DNA from: Symbiodinium natans
Lineage: Eukaryota > Sar > Dinophyceae > Suessiales > Symbiodiniaceae
DNA: 64,000 nucleotides
Assembly (NCBI GenBank): GCA_905221605.1
Contig: CAJNDS010002835.1
Location: forward strand, 1 to 64,000
Reading direction: 5' to 3'
Shown: one piece after another, positions 1 to 64,000 of the stretch
Position numbering within the stretch: the first letter of the stretch is position 1
Layout: every line of letters starts with the position of its first letter
Position numbers and translations under genes: made by a program
Notes under the pieces: model-generated
What the model saw: the letters and a program-made list of their open reading frames with translations, nothing else
Told to the model about the DNA's origin: nothing
Databases searched by the model: none

Positions 1-829
1 TTCCTAGGGTGCTGTTGGTAGTAGGCGGAGAGTTTTTTGTCGTGCAGTGGCAGACTGGTAGTAAGAGTAGGCTGTCATGTTTTGTCAAGCAAGTGTGTTG
101 CCAGTACTGTTAGGGCATGTCTCCTAATGTCCTGGATCCAAGGTTAGATATTGGCAAAAGCAGAACAATGGGTGCATGCATGGTTTCTGACATTGCAGAG
201 CCGTCCATGTCAGGAGCAGAACAGAACATAAATGTGGTTGTGACATGTGACATGTAAATCCACTGGCTCCCCCCAAAGTCGCCCCGAAAGTGCATGAGAG
301 TGGTGAACAGAACTGTCAACTGGATGAATTTCTAACTCTGATTCAGGCTCTTGGGCACAAGTCTGTTGCTGGACTTTGACAAGCACTCACTTGTCAGAGT
401 CCAGAGTTCCGAGTGCCAGAAGGCATGGACCTCAGAGCATGTCACTTTGCAAGTAACTTCGTAACTTTGTAATCTTTTCAACACTGACGCAGAGTCTCCG
501 AACAGAAGGCACTGCATTTCTCTGCACTCCTGGGGTCTGTGCACTGGACTGTTCTCTGGACTCTGTGATTCTGGTCAGAGTTCTGAGTTACATGTCGCAA
601 CTCTGGTGTCACCATATGTCTGCCTGCTGTGACAAGGTGACAGCTGCATCCTTGCCGATGGTGTTCTTCTTCAAGGCTGGCACCCTCCAAGCTTTAAGAG
701 CAATCACTGCGAAAAACCTGGTGATCCATGCAAAGTGGACCAAGTGCCTTGATGTTTTTTCTTGTGAGGCTCCTTAATTAAGCTTGCTGTGGTGCACTGA
801 TGCAAATTCAACTACTGCTGTAGCAAATG
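1..829. other. non-coding stretch, left edge
   Basis: No reading frame here looks like protein on either strand; the short open frames are low-complexity by-products. The stretch contains several copies of the short GAGTCC/GGACTC-type motif that is scattered through the first 16 kb (for example near 395-410 and 555-585). Confidence 0.5.
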
Positions 830-1960
830 ACAGTCGGGGTGCTTCCATGTCGTGCTGCAGCAAATGGTAGTCAGGCTGCTTCTTTGTGGGCCCTCACTTA
901 GGCAAATGAGTGTCTGGGTAATCTTGCACTGCTAGAGCAGAGGGTCAGTGTGCTTCTTGCTTGTCGTGCCAAAGCAATTTTTTAATGACTGTAATATCTA
1001 ATGTAGTATTTAAGCAAGTTGTGTCTCGGGTTTCTTCTTGTGCTGGTCCATTTGACAATCGATGTGTCCCAATGCTTCTTCTGGAGTGTCAGGTAGTTTC
1101 TCGTCCTTCTGCTGTTTCAGCAACCCGATGAGTTTTCGGGGTGTTTCTTCTGTTCATTGGCTCTGACTCAATGGAGCGGTGCTCCTTCTGGCCCTTCAGC
1201 ACATGTGTCGACATGATTCTTGTGGCACATGAAACTATCATTCATGTGTGCCCGGGCACTTCTTCTGGTGCTTAGGCAAACGATGCCGGGGAGCCAGCTG
1301 TAGTGAATGTTGGGTCACTGCTACTTCTGGCGTTTTAGCACAGAGTCGGTTCCGAGGCCACTTCTTGCACTGAGTGCTTCCGGTGGTACAACTGAGTACA
1401 TGGACTGTCAGGGTGCTTCTTCTGGTCTGGTGTTTAAGCAAGAGTAGTGTCGGGCTGTTTCTTCTGGCGCTGAAGCACTGGAGTGTCAGGCCCTTTTTGT
1501 GTCAGTAAGGGCAGATGGGACTAGGTTGCTTCTTCTGCTGTTTCAGCAAATCTGGGTGCTTCTTCTGGTTGCGAGTGTAACCGTAGGTTTTTGTCGGGCA
1601 CTTAAGCTACATTCCGTGTCGGGGTGTTTCAACTGCTGCCTAAGCAGGATGACAGGTTGTTTCTCTGGCGCTTAAGCAAAAAGACTGTGGGGGTGTTTCT
1701 TGTGTGCTGTTCAAGCAATATGTGTGCCCAGGACATCATCTGGTGCTTAAGTAACATTAGTGTCAGACTCGGACAGAGCGCTGCTGCTTGAGTACCATGT
1801 CAAAGTTCCTGAAGCCGGGCCGTTGTTTTGTCTTGTGTCAGGTAGTGCGAGTCCGAGTGCTTCTCCTAGTGCTTAAGCAATGATGAGGGTCGGGCAGGGT
1901 GCTTCTTCTGTGTGTTTCTCATTGTTGTCAAGCCATGGAGAATCACAGTGCTTCATCTAC
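830..1960. repeat. degenerate minisatellite, about 45-60 bp period
   Basis: A recurring phrase of the form GTGCTTCTTCTGGTGCTTAA followed by GCAA and a short GTGTCGGG-like spacer appears at roughly 840, 1070, 1250, 1410, 1460, 1530, 1655, 1690, 1855 and 1900. Copies differ by substitutions and small indels, so this is an old, diverged tandem array. No coding frame is maintained through it. Confidence 0.6.
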
Positions 1961-2187
1961 TAGGTGCCTGAAGTGAGTCAGATAATTTGAGGGGTCTTAA
2001 GGGCACTCACTGTCATTGCAAGTCACTTACCCCACATCAGTGAGGCTGAGGCTCACTTGAAGTCACTCTGTCTGTGCCCCTCCATCCCAGTGACAGGCCA
2101 GCATGAGCCACCTTAAGCCACCTCAACACCTGTCACCTGTGAGTCTGTCATGTGCCTTCCCCATGTCTGTGAGTTGAGTTATCAGAG

Positions 2188-2614
2188 TAGCTAGAGGCCG
2201 GAAGGAAAACCGAAAGCTTAAATTTAGAAAAAAAATTCGGTCCGAAGCCCCCCCGGTTTTAAAAAGTTAGTGGCTCCCCGAATCTTAGTGCCAAGAGTTG
2301 GGCTTCGCCGGCGGACCCCCGAGACTTGGCACTAGCCAGGGTGGCCAGTGCCTTTTGTCACATCTTCCAAGTATGAAGCTGCCAAGTCTCAGGCCCCGTC
2401 GGCCGAGGCCTGAGACTTGGCAGCTTCATACTTGGAAGATGTGACAAAAGGCACTGGCCACCCTGGCTAGTGCCAAGTCTCGGGGGTCCGCCGGCGAAGC
2501 CCAACTCTTGGCACTAAGATTCGGGGAGCCACTAACTTTTTAAAACCGGGGGGGCTCCGGACAGAATTTTTTTTTCAATTTAAGCTTTCGGTTTTCCTTC
2601 CGGCCTCTAGCTAC
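2188..2614. repeat. 427-bp near-perfect palindrome
   Basis: The arms are about 2188-2395 and 2407-2614, separated by an 11-base centre (2396-2406). Pairing is symmetric about position 2401: the sequence from GTAGCTAGAGGCCGG at 2188 reappears as its complement ending at 2614. Only a few mismatches occur, around the A/T runs near 2228 and 2568. The arms contain no ORF. It could be a foldback or hairpin transposable element, or a recent head-to-head duplication. Bases 2615-2760 continue with GA/TT-rich sequence sharing the CTCCGGAC phrase with the right arm. Confidence 0.9.
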
Positions 2615-3059
2615 TCCGGGGGCTCCGGACGGAAAGGTTTTAAGTTTTAAGTTTTCCTGTTTTGGGTTCTTTACCTTCAAGACTGTAGGCAGCTCCAGAC
2701 CACTAGCTTCAAGCCCAGTAGCTTTCAGCCTGTGGCCCTCTGAAGCCACAGTGGTGTGAGGCCTTCTAATCTGGACTCTGGCCCTTGTACTCTGTACTCT
2801 GCGGGGGCTGACTTGAGCATTCAGGGTTTTTTTCTAAGCATTTTTTGGGTCGAAGTTTGAGTCAGACCCATTCAATTGCACAGGAACTGAGACGATCAGG
2901 GTGATTGCTACGATTGGCCTCTGCCTCAGCTAAGAAGCCTGATCGAGTTTTGGCAAGTTATCGTTGCAGTCTTCAGATTCACCAAACCATGCACTTGCAT
3001 GCTGCAGTTCTTTGTGACTCGAGTCCTGAAGTCCCGAGTCCCAGAGTGCCTACCTACCC
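2615..3059. other. spacer upstream of the first gene
   Basis: No convincing coding sequence. It contains GGACTC/GAGTCC motif copies near 2771 and a cluster at 3017-3047 directly before the ATG of the next gene. No TATA-like element stands out, as is usual for dinoflagellates. Confidence 0.4.
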
Positions 3060-3177
3060 ATGCTCTCGAAGGAAGCGAAACAGAGCATTGCCAAGCTACA
3101 GTCTTGGCTAGAGGATACATTTGGTGGCTCCGGTGACCCAGAGCAACCTGATGCCGTGGAGATCTGTGCTATCCTCA
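3060..3177 (+). CDS. unknown seven-exon gene, exon 1
   Basis: The exon opens with ATG at 3060 and encodes a helical, charged N-terminus (MLSKEAKQSIAKLQSWLED). The frame runs on into hydrophobic, intron-like residues. A GT donor at 3178 joins, in phase 1, to an AG acceptor ending at 3274. The junction restores a continuous frame (AILS joined to DYLQEHFG). I recognise no family. An upstream exon is possible but none is visible. Confidence 0.6.
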
Positions 3178-3274
3178 GTAATTCATCATCTAGTCCATTG
3201 TGTGCCCTTCTTGTGTCCCTCTTGACCCTGCCCCCGTGGCCTTTTATACTTCTGAGACTCGAAGAAGCAACGAG

Positions 3275-4114
3275 GTGACTACTTGCAAGAACATTTTGGC
3301 GCCGATCCGACTGCCTTGAAGAATGTCTTCCTGACAGTTCAGAGGCGACTACACACTATCGACCCATCCTGGATCTTCAAAGCACGACAGGCTGAAGACC
3401 GGGTGCCGATGGTAGAAGCAGATGTGACACAGGAGCTTGTCCTCATGCCTTGGCATTTGAGCTTCCTTCCACAACACTCACAGAAAGGCAAGAGCAAGAT
3501 GGTGAATGTCCTTCGTTGTGCCACAGATTTCTTGGAGAAATCGTACGACAGTATGAACAACCCCATCCAGCTTTGGATCCCACCTACTATGCCCGCAGCA
3601 GGTGAGCTCTTGCCAGACTTCAGCCTAGGTCATTGCATTGGCTTCACAAAGAGTCTGGCGATGAAAGCTATTTTGCTGGCATGTTCTGAAGCTGCCTTGA
3701 CTGATACAGAACTTCAGTCGATTCAGACACAATTGCAGGCGTTGTTCGGCTTCAGGGCGACAGTGCGCACGACAGGGAATGCCAAGTTCGATAGATTCCG
3801 CGCGCTCCAGGACAAATTTGCTGAAGCTGCAAGGCCAAGGCCAGATCCCATTCAAGTATCCACATTGCTCATGGCACAAGCAAAGGATGAGGGTCTTGTG
3901 TGGACCGAGTGTGCTTCTGCAATGATTCAAGAGTTCAATGGAGGGTCATCGAACGAAGCAAAGAGGCTTTCCGAAATGGAAGCCAGTTTGGTGACAATCT
4001 ATCCCACCTTGAGCAAAGACACACAAGAACTCATCGATTACCACTGGCAGCTGTACCCGCCACAGAGATCTGCCATTCCCTACAAGGCCGTAGCCGTCGA
4101 TGTTTTCTTCGCAG
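3275..4114 (+). CDS. unknown seven-exon gene, exon 2
   Basis: A 280-codon open exon of normal, complex composition, mostly alpha-helical in character (for example KSLAMKAILLACSEAALTDT). No catalytic motif or signal peptide is visible. The proposed 3' junction has a GC donor at 4115 and a CAG acceptor ending at 4200. Both sides read CAG then G, and splicing gives VFFAGAKLKTG in frame. Within the gene, this and the following exons are separated by introns of about 50-100 bp. Confidence 0.7.
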
Positions 4115-4200
4115 GCCGGTATTTTGATTGTGTCATTCTTCAGAACACATTTTGTTAAGATTCATGTCTTTTCAGCAGAAATCAAGTTATGCTTTCTCAG

Positions 4201-4592
4201 GTGCAAAGTTGAAGACTGGAGTGAAGTCGGATCTCTGGCAAAGCATCCTGCAGGCCGACAATCGCAAGAGGCATTGGTACATCCGCAGGAAAGTGCAGAT
4301 GTTTCTCTTCAAGCTACAAGATGCAAGACGACTGAGAAAGAAGATCAACTTGACCACTGGTGCCTCTGCTTTGCGTGACCAGAAGGATCCGGAGTCAGCC
4401 TGGGGAATTTCCGCGATTTTTGCACACTTCTTGCCCGAAATGCAGAAGCTGGTCACCCCGACGCAGCTGGAAACATTGCAGGTCAAGTTTGCTCGGGGCT
4501 ACCTCGATGCGGAGCTTCTGGAGAAGTTCCGAGTCATGACCCCCAAATTGCAAGTGCAAAACTTCCGCTTTTTGGCAGATGTTGGTGTCAAG
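4201..4592 (+). CDS. unknown seven-exon gene, exon 3
   Basis: The exon is basic and helical, with RKKINLTTG and an RHWYIRRKVQMFLFKLQ stretch that could bind nucleic acid or pack in a helical bundle; that is inference from composition. The 3' end is uncertain. A phase-0 donor is needed to meet the next exon, and either 4580 (GT donor) or 4592 (GC donor) would fit. The frame reaches a stop at about 4632 if unspliced. Confidence 0.6.
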
Positions 4593-4675
4593 GCAGGACA
4601 CGACCATCATGTTGTAGGAGAGACCCAATGCTAGAACCATGGAGTGACTGGGACAGCTGCCTAATCTTTGCTCAG

Positions 4676-5164
4676 GTGCTGGCCTCAGTCTCGCAGTCCC
4701 AGAATTCCGAGTCCGAGGCTGACCTGCAGTTGCAGAAGGCAGAGTTCGCAAAGGCAACTGCGAAAGTGAAAAAGGAGGTCATGCAGTGGAACTCTTACCA
4801 GGAGAAAAAAGATGAGTTTCAACGAACTGGAGTGACAATTCAGGCGGAGATCGCTGACAAGGAGAAAGACAGACAGCGAAAGGCCGTGGAGAATTGCCAG
4901 GACGAGCTCTATCCCATTCGGGAAGTTCTGGAGCTTCCACATGGAATGACTTTTGCTGAGGCGTCCCTGCAAAAGTTCAAGGATGAGCACAGAATCCCGG
5001 ATGACAGCATGTACCGTGTCTTTTGGATGAACCCCACTGTGCTCGGGTACGACGCAGTTCGAGGTTGTGAGATTGCTGTCGCATCAGTGGCAACAGCTGT
5101 GGCAGAGGACCCCCACAAAAGCATTATCATTGTGGCTGCTCCGACGTGTGGGGGTCGGGGGAAT
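4676..5164 (+). CDS. unknown seven-exon gene, exon 4 (coiled coil)
   Basis: The exon starts after the CAG ending at 4675. The first half is a K/E/Q-rich coiled-coil-like segment (LQLQKAEFAKATAKVKKEV and following). The second half is a globular stretch ending near IIIVAAPTCGGRGN. The last phrase resembles a nucleotide-binding loop only loosely (no GxxxxGK), so I do not call an NTPase. The donor is probably GA at 5165, as the acceptor side also starts with GAG. Codons 4692-4710 contain a GAGTCC-motif copy read as SQNSESE. Confidence 0.6.
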
Positions 5165-5238
5165 GAGCTTCGGCGTGCAATCATAATCCACAAATTGCCT
5201 TGTTTTACATTCTTTCTGGTAGACTTTATGCATCTCAG

Positions 5239-6447
5239 GAGTACACAGAGTCCAGTGTTCTCGAAGCCACAGAGAAGATCAAAGCATTTCTCAATGTACC
5301 AGAGCATCGACTCATTGTCCGAGAGTGTCTTCTGGCATTTGATCAAAATTCCATTCCTCCACAATCTCAGCGGCCTGGCTTCCACAAGTTCTTCGTGGCA
5401 ATCTCAGATTTGTCCAACAAAGAAGGGCAACTTTTCAGCCACTTTGCACAGAGCAGTTTGTGGAAAAGGCAGATGCTGCCAATAGTTATCAAGAACACGG
5501 TGACCCCAGTGCCCATGTTGGCCATCAAGTCCATGGTTGACCCTCGTCGGGGATTCTCCTCATCAATGGCAACATCAGACACATCCAACAAGCCTGCTCG
5601 GAGAAAGCAGTGGATTGCTGGCTACCCAGTGCCCGCAGCCTTCCATGATGCATTGTGGCAAGGCATGAGGGCCCCAGACAATGCAGGTGCCGCTTGGATC
5701 GATGTGTTTGCCTATGACCACTCACTGCCCGAAGCTCTGATGCGCCGACGTGCAAGCCCTTCACTTCCTGCTCCCCAGACCATTTACGTGGGCATTGTGT
5801 GGGCAGACTGCAACAGCCGGGACTGTGCACACAAGGAAAAAGGCACTGCTGTGGATCCCAGAGTCCAGAATGCCAAGATTGCGAAGTGGTTGCAGTCTGC
5901 AATTCGACGAAAACTGCAGAGCTTGGCACAGGAGAAGGTCATCTCAATCAAGGACTGGGTGCCCCTGAGCCCGTGGAAGGACACACGTGACCCTCCTGTT
6001 CTCGTGGAGAAAGACTTCGTGGCTCTTTTCCCTGGTGCTGCACAGAACCTGCCCTTGCGAGAAACCTTTCTCAACGACATCGAGGACAAGCTCAAGGATG
6101 AGGACCTCAAGAAGCAGTGGATGACTTTCGTCCAGGAGCACAATGACGCCTGGAACAAGAGTGGCAAGCCACACGTGAACTCTGGCGAGAAGCGTGGTTG
6201 CGAGGGTGACAGCAATCCCAGTCCAGGCAAAAAAGCCAGAGTCCTGACTCCAGAGTCCGAGAGTCCCCAGACACTGGAAGCTCTGACAACATCCGAGGGT
6301 CCCATCTGCCAGATTGACAGCCTGGACGCCAACTGCACGGTCATCTTCACGAACAAGGGTCACATCTGGGTGCACGCAAAGAAGGATGTGGAGCTGGATT
6401 CAAAGTTCCCTTTGGCATTGGCATATGGCAAGTTCAAAGTCAACGAG
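5239..6447 (+). CDS. unknown seven-exon gene, exon 5
   Basis: The largest exon, 403 codons. It includes a globular part with YVGIVWADCNSRDC, then a polar, basic stretch (NPSPGKKARVLTPESESP) that could serve as a nuclear localisation signal, then a beta-rich tail ending KFKVNE. A GA donor at 6448 and an AG ending at 6519 both follow GAG, giving an in-frame phase-0 join (KVNE to ATAAAKE). A GAGTCC motif near 6240-6270 lies inside the coding sequence. Family unknown. Confidence 0.7.
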
Positions 6448-6519
6448 GACAGGTTCTTCTGATTTTTCTGGGACTCAGAGTCTTGGAGTCTTTTTTGTGA
6501 TCCGTGACTCTGACAGGAG

Positions 6520-6762
6520 GCAACTGCTGCGGCGAAGGAGACGGACAAGGGCAACATGCAGATTGGCTTCTCTTCAGACACAATCATGGCTGGAGTTCGC
6601 AACAACTCCGACAACAAACCAGAGGGTTCCCCAGTCCAGACACTGCGATCCTGGCTGCTTGCAATGGAAGCCAAGAACATGGATGTGAAGAACATAGAGT
6701 TTGCTTGTCACTCTCTGAACCCCAAGATTGTCAAGGAGCTTTGTGTTGTCATGGAAAAAACT
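6520..6762 (+). CDS. unknown seven-exon gene, exon 6
   Basis: It begins ATAAAKETDKGN and continues through SPVQTLRSWLLAMEAKNMD. The frame stays open to a stop at about 6787. A GT donor after 6762 (VVMEKT) gives a phase-0 join to the next exon, but the exact end is not secure. Confidence 0.55.
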
Positions 6763-6814
6763 GTGCCTGAGTTTTGCTTCCTGAACTGAACCCCCAAATA
6801 GCCCCTGCGCACAG

Positions 6815-7132
6815 GATGATGCTGGGGACGCCAAGGAGCGTGTGTTTGAAGTGAAACAGTCCGAAGCTTGCATTTTCGTTCCAAGCCCGACACCCCGCAA
6901 ATTGGGCAACAAGCGGTCGCACCCTGACTGGGACGATGTGGGCAGTGTAGCAATCTTTTCTGCAGAAGGAGGTTGGAAGGATGGTGTGCAGTCCAAAGGC
7001 TTGGTGTCTCTGGTTCAGAGGTGGGTGCTCAATGATGGCGACCAGGGGTTGATGTGCAACCCAGAAAAGCCAGGAATCTATCTCACCGGGCCCATCCAAG
7101 TCCAGGCCAACCACCTTGTGCGTCTCACATGA
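6815..7132 (+). CDS. unknown seven-exon gene, last exon
   Basis: It starts after CACAG (6810-6814) and encodes DDAGDAKERVFEVKQSE through to GPIQVQANHLVRLT, ending with TGA at 7130-7132. The composition is beta-rich with a tryptophan repeat (GGWKDG, QRWVLNDGD). Together the seven exons give roughly 1,200 residues. I know no family with this order. The position just ahead of a transposase-like gene suggests it may belong to a mobile unit. Confidence 0.6.
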   Translation, partial: DDAGDAKERVFEVKQSEACIFVPSPTPRKLGNKRSHPDWDDVGSVAIFSAEGGWKDGVQSKGLVSLVQRWVLNDGDQGLMCNPEKPGIYLTGPIQVQANHLVRLT

Positions 7133-7393
7133 AGTCAGGTCACTCTCTCAATGAGTTTGGCTCTCAACACCATTTTGGCCTGGAGCTCTGTTTCCGATTC
7201 TGGATTCCAGAGTCCCAGAATTCAGTGTTGACAGTCTTAGCTTCGAGCAACCGTCGTGCTGCCATGCAAAAAAAAGGTCATTCTTGAGTGCTGTTCCGGA
7301 AGCCCTGTGATCCATTGTTGCACAACATGCATTGGCAGATGCTCACACCATGCAGCCATTTCTTCTGCTGAGCCCTGTGATCCATTGTTGCAC

Positions 7394-8335
7394 ATGGCAT
7401 TTGCTGGTCGTGCTCTTGGCCGAAACATGTCAGATGGCTCTGAGAACTCGGACTGGTATGAGGCTTGTTCAAAGCCCATCACTGAGTCCCAGAGTAGCAG
7501 AGTCCCAGCTCCAGTCAGCTTGGCTCAGCCCACTGCTCTGCCCCGTACTTCTGCGGACAGTGAAGGGCTTGCGAAAAAAAGGAAGACAGATGCTCACACC
7601 AGTGCCTGGAAAGATTGGAAGACTCCAACCCTTGGACGCGAAGCACCGACGAAAGTCTCCACACAGGAAGGGAAGGCGGGCCAAGGCATGCTGCAGAAGC
7701 AAGCCCTTGCAGCATCTATGGCTGCACAGAAGGCTGCAGCTGCTGCAGAAGCCTCCATCAAGCTCGCAAGCTTGGCCAGCCAGCAGCTTGAGAAGGCAAG
7801 TGAGGCCAGTAAGAAAAGCCAGCTGACACTCGCCAAAGCTCAGAAGCCGGACCCAAAGCTTCAAACTCCGACGACGAACAAGTCTGCCGAGGCGCAGCAG
7901 ACACTGCCCGTCGCGAACACTGCCAACTCGGAGGACCAAGATCCAGACACTGTGACTGTGGATGCCGAGGATGGAGTGACTGGTGGTGAGCCGGCTGCAA
8001 GTGGCAAGAAAAGAGCTCCACGTGGCACGATGGACACATTTGCTGGTCGGACACCACCGAAAGGCGAAGAGAAAGCCGCCACCTTCTTCATGAAGAGGCG
8101 CCTCTTTGAAGAGACAAGGGAGGAGCTTCAGAAGAAGTTCCCGGGAAAGAAGATCACCAGTGGAAAATCCAACAACCAGGAGACCTACTGGAAGCACGTG
8201 AAGATCCACATCGACAAGAAGAGCAAGCAGAAGAAGGGCAAAATGTCACAGGTGGAAATTCGCGAAGCCATCAAGGAGGCTGCACAGCTCTGGAAGGGTG
8301 TTGTCAGCAAGGAGCTCGAAGCCATCCACAAGTGA
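7394..8335 (+). CDS. Ala/Lys-rich protein with basic C-terminal domain
   Basis: The frame is open from 7256. I prefer the ATG at 7394 (MAFAGRALGRNMSDGSE), because the bases before it are a short tandem duplication (the phrase AGCCCTGTGATCCATTGTTG occurs at about 7302 and 7371). The middle is an alanine-rich coiled-coil-like helix (about 7690-7830). The C-terminal third is a compact basic domain: TFAGRTPPKGEEKAATFFMK, then a helix with KKFPGKKITSGKSN, then KSKQKKGKM and a closing helix to TGA at 8335. This looks like a DNA/RNA-binding module, which is inference. The phrase FAGR occurs at both the N-terminus and the basic domain. Confidence 0.65.
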   Translation: MAFAGRALGRNMSDGSENSDWYEACSKPITESQSSRVPAPVSLAQPTALPRTSADSEGLAKKRKTDAHTSAWKDWKTPTLGREAPTKVSTQEGKAGQGMLQKQALAASMAAQKAAAAAEASIKLASLASQQLEKASEASKKSQLTLAKAQKPDPKLQTPTTNKSAEAQQTLPVANTANSEDQDPDTVTVDAEDGVTGGEPAASGKKRAPRGTMDTFAGRTPPKGEEKAATFFMKRRLFEETREELQKKFPGKKITSGKSNNQETYWKHVKIHIDKKSKQKKGKMSQVEIREAIKEAAQLWKGVVSKELEAIHK

Positions 8336-8637
8336 GAGATGCTGGCACAGACTCCATGTTTTGCAAGGGGCTGTCTGCAAAAGACAGAGTCCCGAGTTCC
8401 GTCTTCTGAGTGTCCAGAGAGTCCCGAGTGCTGAGTTCTGATTTTCAGCTGTAGCTGTGCACATCTCTCGGCACCATCGATGATTGTTGCTGCCTGAGAA
8501 AACATGTGTCACTGCATTTCTCACTGTCATGGATCCTGGATCATTGTTGACATGTGACTTCCTTGCTTGTTTGCACACTTGGCTGCTTGAGGCACAACAA
8601 CACATCCCCGAGCAGTTTTTTGGCTTGCAAGGGAATC

Positions 8638-9754
8638 ATGGCACACAGTTGGCTTTCCCCGACACCTTCAGGCAGGCCTTCCAGCCTGGCTAGCCATAGC
8701 TATTCATGGCAAGCTGTACAAGTTCAAGAGGAGCGAACTGAGAGCACAAGTGCGACAGAACCAAGCTGGCTGACACCTTCTTGCAGCCGGTCTTCAAGAG
8801 CACCCTCTGCAGAGTCCAGAGTCCCGACTTCGGAGACTGGAAGTGTGGCTCACAAAAGGCAGCGACTGGATTTACATAGTGAGAAAAAGATCCCCGTGTG
8901 GACAACACCCAGTGTTGAAGGTGTTGAAAGGAAGCAACACCATGAGGAGCAACACTCAGCTTGCCCAGAGGCTCACCTTACCCTGGCTATGGCAATATTG
9001 GCTGCTGGTGATGCAGATGCATCTGCATCAGACAGACACAAGTGCAATGCAAACCACGTCTCAAAGATTGTGAATGGCCTGTGTCCGTATGGCAGAGGCA
9101 AGTCCGGACAATGCACTGTTTGTGAGCCTGGCTTGTCTGTCGACGATGTGCTATGTTTCCGCAAAGTTTTTGATGGCATGGGTGTTTCAAGGCGCGCTGC
9201 ATTGCTGAGCAATGTGTATTCTCAAGCCCAAAATGGCACAGAGGGCCAGACTCGCTGCAAATGGTTTTTCCTGGGGAAACGATGCTGTGAGAAACGACTG
9301 CATGCCATGCTAGAGATGTCACCCAGCACCTACATGAAGCTTCTGAAGGGACAATCCTTTGATGGTCGCAGCCACAATGGAAGGGCCGTGACTGAAGTCA
9401 GTGCATCAGTCGACCAGTTCTTCCTGGAGATGTACCATTCGGCAGCGGAGTACCTTCCAGAGGACACAGCTTGTCATTTGGAAGATGTGGACTGGACAGT
9501 GGCACAAGAAGAATTGCAGCTAGGCAGAGTCACAGAGTTCCCGACTCCTGAGCAAAATTTGACACTGCTGGGGTGGGATCCTGAGAAGTCAGAATTGCAG
9601 ACAGCCATCCAGGCTGCCTCAGGGGCCAGCATGCCAAAAAAGTATGTCCAGCACAAGAAAGCTGTGGACAGGCTTTACCTGGCATGGAGGACAGTGCGGA
9701 TGCCAGAGTCCCAGAGTGCTTGCTGGAGCACATTCTGGAAAAAGTGGCATGACC
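8638..9754 (+). CDS. DUF7869-type (transposase-like) protein, exon 1
   Basis: The first 110 codons are low-complexity, with serine-rich stretches and a GAGTCC-motif copy read as AESRVPTSETGS. A cysteine-containing region follows (GLCPYGRGKSGQCTVC; TRCKWFFLGKRCCEKRLHAM). This matches the 'FxLxGxxVCxxAF' layout found N-terminal to the core in DUF7869 proteins. The exon ends HLYLAWRTVRM... to CWSTFWKKWHD, a phrase that in that family precedes the CxxC and catalytic region. A GT donor at 9755 (phase 1) fits the AG acceptor at 9831. The start codon is a guess; 8554 is the earliest. Confidence 0.7.
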
Positions 9755-9831
9755 GTGCCTTGTCTTTATCAATTTCTTTGTCTTTCTGTGTTTGAGACTG
9801 TTTGCTTCTGTGACTTGCTTCGACGACTAAG

Positions 9832-11279
9832 GATGGTGTCACTGCATTGGCTTGCGCAAACCAACCCAGCATTCACAATGCACTCAGTGCATGAAGTTTG
9901 CCAGTGTCATTCATTATGGAAATGTCAGTGTCCATGAGAAAAAAGAGAATGCAAAAGCTTGGCAGCAACATCTCCGTGACCAATATGAGGATCGTTTGAT
10001 CTATTGGCATCTACGATGGCACAGCAAAATGCCTGACTCAAATATCCTCTGCATCATTATTGATGGCATGGACAAGAGTAAGGGAAGCTGGCCGAAGTAT
10101 GATTTCAGGAAGCCCAAGAGCCTGGACAAGTTTCACAGACCGCGCAACACCATCCATCTGGCGATAGCTCATGGATTTTGCGCCGACTTCTACATTGCCG
10201 ATGACGAGAACTTCTTCCACGGCGCCTCCTTCTTCTGTGAAATCTTGACGAGGACTTTGGCTCGGGTTAAGAAGATTTGCCAGGAGCAGGGCCGTGCAAT
10301 GCCGGAACATTTGGTCATCCAAAGTGATAACACGACTGCACAGGCCAAGAATTCGGAGGTGGCTTCTTTCCTGGCATTGCTGGTTCGCAGGTTCAAATTT
10401 CACTCGTGTGTGTTGCACTTCCTCCAGGTTGGTCACACACACGAGGATGTGGACTTCATTTTCAGCCTTCTGCTTGCCAAAGTACTTCGCAAGTCCCGAG
10501 TCCAGATTCCAGAGGACCTGAGAAATGAGATTCTTATTGGCATGACACCAATTTTGGCGTCAAAGGGTTGTCAGGTCAATGCGGAGCTGGTGACCCATTG
10601 CAGGCATTTCAAAGCCTGGCTGGCAGAGATGTCTGTGCACCCACACAATTGCTGGGTTCGACGACAAGGCATTATGTCCCCCCATTCCTTCACTTTCAAG
10701 CTCCGCATGGATCTCACCCCTAAGGAACAGCAGCTCTTGCAGCAAGATCCTACTGACAGAGGCTGGCGTGCTCACCCTTTCGATGTTTTCTGCATTGTGA
10801 AGACTTTCATGGCTAGCCAAGCTCCAAATGGCCCTCCCGTTTTGCTGATTCCAGAGTCCAGATTTCAGAGAATCACGACCCTTGCACCGACAGCAACATG
10901 CCCAGCCAGTGAAGCTATGTCTGTGAACAGGAAAAGACAGCTGAGACAGTTTGCAGATGAACTGGAGTGTCTGACTGCAGAATGGGGTCCTGAGCATTCC
11001 ATGTTCCGAGCAGCCCAAGAACTGAGAATTTTGGCTGATGGGAGGAACCAAGAGCCTTCTCAGGATGGATACTTGGAGGCTGTGGAAACTGAGCGGCAGA
11101 TGCCTCTTACAGATTCGGATGGATCCTCAGTTGTCAGCTGCCAGTCTAAGTGTCTTAGTCCACTGTGTAAGTCACATCAGAATGACCCATCAGCAAACTT
11201 CAGTTTTCAGGACAACCCCTACTATGCCAACTTGCCTGATGTATCCTGGCGAATGGTCGTTCGGTTCAGAGGGCACTAA
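9832..11279 (+). CDS. DUF7869-type (transposase-like) protein, exon 2
   Basis: The exon begins with a cysteine pair (HSQCTQCMKF) and runs into an RNase H-like core. It has an acidic first strand in CIIIDGMDKSK, a later strand LVIQSDNTTAQAKN, and then FLQVGHTHEDVDFIFSLL. The D...DN...GHTxxxxD order is the hallmark of DUF7869, a DDE/RNase H-fold family seen in eukaryotic transposon-like genes. Motif residues look intact and the ORF is unbroken to TGA at 11279. A GAGTCC-type insertion is read as KSRVQIPED and PESRFQ. Activity as a transposase is inference. Confidence 0.75.
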
Positions 11280-11469
11280 CCTGCAAGCAAAAAAGATGCC
11301 TGCTGTCTGCTCAAACACATGCATGGACACACATGGTGTCATTGCTTCTTGCAGACTCTTGCCATTGCACTGACAAACTTCAGTCGTGTTTCTTCCCGAG
11401 GTGTTTCTTCCCGAGTACAGAGTTCTGAGAGTTCTGAGTCCACTTAGTTTCTGTACCTCGTGACATGCC

Positions 11470-12546
11470 ATGCAACCTGTCGCATTTGGGTGGACTGCAG
11501 CACGAATCCTGCAGGATTCTGATTTTGCAGCTGTGCCGCGAGACTTAGAAGTTGTCGAGTTCTTTTCTGGTGTGGGCAGCATCGTCACTGCTGCGAGAGA
11601 GATGGGCCACACAAGCCTGGCATATGACAAGTTTCGTGAACCTGGCCGAACAGACACGGGCCTGTGTGGATCAGCAGACATTCTGACCCAGGCCGGTTTT
11701 CGAAATGCCGTCATTGCACTGATGAGGATTTGTGAGAAGGGTTTGGCAACTTTCTCTCCTGTGTGTTCTTCCTGGGCATTTCTTTGTCTGTCACAGACAC
11801 AGCGGTCCCCCCAAAACTCCTACTACGGCAACACATCAAACCCTCGAGTTCGAGATGGAAATGCCATGGTTCAGGCCACCCTCGTTTTGATGACCCTTGC
11901 TCTTCTACGTGGTGTGCATGTGACACTGGAGAACCCTGCAAGGAGTCTAATGTTCCTCTTTCCTCCCGTGTGCCAGTTTCTTCGGGAACACCAGATGCAC
12001 ACATGTGTGCTGTGGAGATGTGCCTTTGAAACAGGCACGCCTTTTGGGAAAAGAATCTACAAAAAGTTCAAGTTCCTTTGCAGCTCTTCATGGATTATGA
12101 AGTGTTGGAAGCCTTGCCCATGTGGCCAGAGTGGGCATGAACCATGTTCCATTCAGTATGTGGATTCCAGTGGGAGGAAGAGACGAACTGGCCGTTCGAG
12201 CATCCTGAAAAAAAGTGGTGCCTTTCCTCCAGCCTTGGGCAAACAAATTGTGACATTGTGGAAGTCGCACCGAAACAACATCACCCCGGCTGTGGACAAG
12301 GGAAGATTCGATTCCAAAATGTGGTTGCAGCCGGGACTGGCAAGCTCTGGCAGGGCTCCAAAGACTTCAGTGGGCAATGTCACGAAGCCGAAGAAGAAGA
12401 AGAAGAGATCACTGAAGACGCGGAACACAAGCACCAGCAGTACGGCATGGCTGAATCCGAGTCCCAGAGGTCAGAGTTCCCATACATCAAAAGTGATAGC
12501 CAGGGCAAAAGCCCTAGACTGGATGTCTCCCCAATTGCATCGCTGA
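11470..12546 (+). CDS. C5-methyltransferase-like protein
   Basis: A 358-codon ORF from ATG 11470. Around residues 28-38, VVEFFSGVGSI matches the SAM-binding motif I of cytosine-5 methyltransferases. Residues 95-102 (FSPVCSSW) sit where motif IV places its catalytic Cys, with C99 in a PVC rather than the usual PC context. Residues 152-156 (TLENP) correspond to motif VI (ENV/ENP). The C-terminus has a Cys/His-rich patch and then a lysine-rich tail (KPKKKKKRS). No target-recognition domain of normal length is evident, so substrate is unknown. C5-methyltransferases carried by transposable elements are known from dinoflagellates; here the neighbour is a DUF7869 protein, not a reverse transcriptase. 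Confidence 0.65.
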   Translation: MQPVAFGWTAARILQDSDFAAVPRDLEVVEFFSGVGSIVTAAREMGHTSLAYDKFREPGRTDTGLCGSADILTQAGFRNAVIALMRICEKGLATFSPVCSSWAFLCLSQTQRSPQNSYYGNTSNPRVRDGNAMVQATLVLMTLALLRGVHVTLENPARSLMFLFPPVCQFLREHQMHTCVLWRCAFETGTPFGKRIYKKFKFLCSSSWIMKCWKPCPCGQSGHEPCSIQYVDSSGRKRRTGRSSILKKSGAFPPALGKQIVTLWKSHRNNITPAVDKGRFDSKMWLQPGLASSGRAPKTSVGNVTKPKKKKKRSLKTRNTSTSSTAWLNPSPRGQSSHTSKVIARAKALDWMSPQLHR

Positions 12547-12578
12547 TTCAAAGAATGTTGTGCGTGTGCTAAGCAGCC

Positions 12579-12606
12579 CGTCTGGAAAACCTAGGTTTTC
12601 CAGACG
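12579..12606. repeat. 28-bp perfect palindrome
   Basis: CGTCTGGAAAACCTAG continues to its exact complement, centred between 12592 and 12593. It lies 33 bp after the methyltransferase stop codon, at the edge of the telomere-type repeat block, where it could mark an element end or form an RNA 3' hairpin. Confidence 0.8.
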
Positions 12607-12719
12607 CCCCCCCAATTCCAGACACCCCACCCCCATTTCCAGACACAAGTGCCCAGGCCCGGACATGAGATCGACGTCGCCGACATCAAGGAGTGTCCTG
12701 GCATGGGTCTTAGCTCGTG

Positions 12720-13385
12720 GGTTTAGGGTTGGGGTTTAGGGTTTAGGGTTTAAAGGATTTAGGGTTTTGGCTTAAGGGTGTCCATTCCAAAGTGGAATAC
12801 TAGAAAAACACAGATTGCAACCAGTTGCGTTCTGTATTTTTCCAGTATTCCACGTTGGAATTTAAGGTTTAGGGTTTAGGGTTTAGGGTTTAGGGTTTAG
12901 GGTTTAAAGTCTAGTGTTTAGGGTTTAGGGTTTAGGAATTGGGATTTAGGGTGTAGGGTTAAATTTCAATGTGGAATACTAGAAAAACACAGATTGCAAC
13001 TGGTTGCAATCTGTCTTTTTCCAATATTCCACATTTGAATTTAAGGCTTAAACGGTTTAGGGTTTCGGGTTGAGGGTTTAATGGTTTAGGGTTTTAGGCT
13101 TAAGGGGTGTATTCCAACGTGGAATACTAGAAAAACACACATTGCAACCAGTTGTGTTATGTATTTTTCCAGTGTTCCACGTTGGAATTTAAGGTTTAGG
13201 GTTTAGAGTTTAAGGGTTTAGGGTTTAGGATTTAGGATTTAGGGTTTGGGGTTAAATTTCAACGTGGAATACTAGAAAAACACAGAACGCAACTGGTTGC
13301 AATCTGTATTTTTCCAGTATTCCACGTTGGAATTTAGGGCTTAGGGTTTAAGGTACACAGGTTTAGGGTTTAGGTTTAAGGGGGT
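12720..13385. repeat. interstitial TTTAGGG repeats with embedded hairpins
   Basis: Runs of TTTAGGG and slightly altered units (the plant/dinoflagellate telomere repeat) alternate with four copies of a ~77-bp inverted repeat at about 12784-12861, 12964-13040, 13111-13188 and 13258-13333. Each hairpin starts CCAACGTGGAATACTAG, has the core GCAAC-(2 nt)-GTTGC, and closes with CCAGTATTCCACGTTGG. No protein is encoded. Confidence 0.85.
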
Positions 13386-13851
13386 CTAGGGACACTCAGG
13401 GGTTGGTGCCGGGCGGAGAGAAGGGTTCCGGGCCAGGAGACGAGTTGAGTTTCAAACCTAACAACCCCAAACCGAGGGTGTGGAATAGTAATGTATTAAC
13501 TTTTTTGACAACGATAAGCCTCATGGGTTTTATTCTTGGACTCTGTTTGCTGCTCTTGCTGTCAAAATGCAGGTCGCAACTGGTTGCGACCTGTATTTTG
13601 CCTGGTCGTCTAGAATCCGAGTATAAGAAATATCACCCTAATGTGACATTCACGGGCGTTCACGGGTATTGACTTCTTGAAACAGTCTAACCCTACTTCT
13701 GTGGGCCTGGCAACATGAAGCCCGACACTGTTCTTTTTTTCGTTCCTCCGTCTGTGAACACAAAGCTAAGCCCTGACAAAGACGACCAATGTGAAACATC
13801 ATGTGGTCATCAACATGAGTCACACTGGACTCTGGACTCTGGACTCGGAAG
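13386..13851. other. spacer after the telomere-type block
   Basis: An ORF of 89 codons at 13403-13672 runs through one of the hairpins and is not convincing. A triple GGACTCT motif sits at 13828-13846 just after the end of the minus-strand gene. Nothing else is supported here. Confidence 0.35.
13564..13599. repeat. short hairpin, GCAAC/GTTGC family
   Basis: AGGTCGCAAC, then TG, then the exact complement GTTGCGACCT (13571-13592), with looser pairing outside. It is the same core as the hairpins in the telomere-type block, but placed in ordinary sequence. Confidence 0.75.
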
Positions 13852-14511
13852 TCAAGACAACAGGCCACCACCAGCTGTGCAACCAGTGCAGTTGATCCAC
13901 TTGCACTCCGCAGCTACGACCGCCCTCTTGTTCAAGCCCCTCCTGGCAATCACCACACCTTTGAGCCTATCCACGTCGGAGACAAGAGAGGACAAACTCA
14001 TGCCGGAGAACACCAGGGCCACGAGGGTGTAGCTGTCGAAAGCGGGGAGGTATGGATGACTTTCTTTCGACGCCTTCACAGCATCTAGTAGTGCATGTGC
14101 ACTGGCAATGGTGCCGTGAAGATCGCCGATGCTCATAAAGCCCTTCAGTGCCTCGAACTCGAGGGCGAGGCCATCACGAAAGTCGTTCAAGACCTTATAC
14201 ACCTCTTTTAGTGAGGCAGGTCCTGTGATGGTGTCAGCTTTTGAAGGCGAGGAGGGCCCATCCTTTGAGGGCGAGGACGTGCTTGCAACAGCATTGGCCT
14301 TTGAAGGCGGTGGTGAGGCTGGCATGGTGACGACTTCGCCGAAGGTGAATTTGCCTGCAGGCAGATCTTTGACCTTGGTCTTGCTTGTCAAACGTACTGT
14401 GCTCACCTTCTGGTTGTCCTTACCACGTTTCGATGCCCTGCATATGGCGCAAATCTTGTCTCGTCGATAAGTCGACTGGGTGCAGCCATCGGAAACACAT
14501 CGCCAAGGCAT
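13852..14511 (-). CDS. small protein with N-terminal cysteine cluster
   Basis: The one good minus-strand gene outside the 18-kb region: 219 codons starting MPWRCVSDGCTQSTYRR. Four cysteines in the first 25 residues (C-x4-C-x10-C-x2-C) could bind zinc. A Ser/Pro/Lys-rich spacer with a repeated SPSKDG/SPSKAD phrase follows, then a helical domain (SLKEVYKVLNDFRDGLALEF onward). No signal peptide is seen. Composition is even across the frame and no intron is needed. Family unknown. Confidence 0.6.
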   Translation of the reverse strand: MPWRCVSDGCTQSTYRRDKICAICRASKRGKDNQKVSTVRLTSKTKVKDLPAGKFTFGEVVTMPASPPPSKANAVASTSSPSKDGPSSPSKADTITGPASLKEVYKVLNDFRDGLALEFEALKGFMSIGDLHGTIASAHALLDAVKASKESHPYLPAFDSYTLVALVFSGMSLSSLVSDVDRLKGVVIARRGLNKRAVVAAECKWINCTGCTAGGGLLS

Positions 14512-14710
14512 CGAAGGTGACGAAGATTGCTTTCAAAAATTAAGACCCAGCCACTGCATGGAGGTTATTGAAGGTATCACTGGGACCCTCGCATAACGAA
14601 GCACACCTGTGTGTCAGCCTGTGAGGCCTGTGTGTTGTAGTAACAAGGTGGGTCATGGACGAGGATGGTGAAGATGGTTTTGCACTGTGAGCCAAGGGTC
14701 CCTGCGGAAA

Positions 14711-14872
14711 TGTGAAAAAACACAGATCCCAACCAGTTGCCCTCTGTTCTTTTGGCCAAGAATGTCCCACCCCACAGCATCATGCAGCAAGCCAGACACG
14801 GAACATAAATTACTGTCTGCATGGCTCCTAGGAAAACACAGATCGCAACTGGTTGCGATCTGTGTTTTCCTA
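14711..14872. repeat. two further hairpins of the GCAAC/GTTGC family
   Basis: 14711-14752 is a diverged copy (AAAACACAGATCCCAACCAG and partner). 14829-14872 has perfect 21-bp arms (TAGGAAAACACAGATCGCAAC) around a central TG. The AAAACACAGAT shoulder is shared with the copies in the telomere-type block, so the seven form one family. Confidence 0.8.
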
Positions 14873-15126
14873 AGCAAAATCACATAAACCCTCTGCTCCA
14901 ACCGAACACCTACTGTTCCTGCTGAAATTATTAATTCTAAATAACAGGCCTCAAGCAGGACCCCGCCTGCTCTCGACTCCAAGACCAAGACCTGGGCGTC
15001 AACAATATTTGTCATTCTGCTTGCTACCTGACCCACACAGGTTTCCTCAGTCCCATTGTACAAATTTCTCAGCAAAAACATTGGCTACACCAACAGATGC
15101 TTCTAGTTAGTGTTTGAGGGGTTAAA

Positions 15127-15531
15127 AGTGGAAATGAAGGCGACCAATGAGTGGGAGCACCAACTGCAGCAAGGACAGGAACAACATGACGAGCTCATGC
15201 CTCCAAATGCAGCTGATGGTGCAAAGTGAGATTATTACGGACCTCATGGCAACCCACACCAACTTTCCAGACAAGGAAAAACATTCATCCAGAAGAGCCT
15301 GAATGCCAAACCAGCCACTTGATGACAAGATTCAAGAGGACCCGAGTCCTGAGTACACCCCTTGCTGCCCAGGAGTTCCTAGATGTGGAGAAATTCTTGG
15401 AAGGCCACTATGACAAACCACCCCTTCCATTGCCCAGACCTCCTCAGGACTATGTGAAACTGCCAAAACGAAGTTGGGAAAAAATTCGCCAAGTTGAAAC
15501 AATGCCTGAGAAGCTTGGCCCGATTCGTTGA
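15127..15531 (+). CDS. candidate small plus-strand gene, first exons
   Basis: 15127-15231 reads VEMKATNEWEHQLQQGQEQ and continues to a stop at 15229-15231, with coiled-coil character. 15235-15280 reads TDLMATHTNFPDK. A frame ending at 15531 contains EFLDVEKFLEGHYDKPPLP and PQDYVKLPKRSWEKIRQ. The three pieces are in different frames, so short introns or decay are required. No family is recognised. Confidence 0.35.
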
Positions 15532-15632
15532 AGAGAACGACACCATGAGGCCCGAGCCAAGAGACCAGATCGAACCGTGAGCCTTCGAGCAGCTTCTTTA
15601 GTATTTCAAGATAACATTGGAGTCTTGCAGAC

Positions 15633-15824
15633 ATGCTGTCGCTGTTCCAATTACTGCGAGGGGACATGATGCAGAGCAAGAAACATGGGGCTATCTCAAT
15701 GTGTGGCCTGTCAAAACCACGGTCCAGAGTGCCCTGTTTTGCAGACCAAGTCCAGGACTCATTGCCTGAGGCCCAGACCATCATCTTCATTGACCAGCGC
15801 GGGAAGCTGCCGTGTTTAGGGTGA
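15633..15824 (+). CDS. candidate exon of the same small gene
   Basis: A 63-codon frame whose latter part (VPCFADQVQDSLPEAQTI, then FIDQRGKLPCLG) has coding-like composition. A GAGTCC-motif cluster follows at 15825-15870. Low certainty. Confidence 0.3.
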   Translation: MLSLFQLLRGDMMQSKKHGAISMCGLSKPRSRVPCFADQVQDSLPEAQTIIFIDQRGKLPCLG

Positions 15825-15939
15825 CTCGGGACTCTGAACTCTGAATTCGGAGTCCGGAGTTCAGGGTGCTTGCTGTTTAGTGCGGGTCGGAGCAGTTTAG
15901 GTTGGAAAGTTACCCTTGAACCGAGTTTGTGTGATGTTC

Positions 15940-16285
15940 ATTTTCACTAAATATGTGCACATGTCTATGTATTATATGTATATATGTACATCTTTACATA
16001 TGCATATATGTATATATGTATATATGCCTATTTGTATATATGTGTGTATGTGTATATGTATAAATGTATATATGCATACTGTGTATATAAGTAGATATGT
16101 ATATATGTATATATGTATGTATGCATATATGTATATATGTATATGGCATGTATATATGTAGAAATGTATAGTTGTATATGTGTATATATGTATATGTATA
16201 TGTATATGTGTCTGTATATGTATATGTATAGGTATAGGTATATGTATATGTATATGTATATGTGTGTGTGGCCATATATGTATAT
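15940..16285. repeat. TATATG/TATG microsatellite
   Basis: A run of TATATG, TATATA and GTATAT units over about 340 bp, with an inverted echo (ACATATACATATAC) at 16440-16470. Open frames across it are repeat artefacts. Confidence 0.85.
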
Positions 16286-16467
16286 ATCTCTATATAATGA
16301 TGTATTTTCCTGTTAATATTGTCATATTCTTAATTATTATTATTCAATATGTTTTGCGGATCTTAAAATGCCCATTAAGATCCGTAAAACAAGTTGAATA
16401 ATAACAATTAAGCATAGTTTGAATTTCTACATATATGGCCACACACATACATATACATATACACATA

Positions 16468-16540
16468 CACCTAAACCCTAAACTGTAAACCCTAAACCCT
16501 AAACCTTTAAACCCTAAACCCTAAACCCTAAACACCAAAC
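16468..16540. repeat. interstitial CCCTAAA tract
   Basis: Several CCCTAAA units (telomere-type repeat on the opposite strand from the 12.7-kb block), partly degenerate. Confidence 0.8.
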
Positions 16541-16559
16541 ACTAAAAAGCTGGGTGCTG

Positions 16560-16745
16560 ATCTGATGACATGACATGTGTACCACTTAAACAGTGGCCAT
16601 GTAAGGCAATGAATGTGCGCCACTTGAGCAGCGGCCATGTGATATGTGCCACTTGAGCAGTGGCCATGTGATATGTGCCACTTGAGCAGCGGCCATGGTC
16701 AACATGTGCTATGCGCCACTTGAACAGCGGCCATGACATGTGACA
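16560..16745. repeat. tandem repeat, CCACTTGARCAGYGGCCATG unit
   Basis: Five units of about 31-48 bp, each with GCCACTTGAGCAG(T/C)GGCCATG. It is flanked on both sides by CCCTAAA tracts, so it sits inside a telomere-type landscape. Confidence 0.75.
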
Positions 16746-16746
16746 T

Positions 16747-17015
16747 GAAAACCCTAAACTCTTAAACCCGAAACCCTAAGTTTAAGCCCCTAATCCGTCG
16801 CCAGCCCAGGACCAGGACCAGAACTGCGCCACCTGGGCATTTAGGGTTTCGGGTTTAGGGTGTAGGGTAAACCCTAATCCCTAAACCCTAAACCCTGAAC
16901 CCTAAACCCTGAACCCTGAACCCTAAACCCATGCTAGGGGTTGAAAGAAAAGGAAAGGTTTAGGGTTTAGTCCTTGGGGGGGGGGGGGGGGGCAGGGGTT
17001 CTAGGGTTTAGGTTT
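16747..17015. repeat. degenerate CCCTAAA/TTTAGGG tract with poly-G
   Basis: Both orientations of the telomere-type repeat meet here (CCCTAAA up to about 16930, TTTAGGG after), followed by an 18-base G run near 16976-16992. Confidence 0.7.
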
Positions 17016-17684
17016 TGTAGCTTTTACGAAGAGGGTTCAGGGGAATAGGTTTGGGGATCGGGTTGAGGATTTCTGGAGTACTTTATTTTACATTTCAAAA
17101 AAGCACCCTGCTCCGTATGTGATTCACTTAGTTTTCGTAAAATATCTTCACATACGGGGCTAGTGTGCATTTTTGAAATCCCAAAAAGATCCCAAACCTT
17201 TCAATATTCAACCCGTTTTAAACACTGAAGTAAAAACATTACAATCCAAGACACACAACCTGCACTGTAGTTTCTTTTCCAAGGTGCAACCCACTCATAC
17301 CACATGTGATGCCATCTCTAAAACCAGAAGTAAACAATTGACTTATACTACTTGATCTCGATTCACGTGTGGGAGTGGTTTGCATCTCTGAAAAGAAACA
17401 AAGTTCCCCTGTTTTCTCCTGGGCATAATTTGTTAAAGCAAATTTGTGTGTGTCAATTTTACGGCCGCCCCGCCCCCCCCCCCCCCCTCCAAATAATTTT
17501 TTATGTCAAAGCTTTTGTTCAAAACAAGTTGTTTCAAACTTGGTTTTTTGAGCCCAAAAACGAGACTACTGGAAACAAAAACCAGACTACAGGAATCAAG
17601 CAACGTAGGTTTCAGCTAAGCGATGGAAGTGTGTTTTGCAAGGCCGACACCAATGCCTACTCGACTTACATGCCGCTGGTTTAT
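17016..17684. other. AT-rich spacer
   Basis: A poly-C run lies at about 17467-17487. Nothing coding is supported until the ubiquitin-like frame, although that frame is formally open from 17352. Confidence 0.35.
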
Positions 17685-17936
17685 ATGCCTACTATGCGCA
17701 AGGTGCAAGTCTGGATATCTGCCACTTGGACTGCATGGCGAGTCGTGAACGCCTCCAGCACTGTCGGGGATTTGAAGGAGTCGCTCCTCTCCACACTCAA
17801 CAGCAGTTGCAACTTCAAAGTCCGTGTGCAGGACTTTCGCTTGTTGCCAGCTGAGGGTGGCAAGGTTGGTGATGACTGCAGAGTGTACTATGCCAAGAGC
17901 AAGAAGTACTCTTTGGAGTGGTTACGTAAACCCTGA
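17685..17936 (+). CDS. ubiquitin-like domain fragment
   Basis: From ATG 17685 the 83 residues have the ubiquitin-fold order: a first strand (MRKVQVWISATW), a second strand with RVVNASSTVGDLKESLL (compare the 'T-I-x-x-V-K-x-K-I' helix entry), then VQDFRLLPAEGGKVGDDCRV, matching the 'QRLIFAGKQLEDGRTL' position. The tail ends in TGA at 17936 with no diglycine, so it would be a structural UBL rather than a conjugated modifier. It may continue by splicing into exons downstream. The assignment is pattern-based only. Confidence 0.45.
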   Translation: MPTMRKVQVWISATWTAWRVVNASSTVGDLKESLLSTLNSSCNFKVRVQDFRLLPAEGGKVGDDCRVYYAKSKKYSLEWLRKP

Positions 17937-18294
17937 TGTGCGGCGACCCAAGGCTTTTGCTTGTGAAGTTGCGTTGAGGACGGCGAGCTGCCTCGCGTAG
18001 TCTAGGCTCTCACTGCGCGCGGCCGAATGGACGCTGTCTTGCGAAAATTCGGCCGGCGACAGAGGGACACCTCTGCCGTACACGGGCGCAATATTTGTAC
18101 AGCTTCGGAACAGAGCTTCTGCTTTACAATGTTCGCGCAGAAGCGCAATGTTCCGCAGCATTCCTCGCAACAAGCTTGCCGCGTATCCCTCAGCCTCCTC
18201 GCTCCTAGCTTGTTCCCCAGCTTCAACTCTTCCAGACCTTCTCATACGGCTACCAAGCTAGCTCGGCCAAGGCTTCAGCTTCCTCTTGCGTCAT
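17937..18294 (-). CDS. candidate minus-strand exon(s), left of palindrome
   Basis: The minus-strand start ATGACGCAAGAGGAAG at 18294 is the mirror copy of the plus-strand start at 18328. Both read MTQEE(D/A)E followed by LA(K/E)LAW and then a stop, implying a short first exon or a broken gene. A frame at 17922-18245 gives RVEAGEQARSEEAEGYAASL on the same strand. The pair looks like divergently placed duplicates. Confidence 0.3.
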
Positions 18295-18420
18295 CCTGAT
18301 CCAGTAGAGGTCCTGTGCTGGACCAAGATGACGCAAGAGGAAGATGAAGAGTTGGCCAAGCTAGCTTGGTAGCCGTATGAGAAGTTCTGGAAGAGTTGAA
18401 GCTGGGGAACAAGCTAGGAG
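18202..18420. repeat. inverted repeat, 103-bp arms (head-to-head)
   Basis: The arms are about 18202-18304 and 18318-18420, with a 13-base spacer and symmetry about 18311. They contain the paired ATG starts described for the two divergent exons, plus the shared phrase GAAGCTGGGGAACAAGCTAG. Roughly 90% of positions pair. Confidence 0.8.
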
Positions 18421-18660
18421 GTGGCGCTGCGCAGCAGCAAGAGCTGCGCGGCCTGCGCGAAGGTTTCGCCGCTCACGGCGTGGCTTGGCTGCGCGAGGAG
18501 CTTGCGAAGCAGACCGTGACGCAGTTGCGGGCGCTTGCTGGGGCTGCGGGTGTGCAGGGGGCGTCTACGCAGAGATTCGCGGCAGCCTCGAGTCCGTTCA
18601 GAAAGCTGCCGCGCCTTTGACGAAGGACGTTTTCTTTGCCGCCGACCTGAAGATGGTACT
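18328..18660 (+). CDS. candidate plus-strand exons, helical protein
   Basis: Past the mirror-image start, one frame gives LGNKLGGGAAQQQELRGLRE and WLREELAKQTVTQLRALAGA (about 18396-18555). The last phrase is faintly SAP-like, but I do not claim the domain. Another frame gives AEIRGSLESVQKAAAPLTKD and FFAADLKMVLRT (about 18565-18670). A frame change between them implies an intron near 18555-18570. Function unknown. Confidence 0.4.
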
Positions 18661-18727
18661 TCGTACAACCTGAGCGACATCTCCGACTGGCCTCTCGATG
18701 CTGTGGTGGTGCGGTCTTCGAAGCCTG

Positions 18728-18865
18728 GTCGACGTCAGCACCAACACTTCCGCGACGGGCGTGCAGCAGCGCTGTGAAGCTGGCAAGCGAAACAAAGAGG
18801 AGCTTCTTCACGCTCTGTTGCAGTGCATTTCCGAGCAGGAGGCGTTATGGGAAGCTTTCCCATGA
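18728..18865 (+). CDS. candidate terminal exon, plus strand
   Basis: It reads VDVSTNTSATGVQQRCEAGK, then RNKEELLHALLQCISEQEAL and WEAFP, followed by TGA at 18863-18865. The same ending is encoded on the other strand (next entry), so the two 3' ends converge and overlap by about 20 bp. This is the better of the two copies because upstream frame options exist on this strand. Confidence 0.45.
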   Translation, partial: VDVSTNTSATGVQQRCEAGKRNKEELLHALLQCISEQEALWEAFP

Positions 18866-18931
18866 CGCCTCCTGCTCTGAAATGCACTGCAACAGAGCGT
18901 GAACAAGCTCCTCTTTGTTTCGATTGCCAGC
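18779..18931. repeat. inverted repeat, 76-bp arms (tail-to-tail)
   Basis: Symmetric about 18855 with a handful of mismatches; the centre is TGGGAAGCTTTCCCA. The inverted copies are the terminal exons on the two strands. Confidence 0.85.
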
Positions 18932-19010
18932 TTCATCAGGCGCACTATTGCGCAAGTTGCATTGTATTGTGGATTTGCGAAAGTGTGGGGACGCAGCCCG
19001 CGGGGCAGGG
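18845..19010 (-). CDS. candidate terminal exon, minus strand
   Basis: The minus strand encodes APDEAGNRNKEELVHALLQC and ISEQEASWESFP, with TAA at 18845-18847. It differs from the plus copy at several codons in ways that keep the protein similar (H/V, W-E-A/W-E-S), which suggests both were once functional. Sequence upstream on this strand (to 19486) is not clearly coding. Confidence 0.4.
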
Positions 19011-19028
19011 CGAGTTTTGACGTCACAG

Positions 19029-19174
19029 CGGAGGCAGGGCCCGAAAGCGCGGCTGCAGAACCGCATGGACGCCGTCCGGGCTATGTTTAGTATGGACACT
19101 GCGACGCACGCGCGTGTGAAAATGCAGCTAGGACCGCCCGGGACGATTGGCACCTTTGTCGACCGACTTGCAAG
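19029..19174 (+). CDS. candidate exon
   Basis: After CACAG at 19024-19028 the frame reads RRQGPKARLQNRMDAVRAMF, then SMDTATHARVKMQLGPPGTI and GTFVDRLASK, with balanced composition. A second candidate exon follows at about 19295-19363 (CRDRPLELGVVFNADEK). The family is not recognised, and it is unclear whether they belong to the 18.3-kb exons. Confidence 0.4.
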
Positions 19175-20130
19175 TAAAGCTGTTTTCTGCGCGCAGGTAT
19201 TCCATGGCGACCAACATGCACGGCCCTTACTTAGACTCCACCTCTTTTGTCTGTTTTTGTGCTTGTGTGGTTTTTGCTTCTTTCCTTGCACCGGCGCAGG
19301 TGCGTGCCGCGACCGGCCGCTGGAGCTCGGCGTTGTCTTCAACGCCGATGAAAAGTCTACAGAGTTGACCACAAGTGCATGGCATTCAACTCCACACACT
19401 TGAGTGCCATGCAGTTCCAGTGCATACAAGTGCAGTGTACAAGTGACTATGCAACCATGTAAGGGCATACATTTCTCCAAGTGCATACAGTTCGATTACA
19501 AAGAGTCAAGTGCATGGAGTCAACACACGGCAAATCGATGCTTTCGGGCCATCCCTCTTCTAGTGTTGCATCTGAGGCAGAGGGCATGCGATTGTGTTTT
19601 GGTGCCAGGAGTTTGTGCCATCATTAAGGCATCCCAAGTCGATGTGCTTAACATCTGCTGTAAGGTTATATATAATATTCGGCCAGAATTGATGAACCTC
19701 TGAACTCCTTGAGGTGTTCGTGTCGGATTGCTGAGGTCCAGTCCGCTGGGTTGCTGGAGATGGTCTGCCAGGAGGCCGTACCCGAAGAGCCCCCGGCAGC
19801 TGCCCTCTCTGCCTCTTTTCAGGGGCCGCGTTGCATACATTCGCAAGCACACAGGTTTTTTTTCCATATATGTAGAGTTGGTATATAAAGTGTACATACA
19901 TGATGTGTTGAGTACATAAGAATAGATCCGGTTGCAACACCTCCGTGGAGGTCCTGCCCTGCCCGCTTGGTCCACTACGGCTGCGTGCTGTGGAGGTTTC
20001 TGAGTGGGTTTTGTGCCGATTTCAGCTTTTGAGGGGCGTTCAAAGCCTTGGCGGCCTCAAAAGTGAAGCGACTACAGAGTTAATTGGTGTTCGAGCAGCA
20101 AGGGGAAACTTCGGTGTTTGGGTGGTTTTG

Positions 20131-20222
20131 CGAGCAAGAGTCAGCAAGAGTCAGCAAGAGTCAGCAAGAGTCAGCAAGAGTCAGCAACAGTCAGCAACAG
20201 TCAGCAAGAGTTAGCAAGAGAG
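20131..20222. repeat. 11-bp minisatellite (AGTCAGCAAGA)
   Basis: About eight direct copies of AGTCAGCAAG(A/C), the last ones mutated. The three frames read as SQQESARVSK-like strings, which are artefacts. Confidence 0.85.
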
Positions 20223-20354
20223 CAAGGGGAGGCTCAATCCACTTCATACAAGAGACTGTGCATGCAGGCTTCCAGCAATCTGCCTCATAGCTCTACGAGG
20301 GGATTTTGTGCAGCACGTTTGTGGGCCTCATTCGAGGCGTCCTAGAGCAGCAAG

Positions 20355-20513
20355 GTCCTGGCCGGGGCGCTGGCATCGGCCCCGGAGCCTGCGCTGGCCG
20401 CGCTGACTTCGGCTGCGCCTTCGTATCGCCTCACTGCCACCGCGGCGGGCCCCTCAGATATGACAAAGGCCACAGCAAGAAGGGGGGCGCTAGTGAAAAG
20501 AAACAGGAGGTGA
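20355..20513 (+). CDS. candidate exon
   Basis: It starts after AAG at 20352-20354, in an AG|G context, and encodes VLAGALASAPEPALAALTSA, then APSYRLTATAAGPSDMTKAT and ARRGALVKRNRR, ending in TGA at 20511-20513. The alanine-rich, GC-rich codon use matches the neighbouring candidate exons. Function unknown. Confidence 0.35.
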   Translation, partial: VLAGALASAPEPALAALTSAAPSYRLTATAAGPSDMTKATARRGALVKRNRR

Positions 20514-20805
20514 TCGACACCCGACCATGCAATCCACATAGTCCATGCTGCATAAGGCCGAGGGTCCAGTATCTGGAATCTGGTTGCCTCGCCACTAGGA
20601 AGCGTTCCCCGATGTGTCCCGGTGTTTTTTCCTTTGTATTTTGCTGCTCCGCAGCTACGTACTATACTGCTGGCTTGCGAGTTCAGTTGACACGGGAGGA
20701 TGAAATAAAGTAAGGTGGCAGACTTTCTTGGAACGGCACCAAACGAAGTGATTTAGCAACGCATTGTGGCCCAAGCAAGGCCCTCATCAATCTTCCTTTG
20801 ATGCA

Positions 20806-20943
20806 GGTGCTCTTGCAAAATGACGAGCTTATAAAGCAACACGAAAAGGGATCCTCTGAGTGCTTCCCAGGACAGGTCGGCCTTGGACCTCCTTGTAGCC
20901 ATCCTCATCGGCCAAGAGGTGGACATTGCGTGGACTGCCACAG
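20806..20943 (+). CDS. two candidate exons
   Basis: About 20806-20850 follows GCAG and reads VLLQNDELIKQHEKG. 20876-20943 follows ACAG and reads SALDLLVAILIGQEVDIAWT. Both have normal helical composition and AG|G starts. They resemble parts of one helical protein spread over small exons. Confidence 0.35.
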
Positions 20944-20966
20944 GGTTCATGTGAGGGCGAAGAAGC

Positions 20967-21036
20967 ACCGAGCACAGATGAGCACCGATGAGCACCGATG
21001 AGCACCGATGAGCACCGATGAGCACCGATGAGCACA
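20967..21036. repeat. 10-bp minisatellite (AGCACCGATG)
   Basis: About six perfect or near-perfect AGCACCGATG units, ending at the CACAG that opens the next candidate exon. Confidence 0.85.
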
Positions 21037-21280
21037 GGCCATCCAAGCTCCGCTAGAGCTCTGCGCTGCCATCGAGGAGCCGCGATTTCACATTGCAAGC
21101 TGCTAAGCATATGCAGCGTACTTCTTCAATCGGAAGCGTGCAGTCATGTCACAGGCCCTCTTGGCCGCAGCCATCAGCAAGAGCGCCGCGGTTCGCCAGG
21201 CGCGAGTTGTCGAGACACTGTCCGGCGCCGCTTCAAGAAGATCGCATGGCGCAGCACGGTGTAGCACGGAGGTCTTGGTC
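21037..21280 (+). CDS. two candidate exons
   Basis: 21037-21104 reads AIQAPLELCAAIEEPRFHIA before a stop. 21158-21270 follows CACAG and reads ALLAAAISKSAAVRQARVVE and TLSGAASRRSHG. Both begin after AG with a G or an equivalent base and have high coding character. Function unknown. Confidence 0.35.
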
Positions 21281-21873
21281 CGGCCATGTCTGGAGGAGGC
21301 CCAGAAGATCCAAGAAGAAACCAAATTGGCTTAAGCCATCCCTAAGGCATCCCAGAGCAACACAAAACGATGTGATGTGCGATATCAGTACTTGGTGGCC
21401 AGGTCTCGGCCCCCACAGCTGCAGGTGGGTCGATGTCGTGATACATATTTCCCCAAGTGTCCTCTCCTTTTTTTGTTCGGAGACTGCAATCTCCCGCAGC
21501 TCTCACGTAATGTGTTGTGAGTTGTGACTTGTCCCGCACTTCTACGAGGCTCCATACTGCGATCCGTCCTTCGGGCCGATCGCAGGGAGCTGCGCGAAGT
21601 TCGGCACACTGGCCTCGCCGGACCCTTATACTTTTATAAGTAGTTCCTACGTACTTTCTTTGTTACAAAGCAGCTTCTAAACGCAGCATAAAGTTTAAAG
21701 GCAAGAAATCCCACGCTTGAGGACTGGTGGCCGGCAGAGCCTGACACCTGGTTCGCTGCACGGCTGCCGCTGCCCCAAAGTGCCCAGCTTCTCTGACCAC
21801 ACGCCATGCCATACCGTAAAGCTTCAACTCCATTAGACGTTCCATTATGAGCATTGCATGTGTCCTCTTTGCA

Positions 21874-22068
21874 GGCTGGAGGCGTGCCTCCGTTCCGACA
21901 GGGAGTTGCGCGCCGCCTTGGCATGCGAGCCCAGGCGGCGATCGTGGAGAAAGCTGCGTTGAAGTCGTTGAACTCGTCTTGAACTGGCAGCCTCTCCTTT
22001 TGCAGGTCCTCCAGCCCCTCAGCGAGCGACCAGGCTGGGAGGAAGTTGACTCAGCAGGAAAGGCAGGT
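21874..22068 (+). CDS. two candidate exons
   Basis: After TTTGCAG the frame AGGVPPFRQGVARRLGMRAQ and AAIVEKAALKSLNSS is open (about 21874-21975). After TTTTGCAG, VLQPLSERPGWEEVDSAGKA follows (about 22004-22066). The pyrimidine-rich tracts before both acceptors support real splice sites. Confidence 0.35.
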
Positions 22069-22543
22069 CTCAGGAGGGACACAGATACGGACAGAGCCCG
22101 TGTAACTTATATTGTCGTCCCTGCACTCTCGTCCCTCCGACCTCCTCGCGCGCTCGCTCTTTTTTGTATCTCTATACGTGTATATGTGTGTGTGGGTGCG
22201 TGCGTGCATGCGTCCGTGCGTGCGTGGGTGCGGGGGTGTGTTTGTTGTGTATTGTGCGACACGCGAAGCAGGCCAGCAGCGGATTGCTGTCGGAGGTCTT
22301 GGGGCCTCTTGCCAGCCTGGCTCGTGCCTGGCGCTCCGAGCGACAGTGTTCTTCCCAGGCCGGCACCGAGGGCACTGGAGCGCGCTACTCATGATTATTC
22401 ATCACTCCTGCACTCTCTTTTCTCCTCCGTTCCTCTCTCCCTCGCTTCTTTTGCCTTCTCCTCTCTCTCTCTCTCTCGTTCTCTCGTTCTCTCTTCTGTC
22501 TGCTTGGATCTTGATGGGTTGGCCCAAATGGGTCAATATGACG

Positions 22544-22640
22544 CCAGTTAATTTTACCGCTACGCGACCCGCCTCGGCCTGGCCCAGCGCATCCGCGTGA
22601 GCATGGTGATTCCGCAGCGCCCAAGTCGCTGGACCCCAAG
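22544..22640 (+). CDS. candidate exon
   Basis: It reads FYRYATRLGLAQRIRVSMVI and PQRPSRWTPSN. The first 30 bases recur in mutated form at about 24237 (TTTTAACGCTACGCTACCCG), followed in both places by the same telomere-like phrase, so one of the two is a duplicated fragment. Confidence 0.35.
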
Positions 22641-22655
22641 CAATAAGGGTTGGGT

Positions 22656-22687
<32 letters not shown>

Positions 22688-23000
22688 GGTTCCGGGTTTA
22701 GGGTTTATGGTTTGGGGTTTGGGGTTGAGGGTTAGTTTAGGGCTCAAGGTTCACGCTTTGGGGTTGAGGGTTTTTTTGGGTTTAGGGTTCGGCTTGGAGT
22801 GACCGTAGGGTTGAGCCAGGCCGGCAGGGTGGGGGGAGGGGGGAGGTGGGTGGGGGGGGGTGGGGGGGGGGGGGTGGGGGAAGGGGGTAGGGGGGGGGGG
22901 GAGGGGGAGGGGGTTGGGGGGGGGGGTGGGGGTGGGGGGGGGTGGGGGGGGTGGGGGGGGGGGGTGGTGGGGGGGGGGGGGGTGGGGGGGGGGGCCTGCT
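22640..23000. repeat. GGGTTGA/GGGTTTA tract and G-rich microsatellite
   Basis: Degenerate telomere-like units run from about 22645 to 22790. From 22830 to 22995 it is almost only G with scattered T. Frames across it code only poly-Gly or poly-Pro. Confidence 0.85.
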
Positions 23001-23034
23001 GGGAGGGGCTTCAACTGCCTCTGGTCCTGGCGAA

Positions 23035-23175
23035 CGGTCCGCTTGCGGACCCCGGTTTCCCAGGGGGGTACCCATTTGAGGCCAAAAAAAGGGGTCCGAA
23101 AAAGGGCTTTGGGTGTGGGGGGAGGGGGGTGCCTGTTCTGACAACCTATACACCTCCGGCCCGAGGCCTCGGCGG
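23035..23175. repeat. ~130-bp dispersed repeat, copy 1
   Basis: It matches 24320-24460: both share GGGGG(T/TT)ACCCATT, AGGCAAAAAAA, GGGGTGCCTGTTCT and CAACCTATACACCT. The end phrase is GGCCCGAGGCCTCGGCGGAT. Confidence 0.75.
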
Positions 23176-23471
23176 ATTTGGGGAAAGCATGGCATGCGCC
23201 ATTTGAATTTACCAGTACAACCGAGACACTTGACGGAGACGCTTCAATTCCAGAGTCTAAGTGTTGGTGGTAAACAATCACTGGTCTTGGGGATAGAGCA
23301 GTGCTATCGCCGAGTTGTAGCACGCGTGTCGAAAGAGGTTCACTCTCTCACTCTTTCCGACTCTCTCTGACTTTCTCTGACTCTCTCTGCATGACTCTCT
23401 CTCTCTCAGACACTCTCTCACTCTCTCTCTTTCTCTCTGTCTGTCTGAGGGCCGCGAGTTTTACCTGTGCA

Positions 23472-23620
23472 TTTAGATCTATCTACAGACTGTACAAAAT
23501 CTACAAGTCGTACGCGCAGGCGGGGGATCCCACGGCAGCGTTGTGCGCCCTGCTGCAGCTCCTGGCCGAGTGGTGCAACGGCTGCCCGCTGGCAGCGGAG
23601 GCGCCTGAAAACTTACAATA
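23472..23620 (+). CDS. candidate exon, helical
   Basis: After TTTAG the frame gives IYRLYKIYKSYAQAGDPTAA, then LCALLQLLAEWCNGC and PLAAEAPEN, then a stop. A CT-rich run (23330-23450) lies before the acceptor. The helical-repeat look (LCALLQLLAEW) suggests a solenoid or bundle. Confidence 0.4.
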
Positions 23621-24319
23621 GGATAAAGTGTCAGGATGCAAAAGGATCACAGAGGGATCGTCCCACGCGGAGAGTACAGCCAGAGTCAGCCAGAGCACCC
23701 TGTAGATGGCAAGGGCAAGCCCACTTGGAGAAGGGGAGTGAAGGGGAGTCTTTGTTGACAGGAGGATGGTCATGTGGTCCAGTGAGCTGGACAAGGGTTC
23801 CAGTATGCCTGTTCAGGTCGTGGCCCGCTCCCCGGCGCAGCTTCCGGAGCTGGTGTCCTTGCTGGAGACCTCACAAACCTCGCCATCGATGGGTCCCGAT
23901 GAAGTGCACGCCTGGGCACCCAGATGCAGAGGTCAACTCGGTCACACCCAAATGGTCACAGTTTGGGAGTACACACGGATACACCAAGTAGGTTCGGGGC
24001 CTGGCTGCTTTGGTGCTGGGCACATGTCTTCTGGAGCTCCCGGGCAAGGCGCGGGAAAGGTGCCGAGTGAGAAAGGCGAGTGAGAAGGCGAGTGAAATGT
24101 GTGCCAGGAAGATGCCTTGGTCAGCCAGAGTCGGCTCATGGAGATCTTAGCTGCCCGTGTCGGCACTGCTCTGAGTCGCAGCGGGCGGTCATGGCATGTC
24201 TACGGTCCCTCCTTACATATTGTCATTATCATAATTTTAACGCTACGCTACCCGCCTCGGCATGAGGGGTTTAGGGTTCCGGGTTTATGGTTCAGGGTTT
24301 AGGGTTGAGGGCCTGTTTC

Positions 24320-24460
24320 GGGTCGCCTACGGGGGGTTACCCATTCCAGGCAAAAAAAGGGGGCCGACGTGTGGCTTTGGGCTTGGGGGGAGGATTTGGA
24401 GGGGGGTGCCTGTTCTCACAACCTATACACCTTCGGCCCGAGGCCTCGGCGGATTTGTCC
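24320..24460. repeat. ~130-bp dispersed repeat, copy 2
   Basis: Same element as the copy at 23035, same orientation. The preceding 90 bp (24235-24310) also matches 22550-22720, so a larger block was duplicated and then split by different spacers. Confidence 0.75.
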
Positions 24461-24837
24461 TACATTGCCTTCTACAAAATTGTTTTTTACATCTGGAGGT
24501 GTGGATGCCTACACACGCGCTGCGGAGGCAGGGGCCTCACCTGTGTTCATAAGAGACAGAGGATGCAGGACGTCCCGGCGCGCTTTTGAGGAGTTCCTGC
24601 GCTCCCTGCGGGGCACTGTGCCTGGTGCCGTGGGCCCAAACAATGGCATGGCCCGCACTCCGCCGCCCATCCTTTTCTCTCCGAGTCTCCCCCCGAGGCT
24701 CGGCTGAGCCGCTACCCTGCTGGCCACGTGGCGAACAACGAGAGCCAAATGGGGAGCGAGAGATCCGAGAGAGAGAATGAGAGAGAGAGAGAGAGACCCG
24801 TGCGCGCGGGGGGTCCCCTGGGCCCCTCAAGGCCCGT

Positions 24838-24958
24838 AGAAGAAGAAGAAGAAGAAGAAGAAGAAGAAGAAGAAGAAGAAGAAGAAGAAGAAGAAGAAGA
24901 AGAAGAAGAAGAAGAAGAAGAAGAAGAAGAAGAAGAAGAAGAAGAAGAAGAAGAAGAC
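24838..24958. repeat. (GAA)n microsatellite, about 120 bp
   Basis: Forty uninterrupted GAA units, with GA repeats just before (24770-24797) and after. The glutamate- and leucine-only frames over it are artefacts. Confidence 0.95.
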
Positions 24959-25919
24959 GAGAGAGAGAGAGACGCTGGCTGACGTGTTGCAGTGCATGTG
25001 ACACCTCCGACTGTAACCGAACTCGGTGGCGGCCTGGAGCGTAGAAGAAGAACGCTATAAGCCTGGCATCTCGAGGCTTCCCAGCCGCTGCCGCTGCACG
25101 CTTCCAGCAGGTGCAGGAAGCCATGGCCCGGGGTCTTAGCAGTCTTAGCGAGGAAGCGAGCTCTCTTTTCGTGCACGAACAGCTGTGTTAAAAGGAGAGC
25201 TCTCTCAAGAGAGTTTGTTATAGGGAAGTTGGAGAGAGTGAGTTTGCGAATTCAGGTGCGAATCTGGCTGGAGCGAGGCGCGGAGTTTTTGCAGACCCTT
25301 GTTCTTCTCAGATTTCTCTGGCGTTGACTTCTGCGTGGAAGAGAGAGAGAGAGAGAGGATATTTAAAAAACAGAAATCCCAACGGCTCTGGTGGTGAGCA
25401 TTGGACACCGTGAGCACAGACACCGAACCCCACAACCACAGTGGGGGGCAGCGCGCAGGGGGCCGTCACCCAGGGTGTTCGCTCGGGAAGAAAGTTTGCG
25501 AAGGGTGACGACTGAGGGGGGACCCTTTTTTGAAGAGCACCCGCAATGGAGGGCCCACACAGACCTCAAATCCATGGCCACCAAAAACGGGGGCCGATCT
25601 CTCACCAGTGGACTGACACAGCGGGCCGGCCCTCTCGCTGAGAAGAAGAAGAAAGGATTTCGGTGAGGGATCAGGCAGGGTCTGGGGGTGAAAGCGTAGC
25701 TGTACAACCAGGCCACTCCTCTCAGACCGAGTGCTGTCTAGTCTAGTCGCATAACAGGGGGAATGCCCTGACAAGGCGCCGCAGGCGCCCACTTTCACTC
25801 AGTCCTCCACAACAACGAGGGGGCACGCCAAGAGTGCGGGGGGGGGACCCCCCATGCCCCAAGGAAGAAAGAAGAAAAATGAGAGAGAGAGGAGAAGGAG
25901 AGAGAAAACTTAAATCAAC

Positions 25920-26120
25920 AACGGGGGCTACCACGACAGGATCGCCTACTACCAGATCCCTTTGACACCGAGACAAGTGGAAACACAAAACTACAACGAC
26001 GTGATCAAGTTCTACCAGACATCGACAGCCGAAGACGCAGATCTCATGAGGGAGCAAGTAGTGATTGAACTGCGTACAGTGTACATTCAGAGGGGTGCAC
26101 AGGAAGGGAGAAATCGAACA
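25920..26120 (+). CDS. candidate exon
   Basis: The frame contains IAYYQIPLTPRQVETQNYND, then VIKFYQTSTAEDADLMREQV and VIELRTVYIQRGAQEG. The composition is clearly more protein-like than anything within 2 kb, and it ends in the simple repeats at 26230 onward. Family unrecognised; could be a remnant. Confidence 0.4.
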
Positions 26121-26249
26121 TCAGGTTTTGATCTACGGCTAGAAGCTATTGTCTTGGAACCAATGGAACCCTCACCCCCTCGAACCAATGCCCAGCGAAA
26201 ACCGTGGAGCGTTTATCAGACGGATCAGTGGACGTTGCGCACCCTTCGG

Positions 26250-26315
26250 GGCGGCCTCCTCTTCGGGGGGGGGGGGGGGGCAGAGAGAGAGAGAGAGAGC
26301 CCCCCATGCCCTGCA

Positions 26316-26362
<47 letters not shown>

Positions 26363-26375
26363 AGAGAGAGGGACT
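26250..26375. repeat. poly-G, GA and GAA microsatellites
   Basis: A 16-base G run, GAGAGA (26281-26300) and about 18 GAA units (26316-26368). Confidence 0.9.
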
Positions 26376-26699
26376 GCCCGCTCTTCACGCCCCAGAGCAA
26401 AGCAAAGCAAAGAGAGAGGGAGAATGTAGCTCGCGCCCTTTTGGGGCAGCTCCCTTCAAAGCCCCCCAGACGTGCATGAAGGAAGCGAGAAAGCAAGGAA
26501 GGAAGGACTGAGGAGAAAGTGAGAAAGAAAGAGGAGGAAAGAAAGAAATGCTTAATTGCCGCCCTCCCTTCGGAGGGGTCTTGCGTGCAGAAGCACAGAG
26601 AGATATAGTTTGAGAGAGAGTTTCTGAGAGTTTGAGAGGTGCAGGATCGCCACATGCCAGTGCCGGCATGGCGGAGGCACGCTCGCTGGGCATGCCACT

Positions 26700-26890
26700 T
26701 CCGCCCACTCTCCCTCTCGCTCTCGCCCTCTCCCCTTTCTTTGTCTTTCTTTCTTTCTGTCTTATTTTGAATTTTTAGTTTTTATTCTTTCTTTCTCTCT
26801 CTGTCTTACTCTGTGTGTGTCTCGCACTCTGTGTGTCTCTCGCTCTCTGGCTCTGTCTCTCGCTCGCTGTGCGTGTTCTCTCTCCCCAAT
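26700..26890. repeat. CT/TTTC-rich low-complexity tract
   Basis: CTCT, CTTT and CTGTGT units over about 190 bp; no coding content. Confidence 0.8.
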
Positions 26891-27210
26891 GCTTCAATAG
26901 TCTCCTGTGGTACTCGGTGCTGTGACACGAAGGAAGCTAGTGGCAAGCGAACATTTTGTCATGACATGCCACATCCGCCACAGAAGTTGGGTCTTCTTCA
27001 GTTGTTGTCTTTGCATTCTTTGCCAAGCGCGGTTTTCATGTCGTCGAGCACCTTGCAGGCTTAACTTTACAAGCTTTCTGAGCCAAAAGTCGCAACAATG
27101 TTAGTACCGGTAGCGTTCCATGGAAGCAGATTGTTGAGCTGTGCAGCTCATGGGTCAGGAATTCTGATGCGCTTACCTTATTGTTGAGTAGTGCTACTTG
27201 AGCGCGCTTG

Positions 27211-27300
27211 TCTGCGCGCGCGCGCGCGGGTGTGTGTGTGTGTGTGTGTGTGTGTGAGTGAAAATGTGTGTGAATGTGTGTGTTTGCGTTGCTCCCTTGC
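27211..27300. repeat. (CG)n(TG)n alternating purine-pyrimidine run
   Basis: A CG repeat of 14 bases runs straight into about 25 bases of TG repeat and then looser TGTG units; strongly Z-DNA-prone. Confidence 0.9.
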
Positions 27301-27348
27301 TTGCTTGCTTGTTTGTGTGTTTGTCATGTCCCGGCATTCTGGTGCCAG

Positions 27349-27432
27349 GACGTGGCTGAGCATTTCAAGGATCTCATCAAGATGCAGGACAAGGAACTGA
27401 GATCTCTGCGAGCCGAGGCGATCGAAGTTGAG
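27349..27432 (+). CDS. candidate coiled-coil exon
   Basis: After GCCAG (AG|G context) the frame reads DVAEHFKDLIKMQDKELRSL and RAEAIEVE, a clear heptad-like coiled coil. It may extend to a stop at 27541. Exons of similar style follow on the same strand to 30 kb. Confidence 0.5.
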
Positions 27433-27627
27433 ATTTGGTCTCCCCATGAAAAAGAACAGAACATGGCTGGATCTCTGGGCATGAAGCTTGAGCCAAGAAT
27501 CAAAGAAATGCAGGGATGCCCATCAGCAGCAAGTTCCCCTTGAGCCTTAAGTTTAGGAGTTGAACGCCTGTGGCAGCCTGGCTTGCACAAAGAAGCGAGA
27601 TGCCGTGTGCCACTACTGGTGCCACAG

Positions 27628-27819
27628 GTTCAGCATCTCAAGGATGAGAATGTCGAGCTGCGGAAGCTCACCACTGACGAGGACAAGACGATCCTTCTCT
27701 GGAAGGCGCAGAACAGGGACGAAGTGAACGAAAAGACATCTCAGTGCAAACATGTCAGTGCAAACCTTGTGCCTCCGGATGAGGTGAGGGCGCTCAGCAA
27801 ACAGTGCGAGGCCCTGCAG
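27628..27819 (+). CDS. candidate coiled-coil exon
   Basis: It starts after CCACAG and reads QHLKDENVELRKLTTDEDKT, then ILLWKAQNRDEVNEK and further to DEVRALSKQCEALQ. The 3' end is set at CTGCAG|GT (27819). It is the longest of the coiled-coil exons and probably belongs to the same gene as the exon at 27349. Confidence 0.5.
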
Positions 27820-28702
27820 GTCCAGCCACGGCCTCGATGGTCCAAAGGGGTGCGTGCTCGAAGCATGGGTTGGAGATGAGTGCAATAGGGCAAAAAACAA
27901 CCCTTATTCCTGCGCAATGTTCATGTGAAACCAGTGAATCCAGTGAAGGGGAGAAGAAGCGTGCGGTTAAACCCCGCTTATGTAGTCGAGGTGTGATCTC
28001 CTCCAAGCCAGTCGCGGCTCCACGGAGGCAAGGGGCCCAGGGCGGGGCTTCTGAAGTGATGGAGTCTGCGAGTCATCCCTGCACGCTTTCTCTCTGGCCA
28101 TGGGCCATGGGTTCTAGCTGAGTTCCCTCAAAGCAAAGTGGCGTATCCGGGGCTTGAAGCATGACCCGAAGCTGATCACGCCCACCAAGCCAAGTCACCA
28201 ACCGCCACGCCTTCAGTTTTGCAGTCACTTAATTAGTGCATATTAGTTAGTTCCACGTTGTGATCAGGGAATCGGGGCGTGGATGGGATGGTTTTCGAGG
28301 TCTAGAGTTTCAGGCATTGCTCAGCATATGGCCGCCCATAGCCGCCCACAGCTGCCTGTAGCAATAGCATTGCTGGAGAGCAGAGCGGCAGAGCGCATCA
28401 CATACCTTGGCTGCAATTCAAAAGACGCGGGGTCCACGGCGCCCGAGGTTCTTTAGGGGGATCGCACGCCATAATTTGTGCTTTGTGCCATTTCGGGAGG
28501 TATGTTCAATCGTTCGCTTTTATGGCCGACGTTAAAGAAAAAATCACGCTTCTTGCAGGGCGGTAGATCGATGCTAACCCTGTTCTTGCTTCCTGAAAGC
28601 GCTGACTTGCCCTTGAATCTGCAAGAGTTCGTTCACCTGCAATTGGCATTTTGGTGTGTGAGAGTCTGTGAGAGTTGGAGATTCTGAGACCACTCGCTGC
28701 AG

Positions 28703-28759
28703 GTGGCTCGCCTCCGCGAGCGGCAACAGCACCGCGCGCAGCGTCAGGAGACAGCAGAG
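28703..28759 (+). CDS. candidate short coiled-coil exon
   Basis: After TGCAG it reads VARLRERQQHRAQRQETAE and then meets a stop, so a donor must lie inside. Context and composition match the neighbouring coiled-coil exons. Confidence 0.4.
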
Positions 28760-29322
28760 TGACCGCACCCGAAACACTAAGAAGAACAGTCGCTTCAAGT
28801 AGAGGCCGTGCCGCATTGTTCAGTTTTTGTGGTGACGCTCGCCCATTTGATGTTGCAACTTTCGGCGACTCGGAAACTCAGATTCCGCCATTCAGATATC
28901 AAAGAGTAAGACCATTCATCGCAAACAAGAGTTTCGTTGCATTGGCGACTGCAAATCCCAGCTGGTCGCAGCCATGATAGGCACCGTTATTCCTTCTCGC
29001 AGTAGCCTGTGCACTGGCCGATGGGGCATTGTGAGAGTAGCACACTGCTGCTCGGGACATGTCCCAGTATTGTACTTTCCCTTGAGCTTGGGCTTGCTAT
29101 CTGCCACCTTAAGTCTCGACCCTTTGACCAACGAACCTGGCCTTTGTTCACGAAGCATTCTGACACAGCTGTCTCAGAGCCAAATCCCAAGCCTTTCTCC
29201 TTTAGGGCATCTACCTGAGTTTATACGACTCGCCGCTTCTGCCGGAACTTGACAAAACTTAAATGCTCAGGCGTGGTCGGATAGATGTCAGCTGGTCATG
29301 GTGTTGGGTTGTTGTTTTGCAG

Positions 29323-29404
29323 CTCTTCTTTGGAATTCCTCTTCGAGCTTTCGGGTCATGCTGCTTTTGCCTTCGAAAAGCAGGAGCTCGAGCAGCAGCT
29401 GCAG
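29323..29404 (+). CDS. candidate exon
   Basis: After TTTTGCAG the frame reads SSLEFLFELSGHAAFAFEKQ and ELEQQLQ, ending at CTGCAG|G. The frame stays open to 29485, so a longer exon is possible. Confidence 0.45.
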
Positions 29405-29509
29405 GCCTGTTGTGGCATGTCACAGAGAGCAGACGAGCGCACCGTGCATCGCCCCACAAATTGTGCTTCAGATTTCTCTGCTTAAGTGCTCAGATTCCTT
29501 TTTCCACAG

Positions 29510-29930
29510 GTGCTGGTTCTGGCTCTGGATGAGGTGGAAGCGCGCAAAGAGAGGCCTCCGCCTGAGCAGGCGCTGGTGTCTTGTCTTCTGCTCACTCTTT
29601 GAACCACCATTCTTTGCCAGTGTCTTTTCCAATGTTTCTCCTTCGGCTCGACAGGGAGACGACGCTGACGCAGGTGGCTCAGAGGCCTGTCGGCTCATGA
29701 CTCGGCAGTTGAGCATAGTTTAGCCGGTGCTCATTGGAGCTTTGCCAAACCGTCCTTCCCTGAGGGCTTGGCTGATGTTGCCGCCGAGAGGGACGAGCTG
29801 CTGGCAGTAGGGCAGCTCAGTCGCTGAAGGGCTGAGGAGTGAGGCGCAGCGACGCGTCGGGTGATGAGAATGTTGCCTTCGAGGTGCTGAGCCAGATCCA
29901 TCGCGCATGCCCTGAGGAGCCCGGGAGAGT
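29510..29930 (+). CDS. three candidate exons
   Basis: 29510-29578 follows CCACAG and reads VLVLALDEVEARKERPPPEQ. 29743-29826 reads FAKPSFPEGLADVAAERDEL and LAVGQLSR before a stop. 29861-29930 reads GDENVAFEVLSQIHRACPEE. Each sits between AG and a possible GT/GC/GA donor. They look like successive pieces of one protein, but the joins are not proven. Confidence 0.4.
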
Positions 29931-30009
29931 AAAGCACACGAAGTGCAGAGCACGACAACAAGCAGAGGTCTTTTCTCTCCATCACAATACTAGATCATTT
30001 TCACCCCGT

Positions 30010-30112
30010 AGCAAAGAGGCGGCGGCTTTCCTGTCGCCGCTGGGCTTTGCACCTTCGTCCAAGTCGGATCGGGAGGCCGGAGAGCGGGCCGCACTGGGGA
30101 ACAAGTACTCAC
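30010..30112 (+). CDS. candidate exon
   Basis: It reads KEAAAFLSPLGFAPSSKSDR and EAGERAALGNK, polar and Ala-rich. It lies between the coiled-coil exons and the 30.7-kb exon on the same strand. Confidence 0.4.
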
Positions 30113-30259
30113 AAAGTAGGGCGTTGCCTCTTCCTTGTCTGCACTACTCTTCTTGGTTTGGGTTTGTTGGCATCCCGATTTGGGCGTTTTTGACTGTTTT
30201 TGGGTTCTGGAACCTGTAAATAAACGTAAATCTTAGAAGGGGGGGGAAGAAGGGGTGAA

Positions 30260-30385
30260 ACGAGCGTATATATATATAATACGTATATATGTATATATAT
30301 ATATATATATAAATGCTAATATAAATAAATACATAAATAAATAAATATATGTATATATATATATATATGTATTATGTATATAAGC
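30260..30385. repeat. (TA)n and AAATAAAT microsatellite
   Basis: TATATA, TATGTA and TAAATAAA units, with no coding content. A G run follows at 30471-30479. Confidence 0.9.
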
Positions 30386-30711
30386 TCAGCACCCCTCCAA
30401 AGTCAAAAAAACAAATCCCAAGAGCCAAATTCAACGTTTTCTGGGAGAATGTCCTTTGTTTTGCATGTTTGGGGGGGGGCTCCCATTAGCTTAAGATGCA
30501 CAGGGCATGGGGTCAAGTAAGACTGTTCAGCGAAGTGCGCTGCGTAAGTCTCAACCTATAGTTCTTTGAAACCGATCGATTGAAGATTGACGTCCCCGCT
30601 GAGAAATCTTCAACCCTCAATTGCATTGAAGGTTGCAGATGGCAGAAGCAACTCACAGAATGCACTTGAGTTCAAGCACTTTGTATACAGTTTCTACCAG
30701 TTCAGCCCCAA

Positions 30712-30987
30712 TTGTTCGATTTGAGGGATCCTGTTTGTCCTCCAAAATTCTCTCCTCCGGAAGCTCAGGTCACAGCCTGGGAGGCCGCGGCAGAACGCCT
30801 GGGCCAGCAGGCGGAGGCTCGGCGGAAGTCTGGGATGTGGGATCCCATGATCCATAACAGCACTTATAAGAACCATCATATGGGATATGACGAGTCCGTG
30901 CAGTTGTATAAATGGAGTTCCAGATTCGGCGGCAAAAGCCGTTTGATTAGGCGGTTTGCTTCACAGTTCTTCAAGGCACTTCATTGA
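30712..30987 (+). CDS. candidate terminal exon
   Basis: The frame FDLRDPVCPPKFSPPEAQVT, then AWEAAAERLGQQAEARRKSG and MWDPMIHNSTYKNH, stays open to a stop at 30985-30987. The first two thirds have strong coding character; the final part may be 3' untranslated or intron. It could be the last exon of the coiled-coil gene that begins before 27 kb. Confidence 0.45.
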   Translation: MFDLRDPVCPPKFSPPEAQVTAWEAAAERLGQQAEARRKSGMWDPMIHNSTYKNHHMGYDESVQLYKWSSRFGGKSRLIRRFASQFFKALH

Positions 30988-31109
30988 CATCGGGCCACCA
31001 AGCTCTGCATCAGCATCTACTCGGCTCTCGGTATGCTTATCAAGCTGATCTCCAGTCAAAAGTCCCAGGGGGGAAGTACTAGACTAGACTGCCAAGCTGT
31101 TTGGAATCT

Positions 31110-31262
31110 CTTGCTCTTTCTATGTGCTCTGGGTTGTGGAATGGTTTTGGCAGTTGGGCTGGGATTGCTCTTGCTTTGTTTGTGGAGTCGTCGTTCAGTC
31201 CTGCCGACATTGGCCAGGTCCTCGCCCTGGCAAGCTGCTCAGCAACTGGCCCTGTCTCCAAG
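31110..31262 (+). CDS. candidate exon upstream of the HAD array
   Basis: In one frame the sequence gives SWAGIALALFVESSFSPADI and GQVLALASCSATGPVSK, ending at CCAAG|GT near 31262. A different frame gives a hydrophobic, membrane-like string. I favour the first on composition but cannot decide. Confidence 0.3.
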
Positions 31263-31414
31263 GTGGGTTGCTGTGATATGCCATGCCCGACGTAATCCGG
31301 TGTGCATCGGCATGCATTGCCTGGTTTTATTGTAGTGCTGGATCCCCAAGTAGAGTCAAGACCTGACCACCTGTCTCTGCAAGAGAGCATGGTCGGCTCG
31401 CAAGCATATGTAAA

Positions 31415-31612
31415 ATACAAATGCGGCTGGAAACATACTGCAACGACACTCTTGAAATGCCACCGAGTGTCACATCAGGAGGCTGCGAGCACATGCGAGC
31501 ACCATAACCTGATGCAAAAGTTATCGGAGATCCAAATGAATCAGCGTATCATGCAAATGTCCACGCTGCGCCATGGCAAGCTGGTGGGTCATGATGGACA
31601 CAGCGGCCATAG
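31415..31612 (+). CDS. candidate 5' exon of the HAD gene
   Basis: The frame contains YVKYKCGWKHTATTLLKCHR, then HHNLMQKLSEIQMNQRIMQM and STLRHGKLVGHDGH, of plausible coding character. It lies 50 bp before the first proline-rich HAD exon, so it may supply the N-terminus. The junction is not established. Confidence 0.3.
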
Positions 31613-31664
31613 GAGTGGAGTGATAGGATGTCAGAGACATGCCCACACCCTCCACCTTCTCCAG

Positions 31665-32087
31665 GCCTTGTGGCTCCCCCTAGGCAGGCAACCGTCACAC
31701 TGGGCTCACTGTGCCCGGCGCCACCACCGCCACCAGCGCCTGCGGCACCCGCACCCCCACCCTCAGGTTTCAGCGGAGTCTTTAAGTCAGGCTCCACCGT
31801 GCCAGCTGCCAAGGCTTCGCCAAAGCAAGAGGCTGCCCAGAGTGGAGGGGGCTTGAAGCACGTGTACTTCGACTTCGACCAGACCATCTCCAAGATCCAC
31901 GTCTTCAAGCAGCTCGCTGGCTGGGAGCCGGGCGTCGACGCGCGGCACGCGCTGTCCGAGCGCGGGCAGATCCACCGACTGGAGATGCTGAATGCGGCAC
32001 AGTACGCCTACCAGGGCAGCACAGGCACCGTGGTGCCGTGCGCCGCAGGAACACAGGGGGCCTCTTGGACAGCTTGCGCTTTGGGAG
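31665..32087 (+). CDS. HAD polyprotein exon 1: linker + N-half of HAD 1
   Basis: The first visible module. It opens after a pyrimidine-rich CCAG (31661-31664), in the same phase as every later exon. An ATG at 31628 in the same frame is an alternative start. It encodes a proline-rich linker (PPPPPAPAAPAPPPSGFSG), then motif I (YFDFDQTISK) and the cap region up to TACALGG. It lacks the preceding C-half, so it is the true left end of the array. Distinctive residue: Arg in GVDARHAL, where all others have Pro. Confidence 0.75.
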
Positions 32088-32343
32088 GACTGCTTGCGTA
32101 TGGAGCTGCGAGAGGTTTGTTTAGATGTTCGGCAGCCTGTTGAGAGCCTTCTTCGCAGCAGCTATAAACGGCCTGCTGCCGACTCGGCCATGAATTGCAT
32201 CGCCTTTACAGCTCTGTTTGCAATGTGGTGTAGGGTGCAACTGTCTGCGAGTATGTAGTTTCGTTGCTCCATAATTTTTTCCTAAACCCTCTCCCGAATC
32301 GACCTCTGAACACAGGGCCCGACCAAATGTGAGATGCTTGCAG
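32088..32343 (+). other. array introns 1-2, first class
   Basis: This intron and 33292-33548 are near identical (256 and 257 bp). They begin GACTGCTTGCGTATGG and end AATGTGAGATGCTTGCAG, and include CTAAACCCTCTCCCG. The donor is GA. Both belong to a recent tandem duplication of the unit. Confidence 0.85.
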
Positions 32344-33291
32344 GACCTGAGCGTGTGGGGCAGCTGCGCAGCTTCTTCGCGAGCATGAAGGCTTCCGGCA
32401 CGAAGCTGAGCATCATCACCAAGGGCAACGTGGGTGCCTGCCGATATCTGCTGGAGAACGAAGGGCTGCTGCAGTTCTTCGAGCAGGTCTTCGGCATGCT
32501 TGGCCAGTTCTACGGTGAGTCCGACTTCGACCGCGCCAACCCTGAGCCATCTCCTCTGGAAGGCAGCGTTGACTGCGAGCTGCGCGAGTCTAAGGCCAAC
32601 CTCATCCGCAACTTGATGTCTCGAGCGTCTTTGGGCGTCGACGAGGCGTGCCTGGTTGAGGACGACGCCCAGGAGATTGCATCCGTGCAGGGCATCTGCC
32701 GCAGCGTCTTCGTGGCTGAGAGGCGTGGGATGACCGAGAGCGAGATGGATGAGCTGAGACGCCTTGCAGGTGCGAGAGCTTCAGAGGCTGCGGACGCCAA
32801 AGCAGAGGCCAAAGCCTTCAGCAAAGTGGCGCCGAAGGCAGCGCTGATAGCTAAGCCGCAAGCTGCTCCCCCGCCACCTCCGCCAGATGGCTTCAGTGGA
32901 GTCTGCAAGGCTGGAGGAAAGAGCGTTCCACCCGGCAAGGGGCCTGTGGCACCCGCGCCCCCGCCCTCAGGCTTCAGCGGAGTCTTTAAGTCAGGCTCCA
33001 CCGTGCCAGCTGCCAAGGCTTCGCCAAAGCAAGAGGCTGCCCAGAGTGGAGGGGGCTTGAAGCACGTGTACTTCGACTTCGACCAGACCATCTCCAAGAT
33101 CCACGTCTTCAAGCAGCTCGCTGGCTGGGAGCCGGGCGTCGACGCGCCGCACGCGCTGTCCGAGCGCGGGCAGATCCACCGACTGAAGATGCTGAATGCG
33201 GCACAGTACGCCTACCAGGGAAGCACAGGCACCGTGGTGCCGTGCGCCGCAGGAACACAGGGGGCCTCTTGGACAGCTTGCGCTTTGGGAG
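32344..33291 (+). CDS. HAD polyprotein exon 2 (948 bp)
   Basis: Module anatomy, which holds for all internal exons: start GPERVGQLRSFF; HAD motif II LSIITKGN; motif III lysine in ESKANLIRNL; motif IV LVEDDAQEI; then linker type A with two copies of PPP(D/S)GFSGV(C/F)K; then the next domain's motif I DFDQT (33075-33089), cap type A (NAAQYAYQGSTG) and TACALGG. The conserved Asp, Thr, Lys and Asp-Asp are those HAD phosphatases use for the phospho-Asp mechanism. The substrate is unknown. Specific to this copy: KASGTKL and ADAKAEAK. The 5' intron (256 bp) and 3' intron (257 bp) are near identical. Confidence 0.9.
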
Positions 33292-33548
33292 GACTGCTTG
33301 CGTATGGAGCTGCGAGAGGTCTGTTTAGATGTTCGGCAGCCTGTTGAGAGCCTTCTTCGCAGCAGCTATAAACGGCCTGCTGCCGACTCGACCATGAATT
33401 GCATCGCCTTTACAGTTCTGTTTGCAATGTGGTGTAGGGTGCAACTGTCTGCGAGTATGTAGTTTCGTTGCTCCATAATTTTTTTCCTAAACCCTCTCCC
33501 GAATCGACCTCTGAACACAGGGCCCGACCAAATGTGAGATGCTTGCAG

Positions 33549-34496
33549 GACCTGAGCGTGTGGGGCAGCTGCGCAGCTTCTTCGCGAGCATGAAGGCTTC
33601 CGGCACGAAGCTGAGCATCATCACCAAGGGCAACGTGGGTGCCTGCCGATATCTGCTGGAGAACGAAGGGCTGCTGCAGTTCTTCGAGCAGGTCTTCGGC
33701 ATGCTTGGCCAGTTCTACGGTGAGTCCGACTTCGACCGCGCCAACCCTGAGCCATCTCCTCTGGAAGGCAGCGTTGACTGCGAGCTGCGCGAGTCTAAGG
33801 CCAACCTCATCCGCAACTTGATGTCTCGAGCGTCTTTGGGCGTCGACGAGGCGTGCCTGGTTGAGGACGACGCCCAGGAGATTGCATCCGTGCAGGGCAT
33901 CTGCCGCAGCGTCTTCGTGGCTGAGAGGCGTGGGATGACCGAGAGCGAGATGGATGAGCTGAGACGCCTTGCAGGTGCGAGAGCTTCAGAGGCTGCGGAG
34001 GCCAAAGCAGAGGCCAAAGCCTTCAGCAAAGTGGCGCCGAAGGCAGCGCTGATAGCTAAGCCGCAAGCTGCTCCCCCGCCACCTCCGCCAGATGGCTTCA
34101 GTGGCGTCTGCAAGGCTGGAGGAAAGAGCGTTCCACCCGGCAAGGGGCCTGCGGCACCCGCACCCCCGCCCTCAGGCTTCAGCGGAGTCTTTAAGTCAGG
34201 CTCCACCGTGCCAGCTGCCAAGGCTTCGCCAAAGCAAGAGGCTGCCCAGAGTGGAGGGGGCTTGAAGCACGTGTACTTCGACTTTGACCAGACCATCTCC
34301 AAGATCCACGTCTTCAAGCAGCTCGCTGGCTGGGAGCCGGGCGTCGACGCGCCGCACGCGCTGTCGGAGCGCGGGCAGATCCACCGACTGAAGATGCTGA
34401 ATGCGGCACAGTACGCCTACCAGGGAAGCACAGGCACCGTGGTGCCGTGCGCCGCAGGAACACAGGGGGCCTCTTGGACAGCTTGCGCTTTGGGAG
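33549..34496 (+). CDS. HAD polyprotein exon 3 (948 bp)
   Basis: Linker type A (AEAKAEAK, GPAAPAPPP), cap type A, KASGTKL variant. All HAD motifs are intact. It differs from exon 2 by only a few codons, consistent with duplication of a 1,205-bp unit that included the intron. The following intron switches to a different, 389-bp sequence, marking a change of duplicated block. Confidence 0.88.
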
Positions 34497-34885
34497 GACC
34501 GCAAACTGTTTGCATAGCTGGGAGTGCAGTGTAGATGTTCGGCGGCTTGGTGCAAGTCTGGCGAGAGCTTTCCTTGTAGCAGCTCTCTGCGGACGCCCAC
34601 AAATTCTACAGTATAGGCAGCCTGCTGAATCTGCTCGCCTTGTATGGTTGTGTTCACGTGGCCTGGTGGCCTGTGGTGTAAAGTCTGTGAGTATGCAGGT
34701 ATTTTGTAGCGCGTTAGATTCCTCCATCTGCTGCTCATTGCCGAGTAAATGCCCTGGCTTCAAAGCACGGGCCTCTGAAGTAGATTGCTATATACTGCTA
34801 TGAATGTAAATGGGTCTGACCTTGACCCGCAACATGCTCTATCCTCTCTAGCAGACTCTATCACAGAGATGAGAGACGTTTGCAG
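34497..34885 (+). other. array introns 3-4, second class
   Basis: This intron and 35834-36222 are 389 bp each and look identical. The tail (CTCTAGCAGACTCTATCACA then GAGATGAGAGACGTTTGCAG) is the one kept, with variation, by introns 6-11, 13 and 15, so it probably holds the branch/acceptor signals. Confidence 0.85.
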
Positions 34886-35833
34886 GACCTGAGCGTGTGG
34901 GGCAGCTGCGCAGCTTCTTCGCGAGCATGAAGGCTTCCGGCACGAAGCTGAGCATCATCACCAAGGGCAACGTGGGTGCCTGCCGATATCTGCTGGAGAA
35001 CGAAGGGCTGCTGCAGTTCTTCGAGCAGGTCTTCGGCATGCTTGGCCAGTTCTACGGTGAGTCCGACTTCGACCGCGCCAACCCTGAGCCGTCTCCGCTG
35101 GAAGGCAGCGTTGACTGCGAGCTGCGCGAGTCTAAGGCCAACCTCATCCGCAACTTGATGTCTCGAGCGTCTTTGGGCGTCGACGAGGCGTGCCTGGTTG
35201 AGGACGACGCCCAGGAGATTGCATCCGTGCAGGGCATCTGCCGCAGCGTCTTCGTGGCTGAGAGGCGTGGGATGACCGAGAGCGAGATGGATGAGCTGAG
35301 ACGCCTTGCAGGTGCGAGAGCTTCAGAGGCTGCGGACGCCAAAGCAGAGGCCAAAGCCTTCAGCAAAGTGGCGCCGAAGGCAGCGCTGATAGCTAAGCCG
35401 CAAGCTGCTCCCCCGCCACCTCCGCCAGATGGCTTCAGTGGCGTCTGCAAGGCTGGAGGAAAGAGCGTTCCACCCGGCAAGGGGCCTGTGGCACCCGCGC
35501 CCCCGCCCTCAGGCTTCAGCGGAGTCTTTAAGTCAGGCTCCACCGTGCCAGCTGCCAAGGCTTCGCCAAAGCAAGAGGCTGCCCAGAGTGGAGGGGGCTT
35601 GAAGCACGTGTACTTCGACTTTGACCAGACCATCTCCAAGATCCACGTCTTCAAGCAGCTCGCTGGCTGGGAGCCGGGCGTCGACGCGCCGCACGCGCTG
35701 TCGGAGCGCGGGCAGATCCACCGACTGAAGATGCTGAATGCGGCACAGTACGCCTACCAGGGAAGCACAGGCACCGTGGTGCCGTGCGCCGCAGGAACAC
35801 AGGGGGCCTCTTGGACAGCTTGCGCTTTGGGAG
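34886..35833 (+). CDS. HAD polyprotein exon 4 (948 bp)
   Basis: Linker type A with ADAKAEAK and GPVAPAPPP, as in exon 2; KASGTKL. Flanked on both sides by the same 389-bp intron, giving a 1,337-bp tandem period. HAD motifs are intact. Confidence 0.88.
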
Positions 35834-36222
35834 GACCGCAAACTGTTTGCATAGCTGGGAGTGCAGTGTAGATGTTCGGCGGCTTGGTGCAAGTCTGGCG
35901 AGAGCTTTCCTTGTAGCAGCTCTCTGCGGACGCCCACAAATTCTACAGTATAGGCAGCCTGCTGAATCTGCTCGCCTTGTATGGTTGTGTTCACGTGGCC
36001 TGGTGGCCTGTGGTGTAAAGTCTGTGAGTATGCAGGTATTTTGTAGCGCGTTAGATTCCTCCATCTGCTGCTCATTGCCGAGTAAATGCCCTGGCTTCAA
36101 AGCACGGGCCTCTGAAGTAGATTGCTATATACTGCTATGAATGTAAATGGGTCTGACCTTGACCCGCAACATGCTCTATCCTCTCTAGCAGACTCTATCA
36201 CAGAGATGAGAGACGTTTGCAG

Positions 36223-37170
36223 GACCTGAGCGTGTGGGGCAGCTGCGCAGCTTCTTCGCGAGCATGAAGGCTTCCGGCACGAAGCTGAGCATCATCACCA
36301 AGGGCAACGTGGGTGCCTGCCGATATCTGCTGGAGAACGAAGGGCTGCTGCAGTTCTTCGAGCAGGTCTTCGGCATGCTTGGCCAGTTCTACGGTGAGTC
36401 CGACTTCGACCGCGCCAACCCTGAGCCGTCTCCGCTGGAAGGCAGCGTTGACTGCGAGCTGCGCGAGTCTAAGGCCAACCTCATCCGCAACTTGATGTCT
36501 CGAGCGTCTTTGGGCGTCGACGAGGCGTGCCTGGTTGAGGACGACGCCCAGGAGATTGCATCCGTGCAGGGCATCTGCCGCAGCGTCTTCGTGGCTGAGA
36601 GGCGTGGGATGACCGAGAGCGAGATGGATGAGCTGAGACGCCTTGCAGGTGCGAGAGCTTCAGAGGCTGCGGAGGCCAAAGCAGAGGCCAAAGCCTTCAG
36701 CAAAGTGGCGCCGAAGGCAGCGCTGATAGCTAAGCCGCAAGCTGCTCCCCCGCCACCTCCGCCAGATGGCTTCAGTGGCGTCTGCAAGGCTGGAGGAAAG
36801 AGCGTTCCACCCGGCAAGGGGCCTGCGGCACCCGCACCCCCGCCCTCAGGTTTCAGCGGAGTCTTTAAGTCAGGCTCCACCGTGCCAGCTGCCAAGGCTT
36901 CGCCAAAGCAAGAGGCTGCCCAGAGTGGAGGGGGCTTGAAGCACGTGTACTTCGACTTCGACCAGACCATCTCCAAGATCCACGTCTTCAAGCAGCTCGC
37001 TGGCTGGGAGCCGGGCGTCGACGCACCGCACGCGCTGTCCGAGCGCGGGCAGATCCACCGACTGGAGATGCTGAATGCGGCACAGTGCGCCTACCAGGCA
37101 AGCACAGGCACCGTGGTGCCGTGCGCCGCAGGAACACAGGGGGCCTCTTGGACAGCTTGCGCTTTGGGAG
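36223..37170 (+). CDS. HAD polyprotein exon 5 (948 bp)
   Basis: Last copy with KASGTKL. The cap reads NAAQCAYQASTG (Cys and Ala changes) and RLEML as in exon 1. HAD motifs are intact. The next intron is 2,087 bp because of a 1.7-kb insertion with a target-site duplication. Confidence 0.88.
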
Positions 37171-37205
37171 GACTGCAAACTGTTTGCATAGCTGGGAGTT
37201 CCAAG

Positions 37206-38899
37206 AGGCAGACCGGTCGCTTGTGCCCGCTTTAGGCTGGTCAGTTGTGCCCGCCTTACGCGGGTCACTTGTGCCCGCGTACGTGCCTCAAATCACAGCA
37301 GGGCCGCACTTTGGGCCACCTCCCGCCAAAACGCAGACCTGTCACTTGTGCCCACCTTTCGGTCTTAAAATATGGCAGGGCCACAGGATGAGGTGTTTGT
37401 CGGTTGAAAAGTCGCGTCCCTGCCACATCCGGCAGGCTCTCTGCCCCTGCCACCTGTCACCCCATTCAAGTGGACGCCAAGCACTCCGGCTGACCGTGCA
37501 GGGCGCATCGGGCAACAACAGTCGTTTTTTTACCCCTCCAAACCCGAACCCTGGACCCAGAAACAACTGACCTGAGGCCTTGCGTGGAAGGCTCCCCTTG
37601 GGTCAGATGTCTGTAGACGCCCAGCCCGCCCAAGCCCCCCCTCGCTCCCTTCCCCCTCCACCCCCTCCCAAGCACTGCGGCTGACCGTGCAGGGCTCCCC
37701 CTGCGGCTGACCGTGCAGGGCGCGTTGGTCAACAACAGTCGTTTTTGCCCCTCCAAACCCCCCCCCATCCCCCCTCCCCTCACCCGTTTCCAGGGCGGGT
37801 GACTGGGTGTGGTGTGTGGCGTCAAACAAGCTTATTCTTATCCCCCCCCCCCTTCCCCCCCCTCCCCCCTCCCCCCGTTGCAGGGCGGGTGACTGGATGC
37901 GGTTGTGTTGAGCGCGTCAAACAAGCTTATTCTTGTCCCCCCCCCTCCACCCCCCTCCCCCCTCCCTCACCCGTTAGGACTGGATGTGGTTGACTGGATG
38001 TGGTTGTGTTGCCCCCCCCCCCCTCCCCTCACCCGTTTCCAGGGCGGGTGACTGGGTGTGGTGTGTGGCGTCAAACAAGCTTATTCTTATCCCCCCCCCC
38101 CCCCCCCCCCCTCCCCCCGTTGCAGGGCGGGTGACTGGATGCGGTTGTGTTGAGCGCGTCAAACAAGCTTATTCTTGTCCCCCCCCTCCACCCCCCTCCC
38201 CCCTCCCTCACCCGTTAGGACTGGATGTGGTTGACTGGATGTGGTTGTGTTGCCCCCCCTCCGCCCTCCCCTCACCCGTTTCCAGGGCGGGTGACTGGGT
38301 GTGGTGTGTGGCATGAAACAAGGTTATTCTTATCCCCCCCCCCCTCCCCACCTGCACCCCCCCCCACCCCCCCCCGTTGGCAGGGCGGGTGACTGGATGC
38401 GGTTGTGTTGAGCGCGTCAAACAAGCTTATTCTTGTCCCCCCCCCCCCCCCCCCTCCCCCCCCCTCCCCCCTCCTCACCCGTTGGGACTGGATGTGGTTG
38501 ACTGGATGTGGTTGTGTTGCCCCCCCCAGGGCGGGTGACCGGCGTCAAACAAGCTTATTCTTATCCCCCCCCCCTCCCCTCCCCCCCGCCCGTTGCAGGG
38601 CGGGTGACTGGATGTTATTCTTGTCCCCCCCCTCCCCTCCCCCCCCCTCCTCCTCACCCGTTGGGACTGGATGTGGTTGACTGGATGTGGTTGTGTTGAC
38701 CGCCTCAAACAAGCTTATTCTTATCCCCCCCCCTCCCCACCCCCCCACCCCCCCAGAAACGTGGGCACAAGTGACGGGGTACGTGGGCACAAGTGACGGG
38801 GTACGTGGGCACAAGTGACGGGGTACGTGGGCGCAAGTGACCCGAAACCGCGTGGGCACAAGTGACCGCGATCGCGTGGGCACAAGTGACGGGGCTGCC
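37206..38899. mobile_element. non-autonomous DNA transposon-like insertion, 1.7 kb
   Basis: Flanked by the 8-bp direct repeat GTTCCAAG (37198-37205 and 38900-38907). The ends are inverted: GGCAGACCGGTCGCTTGTG on the left and the complement of GGCAGCCCCGTCACTTGTG on the right. Subterminal GGTCACTTGTGCCC-like units repeat at both ends in opposite orientation (several at 37205-37280; about six as GGGCACAAGTGAC at 38762-38890). It has no coding frame. An 8-bp duplication and subterminal repeats fit hAT-like or similar elements; the superfamily is inferred. Confidence 0.65.
37781..38740. repeat. ~245-bp tandem repeat inside the insertion
   Basis: CACCCGTTTCCAGGGCGGGT recurs at 37781, 38030 and 38273 (spacing 249 and 243), each unit also containing two CAAACAAGCTTATTCTT phrases and poly-C runs. 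A fourth unit from about 38525 is truncated. Confidence 0.85.
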
Positions 38900-39257
38900 G
38901 TTCCAAGATGTTCGGCGGCTTGGTGCAAGCCTGGCGAGAGCTTTCCTTGTAGCAGCTCTCTGCGGACGCCCACAAATTCTACAGTATAGGCAGCCTGCTG
39001 AATTTGCTCGCCTTGTATGGTTGTGTTCACGTGGCCTGGTGGCCTGTGGTGTAAGTCTGTGAGTATGCAGGTATTTTGTAGCGCGTTAGATTCCTCCATC
39101 TGCTGCTCATTGCCGAGTAAATGCCCTGGCTTCGAAGCACGGGCCTCTGAAGTAGATTGCTATATACTGCTATGAATGTAAAGGGGTCTGACCTTGACCC
39201 GCAACATGCTCTATCCTCTCTAGCAGACTCTATCACAAAGATGAGAGACGTTTCCAG

Positions 39258-40205
39258 GACCTGAGCGTGTGGGGCAGCTGCGCAGCTTCTTCGCGAGCAT
39301 GAAGGCTGCCGGCACGAAGCTGAGCATCATCACCAAGGGCAACGTGGGTGCCTGCCGATATCTGCTGGAGAACGAAGGGCTGCTGCAGTTCTTCGAGCAG
39401 GTCTTCGGCATGCTTGGCCAGTTCTACGGTGAGTCCGACTTCGACCGCGCCAACCCTGAGCCGTCTCCGCTGGAAGGCAGCGTTGACTGCGAGCTGCGCG
39501 AGTCTAAGGCCAACCTCATCCGCAACTTGATGTCTCGAGCGTCTTTGGGCGTCGACGAGGCGTGCCTGGTTGAGGACGACGCCCAGGAGATTGCATCCGT
39601 GCAGGGCATCTGCCGCAGCGTCTTCGTGGCTGAGAGGCGTGGGATGACCGAGAGCAAGATGGATGAGCTGAGACGCCTTGCAGGTGCGAGAGCTTCAGAG
39701 GCTGCGGAGGCCAAAGCAGAGGCCAAAGCCTTCAGCAAAGTGGCGCCGAAGGCAGCGCTGATAGCTAAGCCGCAAGCCGCTCCCCCGCCACCTCCGCCGG
39801 ATGGCTTCAGTGGCGTCTGCAAGGCTGGAGGAAAGAGCGTTCCACCCGGCAAGGGGCCTGCGGCACCCGCACCCCCGCCCTCAGGCTTCAGCGGAGTCTT
39901 TAAGTCAGGCTCCACCGTGCCAGCTGCCAAGGCTTCGCCAAAGCAAGAGGCTGCCCAGAGTGGAGAGGGCTTGAAGCACGTGTACTTCGACTTCGACCAG
40001 ACCATCTCCAAGATCCACGTCTTCAAGCAGCTCGCTGGCTGGGAGCCGGGCGTCGACGCGCCGCACGCGCTGTCCGAGCGCGGGCAGATCCACCGACTGA
40101 AGATGCTGAATGCGGCACAGTGCGCCTACCAGGGAAGCACAGGCACCGTGGTACCGTGCGCCGCAGGAACACAGGGGGCCTCTTGGACAGCTTGCGCTTT
40201 GGGAG
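39258..40205 (+). CDS. HAD polyprotein exon 6 (948 bp)
   Basis: From here on the copies read KAAGTKL. Specific changes: TESKMDEL (Glu to Lys) after motif IV, QSGEGLK before motif I and QCAYQGS in the cap. The acceptor is TTTCCAG rather than TTTGCAG. Motifs are intact. Its 3' intron (400 bp) is shared with the one after exon 15. Confidence 0.88.
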
Positions 40206-40605
40206 GACTGCAAACTGTTTGCATAGCTGGGAGTTCAATGTAGCTGTTCGGTGGCTTGGTGCAAGCCTGGCCTGGCGAGAGCTTTCCTTGTAGCAGCTCT
40301 CTGCGGGCACCCACAAGTTCTACAGGATAGACAGCCTGCTGAATTTTGCTCGCCTTGTCTGGTTGTGTTCACGTGGCCTGGTGGACTGTAGTGGTGTAAA
40401 GTCTGTGAGTATGCAGGTATTTTGTAGCGCGTTAGATTCCTCCATCTGCTGCTCGTTGCCGAGTAAATGCCCTGGCTTCAAAGCACGGGCCTCTGGAGTA
40501 GATTGCTATATACTGCTATGAATGTAAAGGGGTCTGACCTTTTGACCCGCAACATGCTCTATCCTCTCTAGCAGACTCTATCACAGAGATGAGAGACGTT
40601 TGCAG

Positions 40606-41553
40606 GACCTGAGCGTGTGGGGCAGCTGCGCAGCTTCTTCGCGAGCATGAAGGCTGCCGGCACGAAGCTGAGCATCATCACCAAGGGCAACGTGGGTGCC
40701 TGCCGATATCTGCTGGAGAACGAAGGGCTGCTGCAGTTCTTCGAGCAGGTCTTCGGCATGCTTGGCCAGTTCTACGGTGAGTCCGACTTCGACCGCGCCA
40801 ACCCTGAGCCGTCTCCGCTGGAAGGCAGCGTTGACTGCGAGCTGCGCGAGTCTAAGGCCAACCTCATCCGCAACTTGATGTCTCGAGCGTCTTTGGGCGT
40901 CGACGAGGCGTGCCTGGTTGAGGACGACGCCCAGGAGATTGCATCCGTGCAGGGCATCTGCCGCAGCGTCTTCGTGGCTGAGAGGCGTGGGGTGACCGAG
41001 AGCGAGATGGATGAGCTGAGACGCCTTGCAGGTGCGAGAGCTTCAGAGGCTGCGGAGGCCAAAGCAGAGGCCAAAGCCTTCAGCAAAGTGGCGCCGAAGG
41101 CAGCGCTGATAGCTAAGCCGCAAGCCGCTCCCCCGCCACCTCCGCCAGATGGCTTCAGTGGCATCTGCAAGGTTGGAGGAAAGAGCGTTCCACCCGGCAA
41201 GGGGCCTGCGGCACCCGCGCCGCCGCCCTCAGGTTTCAGCGGAGTCTTTACGTCAGGCTCCACCGTGCCAGCTGCCAAGGCTTCGCCAAAGCAAGAGGCT
41301 GCCCAGAGTGGAGAGGGCTTGAAGCACGTGTACTTCGACTTCGACCAGACCATCTCCAAGATCCACGTCTTCAAGCAGCTCGCTGGCTGGGAGCCGGGAG
41401 TCGACGCGCCGCACGCGCTGTCCGAGCGCGGGCAGATCCACCGACTGAAGATGCTGAATGCGGCACAGTACGCCTACCAGGGAAGCACAGGCACCGTGGT
41501 GCCGTGCGCCGCAGGAACACAGGGGGCCTCTTGGACAGCTTGCGCTTTGGGAG
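40606..41553 (+). CDS. HAD polyprotein exon 7 (948 bp)
   Basis: Specific changes: RRGVTESE (Met to Val), linker GICKVGG and FTSGSTV, QSGEGLK. Motifs are intact. The 349-bp 3' intron matches the one after exon 13. Confidence 0.88.
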
Positions 41554-41902
41554 GACCGCAAACTGTTTGCATAGCTGGGAGTTCAATGTAGATGTTCGGC
41601 GGCTTGGTGCAAGCCTGGCGAGAGCTTTCCTTGTAGCAGCTCTCTCTGTGGACGCCCACAAATTCTACAGTATAGACAGCCTGCTGAATTTGCTCGCCTT
41701 CTATGGTTGTGTTCACATGGCCATTGTTGGGGTGTAAAGTCCGTGAGTATGCCGGTTTTTAATCAGTGCCCTGGCTTCAAAGCACGGGCCTCTGAAGTAG
41801 ATTGCTATATACTGCTATGAATGTAAAGGGATCTGACCTTGACCCACAACATGCTTTATCCTCTCTAGCAGACTCTATCACAGAGATGAGAGACGTTTGC
41901 AG

Positions 41903-42850
41903 GACCTGAGCGTGTGGGGCAGCTGCGCAGCTTCTTCGCGAGCATGAAGGCTGCCGGCACGAAGCTGAGCATCATCACCAAGGGCAACGTGGGTGCCTGC
42001 CGATATCTGCTGGAGAACGAAGGGCTGCTGCAGTTCTTCGAGCAGGTCTTCGGCATGCTTGGCCAGTTCTACGGTGAGTCCGACTTCGACCGCGCCAACC
42101 CTGAGCCATCTCCTCTGGAAGGCAGCGTTGACTGCGAGCTGCGCGAGTCTAAGGCCAACCTCATCCGCAACTTGATGTCTCGAGCGTCTTTGGGCGTCGA
42201 CGAGGCGTGCCTGGTTGAGGACGACGCCCAGGAGATAGCATCCGTGCAGGGCATCTGCCGCAGCGTCTTCGTGGCTGAGAGGCGTGGGATGACCGAGAGC
42301 GAGATGGATGAGCTGAGACGCCTTGCAGGTGCGAGAGCTTCAGAGGCTGCGGAGGCCAAAGCAGAGGCCAAAGCCTTCAGCAAAGTGGCGCCGAAGGCAG
42401 CGCTGATAGCTAAGCCGCAAGCTGCTCCCCCGCCACCTCCGCCGGATGGCTTCAGTGGCGTCTGCAAGGCTGGAGGAAACAGCGTTCCACCCGGCAAGGG
42501 GCCTGCGGCACCCGCACCCCCGCCCTCAGGCTTCAGCGGAGTCTTTAAGTCAGGCTCCACCGTGCCAGCTGCCAAGGCTTCGCCAAAGCAAGAGGCTGCC
42601 CAGAGTGGAGGGGGCTTGAAGCACGTGTACTTCGACTTTGACCAGACCATCTCCAAGATCCACGTCTTCAAGCAGCTCGCTGGCTGGGAGCCGGGCGTCG
42701 ACGCGCCGCACGCGCTGTCCGAGCGCGGGCAGATCCACCGACTGAAGATGCTGAATGCGGCACAGTACGCCTACCAGGGAAGCACAGGCACCGTGGTGCC
42801 GTGCGCCGCAGGAACACAGGGGGCCTCTTGGACAGCTTGCGCTTTGGGAG
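41903..42850 (+). CDS. HAD polyprotein exon 8 (948 bp)
   Basis: The linker has GGNSVPPGK (Lys to Asn), a change shared only with exon 16. Motifs are intact. The 388-bp 3' intron is repeated after exon 9. Confidence 0.88.
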
Positions 42851-43238
42851 GACTGCAAACTGTTTGCATAGCTGGGAGTTCAATGTAGGTGTTCGGCAGC
42901 TTGGTGGAAGCCTGGCGAGAGCTTTCCGTGTAGCAGCTCTCTGCGGACGCCCACAAGTTCTACAGTATAGACAGCCTGCTGAATTTTGCTCGCCTTGTAT
43001 GGTTGTGTTCACGTGGCCTGGTGGACTGTAGTGGTGTAAAGTCTGTGAGTATGCAGGTATTTTGTAGCGCGTTAGATTGCTCCATCTGCTGCTCGTTGCC
43101 GAGTAAGTGCCCTGGCTTCAAAGCACGGGCCTCTGGAGTAGATTGCGATATACTGCTATGAATGTAAAGGGGTCTGACCTTTTGACCCGCAACATGCTCT
43201 ATCCTCTCTAGCATCACGGAGATGAGAGACGTTTGCAG

Positions 43239-44186
43239 GACCTGAGCGTGTGGGGCAGCTGCGCAGCTTCTTCGCGAGCATGAAGGCTGCCGGCACGAAG
43301 CTGAGCATCATCACCAAGGGCAACGTGGGTGCCTGCCGATATCTGCTGGAGAACGAAGGGCTGCTGCAGTTTTTCGAGCAGGCCTTCGGCATGCTTGGCC
43401 AGTTCTACGGTGAGTCCGACTTCGACCGCGCCAACCCTGAGCCATCTCCTCTGGAAGGCAGCGTTGACTGCGAGCTGCGCGAGTCTAAGGCCAACCTCAT
43501 CCGCAACTTGATGTCTCGAGCGTCTTTGGGCGTCGACGAGGCGTGCCTGGTCGAGGACGACGCCCAGGAGATTGCATCCGTGCAGGGCATCTGCCGCAGC
43601 GTCTTCGTGGCTGAGAGGCGTGGGATGACCGAGAGCGAGATGGATGAGCTGAGACGCCTTGCAGGTGCGAGAGCTTCAGAGGCTGCGGAGGCCAAAGCAG
43701 AGGCCAAAGCCTTCAGCAAAGTGGCGCCGAAGGCAGCGCTGATAGCTAAGCCGCAAGCTGCTCCCCCGCCACCTCCGCCAGATGGCTTCAGTGGCATCTG
43801 CAAGGTTGGAGGAAAGAGCGTTCCACCCGGCAAGGGGCCTGCGGCACCCGCGCCGCCGCCCTCAGGTTTCAGCGGAGTCTTTACGTCAGGCTCCACCGTG
43901 CCAGCTGCCAAGGCTTCGCCAAAGCAAGAGGCTGCCCAGAGTGGAGGGGGCTTGAAGCACGTGTACTTCGACTTTGACCAGACCATCTCCAAGATCCACG
44001 TCTTCAAGCAGCTCGCTGGCTGGGAGCCGGGCGTCGACGCGCCGCACGCGCTGTCCGAGCGCGGGCAGATCCACCGACTGAAGATGCTGAATGCGGCACA
44101 GTACGCCTACCAGGGAAGCACAGGCACAGTGGTGCCGTGCGCCGCAGGAACACAGGGGGCCTCTTGGACAGCTTGCGCTTTGGGAG
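43239..44186 (+). CDS. HAD polyprotein exon 9 (948 bp)
   Basis: FEQAFGML (Val to Ala) is unique. The linker is GICKVGG/FTSGSTV as in exon 7, so exons 7 and 9 share a conversion tract that exon 8 lacks. Motifs are intact. Confidence 0.88.
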
Positions 44187-44574
44187 GACTGCAAACTGTT
44201 TGCATAGCTGGGAGTTCAATGTAGGTGTTCGGCAGCTTGGTGGAAGCCTGGCGAGAGCTTTCCGTGTAGCAGCTCTCTGCGGACGCCCACAAGTTCTACA
44301 GTATAGACAGCCTGCTGAATTTTGCTCGCCTTGTATGGTTGTGTTCACGTGGCCTGGTGGACTGTAGTGGTGTAAAGTCTGTGAGTATGCAGGTATTTTG
44401 TAGCGCGTTAGATTGCTCCATCTGCTGCTCGTTGCCGAGTAAGTGCCCTGGCTTCAAAGCACGGGCCTCTGGAGTAGATTGCGATATACTGCTATGAATG
44501 TAAAGGGGTCTGACCTTTTGACCCGCAACATGCTCTATCCTCTCTAGCATCACGGAGATGAGAGACGTTTGCAG

Positions 44575-45522
44575 GACCTGAGCGTGTGGGGCAGCTGCGC
44601 AGCTTCTTCGCGAGCATGAAGGCTGCCGGCACGAAGCTGAGCATCATCACCAAGGGCAACGTGGGTGCCTGCCGATATCTGCTGGAGAACGAAGGGCTGC
44701 TGCAGTTTTTCGAGCAGGTCTTCGGCATGCTTGGCCAGTTCTACGGTGAGTCCGACTTCGACCGCGCCAACCCTGAGCCGTCTCCGCTGGAAGGCAGCGC
44801 TGACTGCGAGCTGCGCGAGTCTAAGGCCAACCTCATCCGCAACTTGATGTCTCGAGCGTCTTTGGGCGTCGACGAGGCGTGCCTGGTTGAGGACGACGCC
44901 CAGGAGATAGCATCCGTGCAGGGCATCTGCCGCAGCGTCTTCGTGGCTGAGAGGCGTGGGATGACCGAGAGCGAGATGGATGAGCTGAGACGCCTTGCAG
45001 GTGCGAGAGCTTCAGAGGCTGCGGAGGCCAAAGCAGAGGCCAAAGCCTTCAGCAAAGTGGCGCCGAAGGCAGCGCTGATAGCTAAGCCGCAAGCTGCTCC
45101 CCCGCCACCTCCGCCAGATGGTTTCAGTGGCATCTGCAAGGTTGGAGGAAAGAGCGTTCCACCCGGCAAGGGGCCTGCGGCACCCGCACCCCCGCCCTCA
45201 GGCTTCAGCGGAGTCTTTAAGTCAGGCTCCACCGTGCCAGCTGCCAAGGCTTCGCCAAAGCAAGAGGCTGCCCAGAGTGGAGAGGGCTTGAAGCACGTGT
45301 ACTTCGACTTCGACCAGACCATCTCCAAGATCCACGTCTTCAAGCAGCTCGCTGGCTGGGAGCCGGGCGTCGACGCGCCGCACGCGCTGTCCGAGCGCGG
45401 GCAGATCCACCGACTGAAGATGCTGAATGCGGCACAGTACGCCTACCAGGGAAGCACAGGCACCGTGGTGCCGTGCGCCGCAGGAACACAGGGGGCCTCT
45501 TGGACAGCTTGCGCTTTGGGAG
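44575..45522 (+). CDS. HAD polyprotein exon 10 (948 bp)
   Basis: First copy with GSADCELR (Val to Ala). Linker GICKVGG with FKSGSTV; QSGEGLK. Motifs are intact. The 346-bp 3' intron is nearly the same as the one after exon 11. Confidence 0.88.
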
Positions 45523-45868
45523 GACCGCAAACTGTTTGCATAGCTGGGAGTTCAATGTAGATGTTCGGCGGCTTGGTGCAAGCCTGGCGAGAGCTTCCTT
45601 ATAGCAGCTCTCTGCGGACGCCCACAAGTTCTACAGTATAGACAGCCTGCTGAATTTGCTCGCCTTCTATGGTTGTGTTCACATGGCCATTGTTGGGGTG
45701 TAAAGTCTGTGAGTATGCCGGTTTTTAATCAGTGCCCTGGCTTCAAAGCACGGGCCTCTGAAGTAGATTGCTATATACTGCTATGAAAGGAAAGGGGTCT
45801 GACCTTGACCCGCAACATGCTCTATCCTCTCTAGCAGACTCTATCACAGAGATGAGAGACGTTTGCAG

Positions 45869-46816
45869 GACCTGAGCGTGTGGGGCAGCTGCGCAGCTTC
45901 TTCGCGAGCATGAAGGCTGCCGGCACGAAGCTGAGCATCATCACCAAGGGCAACGTGGGTGCCTGCCGATATCTGCTGGAGAACGAAGGGCTGCTGCAGT
46001 TCTTCGAGCAGGTCTTCGGCATGCTTGGCCAGTTCTACGGTGAGTCCGACTTCGACCGCGCCAACCCTGAGCCGTCTCCGCTGGAAGGTAGCGTTGACTG
46101 CGAGCTGCGCGAGTCTAAGGCCAACCTCATCCGCAACTTGATGTCTCGAGCGTCTTTGGGCGTCGACGAGGCGTGCCTGGTTGAGGACGACGCCCAGGAG
46201 ATTGCATCCGTGCAGGGCATCTGCCGCAGCGTCTTCGTGGCTGAGAGGCGTGGGATGACCGAGAGCGAGATGGATGAGCTGAGACGCCTTGCAGGTGCGA
46301 GAGCTTCAGGGGCTGGTGAGGCCAAAGCAGAGGCCAAAGCCTTCAGCAAAGTGGCGCCGAAGGCAGCGCTGATAGCTAAGCCGCAAGCTGCTCCCCCGCC
46401 ACCTCCGCCGGATGGCTTCAGTGGCGTCTGCAAGGCTGGAGGAAAGAGCGTTCCACCCGGCAAGGGGCCTGCGGCACCCGCACCCCCGCCCTCAGGTTTC
46501 ACCGGAGTCTTTAAGTCAGGCTCCACCGTGCCAGCTGCCAAGGCTTCGCCAAAGCAAGAGGCTGCCCAGAGTGGAGGGGGCTTGAAGCACGTGTACTTCG
46601 ACTTCGACCAGACCATCTCCAAGATCCACGTCTTCAAGCAGCTCGCTGGCTGGGAGCCGGGCGTCGACGCGCCGCACGCGCTGTCCGAGCGCGGGCAGAT
46701 CCACCGACTGAAGATGCTGAATGCGGCACAGTACGCCTACCAGGGAAGCACAGGCACCGTGGTGCCGTGCGCCGCAGGAACACAGGGGGCCTCTTGGACA
46801 GCGTGCGCTTTGGGAG
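45869..46816 (+). CDS. HAD polyprotein exon 11 (948 bp)
   Basis: Specific: ASGAGEAKAEAK in the linker and GFTGVFK (Ser to Thr) in the second proline motif. Motifs are intact. Confidence 0.88.
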
Positions 46817-47163
46817 GACCGCAAACTGTTTGCATAGCTGGGAGTTCAATGTAGGTGTTCGGCGGCTTGGTGCAAGCCTGGCGAGAGCTTTCCTTGTAGC
46901 AGCTCTCTGTGGACGCCCACAAATTCTACAGTATAGACAGCCTGCTGAATTTGCTCGCCTTCTATGGTTGTGTTCACATGGCCATCGTTGGGGTGTAAAG
47001 TCTGTGAGTATGCCGGTTTTTAATCAGTGCCCTGGCTTCAAAGCACGGGCCTCTGAAGTAGATTGCTATATACTGCTATGAAAGGAAAGGGGTCTGACCT
47101 TGACCCGCAACATGCTCTATCCTCTCTAGCAGACTCTATCACAGAGATGAGAGACGTTTGCAG

Positions 47164-48111
47164 GACCTGAGCGTGTGGGGCAGCTGCGCAGCTTCTTCGC
47201 GAGCATGAAGGCTGCCGGCACGAAGCTGAGCATCATCACCAAGGGCAACGTGGGTGCCTGCCGATATCTGCTGGAGAACGAAGGGCTGCTGCAGTTCTTC
47301 GACCAGGTCTTCGGCATGCTTGGCCAGTTCTACGGTGAGTCCGACTTCGACCGCGCCAACCCTGAGCCGTCTCCGCTGGAAGGTAGCGTTGACTGCGAGC
47401 TGCGCGAGTCTAAGGCCAACCTCATCCGCAACTTGATGTCTCGAGCGTCTTTGGGCGTCGACGAGGCGTGCCTGGTTGAGGACGACGCCCAGGAGATTGC
47501 ATCCGTGCAGGGCATCTGCCGCAGCGTCTTCGTGTCTGAGAGGCGTGGGATGACCGAGAGCGAGATGGATGAGCTGAGACGCCTTGCAGGTGCGAGAGCT
47601 TCAGAGGCTGCGGAGGCCAAAGCAGAGGCCAAAGCCTTCAGCAAAGTGGCGCCGAAGGCAGCGCTGATAGCTAAGCCGCAAGCTGCTCCCCCGCCACCTC
47701 CGCCAGATGGCTTCAGTGGCGTCTGCAAGGCTGGAGGAAAGAGCGTTCCACCCGGCAAGGGGCCTGCGGCACCCGCACCCCCGCCCTCAGGCTTCAGCGG
47801 AGTCTTTAAGTCAGGCTCCACCGTGCCAGCTGCCAAGGCTTCGCCAAAGCAAGAGGCTGCCCAGAGTGGAGGGGGCTTGAAGCACGTGTACTTCGACTTC
47901 GACCAGACCATCTCCAAGATCCACGTCTTCAAGCAGCTCGCTGGCTGGGAGCCGGGCGTCGACGCGCCGCACGCGCTGTCCGAGCGCGGGCAGATCCACC
48001 GACTGAAGATGCTGAATGCGGCACAGTACGCCTACCAGGGAAGCACAGGCACCGTGGTGCCGTGCGCCGCAGGAACACAGGGGGCCTCTTGGACAGCTTG
48101 CGCTTTGGGAG
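47164..48111 (+). CDS. HAD polyprotein exon 12 (948 bp)
   Basis: Specific: FDQVFGML (Glu to Asp) and VFVSERRG (Ala to Ser), both shared with exon 14. Motifs are intact. The 3' intron (608 bp, 48112-48719) is unlike the others. If it were retained, the frame would run on to 48263. Confidence 0.88.
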
Positions 48112-48719
48112 GACTGCAGACTGCTTGTGTACGGACCTGTGAGATTTCAGTTGAGATGTTCGGCAGCTTGTTGCGCCCCAGCAGCTCACGGCGAACATGC
48201 AAAAGACATCCTGGTGTCCTCGACATCTGGCTTAGCTTGCCTTTCACACAAAATATCGTGTGAAGTCCACGAATCTGTAAAAGTTCGTGGACGGTGTGTT
48301 GGGGTCCACTGGGAACGCATGCAGGCATCATGAGTATCATTTTTATCATCAGATATCATCAAGGGTGGCATTGCTCCGGGTCGCTCGCAGATTTGCAAAT
48401 GAAGCGCGGTTCCCACATTTGACAAGAGTGCTGTGTTTGGGCCATCGGGAATAACGCGATCGAGCATCATGAGCTCAGGGTGGCACTGTCAAGGGGCGCT
48501 TGGAGATTTGCACGGGAAAGCAGGGGTTGTCACAGTTCACAAGAGTACGCTGCGCGGACTCGGACGTCTGCAGACTGCTTAGCTGTGGAGCTGTGAGATG
48601 TCATGCAATTAGTCAGTGTCGATTGCAGTGTATAGATGTGCCGGCCTGTTGGGACCTCCCCAAATTCCGCAATAGACGTTCCATCGTGTGTATACAATCG
48701 AGATGAGAGATGATTCCAG
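48112..48719 (+). other. array intron 12, unique 608 bp
   Basis: Only the GA donor (GACTGCAGACTGC) and the acceptor region are array-like. The interior is unrelated to other introns and contains an internal partial duplication (GCAGACTGCTT at about 48116 and 48570, each followed by a GAGAT phrase). No coding content is seen. Confidence 0.7.
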
Positions 48720-49667
48720 GACCTGAGCGTGTGGGGCAGCTGCGCAGCTTCTTCGCGAGCATGAAGGCTGCCGGCACGAAGCTGAGCATCATCACCAAGG
48801 GCAACGTGGGTGCCTGCCGATATCTGCTGGAGAACGAAGGGCTGCTGCAGTTCTTCGAGCAGGTCTTGGGCATGCTTGGCCAGTTCTACGGCGAGTCCGA
48901 CTTCGACCGCGCCAACCCTGAGCCGTCTCCGCTGGAAGGCAGCGTTGACTGCGAGCTGCGCGAGTCTAAGGCCAACCTCATCCGCAACTTGATGTCTCGA
49001 GCGTCTTTGGGCGTCGACGAGGCGTGCCTGGTTGAGGACGACGCCCAGGAGATTGCATCCGTGCAGGGCATCTGCCGCAGCGTCTTCGTGGCTGAGAGGC
49101 GTGGGATGACCGAGAGCGAGATGGATGAGCTGAGACGCCTTGCAGGTGCGAGAGCTTCAGAGGCTGCGGAGGCCAAAGCAGAGGCCAAAGCCTTCAGCAA
49201 AGTGGCGCCAAAGGCAGCGCTGATAGCTAAGCCGCAAGCTGCTCCCCCGCCACCTCCGCCAGATGGCTTCAGTGGCGTCTGCAAGGTTGGAGGAAAGAGC
49301 GTTCCACCCGGCAAGGGGCCTGCGGCACCCGCGCCCCCGCCCTCAGGCTTCAGCGGAGTCTTTAAGTCAGGCTCCACCGTGCCAGCTGCCAAGGCTTCGC
49401 CAAAGCAAGAGGCTGCCCAGAGTGGAGAGGGCTTGAAGCACGTGTACTTCGACTTTGACCAGACCATCTCCAAGATCCACGTCTTCAAGCAGCTCGCTGG
49501 CTGGGAGCCGGGCGTCGACGCGCCGCACGCGCTGTCCGAGCGCGGGCAGATCCACCGACTGAAGATGCTGAATGCGGCACAGTACGCCTACCAGGGAAGC
49601 ACAGGCACCGTGGTGCCGTGCGCCGCAGGAACACAGGGGGCCTCTTGGACAGCTTGCGCTTTGGGAG
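48720..49667 (+). CDS. HAD polyprotein exon 13 (948 bp)
   Basis: Specific: EQVLGML (Phe to Leu); GVCKVGG; QSGEGLK. It enters after GATTCCAG instead of TTTGCAG. Motifs are intact. The intron after it is the 349-bp form seen after exon 7. Confidence 0.88.
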
Positions 49668-50016
49668 GACTGCAAACTGTTTGCATAGCTGGGAGTTCAA
49701 TGTAGATGTTCGGCGGCTTGGTGCAAGCCTGGCGAGAGCTTTCCTTGTAGCAGCTCTCTCTGTGGACGCCCACAAATTCTACAGTATAGACAGCCTGCTG
49801 AATTTGCTCGCCTTCTATGGTTGTGTTCACATGGCCATTGTTGGGGTGTAAAGTCCGTGAGTATGCCGGTTTTTAATCAGTGCCCTGGCTTCAAAGCACG
49901 GGCCTCTGAAGTAGATTGCTATATACTGCTATGAATGTAAAGGGATCTGACCTTGACCCACAACATGCTCTATCCTCTCTAGCAGACTCTATCACAGAGA
50001 TGAGAGACGTTTGCAG

Positions 50017-50964
50017 GACCTGAGCGTGTGGGGCAGCTGCGCAGCTTCTTCGCGAGCATGAAGGCTGCCGGCACGAAGCTGAGCATCATCACCAAGGGCA
50101 ACGTGGGTGCCTGCCGATATCTGCTGGAGAACGAAGGGCTGCTGCAGTTCTTCGACCAGGTCTTCGGCATGCTTGGCCAGTTCTACGGTGAGTCCGACTT
50201 CGACCGCGCCAACCCTGAGCCGTCTCCGCTGGAAGGCAGCGCTGACTGCGAGCTGCGCGAGTCTAAGGCCAACCTCATCCGCAACTTGATGTCTCGAGCG
50301 TCTTTGGGCGTCGACGAGGCGTGCCTGGTTGAGGACGACGCCCAGGAGATAGCATCCGTGCAGGGCATCTGCCGCAGCGTCTTCGTGTCTGAGAGGCGTG
50401 GGATGACCGAGAGCGAGATGGATGAGCTGAGACGCCTTGCAGGTGCGAGAGCTTCAGAGGCTGCGGAGGCCAAAGCAGAGGCCAAAGCCTTCAGCAAAGT
50501 GGCGCCGAAGGCAGCGCTGATAACTAAGCCGCAAACCGCTCCCCCGCCACCTCCACCGGATGGCTTCAGTGGCATCTGCAAGGTTGGAGGAAAGAGCGTT
50601 CCACCCGGCAAGGGGCCTGTGGCACCCGCGCCCCCGCCCTCAGGTTTCAGCGGAGTCTTTAAGTCAGGCTGCACCGTGCCAGCTGCCAAGGCTTCGCCAA
50701 AGCAAGAGGCTGCCCAGAGTGGAGGGGGCTTGAAGCACGTGTACTTCGACTTTGACCAGACCATCTCCAAGATCCACGTCTTCAAGCAGCTCGCTGGCTG
50801 GGAGCCGGGCGTCGACGCGCCGCACGCGCTGTCGGAGCGCGGGCAGATCCACCGACTGAAGATGCTGAATGCGGCACAGTACGCCTACCAGGGAAGCACA
50901 GGCACCGTGGTGCCGTGCGCCGCAGGAACACAGGGGGCCTCTTGGACAGCTTGCGCTTTGGGAG
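50017..50964 (+). CDS. HAD polyprotein exon 14 (948 bp)
   Basis: The most changed type-A copy: FDQVFGML, GSADCELR, VSERRG, ITKPQTAP, GICKVGG, SGCTVPA. Motifs are intact despite this. The 397-bp 3' intron belongs to a second sequence class, ending ATGTGAGATGTTTGCAG. Confidence 0.88.
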
Positions 50965-51361
50965 GACTGCAAACTGTTTGCATAGCTGGGAGTTCAATGT
51001 AGATGTTCGGCGGCTTGGTGCAAGCCTGGCGAGAGCTTTCCTTGTAGCAGCTCTCTGCGGGCACCCACAAGTTCTACAGGATAGACAGCCTGCTGAATTT
51101 TGCTCGCCTTCCATGGTTGTGTTCGTTGCCTTTGTTGGGGTGTAAAGTCCGTGAGTATACAGGTATTTGGTAGCGCGTTACATTGCTCCATCTATGCATT
51201 GCCTAGAAAACATTCCCTGGCTTCAACGCACGGGCCTCTGGAACAGACAGCTTTGAATGTAAAGGGGTCTGACATGGTCTGACCCTTGACCACGACATGC
51301 TTTATCGTCTCATATCGTCGTCTCTATCGGACTCTATCACAGAGATGTGAGATGTTTGCAG

Positions 51362-52309
51362 GACCTGAGCGTGTGGGGCAGCTGCGCTTCTTCTTCGCGA
51401 GCATGAAGGCTGCCGGCACGAAGCTGAGCATCATCACCAAGGGCAACGTGGGTGCCTGCCGATATCTGCTGGAGAACGAAGGGCTGCTGCAGTTCTTCGA
51501 GCAGGTCTTCGGCATGCTTGGCCAGTTCTACGGCGAGTCCGACTTCGACCGCGCCAACCCTGAGCCGTCTCCGCTGGAAGGCAGCGCTGACTGCGAGCTG
51601 CGCGAGTCTAAGGCCAACCTCATCCGCAACTTGATGTCTCGAGCGTCTTTGGGCGTCGACGAAGCGTGCCTGGTTGAGGACGACGCCCAGGAGATAGCAT
51701 CCGTGCAGGGCATCTGCCGCAGCGTCTTCGTGGCTGAGAGGCGTGGGATGACCGAGAGCGAGATGGATGAGCTGAGACGCCTTGCAGGTGCGAGAGCTTC
51801 AGAGGCTGCGGAGGCCAAAGCAGAGGCCAAAGCCTTCAGCAAAGTGGCGCCGAAGGCAGCGCTGATAGCTAAGCCGCAAGCTGCTCCCCCGCCACCTCCG
51901 CCAGATGGCTTCAGTGGCGTCTGCAAGGCTGGAGGAAAGAGCGTTCCACCCGGCAAGGGGCCTGTGGCACCCGCGCCCCCGCCCTCAGGCTTCAGCGGAG
52001 TCTTTAAGTCAGGCTCCACCGTGCCAGCTGCCAAGGCTTCGCCAAAGCAAGAGGCTGCCCAGAGTGGAGGGGGCTTGAAGCACGTGTACTTCGACTTTGA
52101 CCAGACCATCTCCAAGATCCACGTCTTCAAGCAGCTCGCTGGCTGGGAGCCGGGCGTCGACGCGCCGCACGCGCTGTCCGAGCGCGGGCAGATCCACCGA
52201 CTGAAGATGCTGAATGCGGCACAGTGCGCCTACCAGGGAAGCACAGGCACCGTGGTACCGTGCGCCGCAGGAACACAGGGGGCCTCTTGGACAGCTTGCG
52301 CTTTGGGAG
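51362..52309 (+). CDS. HAD polyprotein exon 15 (948 bp)
   Basis: Starts GPERVGQLRFFFASMK (Ser to Phe), shared only with exon 17; GSADCELR. The 400-bp 3' intron repeats the one after exon 6, about 12.1 kb away. Motifs are intact. Confidence 0.88.
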
Positions 52310-52709
52310 GACTGCAAACTGTTTGCATAGCTGGGAGTTCAATGTAGCTGTTCGGTGGCTTGGTGCAAGCCTGGCCTGGCGAGAGCTTTCCTTGTAGCAG
52401 CTCTCTGCGGGCACCCACAAGTTCTACAGGATAGACAGCCTGCTGAATTTTGCTCGCCTTGTCTGGTTGTGTTCACGTGGCCTGGTGGACTGTAGTGGTG
52501 TAAAGTCTGTGAGTATGCAGGTATTTTGTAGCGCGTTAGATTCCTCCATCTGCTGCTCGTTGCCGAGTAAATGCCCTGGCTTCAAAGCACGGGCCTCTGG
52601 AGTAGATTGCTATATACTGCTATGAATGTAAAGGGGTCTGACCTTTTGACCCGCAACATGCTCTATCCTCTCTAGCAGACTCTATCACAGAGATGAGAGA
52701 CGTTTGCAG

Positions 52710-53657
52710 GACCTGAGCGTGTGGGGCAGCTGCGCAGCTTCTTCGCGAGCATGAAGGCTGCCGGCACGAAGCTGAGCATCATCACCAAGGGCAACGTGGG
52801 TGCCTGCCGATATCTGCTGGAGAACGAAGGGCTGCTGCAGTTCTTCGAGCAGGTCTTCGGCATGCTTGGCCAGTTCTACGGTGAGTCCGACTTCGACCGC
52901 GCCAACCCTGAGCCGTCTCCGCTGGAAGGCAGCGCTGACTGCGAGCTGCGCGAGTCTAAGGCCAACCTCATCCGCAACTTGATGTCTCGAGCGTCTTTGG
53001 GCGTCGACGAGGCGTGCCTGGTTGAGGACGACGCCCAGGAGATAGCATCCGTGCAGGGCATCTGCCGCAGCGTCTTCGTGGCTGAGAGGCGTGGGATGAC
53101 CGAGAGCGAGATGGATGAGCTGAGACGCCTTGCAGGTGCGAGAGCTTCAGAGGCTGCGGAGGCCAAAGCAGAGGCCAAAGCCTTCAGCAAAGTGGCGCCG
53201 AAGGCAGCGCTGATAGCTAAGCCGCAAGCTGCTCCCCCGCCACCTCCGCCGGATGGCTTCAGTGGCGTCTGCAAGGCTGGAGGAAACAGCGTTCCACCCG
53301 GCAAGGGGCCTGCGGCACCCGCACCCCCGCCCTCAGGCTTCAGCGGAGTCTTTAAGTCAGGCTCCACCGTGCCAGCTGCCAAGGCTTCGCCAAAGCAAGA
53401 GGCTGCCCAGAGTGGAGGGGGCTTGAAGCACGTGTACTTCGACTTCGACCAGACCATCTCCAAGATCCACGTCTTCAAGCAGCTCGCTGGCTGGGAGCCG
53501 GGCGTCGACGCGCCGCACGCGCTGTCCGAGCGCGGGCAGATCCACCGACTGAAGATGCTGAATGCGGCACAGTGCGCCTACCAGGGAAGCACAGGCACCG
53601 TGGTGCCGTGCGCCGCAGGAACACAGGGGGCCTCTTGGACAGCTTGCGCGTTGGGAG
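52710..53657 (+). CDS. HAD polyprotein exon 16 (948 bp)
   Basis: Last copy with full-length type-A linker; GGNSVPPGK as in exon 8; QCAYQGS cap. The 315-bp 3' intron is a shortened relative of the one after exon 14. Motifs are intact. Confidence 0.88.
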
Positions 53658-53972
53658 GACTGCAAACTGTTTGCATAGCTGGGAGTTCAATGTAGGTGTT
53701 CGGCGGCTTGGTGCAAGCCTGGCGAGAGCTTTCCTTGCTCTCTGCGGGCACCCACAAGTTCTACAGGATAGACAGCCTGCTGAATTTTGCTCGCCTTCTG
53801 TGGTTGTGTTCGTGGCCTTTGTTGCAGGTATTTGGTAGCGTGTTAGATTGCTCCATCTGCTCATTGCCTATAAAATATTCCCTGGCTTCAGTCTGTCCCG
53901 TGACCACGACATGCTTTATCGTCTCATATCGTCTCTATCAGACTCTATCACAGAGATGTGAGATGTTTGCAG

Positions 53973-54881
53973 GACCTGAGCGTGTGGGGCAGCTGCGCTT
54001 CTTCTTCGCCAGCATGAAGGCTGCCGGCACGAAGCTGAGCATCATCACCAAGGGCAACGTGGGTGCCTGCCGATATCTGCTGGAGAACGAAGGGCTGCTG
54101 CAGTTCTTCGAGCAGGTCTTCGGCATGCTTGGCCAGTTCTACGGTGAGTCCGACTTCGACCGCGCCAACCCTGAGCCGTCTCCGCTGGAAGGCAGCGCTG
54201 ACTGCGAGCTGCGCGAGTCCAAGGCCAACCTCATCCGCAACTTGATGTCTCGAGCGTCTTTGGGCATCGGCGAGGCGTGCCTGGTTGAGGACGACGCCCA
54301 GGAGATAGCATCCGTACAGGGCATCTGCCGCAGCGTCTTCGTGGCCGAGAGGCGTGGGATGACCGAGAGCGAGATGGACGAGCTGCGGTGCCTGGCAGGA
54401 TCTCCACACGAACCAGCCATGGAAGCCTCCACGTCCCCTGCGAGATGTGAAGAGGACGTACCCGGAGGTGATGGCGGCTCCCGCAAAGAGCATGAAGCCA
54501 CTGTTGGGAAGCAGGTTATGCTTTCCAAATCCGTGCTCCCCGTTGCGGAGACAGAGCCCAAGGCCAAGGCGGCACACGCTCTGGACGGCACCTTGGGAGC
54601 CCATAAGGCTGAGGACAGTCTCCCACCGCAAGAACCAAAGAGTGTGAAGCACGTGTACTTCGACTTCGATCAGACCATCTCCAAGATTCACGTCTTCAAG
54701 CAGCTCGCTGGGTGGGAGCCGGGCGTGCGCCCGCCTCATGCTTTGTCGGAGCGCGGGCAGATCCACCGATTGAAGATGCTGAACGAGGCTGGCCCTGCCT
54801 ACGTCCACGACGGGAACGGCGTGCAGGTGGTGCAGGGCTCGACAGGCTCCGCTGCTTCGTGGACGGCCTGCTCGCTGGGAG
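53973..54881 (+). CDS. HAD polyprotein exon 17 (909 bp, linker B)
   Basis: The C-half still resembles exon 15 (LRFFFASM), but after DELRCLAG the linker changes completely: acidic and polar (SPHEPAMEASTSPARCEEDV, later AHALDGTLGAHKAEDSLPPQ) with no proline runs. The cap is type B (NEAGPAYVHDGNGVQVVQGS). GIGEACL replaces GVDEACL before motif IV. HAD motifs are intact. This exon is the crossover point between the two halves of the array. Confidence 0.88.
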
Positions 54882-55069
54882 GACCGAGAGTCTATGACCG
54901 TCCATGCAACGCAGGTACTGTTCAGGCTGCAACCCACGTTGTTTGCTGTCCGTCGTTTGTGAAGGCTTTGGGTCAGAGTCCACACAGCGTGCTCAAACAA
55001 AAACATCTGTCTTCGTTGTCTGGGCTGACGTGTTGCCATTCTTTATGTTTCATGTATGCTCTCTGCGAG

Positions 55070-55978
55070 GACCCGAGCGTGTGGAGCAGCTTCGCAGCTT
55101 CTTCGCCAGCCTGAAGGCTGCCGGCACGAAGCTGAGCATCATCACCAAGGGCAACGTGGGTGCCTGCCGATATCTGCTGGAGAACGAAGGGCTGCTGCAG
55201 TTCTTCGAGCAGGTCTTCGGCATGCTTGGCCAGTTCTACGGTGAGTCCGACTTCGACCGCGCCAACCCTGAGCCGTCTCCGCTGGAAGGCAGCGCTGACT
55301 GCGAGCTGCGCGAGTCCAAGGCCAACCTCATCCGCAACTTGATGTCTCGAGCGTCTTTGGGCATCGGCGAGGCGTGCCTGGTTGAGGACGACGCCCAGGA
55401 GATAGCATCCGTACAGGGCATCTGCCGCAGCGTCTTCGTGGCCGAGAGGCGTGGGATGACCGAGAGCGAGATGGACGAGCTGCGGTGCCTGGCAGGATCT
55501 CCACACGAACCAGCCATGGAAGCCTCCACGTCCCCTGCGAGATGTGAAGAGGACGTACCCGGAGGTGATGGCGGCTCCCGCAAAGAGCATGAAGCCACTG
55601 TTGGGAAGCAGGTTATGCTTTCCAAATCCGTGCTCCCCGTTGCGGAGACAGAGCCCAAGGCCAAGGCGGCACACGCTCTGGACGGCACCTTGGGAGCCCA
55701 TAAGGCTGAGGACAGTCTCCCACCGCAAGAACCAAAGAGTGTGAAGCACGTGTACTTCGACTTCGATCAGACCATCTCCAAGATTCACGTCTTCAAGCAG
55801 CTCGCTGGGTGGGAGCCGGGCGTGCGCCCGCCTCATGCTTTGTCGGAGCGCGGGCAGATCCACCGATTGAAGATGCTGAACGAGGCTGGCCCTGCCTACG
55901 TCCACGACGGGAACGGCGTGCAGGTGGTGCAGGGCTCGACAGGCTCCGCTGCTTCGTGGACGGCCTGCTCGCTGGGAG
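55070..55978 (+). CDS. HAD polyprotein exon 18 (909 bp, linker B)
   Basis: Starts GPERVEQLRSFFASLKAAG (Glu, and Met to Leu), which marks the right half of the array. GIGEACL; cap B. Bounded by two copies of the 188-bp intron; unit period 1,097 bp. Motifs are intact. Confidence 0.88.
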
Positions 55979-56166
55979 GACCGAGAGTCTATGACCGTCC
56001 ATGCAAGGCAGGTACTGTTCAGGCTGCAACCCACGTTGTTTGCTGTCCGTCGTTTGTGAAGGCTTTGGGTCAGAGTCCACACAGCGTGCTCAAACAAAAA
56101 CATCTGTCTTCGTTGTCTGGGCTGACGTGTTGCCATTCTTTATGTTTCATGTATGCTCTCTGCGAG

Positions 56167-57075
56167 GACCCGAGCGTGTGGAGCAGCTTCGCAGCTTCTT
56201 CGCCAGCCTGAAGGCTGCCGGCACGAAGCTGAGCATCATCACCAAGGGCAACGTGGGTGCCTGCCGATATCTGCTGGAGAACGAAGGGCTGCTGCAGTTC
56301 TTCGAGCAGGTCTTCGGCATGCTTGGCCAGTTCTACGGTGAGTCCGACTTCGACCGCGCCAACCCTGAGCCGTCTCCGCTGGAAGGCAGCGCTGACTGCG
56401 AGCTGCGCGAGTCCAAGGCCAACCTCATCCGCAACTTGATGTCTCGAGCGTCTTTGGGCGTCGGCGAGGCGTGCCTGGTTGAGGACGACGCCCAGGAGAT
56501 AGCATCCGTACAGGGCATCTGCCGCAGCGTCTTCGTGGCCGAGAGGCGTGGGATGACCGAGAGCGAGATGGACGAGCTGCGGTGCCTGGCAGGATCTCCA
56601 CACGAACCAGCCATGGAAGCCTCCACGTCCCCTGCGAGATGTGAAGAGGACGTACCCGGAGGTGATGGCGGCTCCCGCAAAGAGCATGAAGCCACTGTTG
56701 GGAAGCAGGTTATGCTTTCCAAATCCGTGCTCCCCGTTGCGGAGACAGAGCCCAAGGCCAAGGCGGCACACGCTCTGGACGGCACCTTGGGAGCCCATAA
56801 GGCTGAGGACAGTCTCCCACCGCAAGAACCAAAGAGTGTGAAGCACGTGTACTTCGACTTCGATCAGACCATCTCCAAGATTCACGTCTTCAAGCAGCTC
56901 GCTGGGTGGGAGCCGGGCGTGCGCCCGCCTCATGCTTTGTCGGAGCGCGGGCAGATCCACCGATTGAAGATGCTGAACGAGGCTGGCCCTGCCTACGTCC
57001 ACGACGGGAACGGCGTGCAGGTGGTGCAGGGCTCGACAGGCTCCGCTGCTTCGTGGACGGCCTGCTCGCTGGGAG
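56167..57075 (+). CDS. HAD polyprotein exon 19 (909 bp, linker B)
   Basis: Almost the same as exon 18 at base level; the visible coding change is GVGEACL for GIGEACL. Linker B, cap B, motifs intact. Confidence 0.88.
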
Positions 57076-57263
57076 GACCGAGAGTCTATGACCGTCCATG
57101 CAACGCAGGTACTGTTCAGGCTGCAACCCACGTTGTTTGCTGTCCGTCGTTTGTGAAGGCTTTGGGTCAGAGTCCACACAGCGTGCTCAAACAAAAACAT
57201 CTGTCTTCGTTGTCTGGGCTGACGTGTTGCCATTCTTTATGTTTCATGTATGCTCTCTGCGAG

Positions 57264-58172
57264 GACCCGAGCGTGTGGAGCAGCTTCGCAGCTTCTTCGC
57301 CAGCCTGAAGGCTGCCGGCACGAAGCTGAGCATCATCACCAAGGGCAACGTGGGTGCCTGCCGATATCTGCTGGAGAACGAAGGGCTGCTGCAGTTCTTC
57401 GAGCAGGTCTTCGGCATGCTTGGCCAGTTCTACGGTGAGTCCGACTTCGACCGCGCCAACCCTGAGCCGTCTCCGCTGGAAGGCAGCGCTGACTGCGAGC
57501 TGCGCGAGTCCAAGGCCAACCTCATCCGCAACTTGATGTCTCGAGCGTCTTTGGGCATCGGCGAGGCGTGCCTGGTTGAGGACGACGCCCAGGAGATAGC
57601 ATCCGTACAGGGCATCTGCCGCAGCGTCTTCGTGGCCGAGAGGCGTGGGATGACCGAGAGCGAGATGGACGAGCTGCGGTGCCTGGCAGGATCTCCACAC
57701 GAACCAGCCATGGAAGCCTCCACGTCCCCTGCGAGATGTGAAGAGGACGTACCCGGAGGTGATGGCGGCTCCCGCAAAGAGCATGAAGCCACTGTTGGGA
57801 AGCAGGTTATGCTTTCCAAATCCGTGCTCCCCGTTGCGGAGACAGAGCCCAAGGCCAAGGCGGCACACGCTCTGGACGGCACCTTGGGAGCCCATAAGGC
57901 TGAGGACAGTCTCCCACCGCAAGAACCAAAGAGTGTGAAGCACGTGTACTTCGACTTCGATCAGACCATCTCCAAGATTCACGTCTTCAAGCAGCTCGCT
58001 GGGTGGGAGCCGGGCGTGCGCCCGCCTCATGCTTTGTCGGAGCGCGGGCAGATCCACCGATTGAAGATGCTGAACGAGGCTGGCCCTGCCTACGTCCACG
58101 ACGGGAACGGCGTGCAGGTGGTGCAGGGCTCGACAGGCTCCGCTGCTTCGTGGACGGCCTGCTCGCTGGGAG
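57264..58172 (+). CDS. HAD polyprotein exon 20 (909 bp, linker B)
   Basis: Linker B and cap B with GIGEACL; near-identical to exon 18. Last of the complete linker-B exons in this run. Motifs intact. Confidence 0.88.
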
Positions 58173-58360
58173 GACCGAGAGTCTATGACCGTCCATGCAA
58201 CGCAGGTACTGTTCAGGCTGCAACCCACGTTGTTTGCTGTCCGTCGTTTGTGAAGGCTTTGGGTCAGAGTCCACACAGCGTGCTCAAACAAAAACATCTG
58301 TCTTCGTTGTCTGGGCTGACGTGTTGCCATTCTTTATGTTTCATGTATGCTCTCTGCGAG

Positions 58361-59299
58361 GACCCGAGCGTGTGGAGCAGCTTCGCAGCTTCTTCGCCAG
58401 CCTGAAGGCTGCCGGCACGAAGCTGAGCATCATCACCAAGGGCAACGTGGGTGCCTGCCGATATCTGCTGGAGAACGAAGGGCTGCTGCAGTTCTTCGAG
58501 CAGGTCTTCGGCATGCTTGGCCAGTTCTACGGTGAGTCCGACTTCGACCGCGCCAGCCCTGAGCCGTCTCCGCTGGAAGGCAGCGCTGACTGCGAGCTGC
58601 GCGAGTCCAAGGCCAACCTCATCCGCAACTTGATGTCTCGAGCGTCTTTGGGCGTCGGCGAGGCGTGCCTGGTTGAGGACGACGCCCAGGAGATAGCATC
58701 CGTACAGGGCATCTGCCGCAGCGTCTTCGTGGCCGAGAGGCGTGGGATGACCGAGAGCGAGATGGATGAGCTGAGACGCCTTGCCGGTGCAACAGCTTCA
58801 GAGGCGGCGGAGGCCAAAGCCTTCAGCAAAGTGGCGCCGAAGGCAGCGCTGACAGCGAAGCCGCAAGCTGCTCCCCCGCCACCTCCGCCAGATGGCTTCA
58901 GTGGCGTCTGCAAGGTTGGAGGAAAGAGCGTTCCACCCGGCAAGGGGCCTGCGGCACCCGCGCCGCCGCCCTCAGGTTTCAGCGGAGTCTTTAAGTCAGG
59001 CTCCACCGTGCCAGCTGCCAAGGCTTCGCCAAAGCAAGAGGCTGCCCAGAGTGGAGAGGGCTTGAAGCACGTGTACTTCGACTTCGACCAGACCATCTCC
59101 AAGATCCACGTCTTCAAGCAGCTCGCTGGCTGGGAGCCGGGCGTCGACGCGCCGCACGCGCTGTCCGAGCGCGGGCAGATCCACCGACTGAAGATGCTGA
59201 ACGAGGCTGGCCCCGCCTACGTCTACGACGGGAACGGCGTGCAGGAGGTGCAGGGCTCGACAGGCTCCACTGCTTCGTGGACGGCCTGCTCGCTGGGAG
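58361..59299 (+). CDS. HAD polyprotein exon 21 (939 bp, hybrid)
   Basis: A mosaic: the right-half start (VEQLRSFFASLK) and cap B (NEAGPAYVYDGNGVQEVQ) enclose a type-A proline linker that lacks four codons (ASEAAEAKAFSK). Specific: DRASPEPS (Asn to Ser). Motifs intact. Confidence 0.88.
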
Positions 59300-59487
59300 G
59301 ACCGAGAGTCTATGACCGTCCATGCAACGCAGGTACTGTTCAGGCTGCAACCCACGTTGTTTGCTGTCCGTCGTTTGTGAGGGCTTTGGGTCAGAGTCCA
59401 CACAGCGTGCTCAAACAAAAACATCTGTCTTCGTTGTCTGGGCTGACGTGTTGCCATTCTTTATGTTTCATGTATGCTCTCTGCGAG

Positions 59488-60426
59488 GACCCGAGCGTGT
59501 GGAGCAGCTGCGCAGCTTCTTCGCGAGCATGAAGGCTGCCGGCACGAAGCTGAGCATCATCACCAAGGGCAACGTGGGTGCCTGCCGATATCTGCTGGAG
59601 AACGAAGGGCTGCTGCAGTTCTTCGAGCAGGTCTTCGGCATGCTTGGCCAGTTCTACGGTGAGTCCGACTTCGACCGCGCCAACCCTGAGCCGTCTCCGC
59701 TGGAAGGCAGCGCTGACTGCGAGCTGCGCGAGTCCAAGGCCAACCTCATCCGCAACTTGATGTCTCGAGCGTCTTTGGGCGTCGACGAGGCGTGCCTGGT
59801 TGAGGACGACGCCCAGGAGATAGCATCCGTACAGGGCATCTGCCGCAGCGTCTTCGTGGCCGAGAGGCGTGGGATGACCGAGAGCGAGATGGATGAGCTG
59901 AGACGCCTTGCCGGTGCAACAGCTTCAGAGGCGGCGGAGGCCAAAGCCTTCAGCAAAGTGGCGCCGAAGGCAGCGCTGACAGCGAAGCCGCAAGCTGCTC
60001 CCCCGCCACCTCCGCCAGATGGCTTCAGTGGCGTCTGCAAGGTTGGAGGAAAGAGCGTTCCACCCGGCAAGGGGCCTGCGGCACCCGCGCCGCCGCCCTC
60101 AGGTTTCAGCGGAGTCTTTAAGTCAGGCTCCACCGTGCCAGCTGCCAAGGCTTCGCCAAAGCAAGAGGCTGCCCAGAGTGGAGAGGGCTTGAAGCACGTG
60201 TACTTCGACTTCGACCAGACCGTCTCCAAGATCCACGTCTTCAAGCAGCTCGCTGGCTGGGAGCCGGGCGTCGACGCGCCGCACGCGCTGTCCGAGCGCG
60301 GGCAGATCCACCGACTGAAGATGCTGAACGAGGCTGGTCCTGCCTACGTCTACGACGGAAACGGCGTGCAGGTGGTGCATGGCTCGACAGGCTCCACTGC
60401 TTCGTGGACGGCCTGCTCGCTGGGAG
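59488..60426 (+). CDS. HAD polyprotein exon 22 (939 bp, hybrid)
   Basis: Short type-A linker with cap B. It has SMKAAG and GVDEACL, left-half features, and DFDQTVSK (Ile to Val) just after motif I. The cap has VVHGSTGS. Motifs intact. Confidence 0.88.
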
Positions 60427-60614
60427 GACCGAGAGTCTATGACCGTCCATGCAACGCAGGTACTGTTCAGGCTGCAACCCACGTTGTTTGCTGTCCGTCG
60501 TTTGTGAGGGCTTTGGGTCAGAGTCCACACAGCGTGCTCAAACAAAAACATCTGTCTTCGTTGTCTGGGCTGACGTGTTGCCATTCTTTATGTTTCATGT
60601 ATGCTCTCTGCGAG

Positions 60615-61553
60615 GACCCGAGCGTGTGGAGCAGCTTCGCAGCTTCTTCGCCAGCCTGAAGGCTGCCGGCACGAAGCTGAGCATCATCACCAAGGGCAAC
60701 GTGGGTGCCTGCCGATATCTGCTGGAGAACGAAGGGCTGCTGCAGTTCTTCGAGCAGGTCTTCGGCATGCTTGGCCAGTTCTACGGTGAGTCCGACTTCG
60801 ACCGCGCCAACCCTGAGCCGTCTCCGCTGGAAGGCAGCGCTGACTGCGAGCTGCGCGAGTCCAAGGCCAACCTCATCCGCAACTTGATGTCTCGAGCGTC
60901 TTTGGGCGTCGGCGAGGCGTGCCTGGTTGAGGACGACGCCCAGGAGATAGCATCCGTACAGGGCATCTGCCGCAGCGTCTTCGTGGCCGAGAGGCGTGGG
61001 ATGACCGAGAGCGAGATGGATGAGCTGAGACGCCTTGCCGGTGCAACAGCTTCAGAGGCGGCGGAGGCCAAAGCCTTCAGCAAAGTGGCGCCGAAGGCAG
61101 CGCTGACAGCGAAGCCGCAAGCTGCTCCCCCGCCACCTCCGCCAGATGGCTTCAGTGGCGTCTGCAAGGTTGGAGGAAAGAGCGTTCCACCCGGCAAGGG
61201 GCCTGCGGCACCCGCGCCGCCGCCCTCAGGTTTCAGCGGAGTCTTTAAGTCAGGCTCCACCGTGCCAGCTGCCAAGGCTTCGCCAAAGCAAGAGGCTGCC
61301 CAGAGTGGAGAGGGCTTGAAGCACGTGTACTTCGACTTCGACCAGACCGTCTCCAAGATCCACGTCTTCAAGCAGCTCGCTGGCTGGGAGCCGGGCGTCG
61401 ACGCGCCGCACGCGCTGTCCGAGCGGGGGCAGATCCACCGACTGAAGATGCTGAACGAGGCTGGCCCTGCCTACGTCTACGACGGGAACGGCGTGCAGGT
61501 GGTGCATGGCTCGACAGGCTCCACTGCTTCGTGGACGGCCTGCTCGCTGGGAG
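60615..61553 (+). CDS. HAD polyprotein exon 23 (939 bp, hybrid)
   Basis: Like exon 22 but with SLKAAG and GVGEACL. DFDQTVSK is retained. Unit period 1,127 bp with the 188-bp intron on both sides. Motifs intact. Confidence 0.88.
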
Positions 61554-61741
61554 GACCGAGAGTCTATGACCGTCCATGCAACGCAGGTACTGTTCAGGCT
61601 GCAACCCACGTTGTTTGCTGTCCGTCGTTTGTGAGGGCTTTGGGTCAGAGTCCACACAGCGTGCTCAAACAAAAACATCTGTCTTCGTTGTCTGGGCTGA
61701 CGTGTTGCCATTCTTTATGTTTCATGTATGCTCTCTGCGAG

Positions 61742-62677
61742 GACCCGAGCGTGTGGAGCAGCTTCGCAGCTTCTTCGCCAGCCTGAAGGCTGCCGGCACG
61801 AAGCTGAGCATCATCACCAAGGGCAACGTGGGTGCCTGCCGATATCTGCTGGAGAACGAAGGGCTGCTGCAGTTCTTCGAGCAGGTCTTCGGCATGCTTG
61901 GCCAGTTCTACGGTGAGTCCGACTTCGACCGCGCCAACCCTGAGCCGTCTCCGCTGGAAGGCAGCGCTGACTGCGAGCTGCGCGAGTCCAAGGCCAACCT
62001 CATCCGCAACTTGATGTCTCGAGCGTCTTTGGGCGTCGACGAGGCGTGCCTGGTTGAGGACGACGCCCAGGAGATAGCATCCGTACAGGGCATCTGCCGC
62101 AGCGTCTTCGTGGCCGAGAGGCGTGGGATGACCGAGAGCGAGATGGATGAGCTGAGACGCCTTGCCGGTGCAACAGCTTCAGAGGCGGCGGAGGCCAAAG
62201 CCTTCAGCAAAGTGGCGCCGAAGGCAGCGCTGATAGCTAAGCCGCAAGCTGCTCCCCCGCCACCTCCGCCGGATGGCTTCAGTGGCGTCTGCAAGGTTGG
62301 AGGAAAGAGCGTTCCACCCGGCAAGGGGCCTGCGGCACCCGCGCCGCCGCCCTCAGGTTTCAGCGGAGTCTTTAAGTCAGGCTCCACCGTGCCAGCTGCC
62401 AAGGCTTCGCCAAAGCAAGAGGCTGCCCAGAGTGGAGAGGGCTTGAAGCACGTGTACTTCGACTTCGACCAGACCGTCTCCAAGATCCACGTCTTCAAGC
62501 AGCTCGCTGGCTGGGAGCCGGGCGTCGACGCGCCGCACGCGCTGTCCGAGCGCGGGCAGATCCACCGACTGAAGATGCTGAATGCGGCACAGTACGCCTA
62601 CCAGGGAAGCACAGGCACTGTGGTGCTGTGCGCCACCGGAACACAGGGGGCCTCTTGGACAGCTTGCGCTTTGGGAG
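61742..62677 (+). CDS. HAD polyprotein exon 24 (936 bp)
   Basis: Short type-A linker (ALIAKPQ as in the left half), DFDQTVSK, then the cap reverts to type A (NAAQYAYQGSTGTVVLCATG, with Leu and Thr changes). The 188-bp intron ends here; the next intron is a unique 641-bp sequence. Motifs intact. Confidence 0.88.
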
Positions 62678-63318
62678 GACCGGTCACGGTTAAGTTTTCT
62701 TTCTGAGGCACGGTGCATTCTTTCACAAGTTCTGCAGCGTTTCGCCACTGTCGTCAACAACTTGCGACATCTTGCTACTCACTAGAGCAGATTCTAAGAC
62801 GTACTCCAAGTACTCCCCACTCCCGAAAAGCTTGGCTGTGCGACAGGCACAGCACAGCAAAAGAGTATTAACTTGGACTTGACCTGAACATCACAACATC
62901 GATGACTGACCTCTTGCCCTGAAGGGAGCTTAAGCTTGGGAGTGAGAGAGAACCAAACTTTCCGGATCCAATGAAGGGGCCTCCTCCGCTTGGGCGGAGT
63001 TCGGCCTCCCCGTCCCAATCCCCACAGCACCACCTATACCACCTCAATGTCTTTCATGAGTTCAGCTGAGATGTTTTCGAAAGGGACAGTATTGGATCGC
63101 ATTAAATACCGCCAGAAAGGATCCATTTGCGCATTCTTGAGCCCAGAACCTGAGACAGAATTTCTCTCCGGAAAGATTTACAAAACCCGGCTCAGAACCT
63201 TTTACTTCGGTGGGCCAAGCTTTGGCCACGATTGAGAGTTGCGAGGCTTCAGCAGAACTGCAACAGTCTTCACAGTATGTGACAGCACTTGCAGATAACT
63301 TTTGCAACCGACCACAAG
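62678..63318 (+). other. array intron 24, unique 641 bp
   Basis: A unique interior between a GA donor (GACCGGTCACGG) and ACCACAAG. No repeats shared with other introns were noticed, and no convincing exon inside; the short frames at 62990-63235 lack coding character. Confidence 0.65.
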
Positions 63319-64000
63319 GACCCGAGCGCGTGAGGCGGCTTCACAGCTTCTTCGCCAGCCTGAAGGCTGCCGGCACGAAGCTGAGCATCATCACCAAGGG
63401 CAACGTGGGTGCCTGCCGATATCTCCTGGAGAACGAAGGGCTGCTGCAGTTCTTCGAGCAGGTCTTCGGCATGCTTGGCCAGTTCTACGGTGAGTCCGAC
63501 TTCGACCGCGCCAACCCTGAGCCGTCTCCGCTGGAAGGCAGCGCTGACTGCGAGCTGTGCGAGTCCAAGGCCAACCTCATCCGCAACTTGATGTCTCGAG
63601 CGTCTTTGGGCGTCGACGAGGCGTGCCTGGTTGAGGACGACGCCCAGGAGATAGCATCCGTACAGGGCATCTGCCGCAGCGTCTTCGTGGCCGAGAGGCG
63701 TGGGATGACCGAGAGCGAGATGGACGAGCTGCGGTGCCTGGCAGGATCTCCACACGAACCAGCCATGGAAGCCTCCACGTCCCCTGTCACCTCAGCACAC
63801 ACTTCTTGCGAACCCGATGTTCCTGAAGGCGACGAGAGCCCTCGCAAAGAGACGGAATCCTTCGAAGCTGTTGTGAAGGTTGTGCCGGTTCCTGCACCGC
63901 TGGCGCTTTCCATGGTCCCCGTGGAGACACGGGCATCACAGGTTCTGCAGGCCTCACAAGACTCAGAAGCAGAGTCCTTCGAAGCCATGGCTCGGCTTGC
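63319..64000 (+). CDS. HAD polyprotein exon 25 (runs off window)
   Basis: Enters after ACCACAAG. Starts GPERVRRLHSFFASLK (unique) and has ELCESKANL (Arg to Cys) next to the motif III lysine, which is itself kept. The linker begins like type B (CLAGSPHEPAMEASTSP) but diverges into a third form (SCEPDVPEGDESPRKETES onward). The frame is open to the window edge, so the array continues to the right. Confidence 0.85.

Follow-up and report, generated by a model that had tools for sequence, protein, structure and literature searches.

The 64,000-nucleotide stretch of Symbiodinium natans DNA analysed here (the window) very probably carries a single dinoflagellate (Symbiodiniaceae-type) polyprotein gene that, judged from its sequence, chains at least 24 HAD phosphatase domains in one frame. 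In a scripted re-derivation, 25 exons joined from the ATG at 31628 gave 7,583 codons (~798 kDa) with 0 stops, whereas the other two sense frames of the spliced sequence contain 236 and 224. The closest in-frame stop 5' of this ATG is a TAG at 31610; no stop codon ends the gene before the window closes at 64000, where the frame is still open. A preliminary description had the gene start at 31665 rather than at ATG 31628 and put the stop-free frame at about 7,570 codons; its exon structure (25 exons, 23 of them complete with 948, 909, 939 or 936 bp, in phase 1) was reproduced by the script. The features are as follows:

31628..32087, + strand: exon 1, with start codon, ~36-residue leader, one GFSGV motif and first HAD N-half
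32088..32343, + strand: intron 1, 256 bp
32344..33291, + strand: exon 2, 948 bp, with HAD C-half, linker and next HAD N-half
33549..34496, + strand: exon 3, 948 bp
34886..35833, + strand: exon 4, 948 bp
36223..37170, + strand: exon 5, 948 bp
37171..39257, + strand: intron 5, 2,087 bp, with an insertion, bounded by terminal inverted repeats, that accounts for its enlargement
39258..40205, + strand: exon 6, 948 bp
40606..41553, + strand: exon 7, 948 bp
41903..42850, + strand: exon 8, 948 bp
43239..44186, + strand: exon 9, 948 bp
44575..45522, + strand: exon 10, 948 bp
45869..46816, + strand: exon 11, 948 bp
47164..48111, + strand: exon 12, 948 bp
48720..49667, + strand: exon 13, 948 bp
50017..50964, + strand: exon 14, 948 bp
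51362..52309, + strand: exon 15, 948 bp
52710..53657, + strand: exon 16, 948 bp
53973..54881, + strand: exon 17, 909 bp, with the other linker type, lacking GFSGV
55070..55978, + strand: exon 18, 909 bp, identical in sequence to exon 20
56167..57075, + strand: exon 19, 909 bp
57264..58172, + strand: exon 20, 909 bp
58361..59299, + strand: exon 21, 939 bp, mosaic (linker of the 948 type, N-half end of the 909 type)
59488..60426, + strand: exon 22, 939 bp
60615..61553, + strand: exon 23, 939 bp
61742..62677, + strand: exon 24, 936 bp, mosaic (N-half end of the 948 type)
63319..64000, + strand: exon 25, truncated by the window, with HAD C-half and the beginning of a third linker/tail type, without a stop

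The complete internal exons (15 of 948, 4 of 909, 3 of 939 and 1 of 936 bp) all have a length divisible by three and are in phase 1 at both entry and exit (23/23). The 24 introns are non-canonical, measure 188-2,087 bp, with introns 1 and 2 sharing 98.4% identity, and lie inside the HAD domains, so that the exon borders cut through the domain. These borders were found by a search with fixed donor ([TC]TGGGAG|GAC) and acceptor (GACC[CT]GAGCG[TC]G) patterns, and the sameness of the splice sites is therefore partly built in. Because AGGAC is repeated at both intron ends, the exact cut is ambiguous by a few bases, which leaves the joined sequence unaffected.

Trans-spliced tandem arrays are described as common in dinoflagellates (PMC2488372), and the introns might accordingly be intergenic spacers, with each exon giving its own trans-spliced mRNA for a circularly permuted HAD protein and a stop in the spacer. 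Reading into the intron does reach a stop after 9-50 codons in 17 of the 24 introns, but the seven 188-bp introns 17-23 hold no in-frame stop, although their length is not divisible by three. Exon 1 alone would moreover encode an N-half only, in exons 2-25 the first ATG in frame falls within the C-half, and the N-half directly precedes the C-half both in joined relatives and in single-domain ORFs; we regard separate genes as extremely unlikely. One gene per unit was rejected, since all 23 linkers are open in frame and no stop thus separates the units. A dinoflagellate spliced-leader sequence was not found in the window.

An assembly artefact, in which units were misjoined or their number inflated, is also very improbable. 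Neighbours of the same type are 98.1-99.9% alike (95.4% for exons 23 and 24) and hence difficult for assemblers, but the 23 internal exons comprise 22 distinct sequences (only exons 18 and 20 are identical), the introns vary over their whole size range, several with unique sequence, and distinct units occur on other contigs too, such as the five match clusters on a 955,394-bp contig. No further copies of the unit or its introns were found in the first 31.6 kb of the window. P0003, which like the window-encoded P0002, P0017 and P0052 is assigned to a 75,742-bp contig, represents a further 939-type exon absent from the window, and the array thus most simply extends outside it.

The single polyprotein gene with at least 24 HAD domains, as the preliminary description had counted them, retains the DxDxT, Ser/Thr, Lys and acidic HAD motifs intact in 24/24 domains, where 'nearly every copy' had been claimed. 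Against a Pfam HAD_2 cut-off of 23.8 bits, a window unit scores 16.4 and the relative P0090 scores 30.2. A structure model of another relative, P0028 (not a window unit), compared with the PDB, displays a predicted HAD Rossmann-like fold with MDP-1 as its nearest match; MDP-1 was not among the matches listed by sequence searches against solved structures. The window domains are putatively MDP-1-like phosphatases. MDP-1 itself (PDB 1u7p, 1u7o, 2wm8) is a single small enzyme, and the dinoflagellate domain has a longer stretch separating motif I from motif II. PPR matches from a profile search of solved structures (E down to 7.4e-12, profile positions 121-151) were taken as chance helix-pair repeat matches.

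The fifteen 948-bp exons differ at 52 variable columns, distributed over codon positions 1, 2 and 3 as 9, 13 and 30 (chi-square p 0.0008). Values of dN/dS are 0.42 for the linkers, within the 948-bp exons, and 0.12-0.28 for the domain halves. On these substitution patterns, the linkers are translated and under constraint. A pseudogene array was rejected, as the motifs are intact and dN/dS is <1 wherever computable.

The linkers comprise 81-95 residues and are Pro/Ala-rich and of low complexity (linker peptide of the array: PPPPPPDGFSGVCK). Two PPPPP-x-GFSGV-type motifs occur in 19 of the 23 window linkers, the recurrent form being PPPPPxGFSGVCK-type, and four lack the motif; by eye, the exon 1 leader is unlike the linkers. 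It is not hydrophobic (19-residue hydropathy maximum 0.63 over the first 60 windows). With neither a hydrophobic leader nor an SPLR motif (0 in 7,583 residues), a plastid-type polyprotein was rejected.

Beyond the window's contig, 28 relatives show the same C-half/linker/N-half ORF type, and five of them lack the linker motif; as these relatives are ORFs, their open linkers are partly a condition of detection. Those matches that carry an organism name come from Symbiodinium, S. microadriaticum and Cladocopium goreaui, on which ground a source outside the dinoflagellates was rejected. A viral-contig scan with one unit as query returned no relative. Cluster sizes (e.g. 182 members for P0030) were not taken as array lengths, because the numbers of members and contigs are inconsistent with a single contig. 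Some relatives carry two or three units in a row, with linkers bridging them. In P0090, an ENA-contig ORF with ITKS in place of ITKG in its third domain, three units are joined exactly at the predicted splice points with the linkers retained, and the nearly identical S. microadriaticum gene model P0091 (like P0082, an automatic model) has the same three-unit joins. Both adjoin retrotransposon-like sequence and have the appearance of genomic copies made from a spliced mRNA of several units; they could alternatively represent an older intron-free state, the joined order being the same either way. Two complete joined HAD domains were not seen in a transcriptome record among 12 distinct matches from two multi-unit searches, each scoring ~8,000 top word-sharing candidates. 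The polyprotein reading of the preliminary description thus draws support from the open frame, the phase, purifying selection over the linkers, the 28 same-type relatives and the joined two- and three-unit sequences.

In the model we propose, one pre-mRNA would be spliced at the AGGAC-repeat introns, and the mRNA would be translated as a single chain of MDP-1-like phosphatases with presumably flexible linkers between them. Kept whole, this chain would form a multivalent phosphatase scaffold, with the linker motifs as docking sites. We lean slightly towards an intact over a cut chain, at somewhat less than even odds. More tentatively, we picture an uncut, near-megadalton megaenzyme with at least 24, and probably more, near-identical phosphatase sites and paired docking motifs in its linkers, its length set by adding, removing or skipping phase-1 exons. 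With symmetric internal exons throughout (phase 1 at either end), whole units could be gained or dropped without a frame break, and such gain or loss by recombination or exon skipping fits the mosaic units and their homogenisation.

In a classical polyprotein, cleavage at the linkers would instead release ~24 separate phosphatases, the fate proposed for RuBisCO II and LHC. These dinoflagellate precedents (PMC3747160, PMC4351107) favour cutting, as do the long, low-complexity linkers and the single-domain relatives that occur as ORFs labelled complete. The 7,583 residues, however, contain no SPLR, and of the dibasic pairs KR and KK are missing, with RR present 44 times and RK 5 times; the missing hydrophobic leader and the fusion of some related domains to others (a P-type ATPase in P0088, a TMEM43-like domain in P0086) also speak against cutting. 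All of this would still be compatible with a protease of another kind, and we consider cutting possible but somewhat doubtful.

The symmetric exons might also act as cassettes, alternative splicing yielding proteins with variable, usually few, domains. The internal exons are all phase 1-1 with nearly identical splice sites, and any exon skip would therefore keep the frame; in one case that PMC11453091 cites, skipped exons account for 77% of the alternative splicing events. Constraint over the units suggests, on the other hand, that many or all are in use, and we judge a cassette unlikely. Such splicing is compatible with a single giant polyprotein and not exclusive of it.

Whether chained or cut, the gene belongs to a known kind. 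The preliminary description knew of no HAD-phosphatase polyprotein of this scale; the unit number is indeed unusual, but multi-unit RuBisCO II, LHC and HSP70 genes are on record (PMC11453091, PMC10666404, PMC3747160, PMC4351107). The form II RuBisCO polyprotein genes of Prorocentrum and Symbiodinium are likewise nuclear, with tandem units and stop-free spacers, and their units group together by species (PMC3747160, PMC10666404). They are described as having a plastid leader and 3-4 units with a spacer of 21 residues (PMC3747160, PMC10666404), and gene models reach 5,197 residues (PMC10666404), whereas the phosphatase gene has no hydrophobic leader, at least 24 units, linkers of 81-95 residues and an intron within each domain. 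The LHC (acpPC) polyproteins of Symbiodinium minutum are also multi-unit, with units shuffled by duplication or gene conversion; they are membrane proteins (145 units at 80 loci), one group of which carries the SPLR cleavage motif that the phosphatase gene lacks (PMC4351107). The HSP70 gene of Prorocentrum cordatum similarly encodes several units of a non-plastid protein per frame over multiple exons, but its four complete units occupy one exon each, with additional spacer exons, while the phosphatase exon borders all split domains (PMC10666404).

With such polyproteins already known, the phosphatase gene is a new, longer variant. No HAD polyprotein in dinoflagellates appeared among the literature matches listed, and the described dinoflagellate polyproteins we found have few units and are mostly plastid or light-related. 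What is new here is the enzyme type, the unit number and the recurrent linker motif, in a polyprotein without a plastid-type leader or SPLR. If the model is true, the copy number of a whole enzyme could be set inside one protein-coding frame, the uncut chain would be a repeat-enzyme scaffold and not a precursor of single enzymes, and the joined copies beside retrotransposon-like ORFs would document, in nature, spliced polyprotein mRNA. The locus offers a clear test case for the fate of polyprotein chains, be it cleavage or action as multivalent enzymes.

Scripted re-derivation of the gene structure, in place of reading by eye, reproduced the arrangement proposed in the preliminary description, with phase-1 introns throughout. 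The 25 exons are separated by 24 introns, and the 23 complete internal exons (948 bp, n = 15; 909 bp, n = 4; 939 bp, n = 3; 936 bp, n = 1) all have phase-1 boundaries on both sides. Borders were located with the search patterns [TC]TGGGAG|GAC and GACC[CT]GAGCG[TC]G, a procedure that itself accounts for some of their likeness; because an AGGAC repeat lies at both intron ends, the exact cut is uncertain by a few bases, with the product unchanged. From an ATG at 31628, preceded by an in-frame stop 18 bases upstream, the spliced frame runs for 7,583 codons (~798 kDa) without a stop, as had been claimed for the joined exons; the other two sense frames of the spliced sequence hold 236 and 224 stops. 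The frame encodes 24 complete HAD domains, and the four motifs (DFDQT, ITKG, ESKA, and VEDD), described earlier as kept in nearly every copy, are present in all 24. In region 53973-62677, the 188-bp introns 17-23, which belong to the 909/939-type units, lack in-frame stops. Separately, when the whole spliced sequence is read in antisense, one frame stays open for 1,457 codons, probably a codon-bias effect.

Within the 948-bp exons (n = 15, 105 pairs), dN/dS is 0.28 for the C-half, 0.42 for the linker, and 0.12 for the N-half, and the variable columns comprise 9 at first, 13 at second, and 30 at third codon positions. Between exon types, with the 936-bp exon grouped with the 939-bp exons, the domain halves give 0.15-0.39; linker values are 0.22 for 948 versus 939 and 0.38, near saturation, for 909 versus 939, with 948 versus 909 saturated and not computable. 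Judged from these ratios and the codon-position bias, the linker is translated, shares the reading frame of the domains, and evolves under constraint, though less strictly than they do.

The same architecture recurs in an alignment set of 31 ORFs of C-half/linker/N-half type, 28 of them from outside the window's contig, although an open linker is partly expected here because it was needed for detection as an ORF. Among these 28 relatives and one window exon, the C-halves share 81.2% identity, against 50.5% for the linkers and 78.1% for the N-halves. A linker motif, PPPPP-x-GF[S/T/G]G[I/V], occurs in 20 of the 28, often in two copies, and as GLSG in three more (P0019-P0021); it is absent from five (P0023-P0026, P0032). 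A loose pattern matches 49 of 91 homologues (counted as ids), a set that includes many fragments and single domains. Of the window's 23 linkers, 19 carry two copies (39 matches in all, one in exon 1), and the four 909-type linkers carry none.

Multi-unit searches, both of which scored only ~8,000 candidates, found proteins with consecutive HAD domains (three-unit query, 10 matches; eight-unit query, 4; two common; 12 distinct). LGG-PERV junctions number three in P0090, three in the S. microadriaticum gene model P0091, two in P0080, and one each in P0081 and P0001, the last from a separate homologue search; the gene models P0082 (Cladocopium goreaui), P0084, and P0085 each have one LGG-PDRV junction. 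These junctions fall exactly at the intron sites placed in the window. Records from ENA contigs look like mechanically called ORFs, running on into introns as in the window-encoded P0002 and P0017, and we therefore take the ENA-contig records P0090, P0080, P0081, and P0001 as intronless. P0090 continues into sequence that resembles an endonuclease (22.5 bits, narrowly under the cut-off), and the ORF of P0081 extends into a reverse transcriptase (precomputed match to PF00078). The simplest reading of these sequences is that a multi-unit mRNA, once spliced, was copied and is now carried within retrotransposon sequence. However, none of the 12 distinct matches is a transcriptome-source record with two complete joined domains, and the third domain of P0090 has ITKS where ITKG is expected; the joined units could instead stem from an older intron-free gene, the order of parts being identical under both readings.

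At the level of sequence, one frame, conserved catalytic motifs, and constrained linkers are established; the exons would be spliced into one mRNA and translated as one chain. Dinoflagellate RuBisCO and LHC polyproteins are thought to be cut (PMC11453091, PMC3747160, PMC4351107), and this chain might likewise yield separate enzymes. We lean towards an intact chain over cutting, since the predicted product contains neither a hydrophobic leader nor an SPLR motif, its linkers repeatedly carry a paired motif, and the HAD domain has some relatives that occur as fused modules. Separately, P0088 (1,484 aa) is a P-type cation ATPase with the same HAD domain embedded in it; for a phosphatase-type domain to be inserted in another HAD enzyme is unusual.

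Exon 25 is still open where the window stops. An additional 939-type exon, P0003, does not occur in the window and is listed on a 75,742-bp contig, as are the window's own proteins; most simply, therefore, the chain has more than 24 units. The 1,087-aa P0082 has a C-half and one whole HAD domain, then a coiled-coil-like stretch and a zinc finger of RING-like type (below cut-off); such arrays may end in this way at the C-terminus.

A tree of 61 distinct C-halves (reduced from 81 by removing duplicates) places the 14 distinct window sequences in one group (100/98), apart from S. microadriaticum-like and Cladocopium-like copies, which points to recent amplification or homogenisation in the window's lineage. 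The 939-type exons are mosaics of a 948-type linker, a 909-type N-half end, and a 909-type intron, and exon 24 (936 bp) switches back. As exons are phase-1 symmetric, units could be exchanged without loss of frame.

Other features of the window are as follows:
9831-11279, + strand: ORF with a clear DUF7869 domain (91.3 bits)
12719-13378, 16470-16930, 22652-22789, 24267-24311: interstitial TTTAGGG/CCCTAAA-like repeat tracts
22827-22994: G-rich run of 168 bases
24838-24957: perfect (AGA)40 tract
37207-38899: insertion of ~1.7 kb in intron 5, with a GTCACTTGTGCCC-type repeat in inverted orientation bounding it on both sides

The insertion contains C-rich tandem repeats and looks like a non-autonomous mobile element. 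Apart from the DUF7869 ORF, the long plus-strand ORFs screened in 3256-12546, six in number, gave no Pfam match at E 0.01. The TTTAGGG/CCCTAAA-like tracts resemble plant-type telomere repeats.

Among the papers listed by literature searches, no HAD polyprotein in dinoflagellates was seen, in keeping with the earlier statement that none of this scale was known. Polyproteins as such are established there, as that description also held: a review names LHC, luciferase, and RuBisCO II (PMC11453091), and a P. cordatum study reports a four-unit HSP70 as well as RuBisCO of at most three units, whose gene models reach 5,197 residues (PMC10666404). What is new here is the number of units, the enzyme, the linker, and the intron layout; the principle of the polyprotein was already known.
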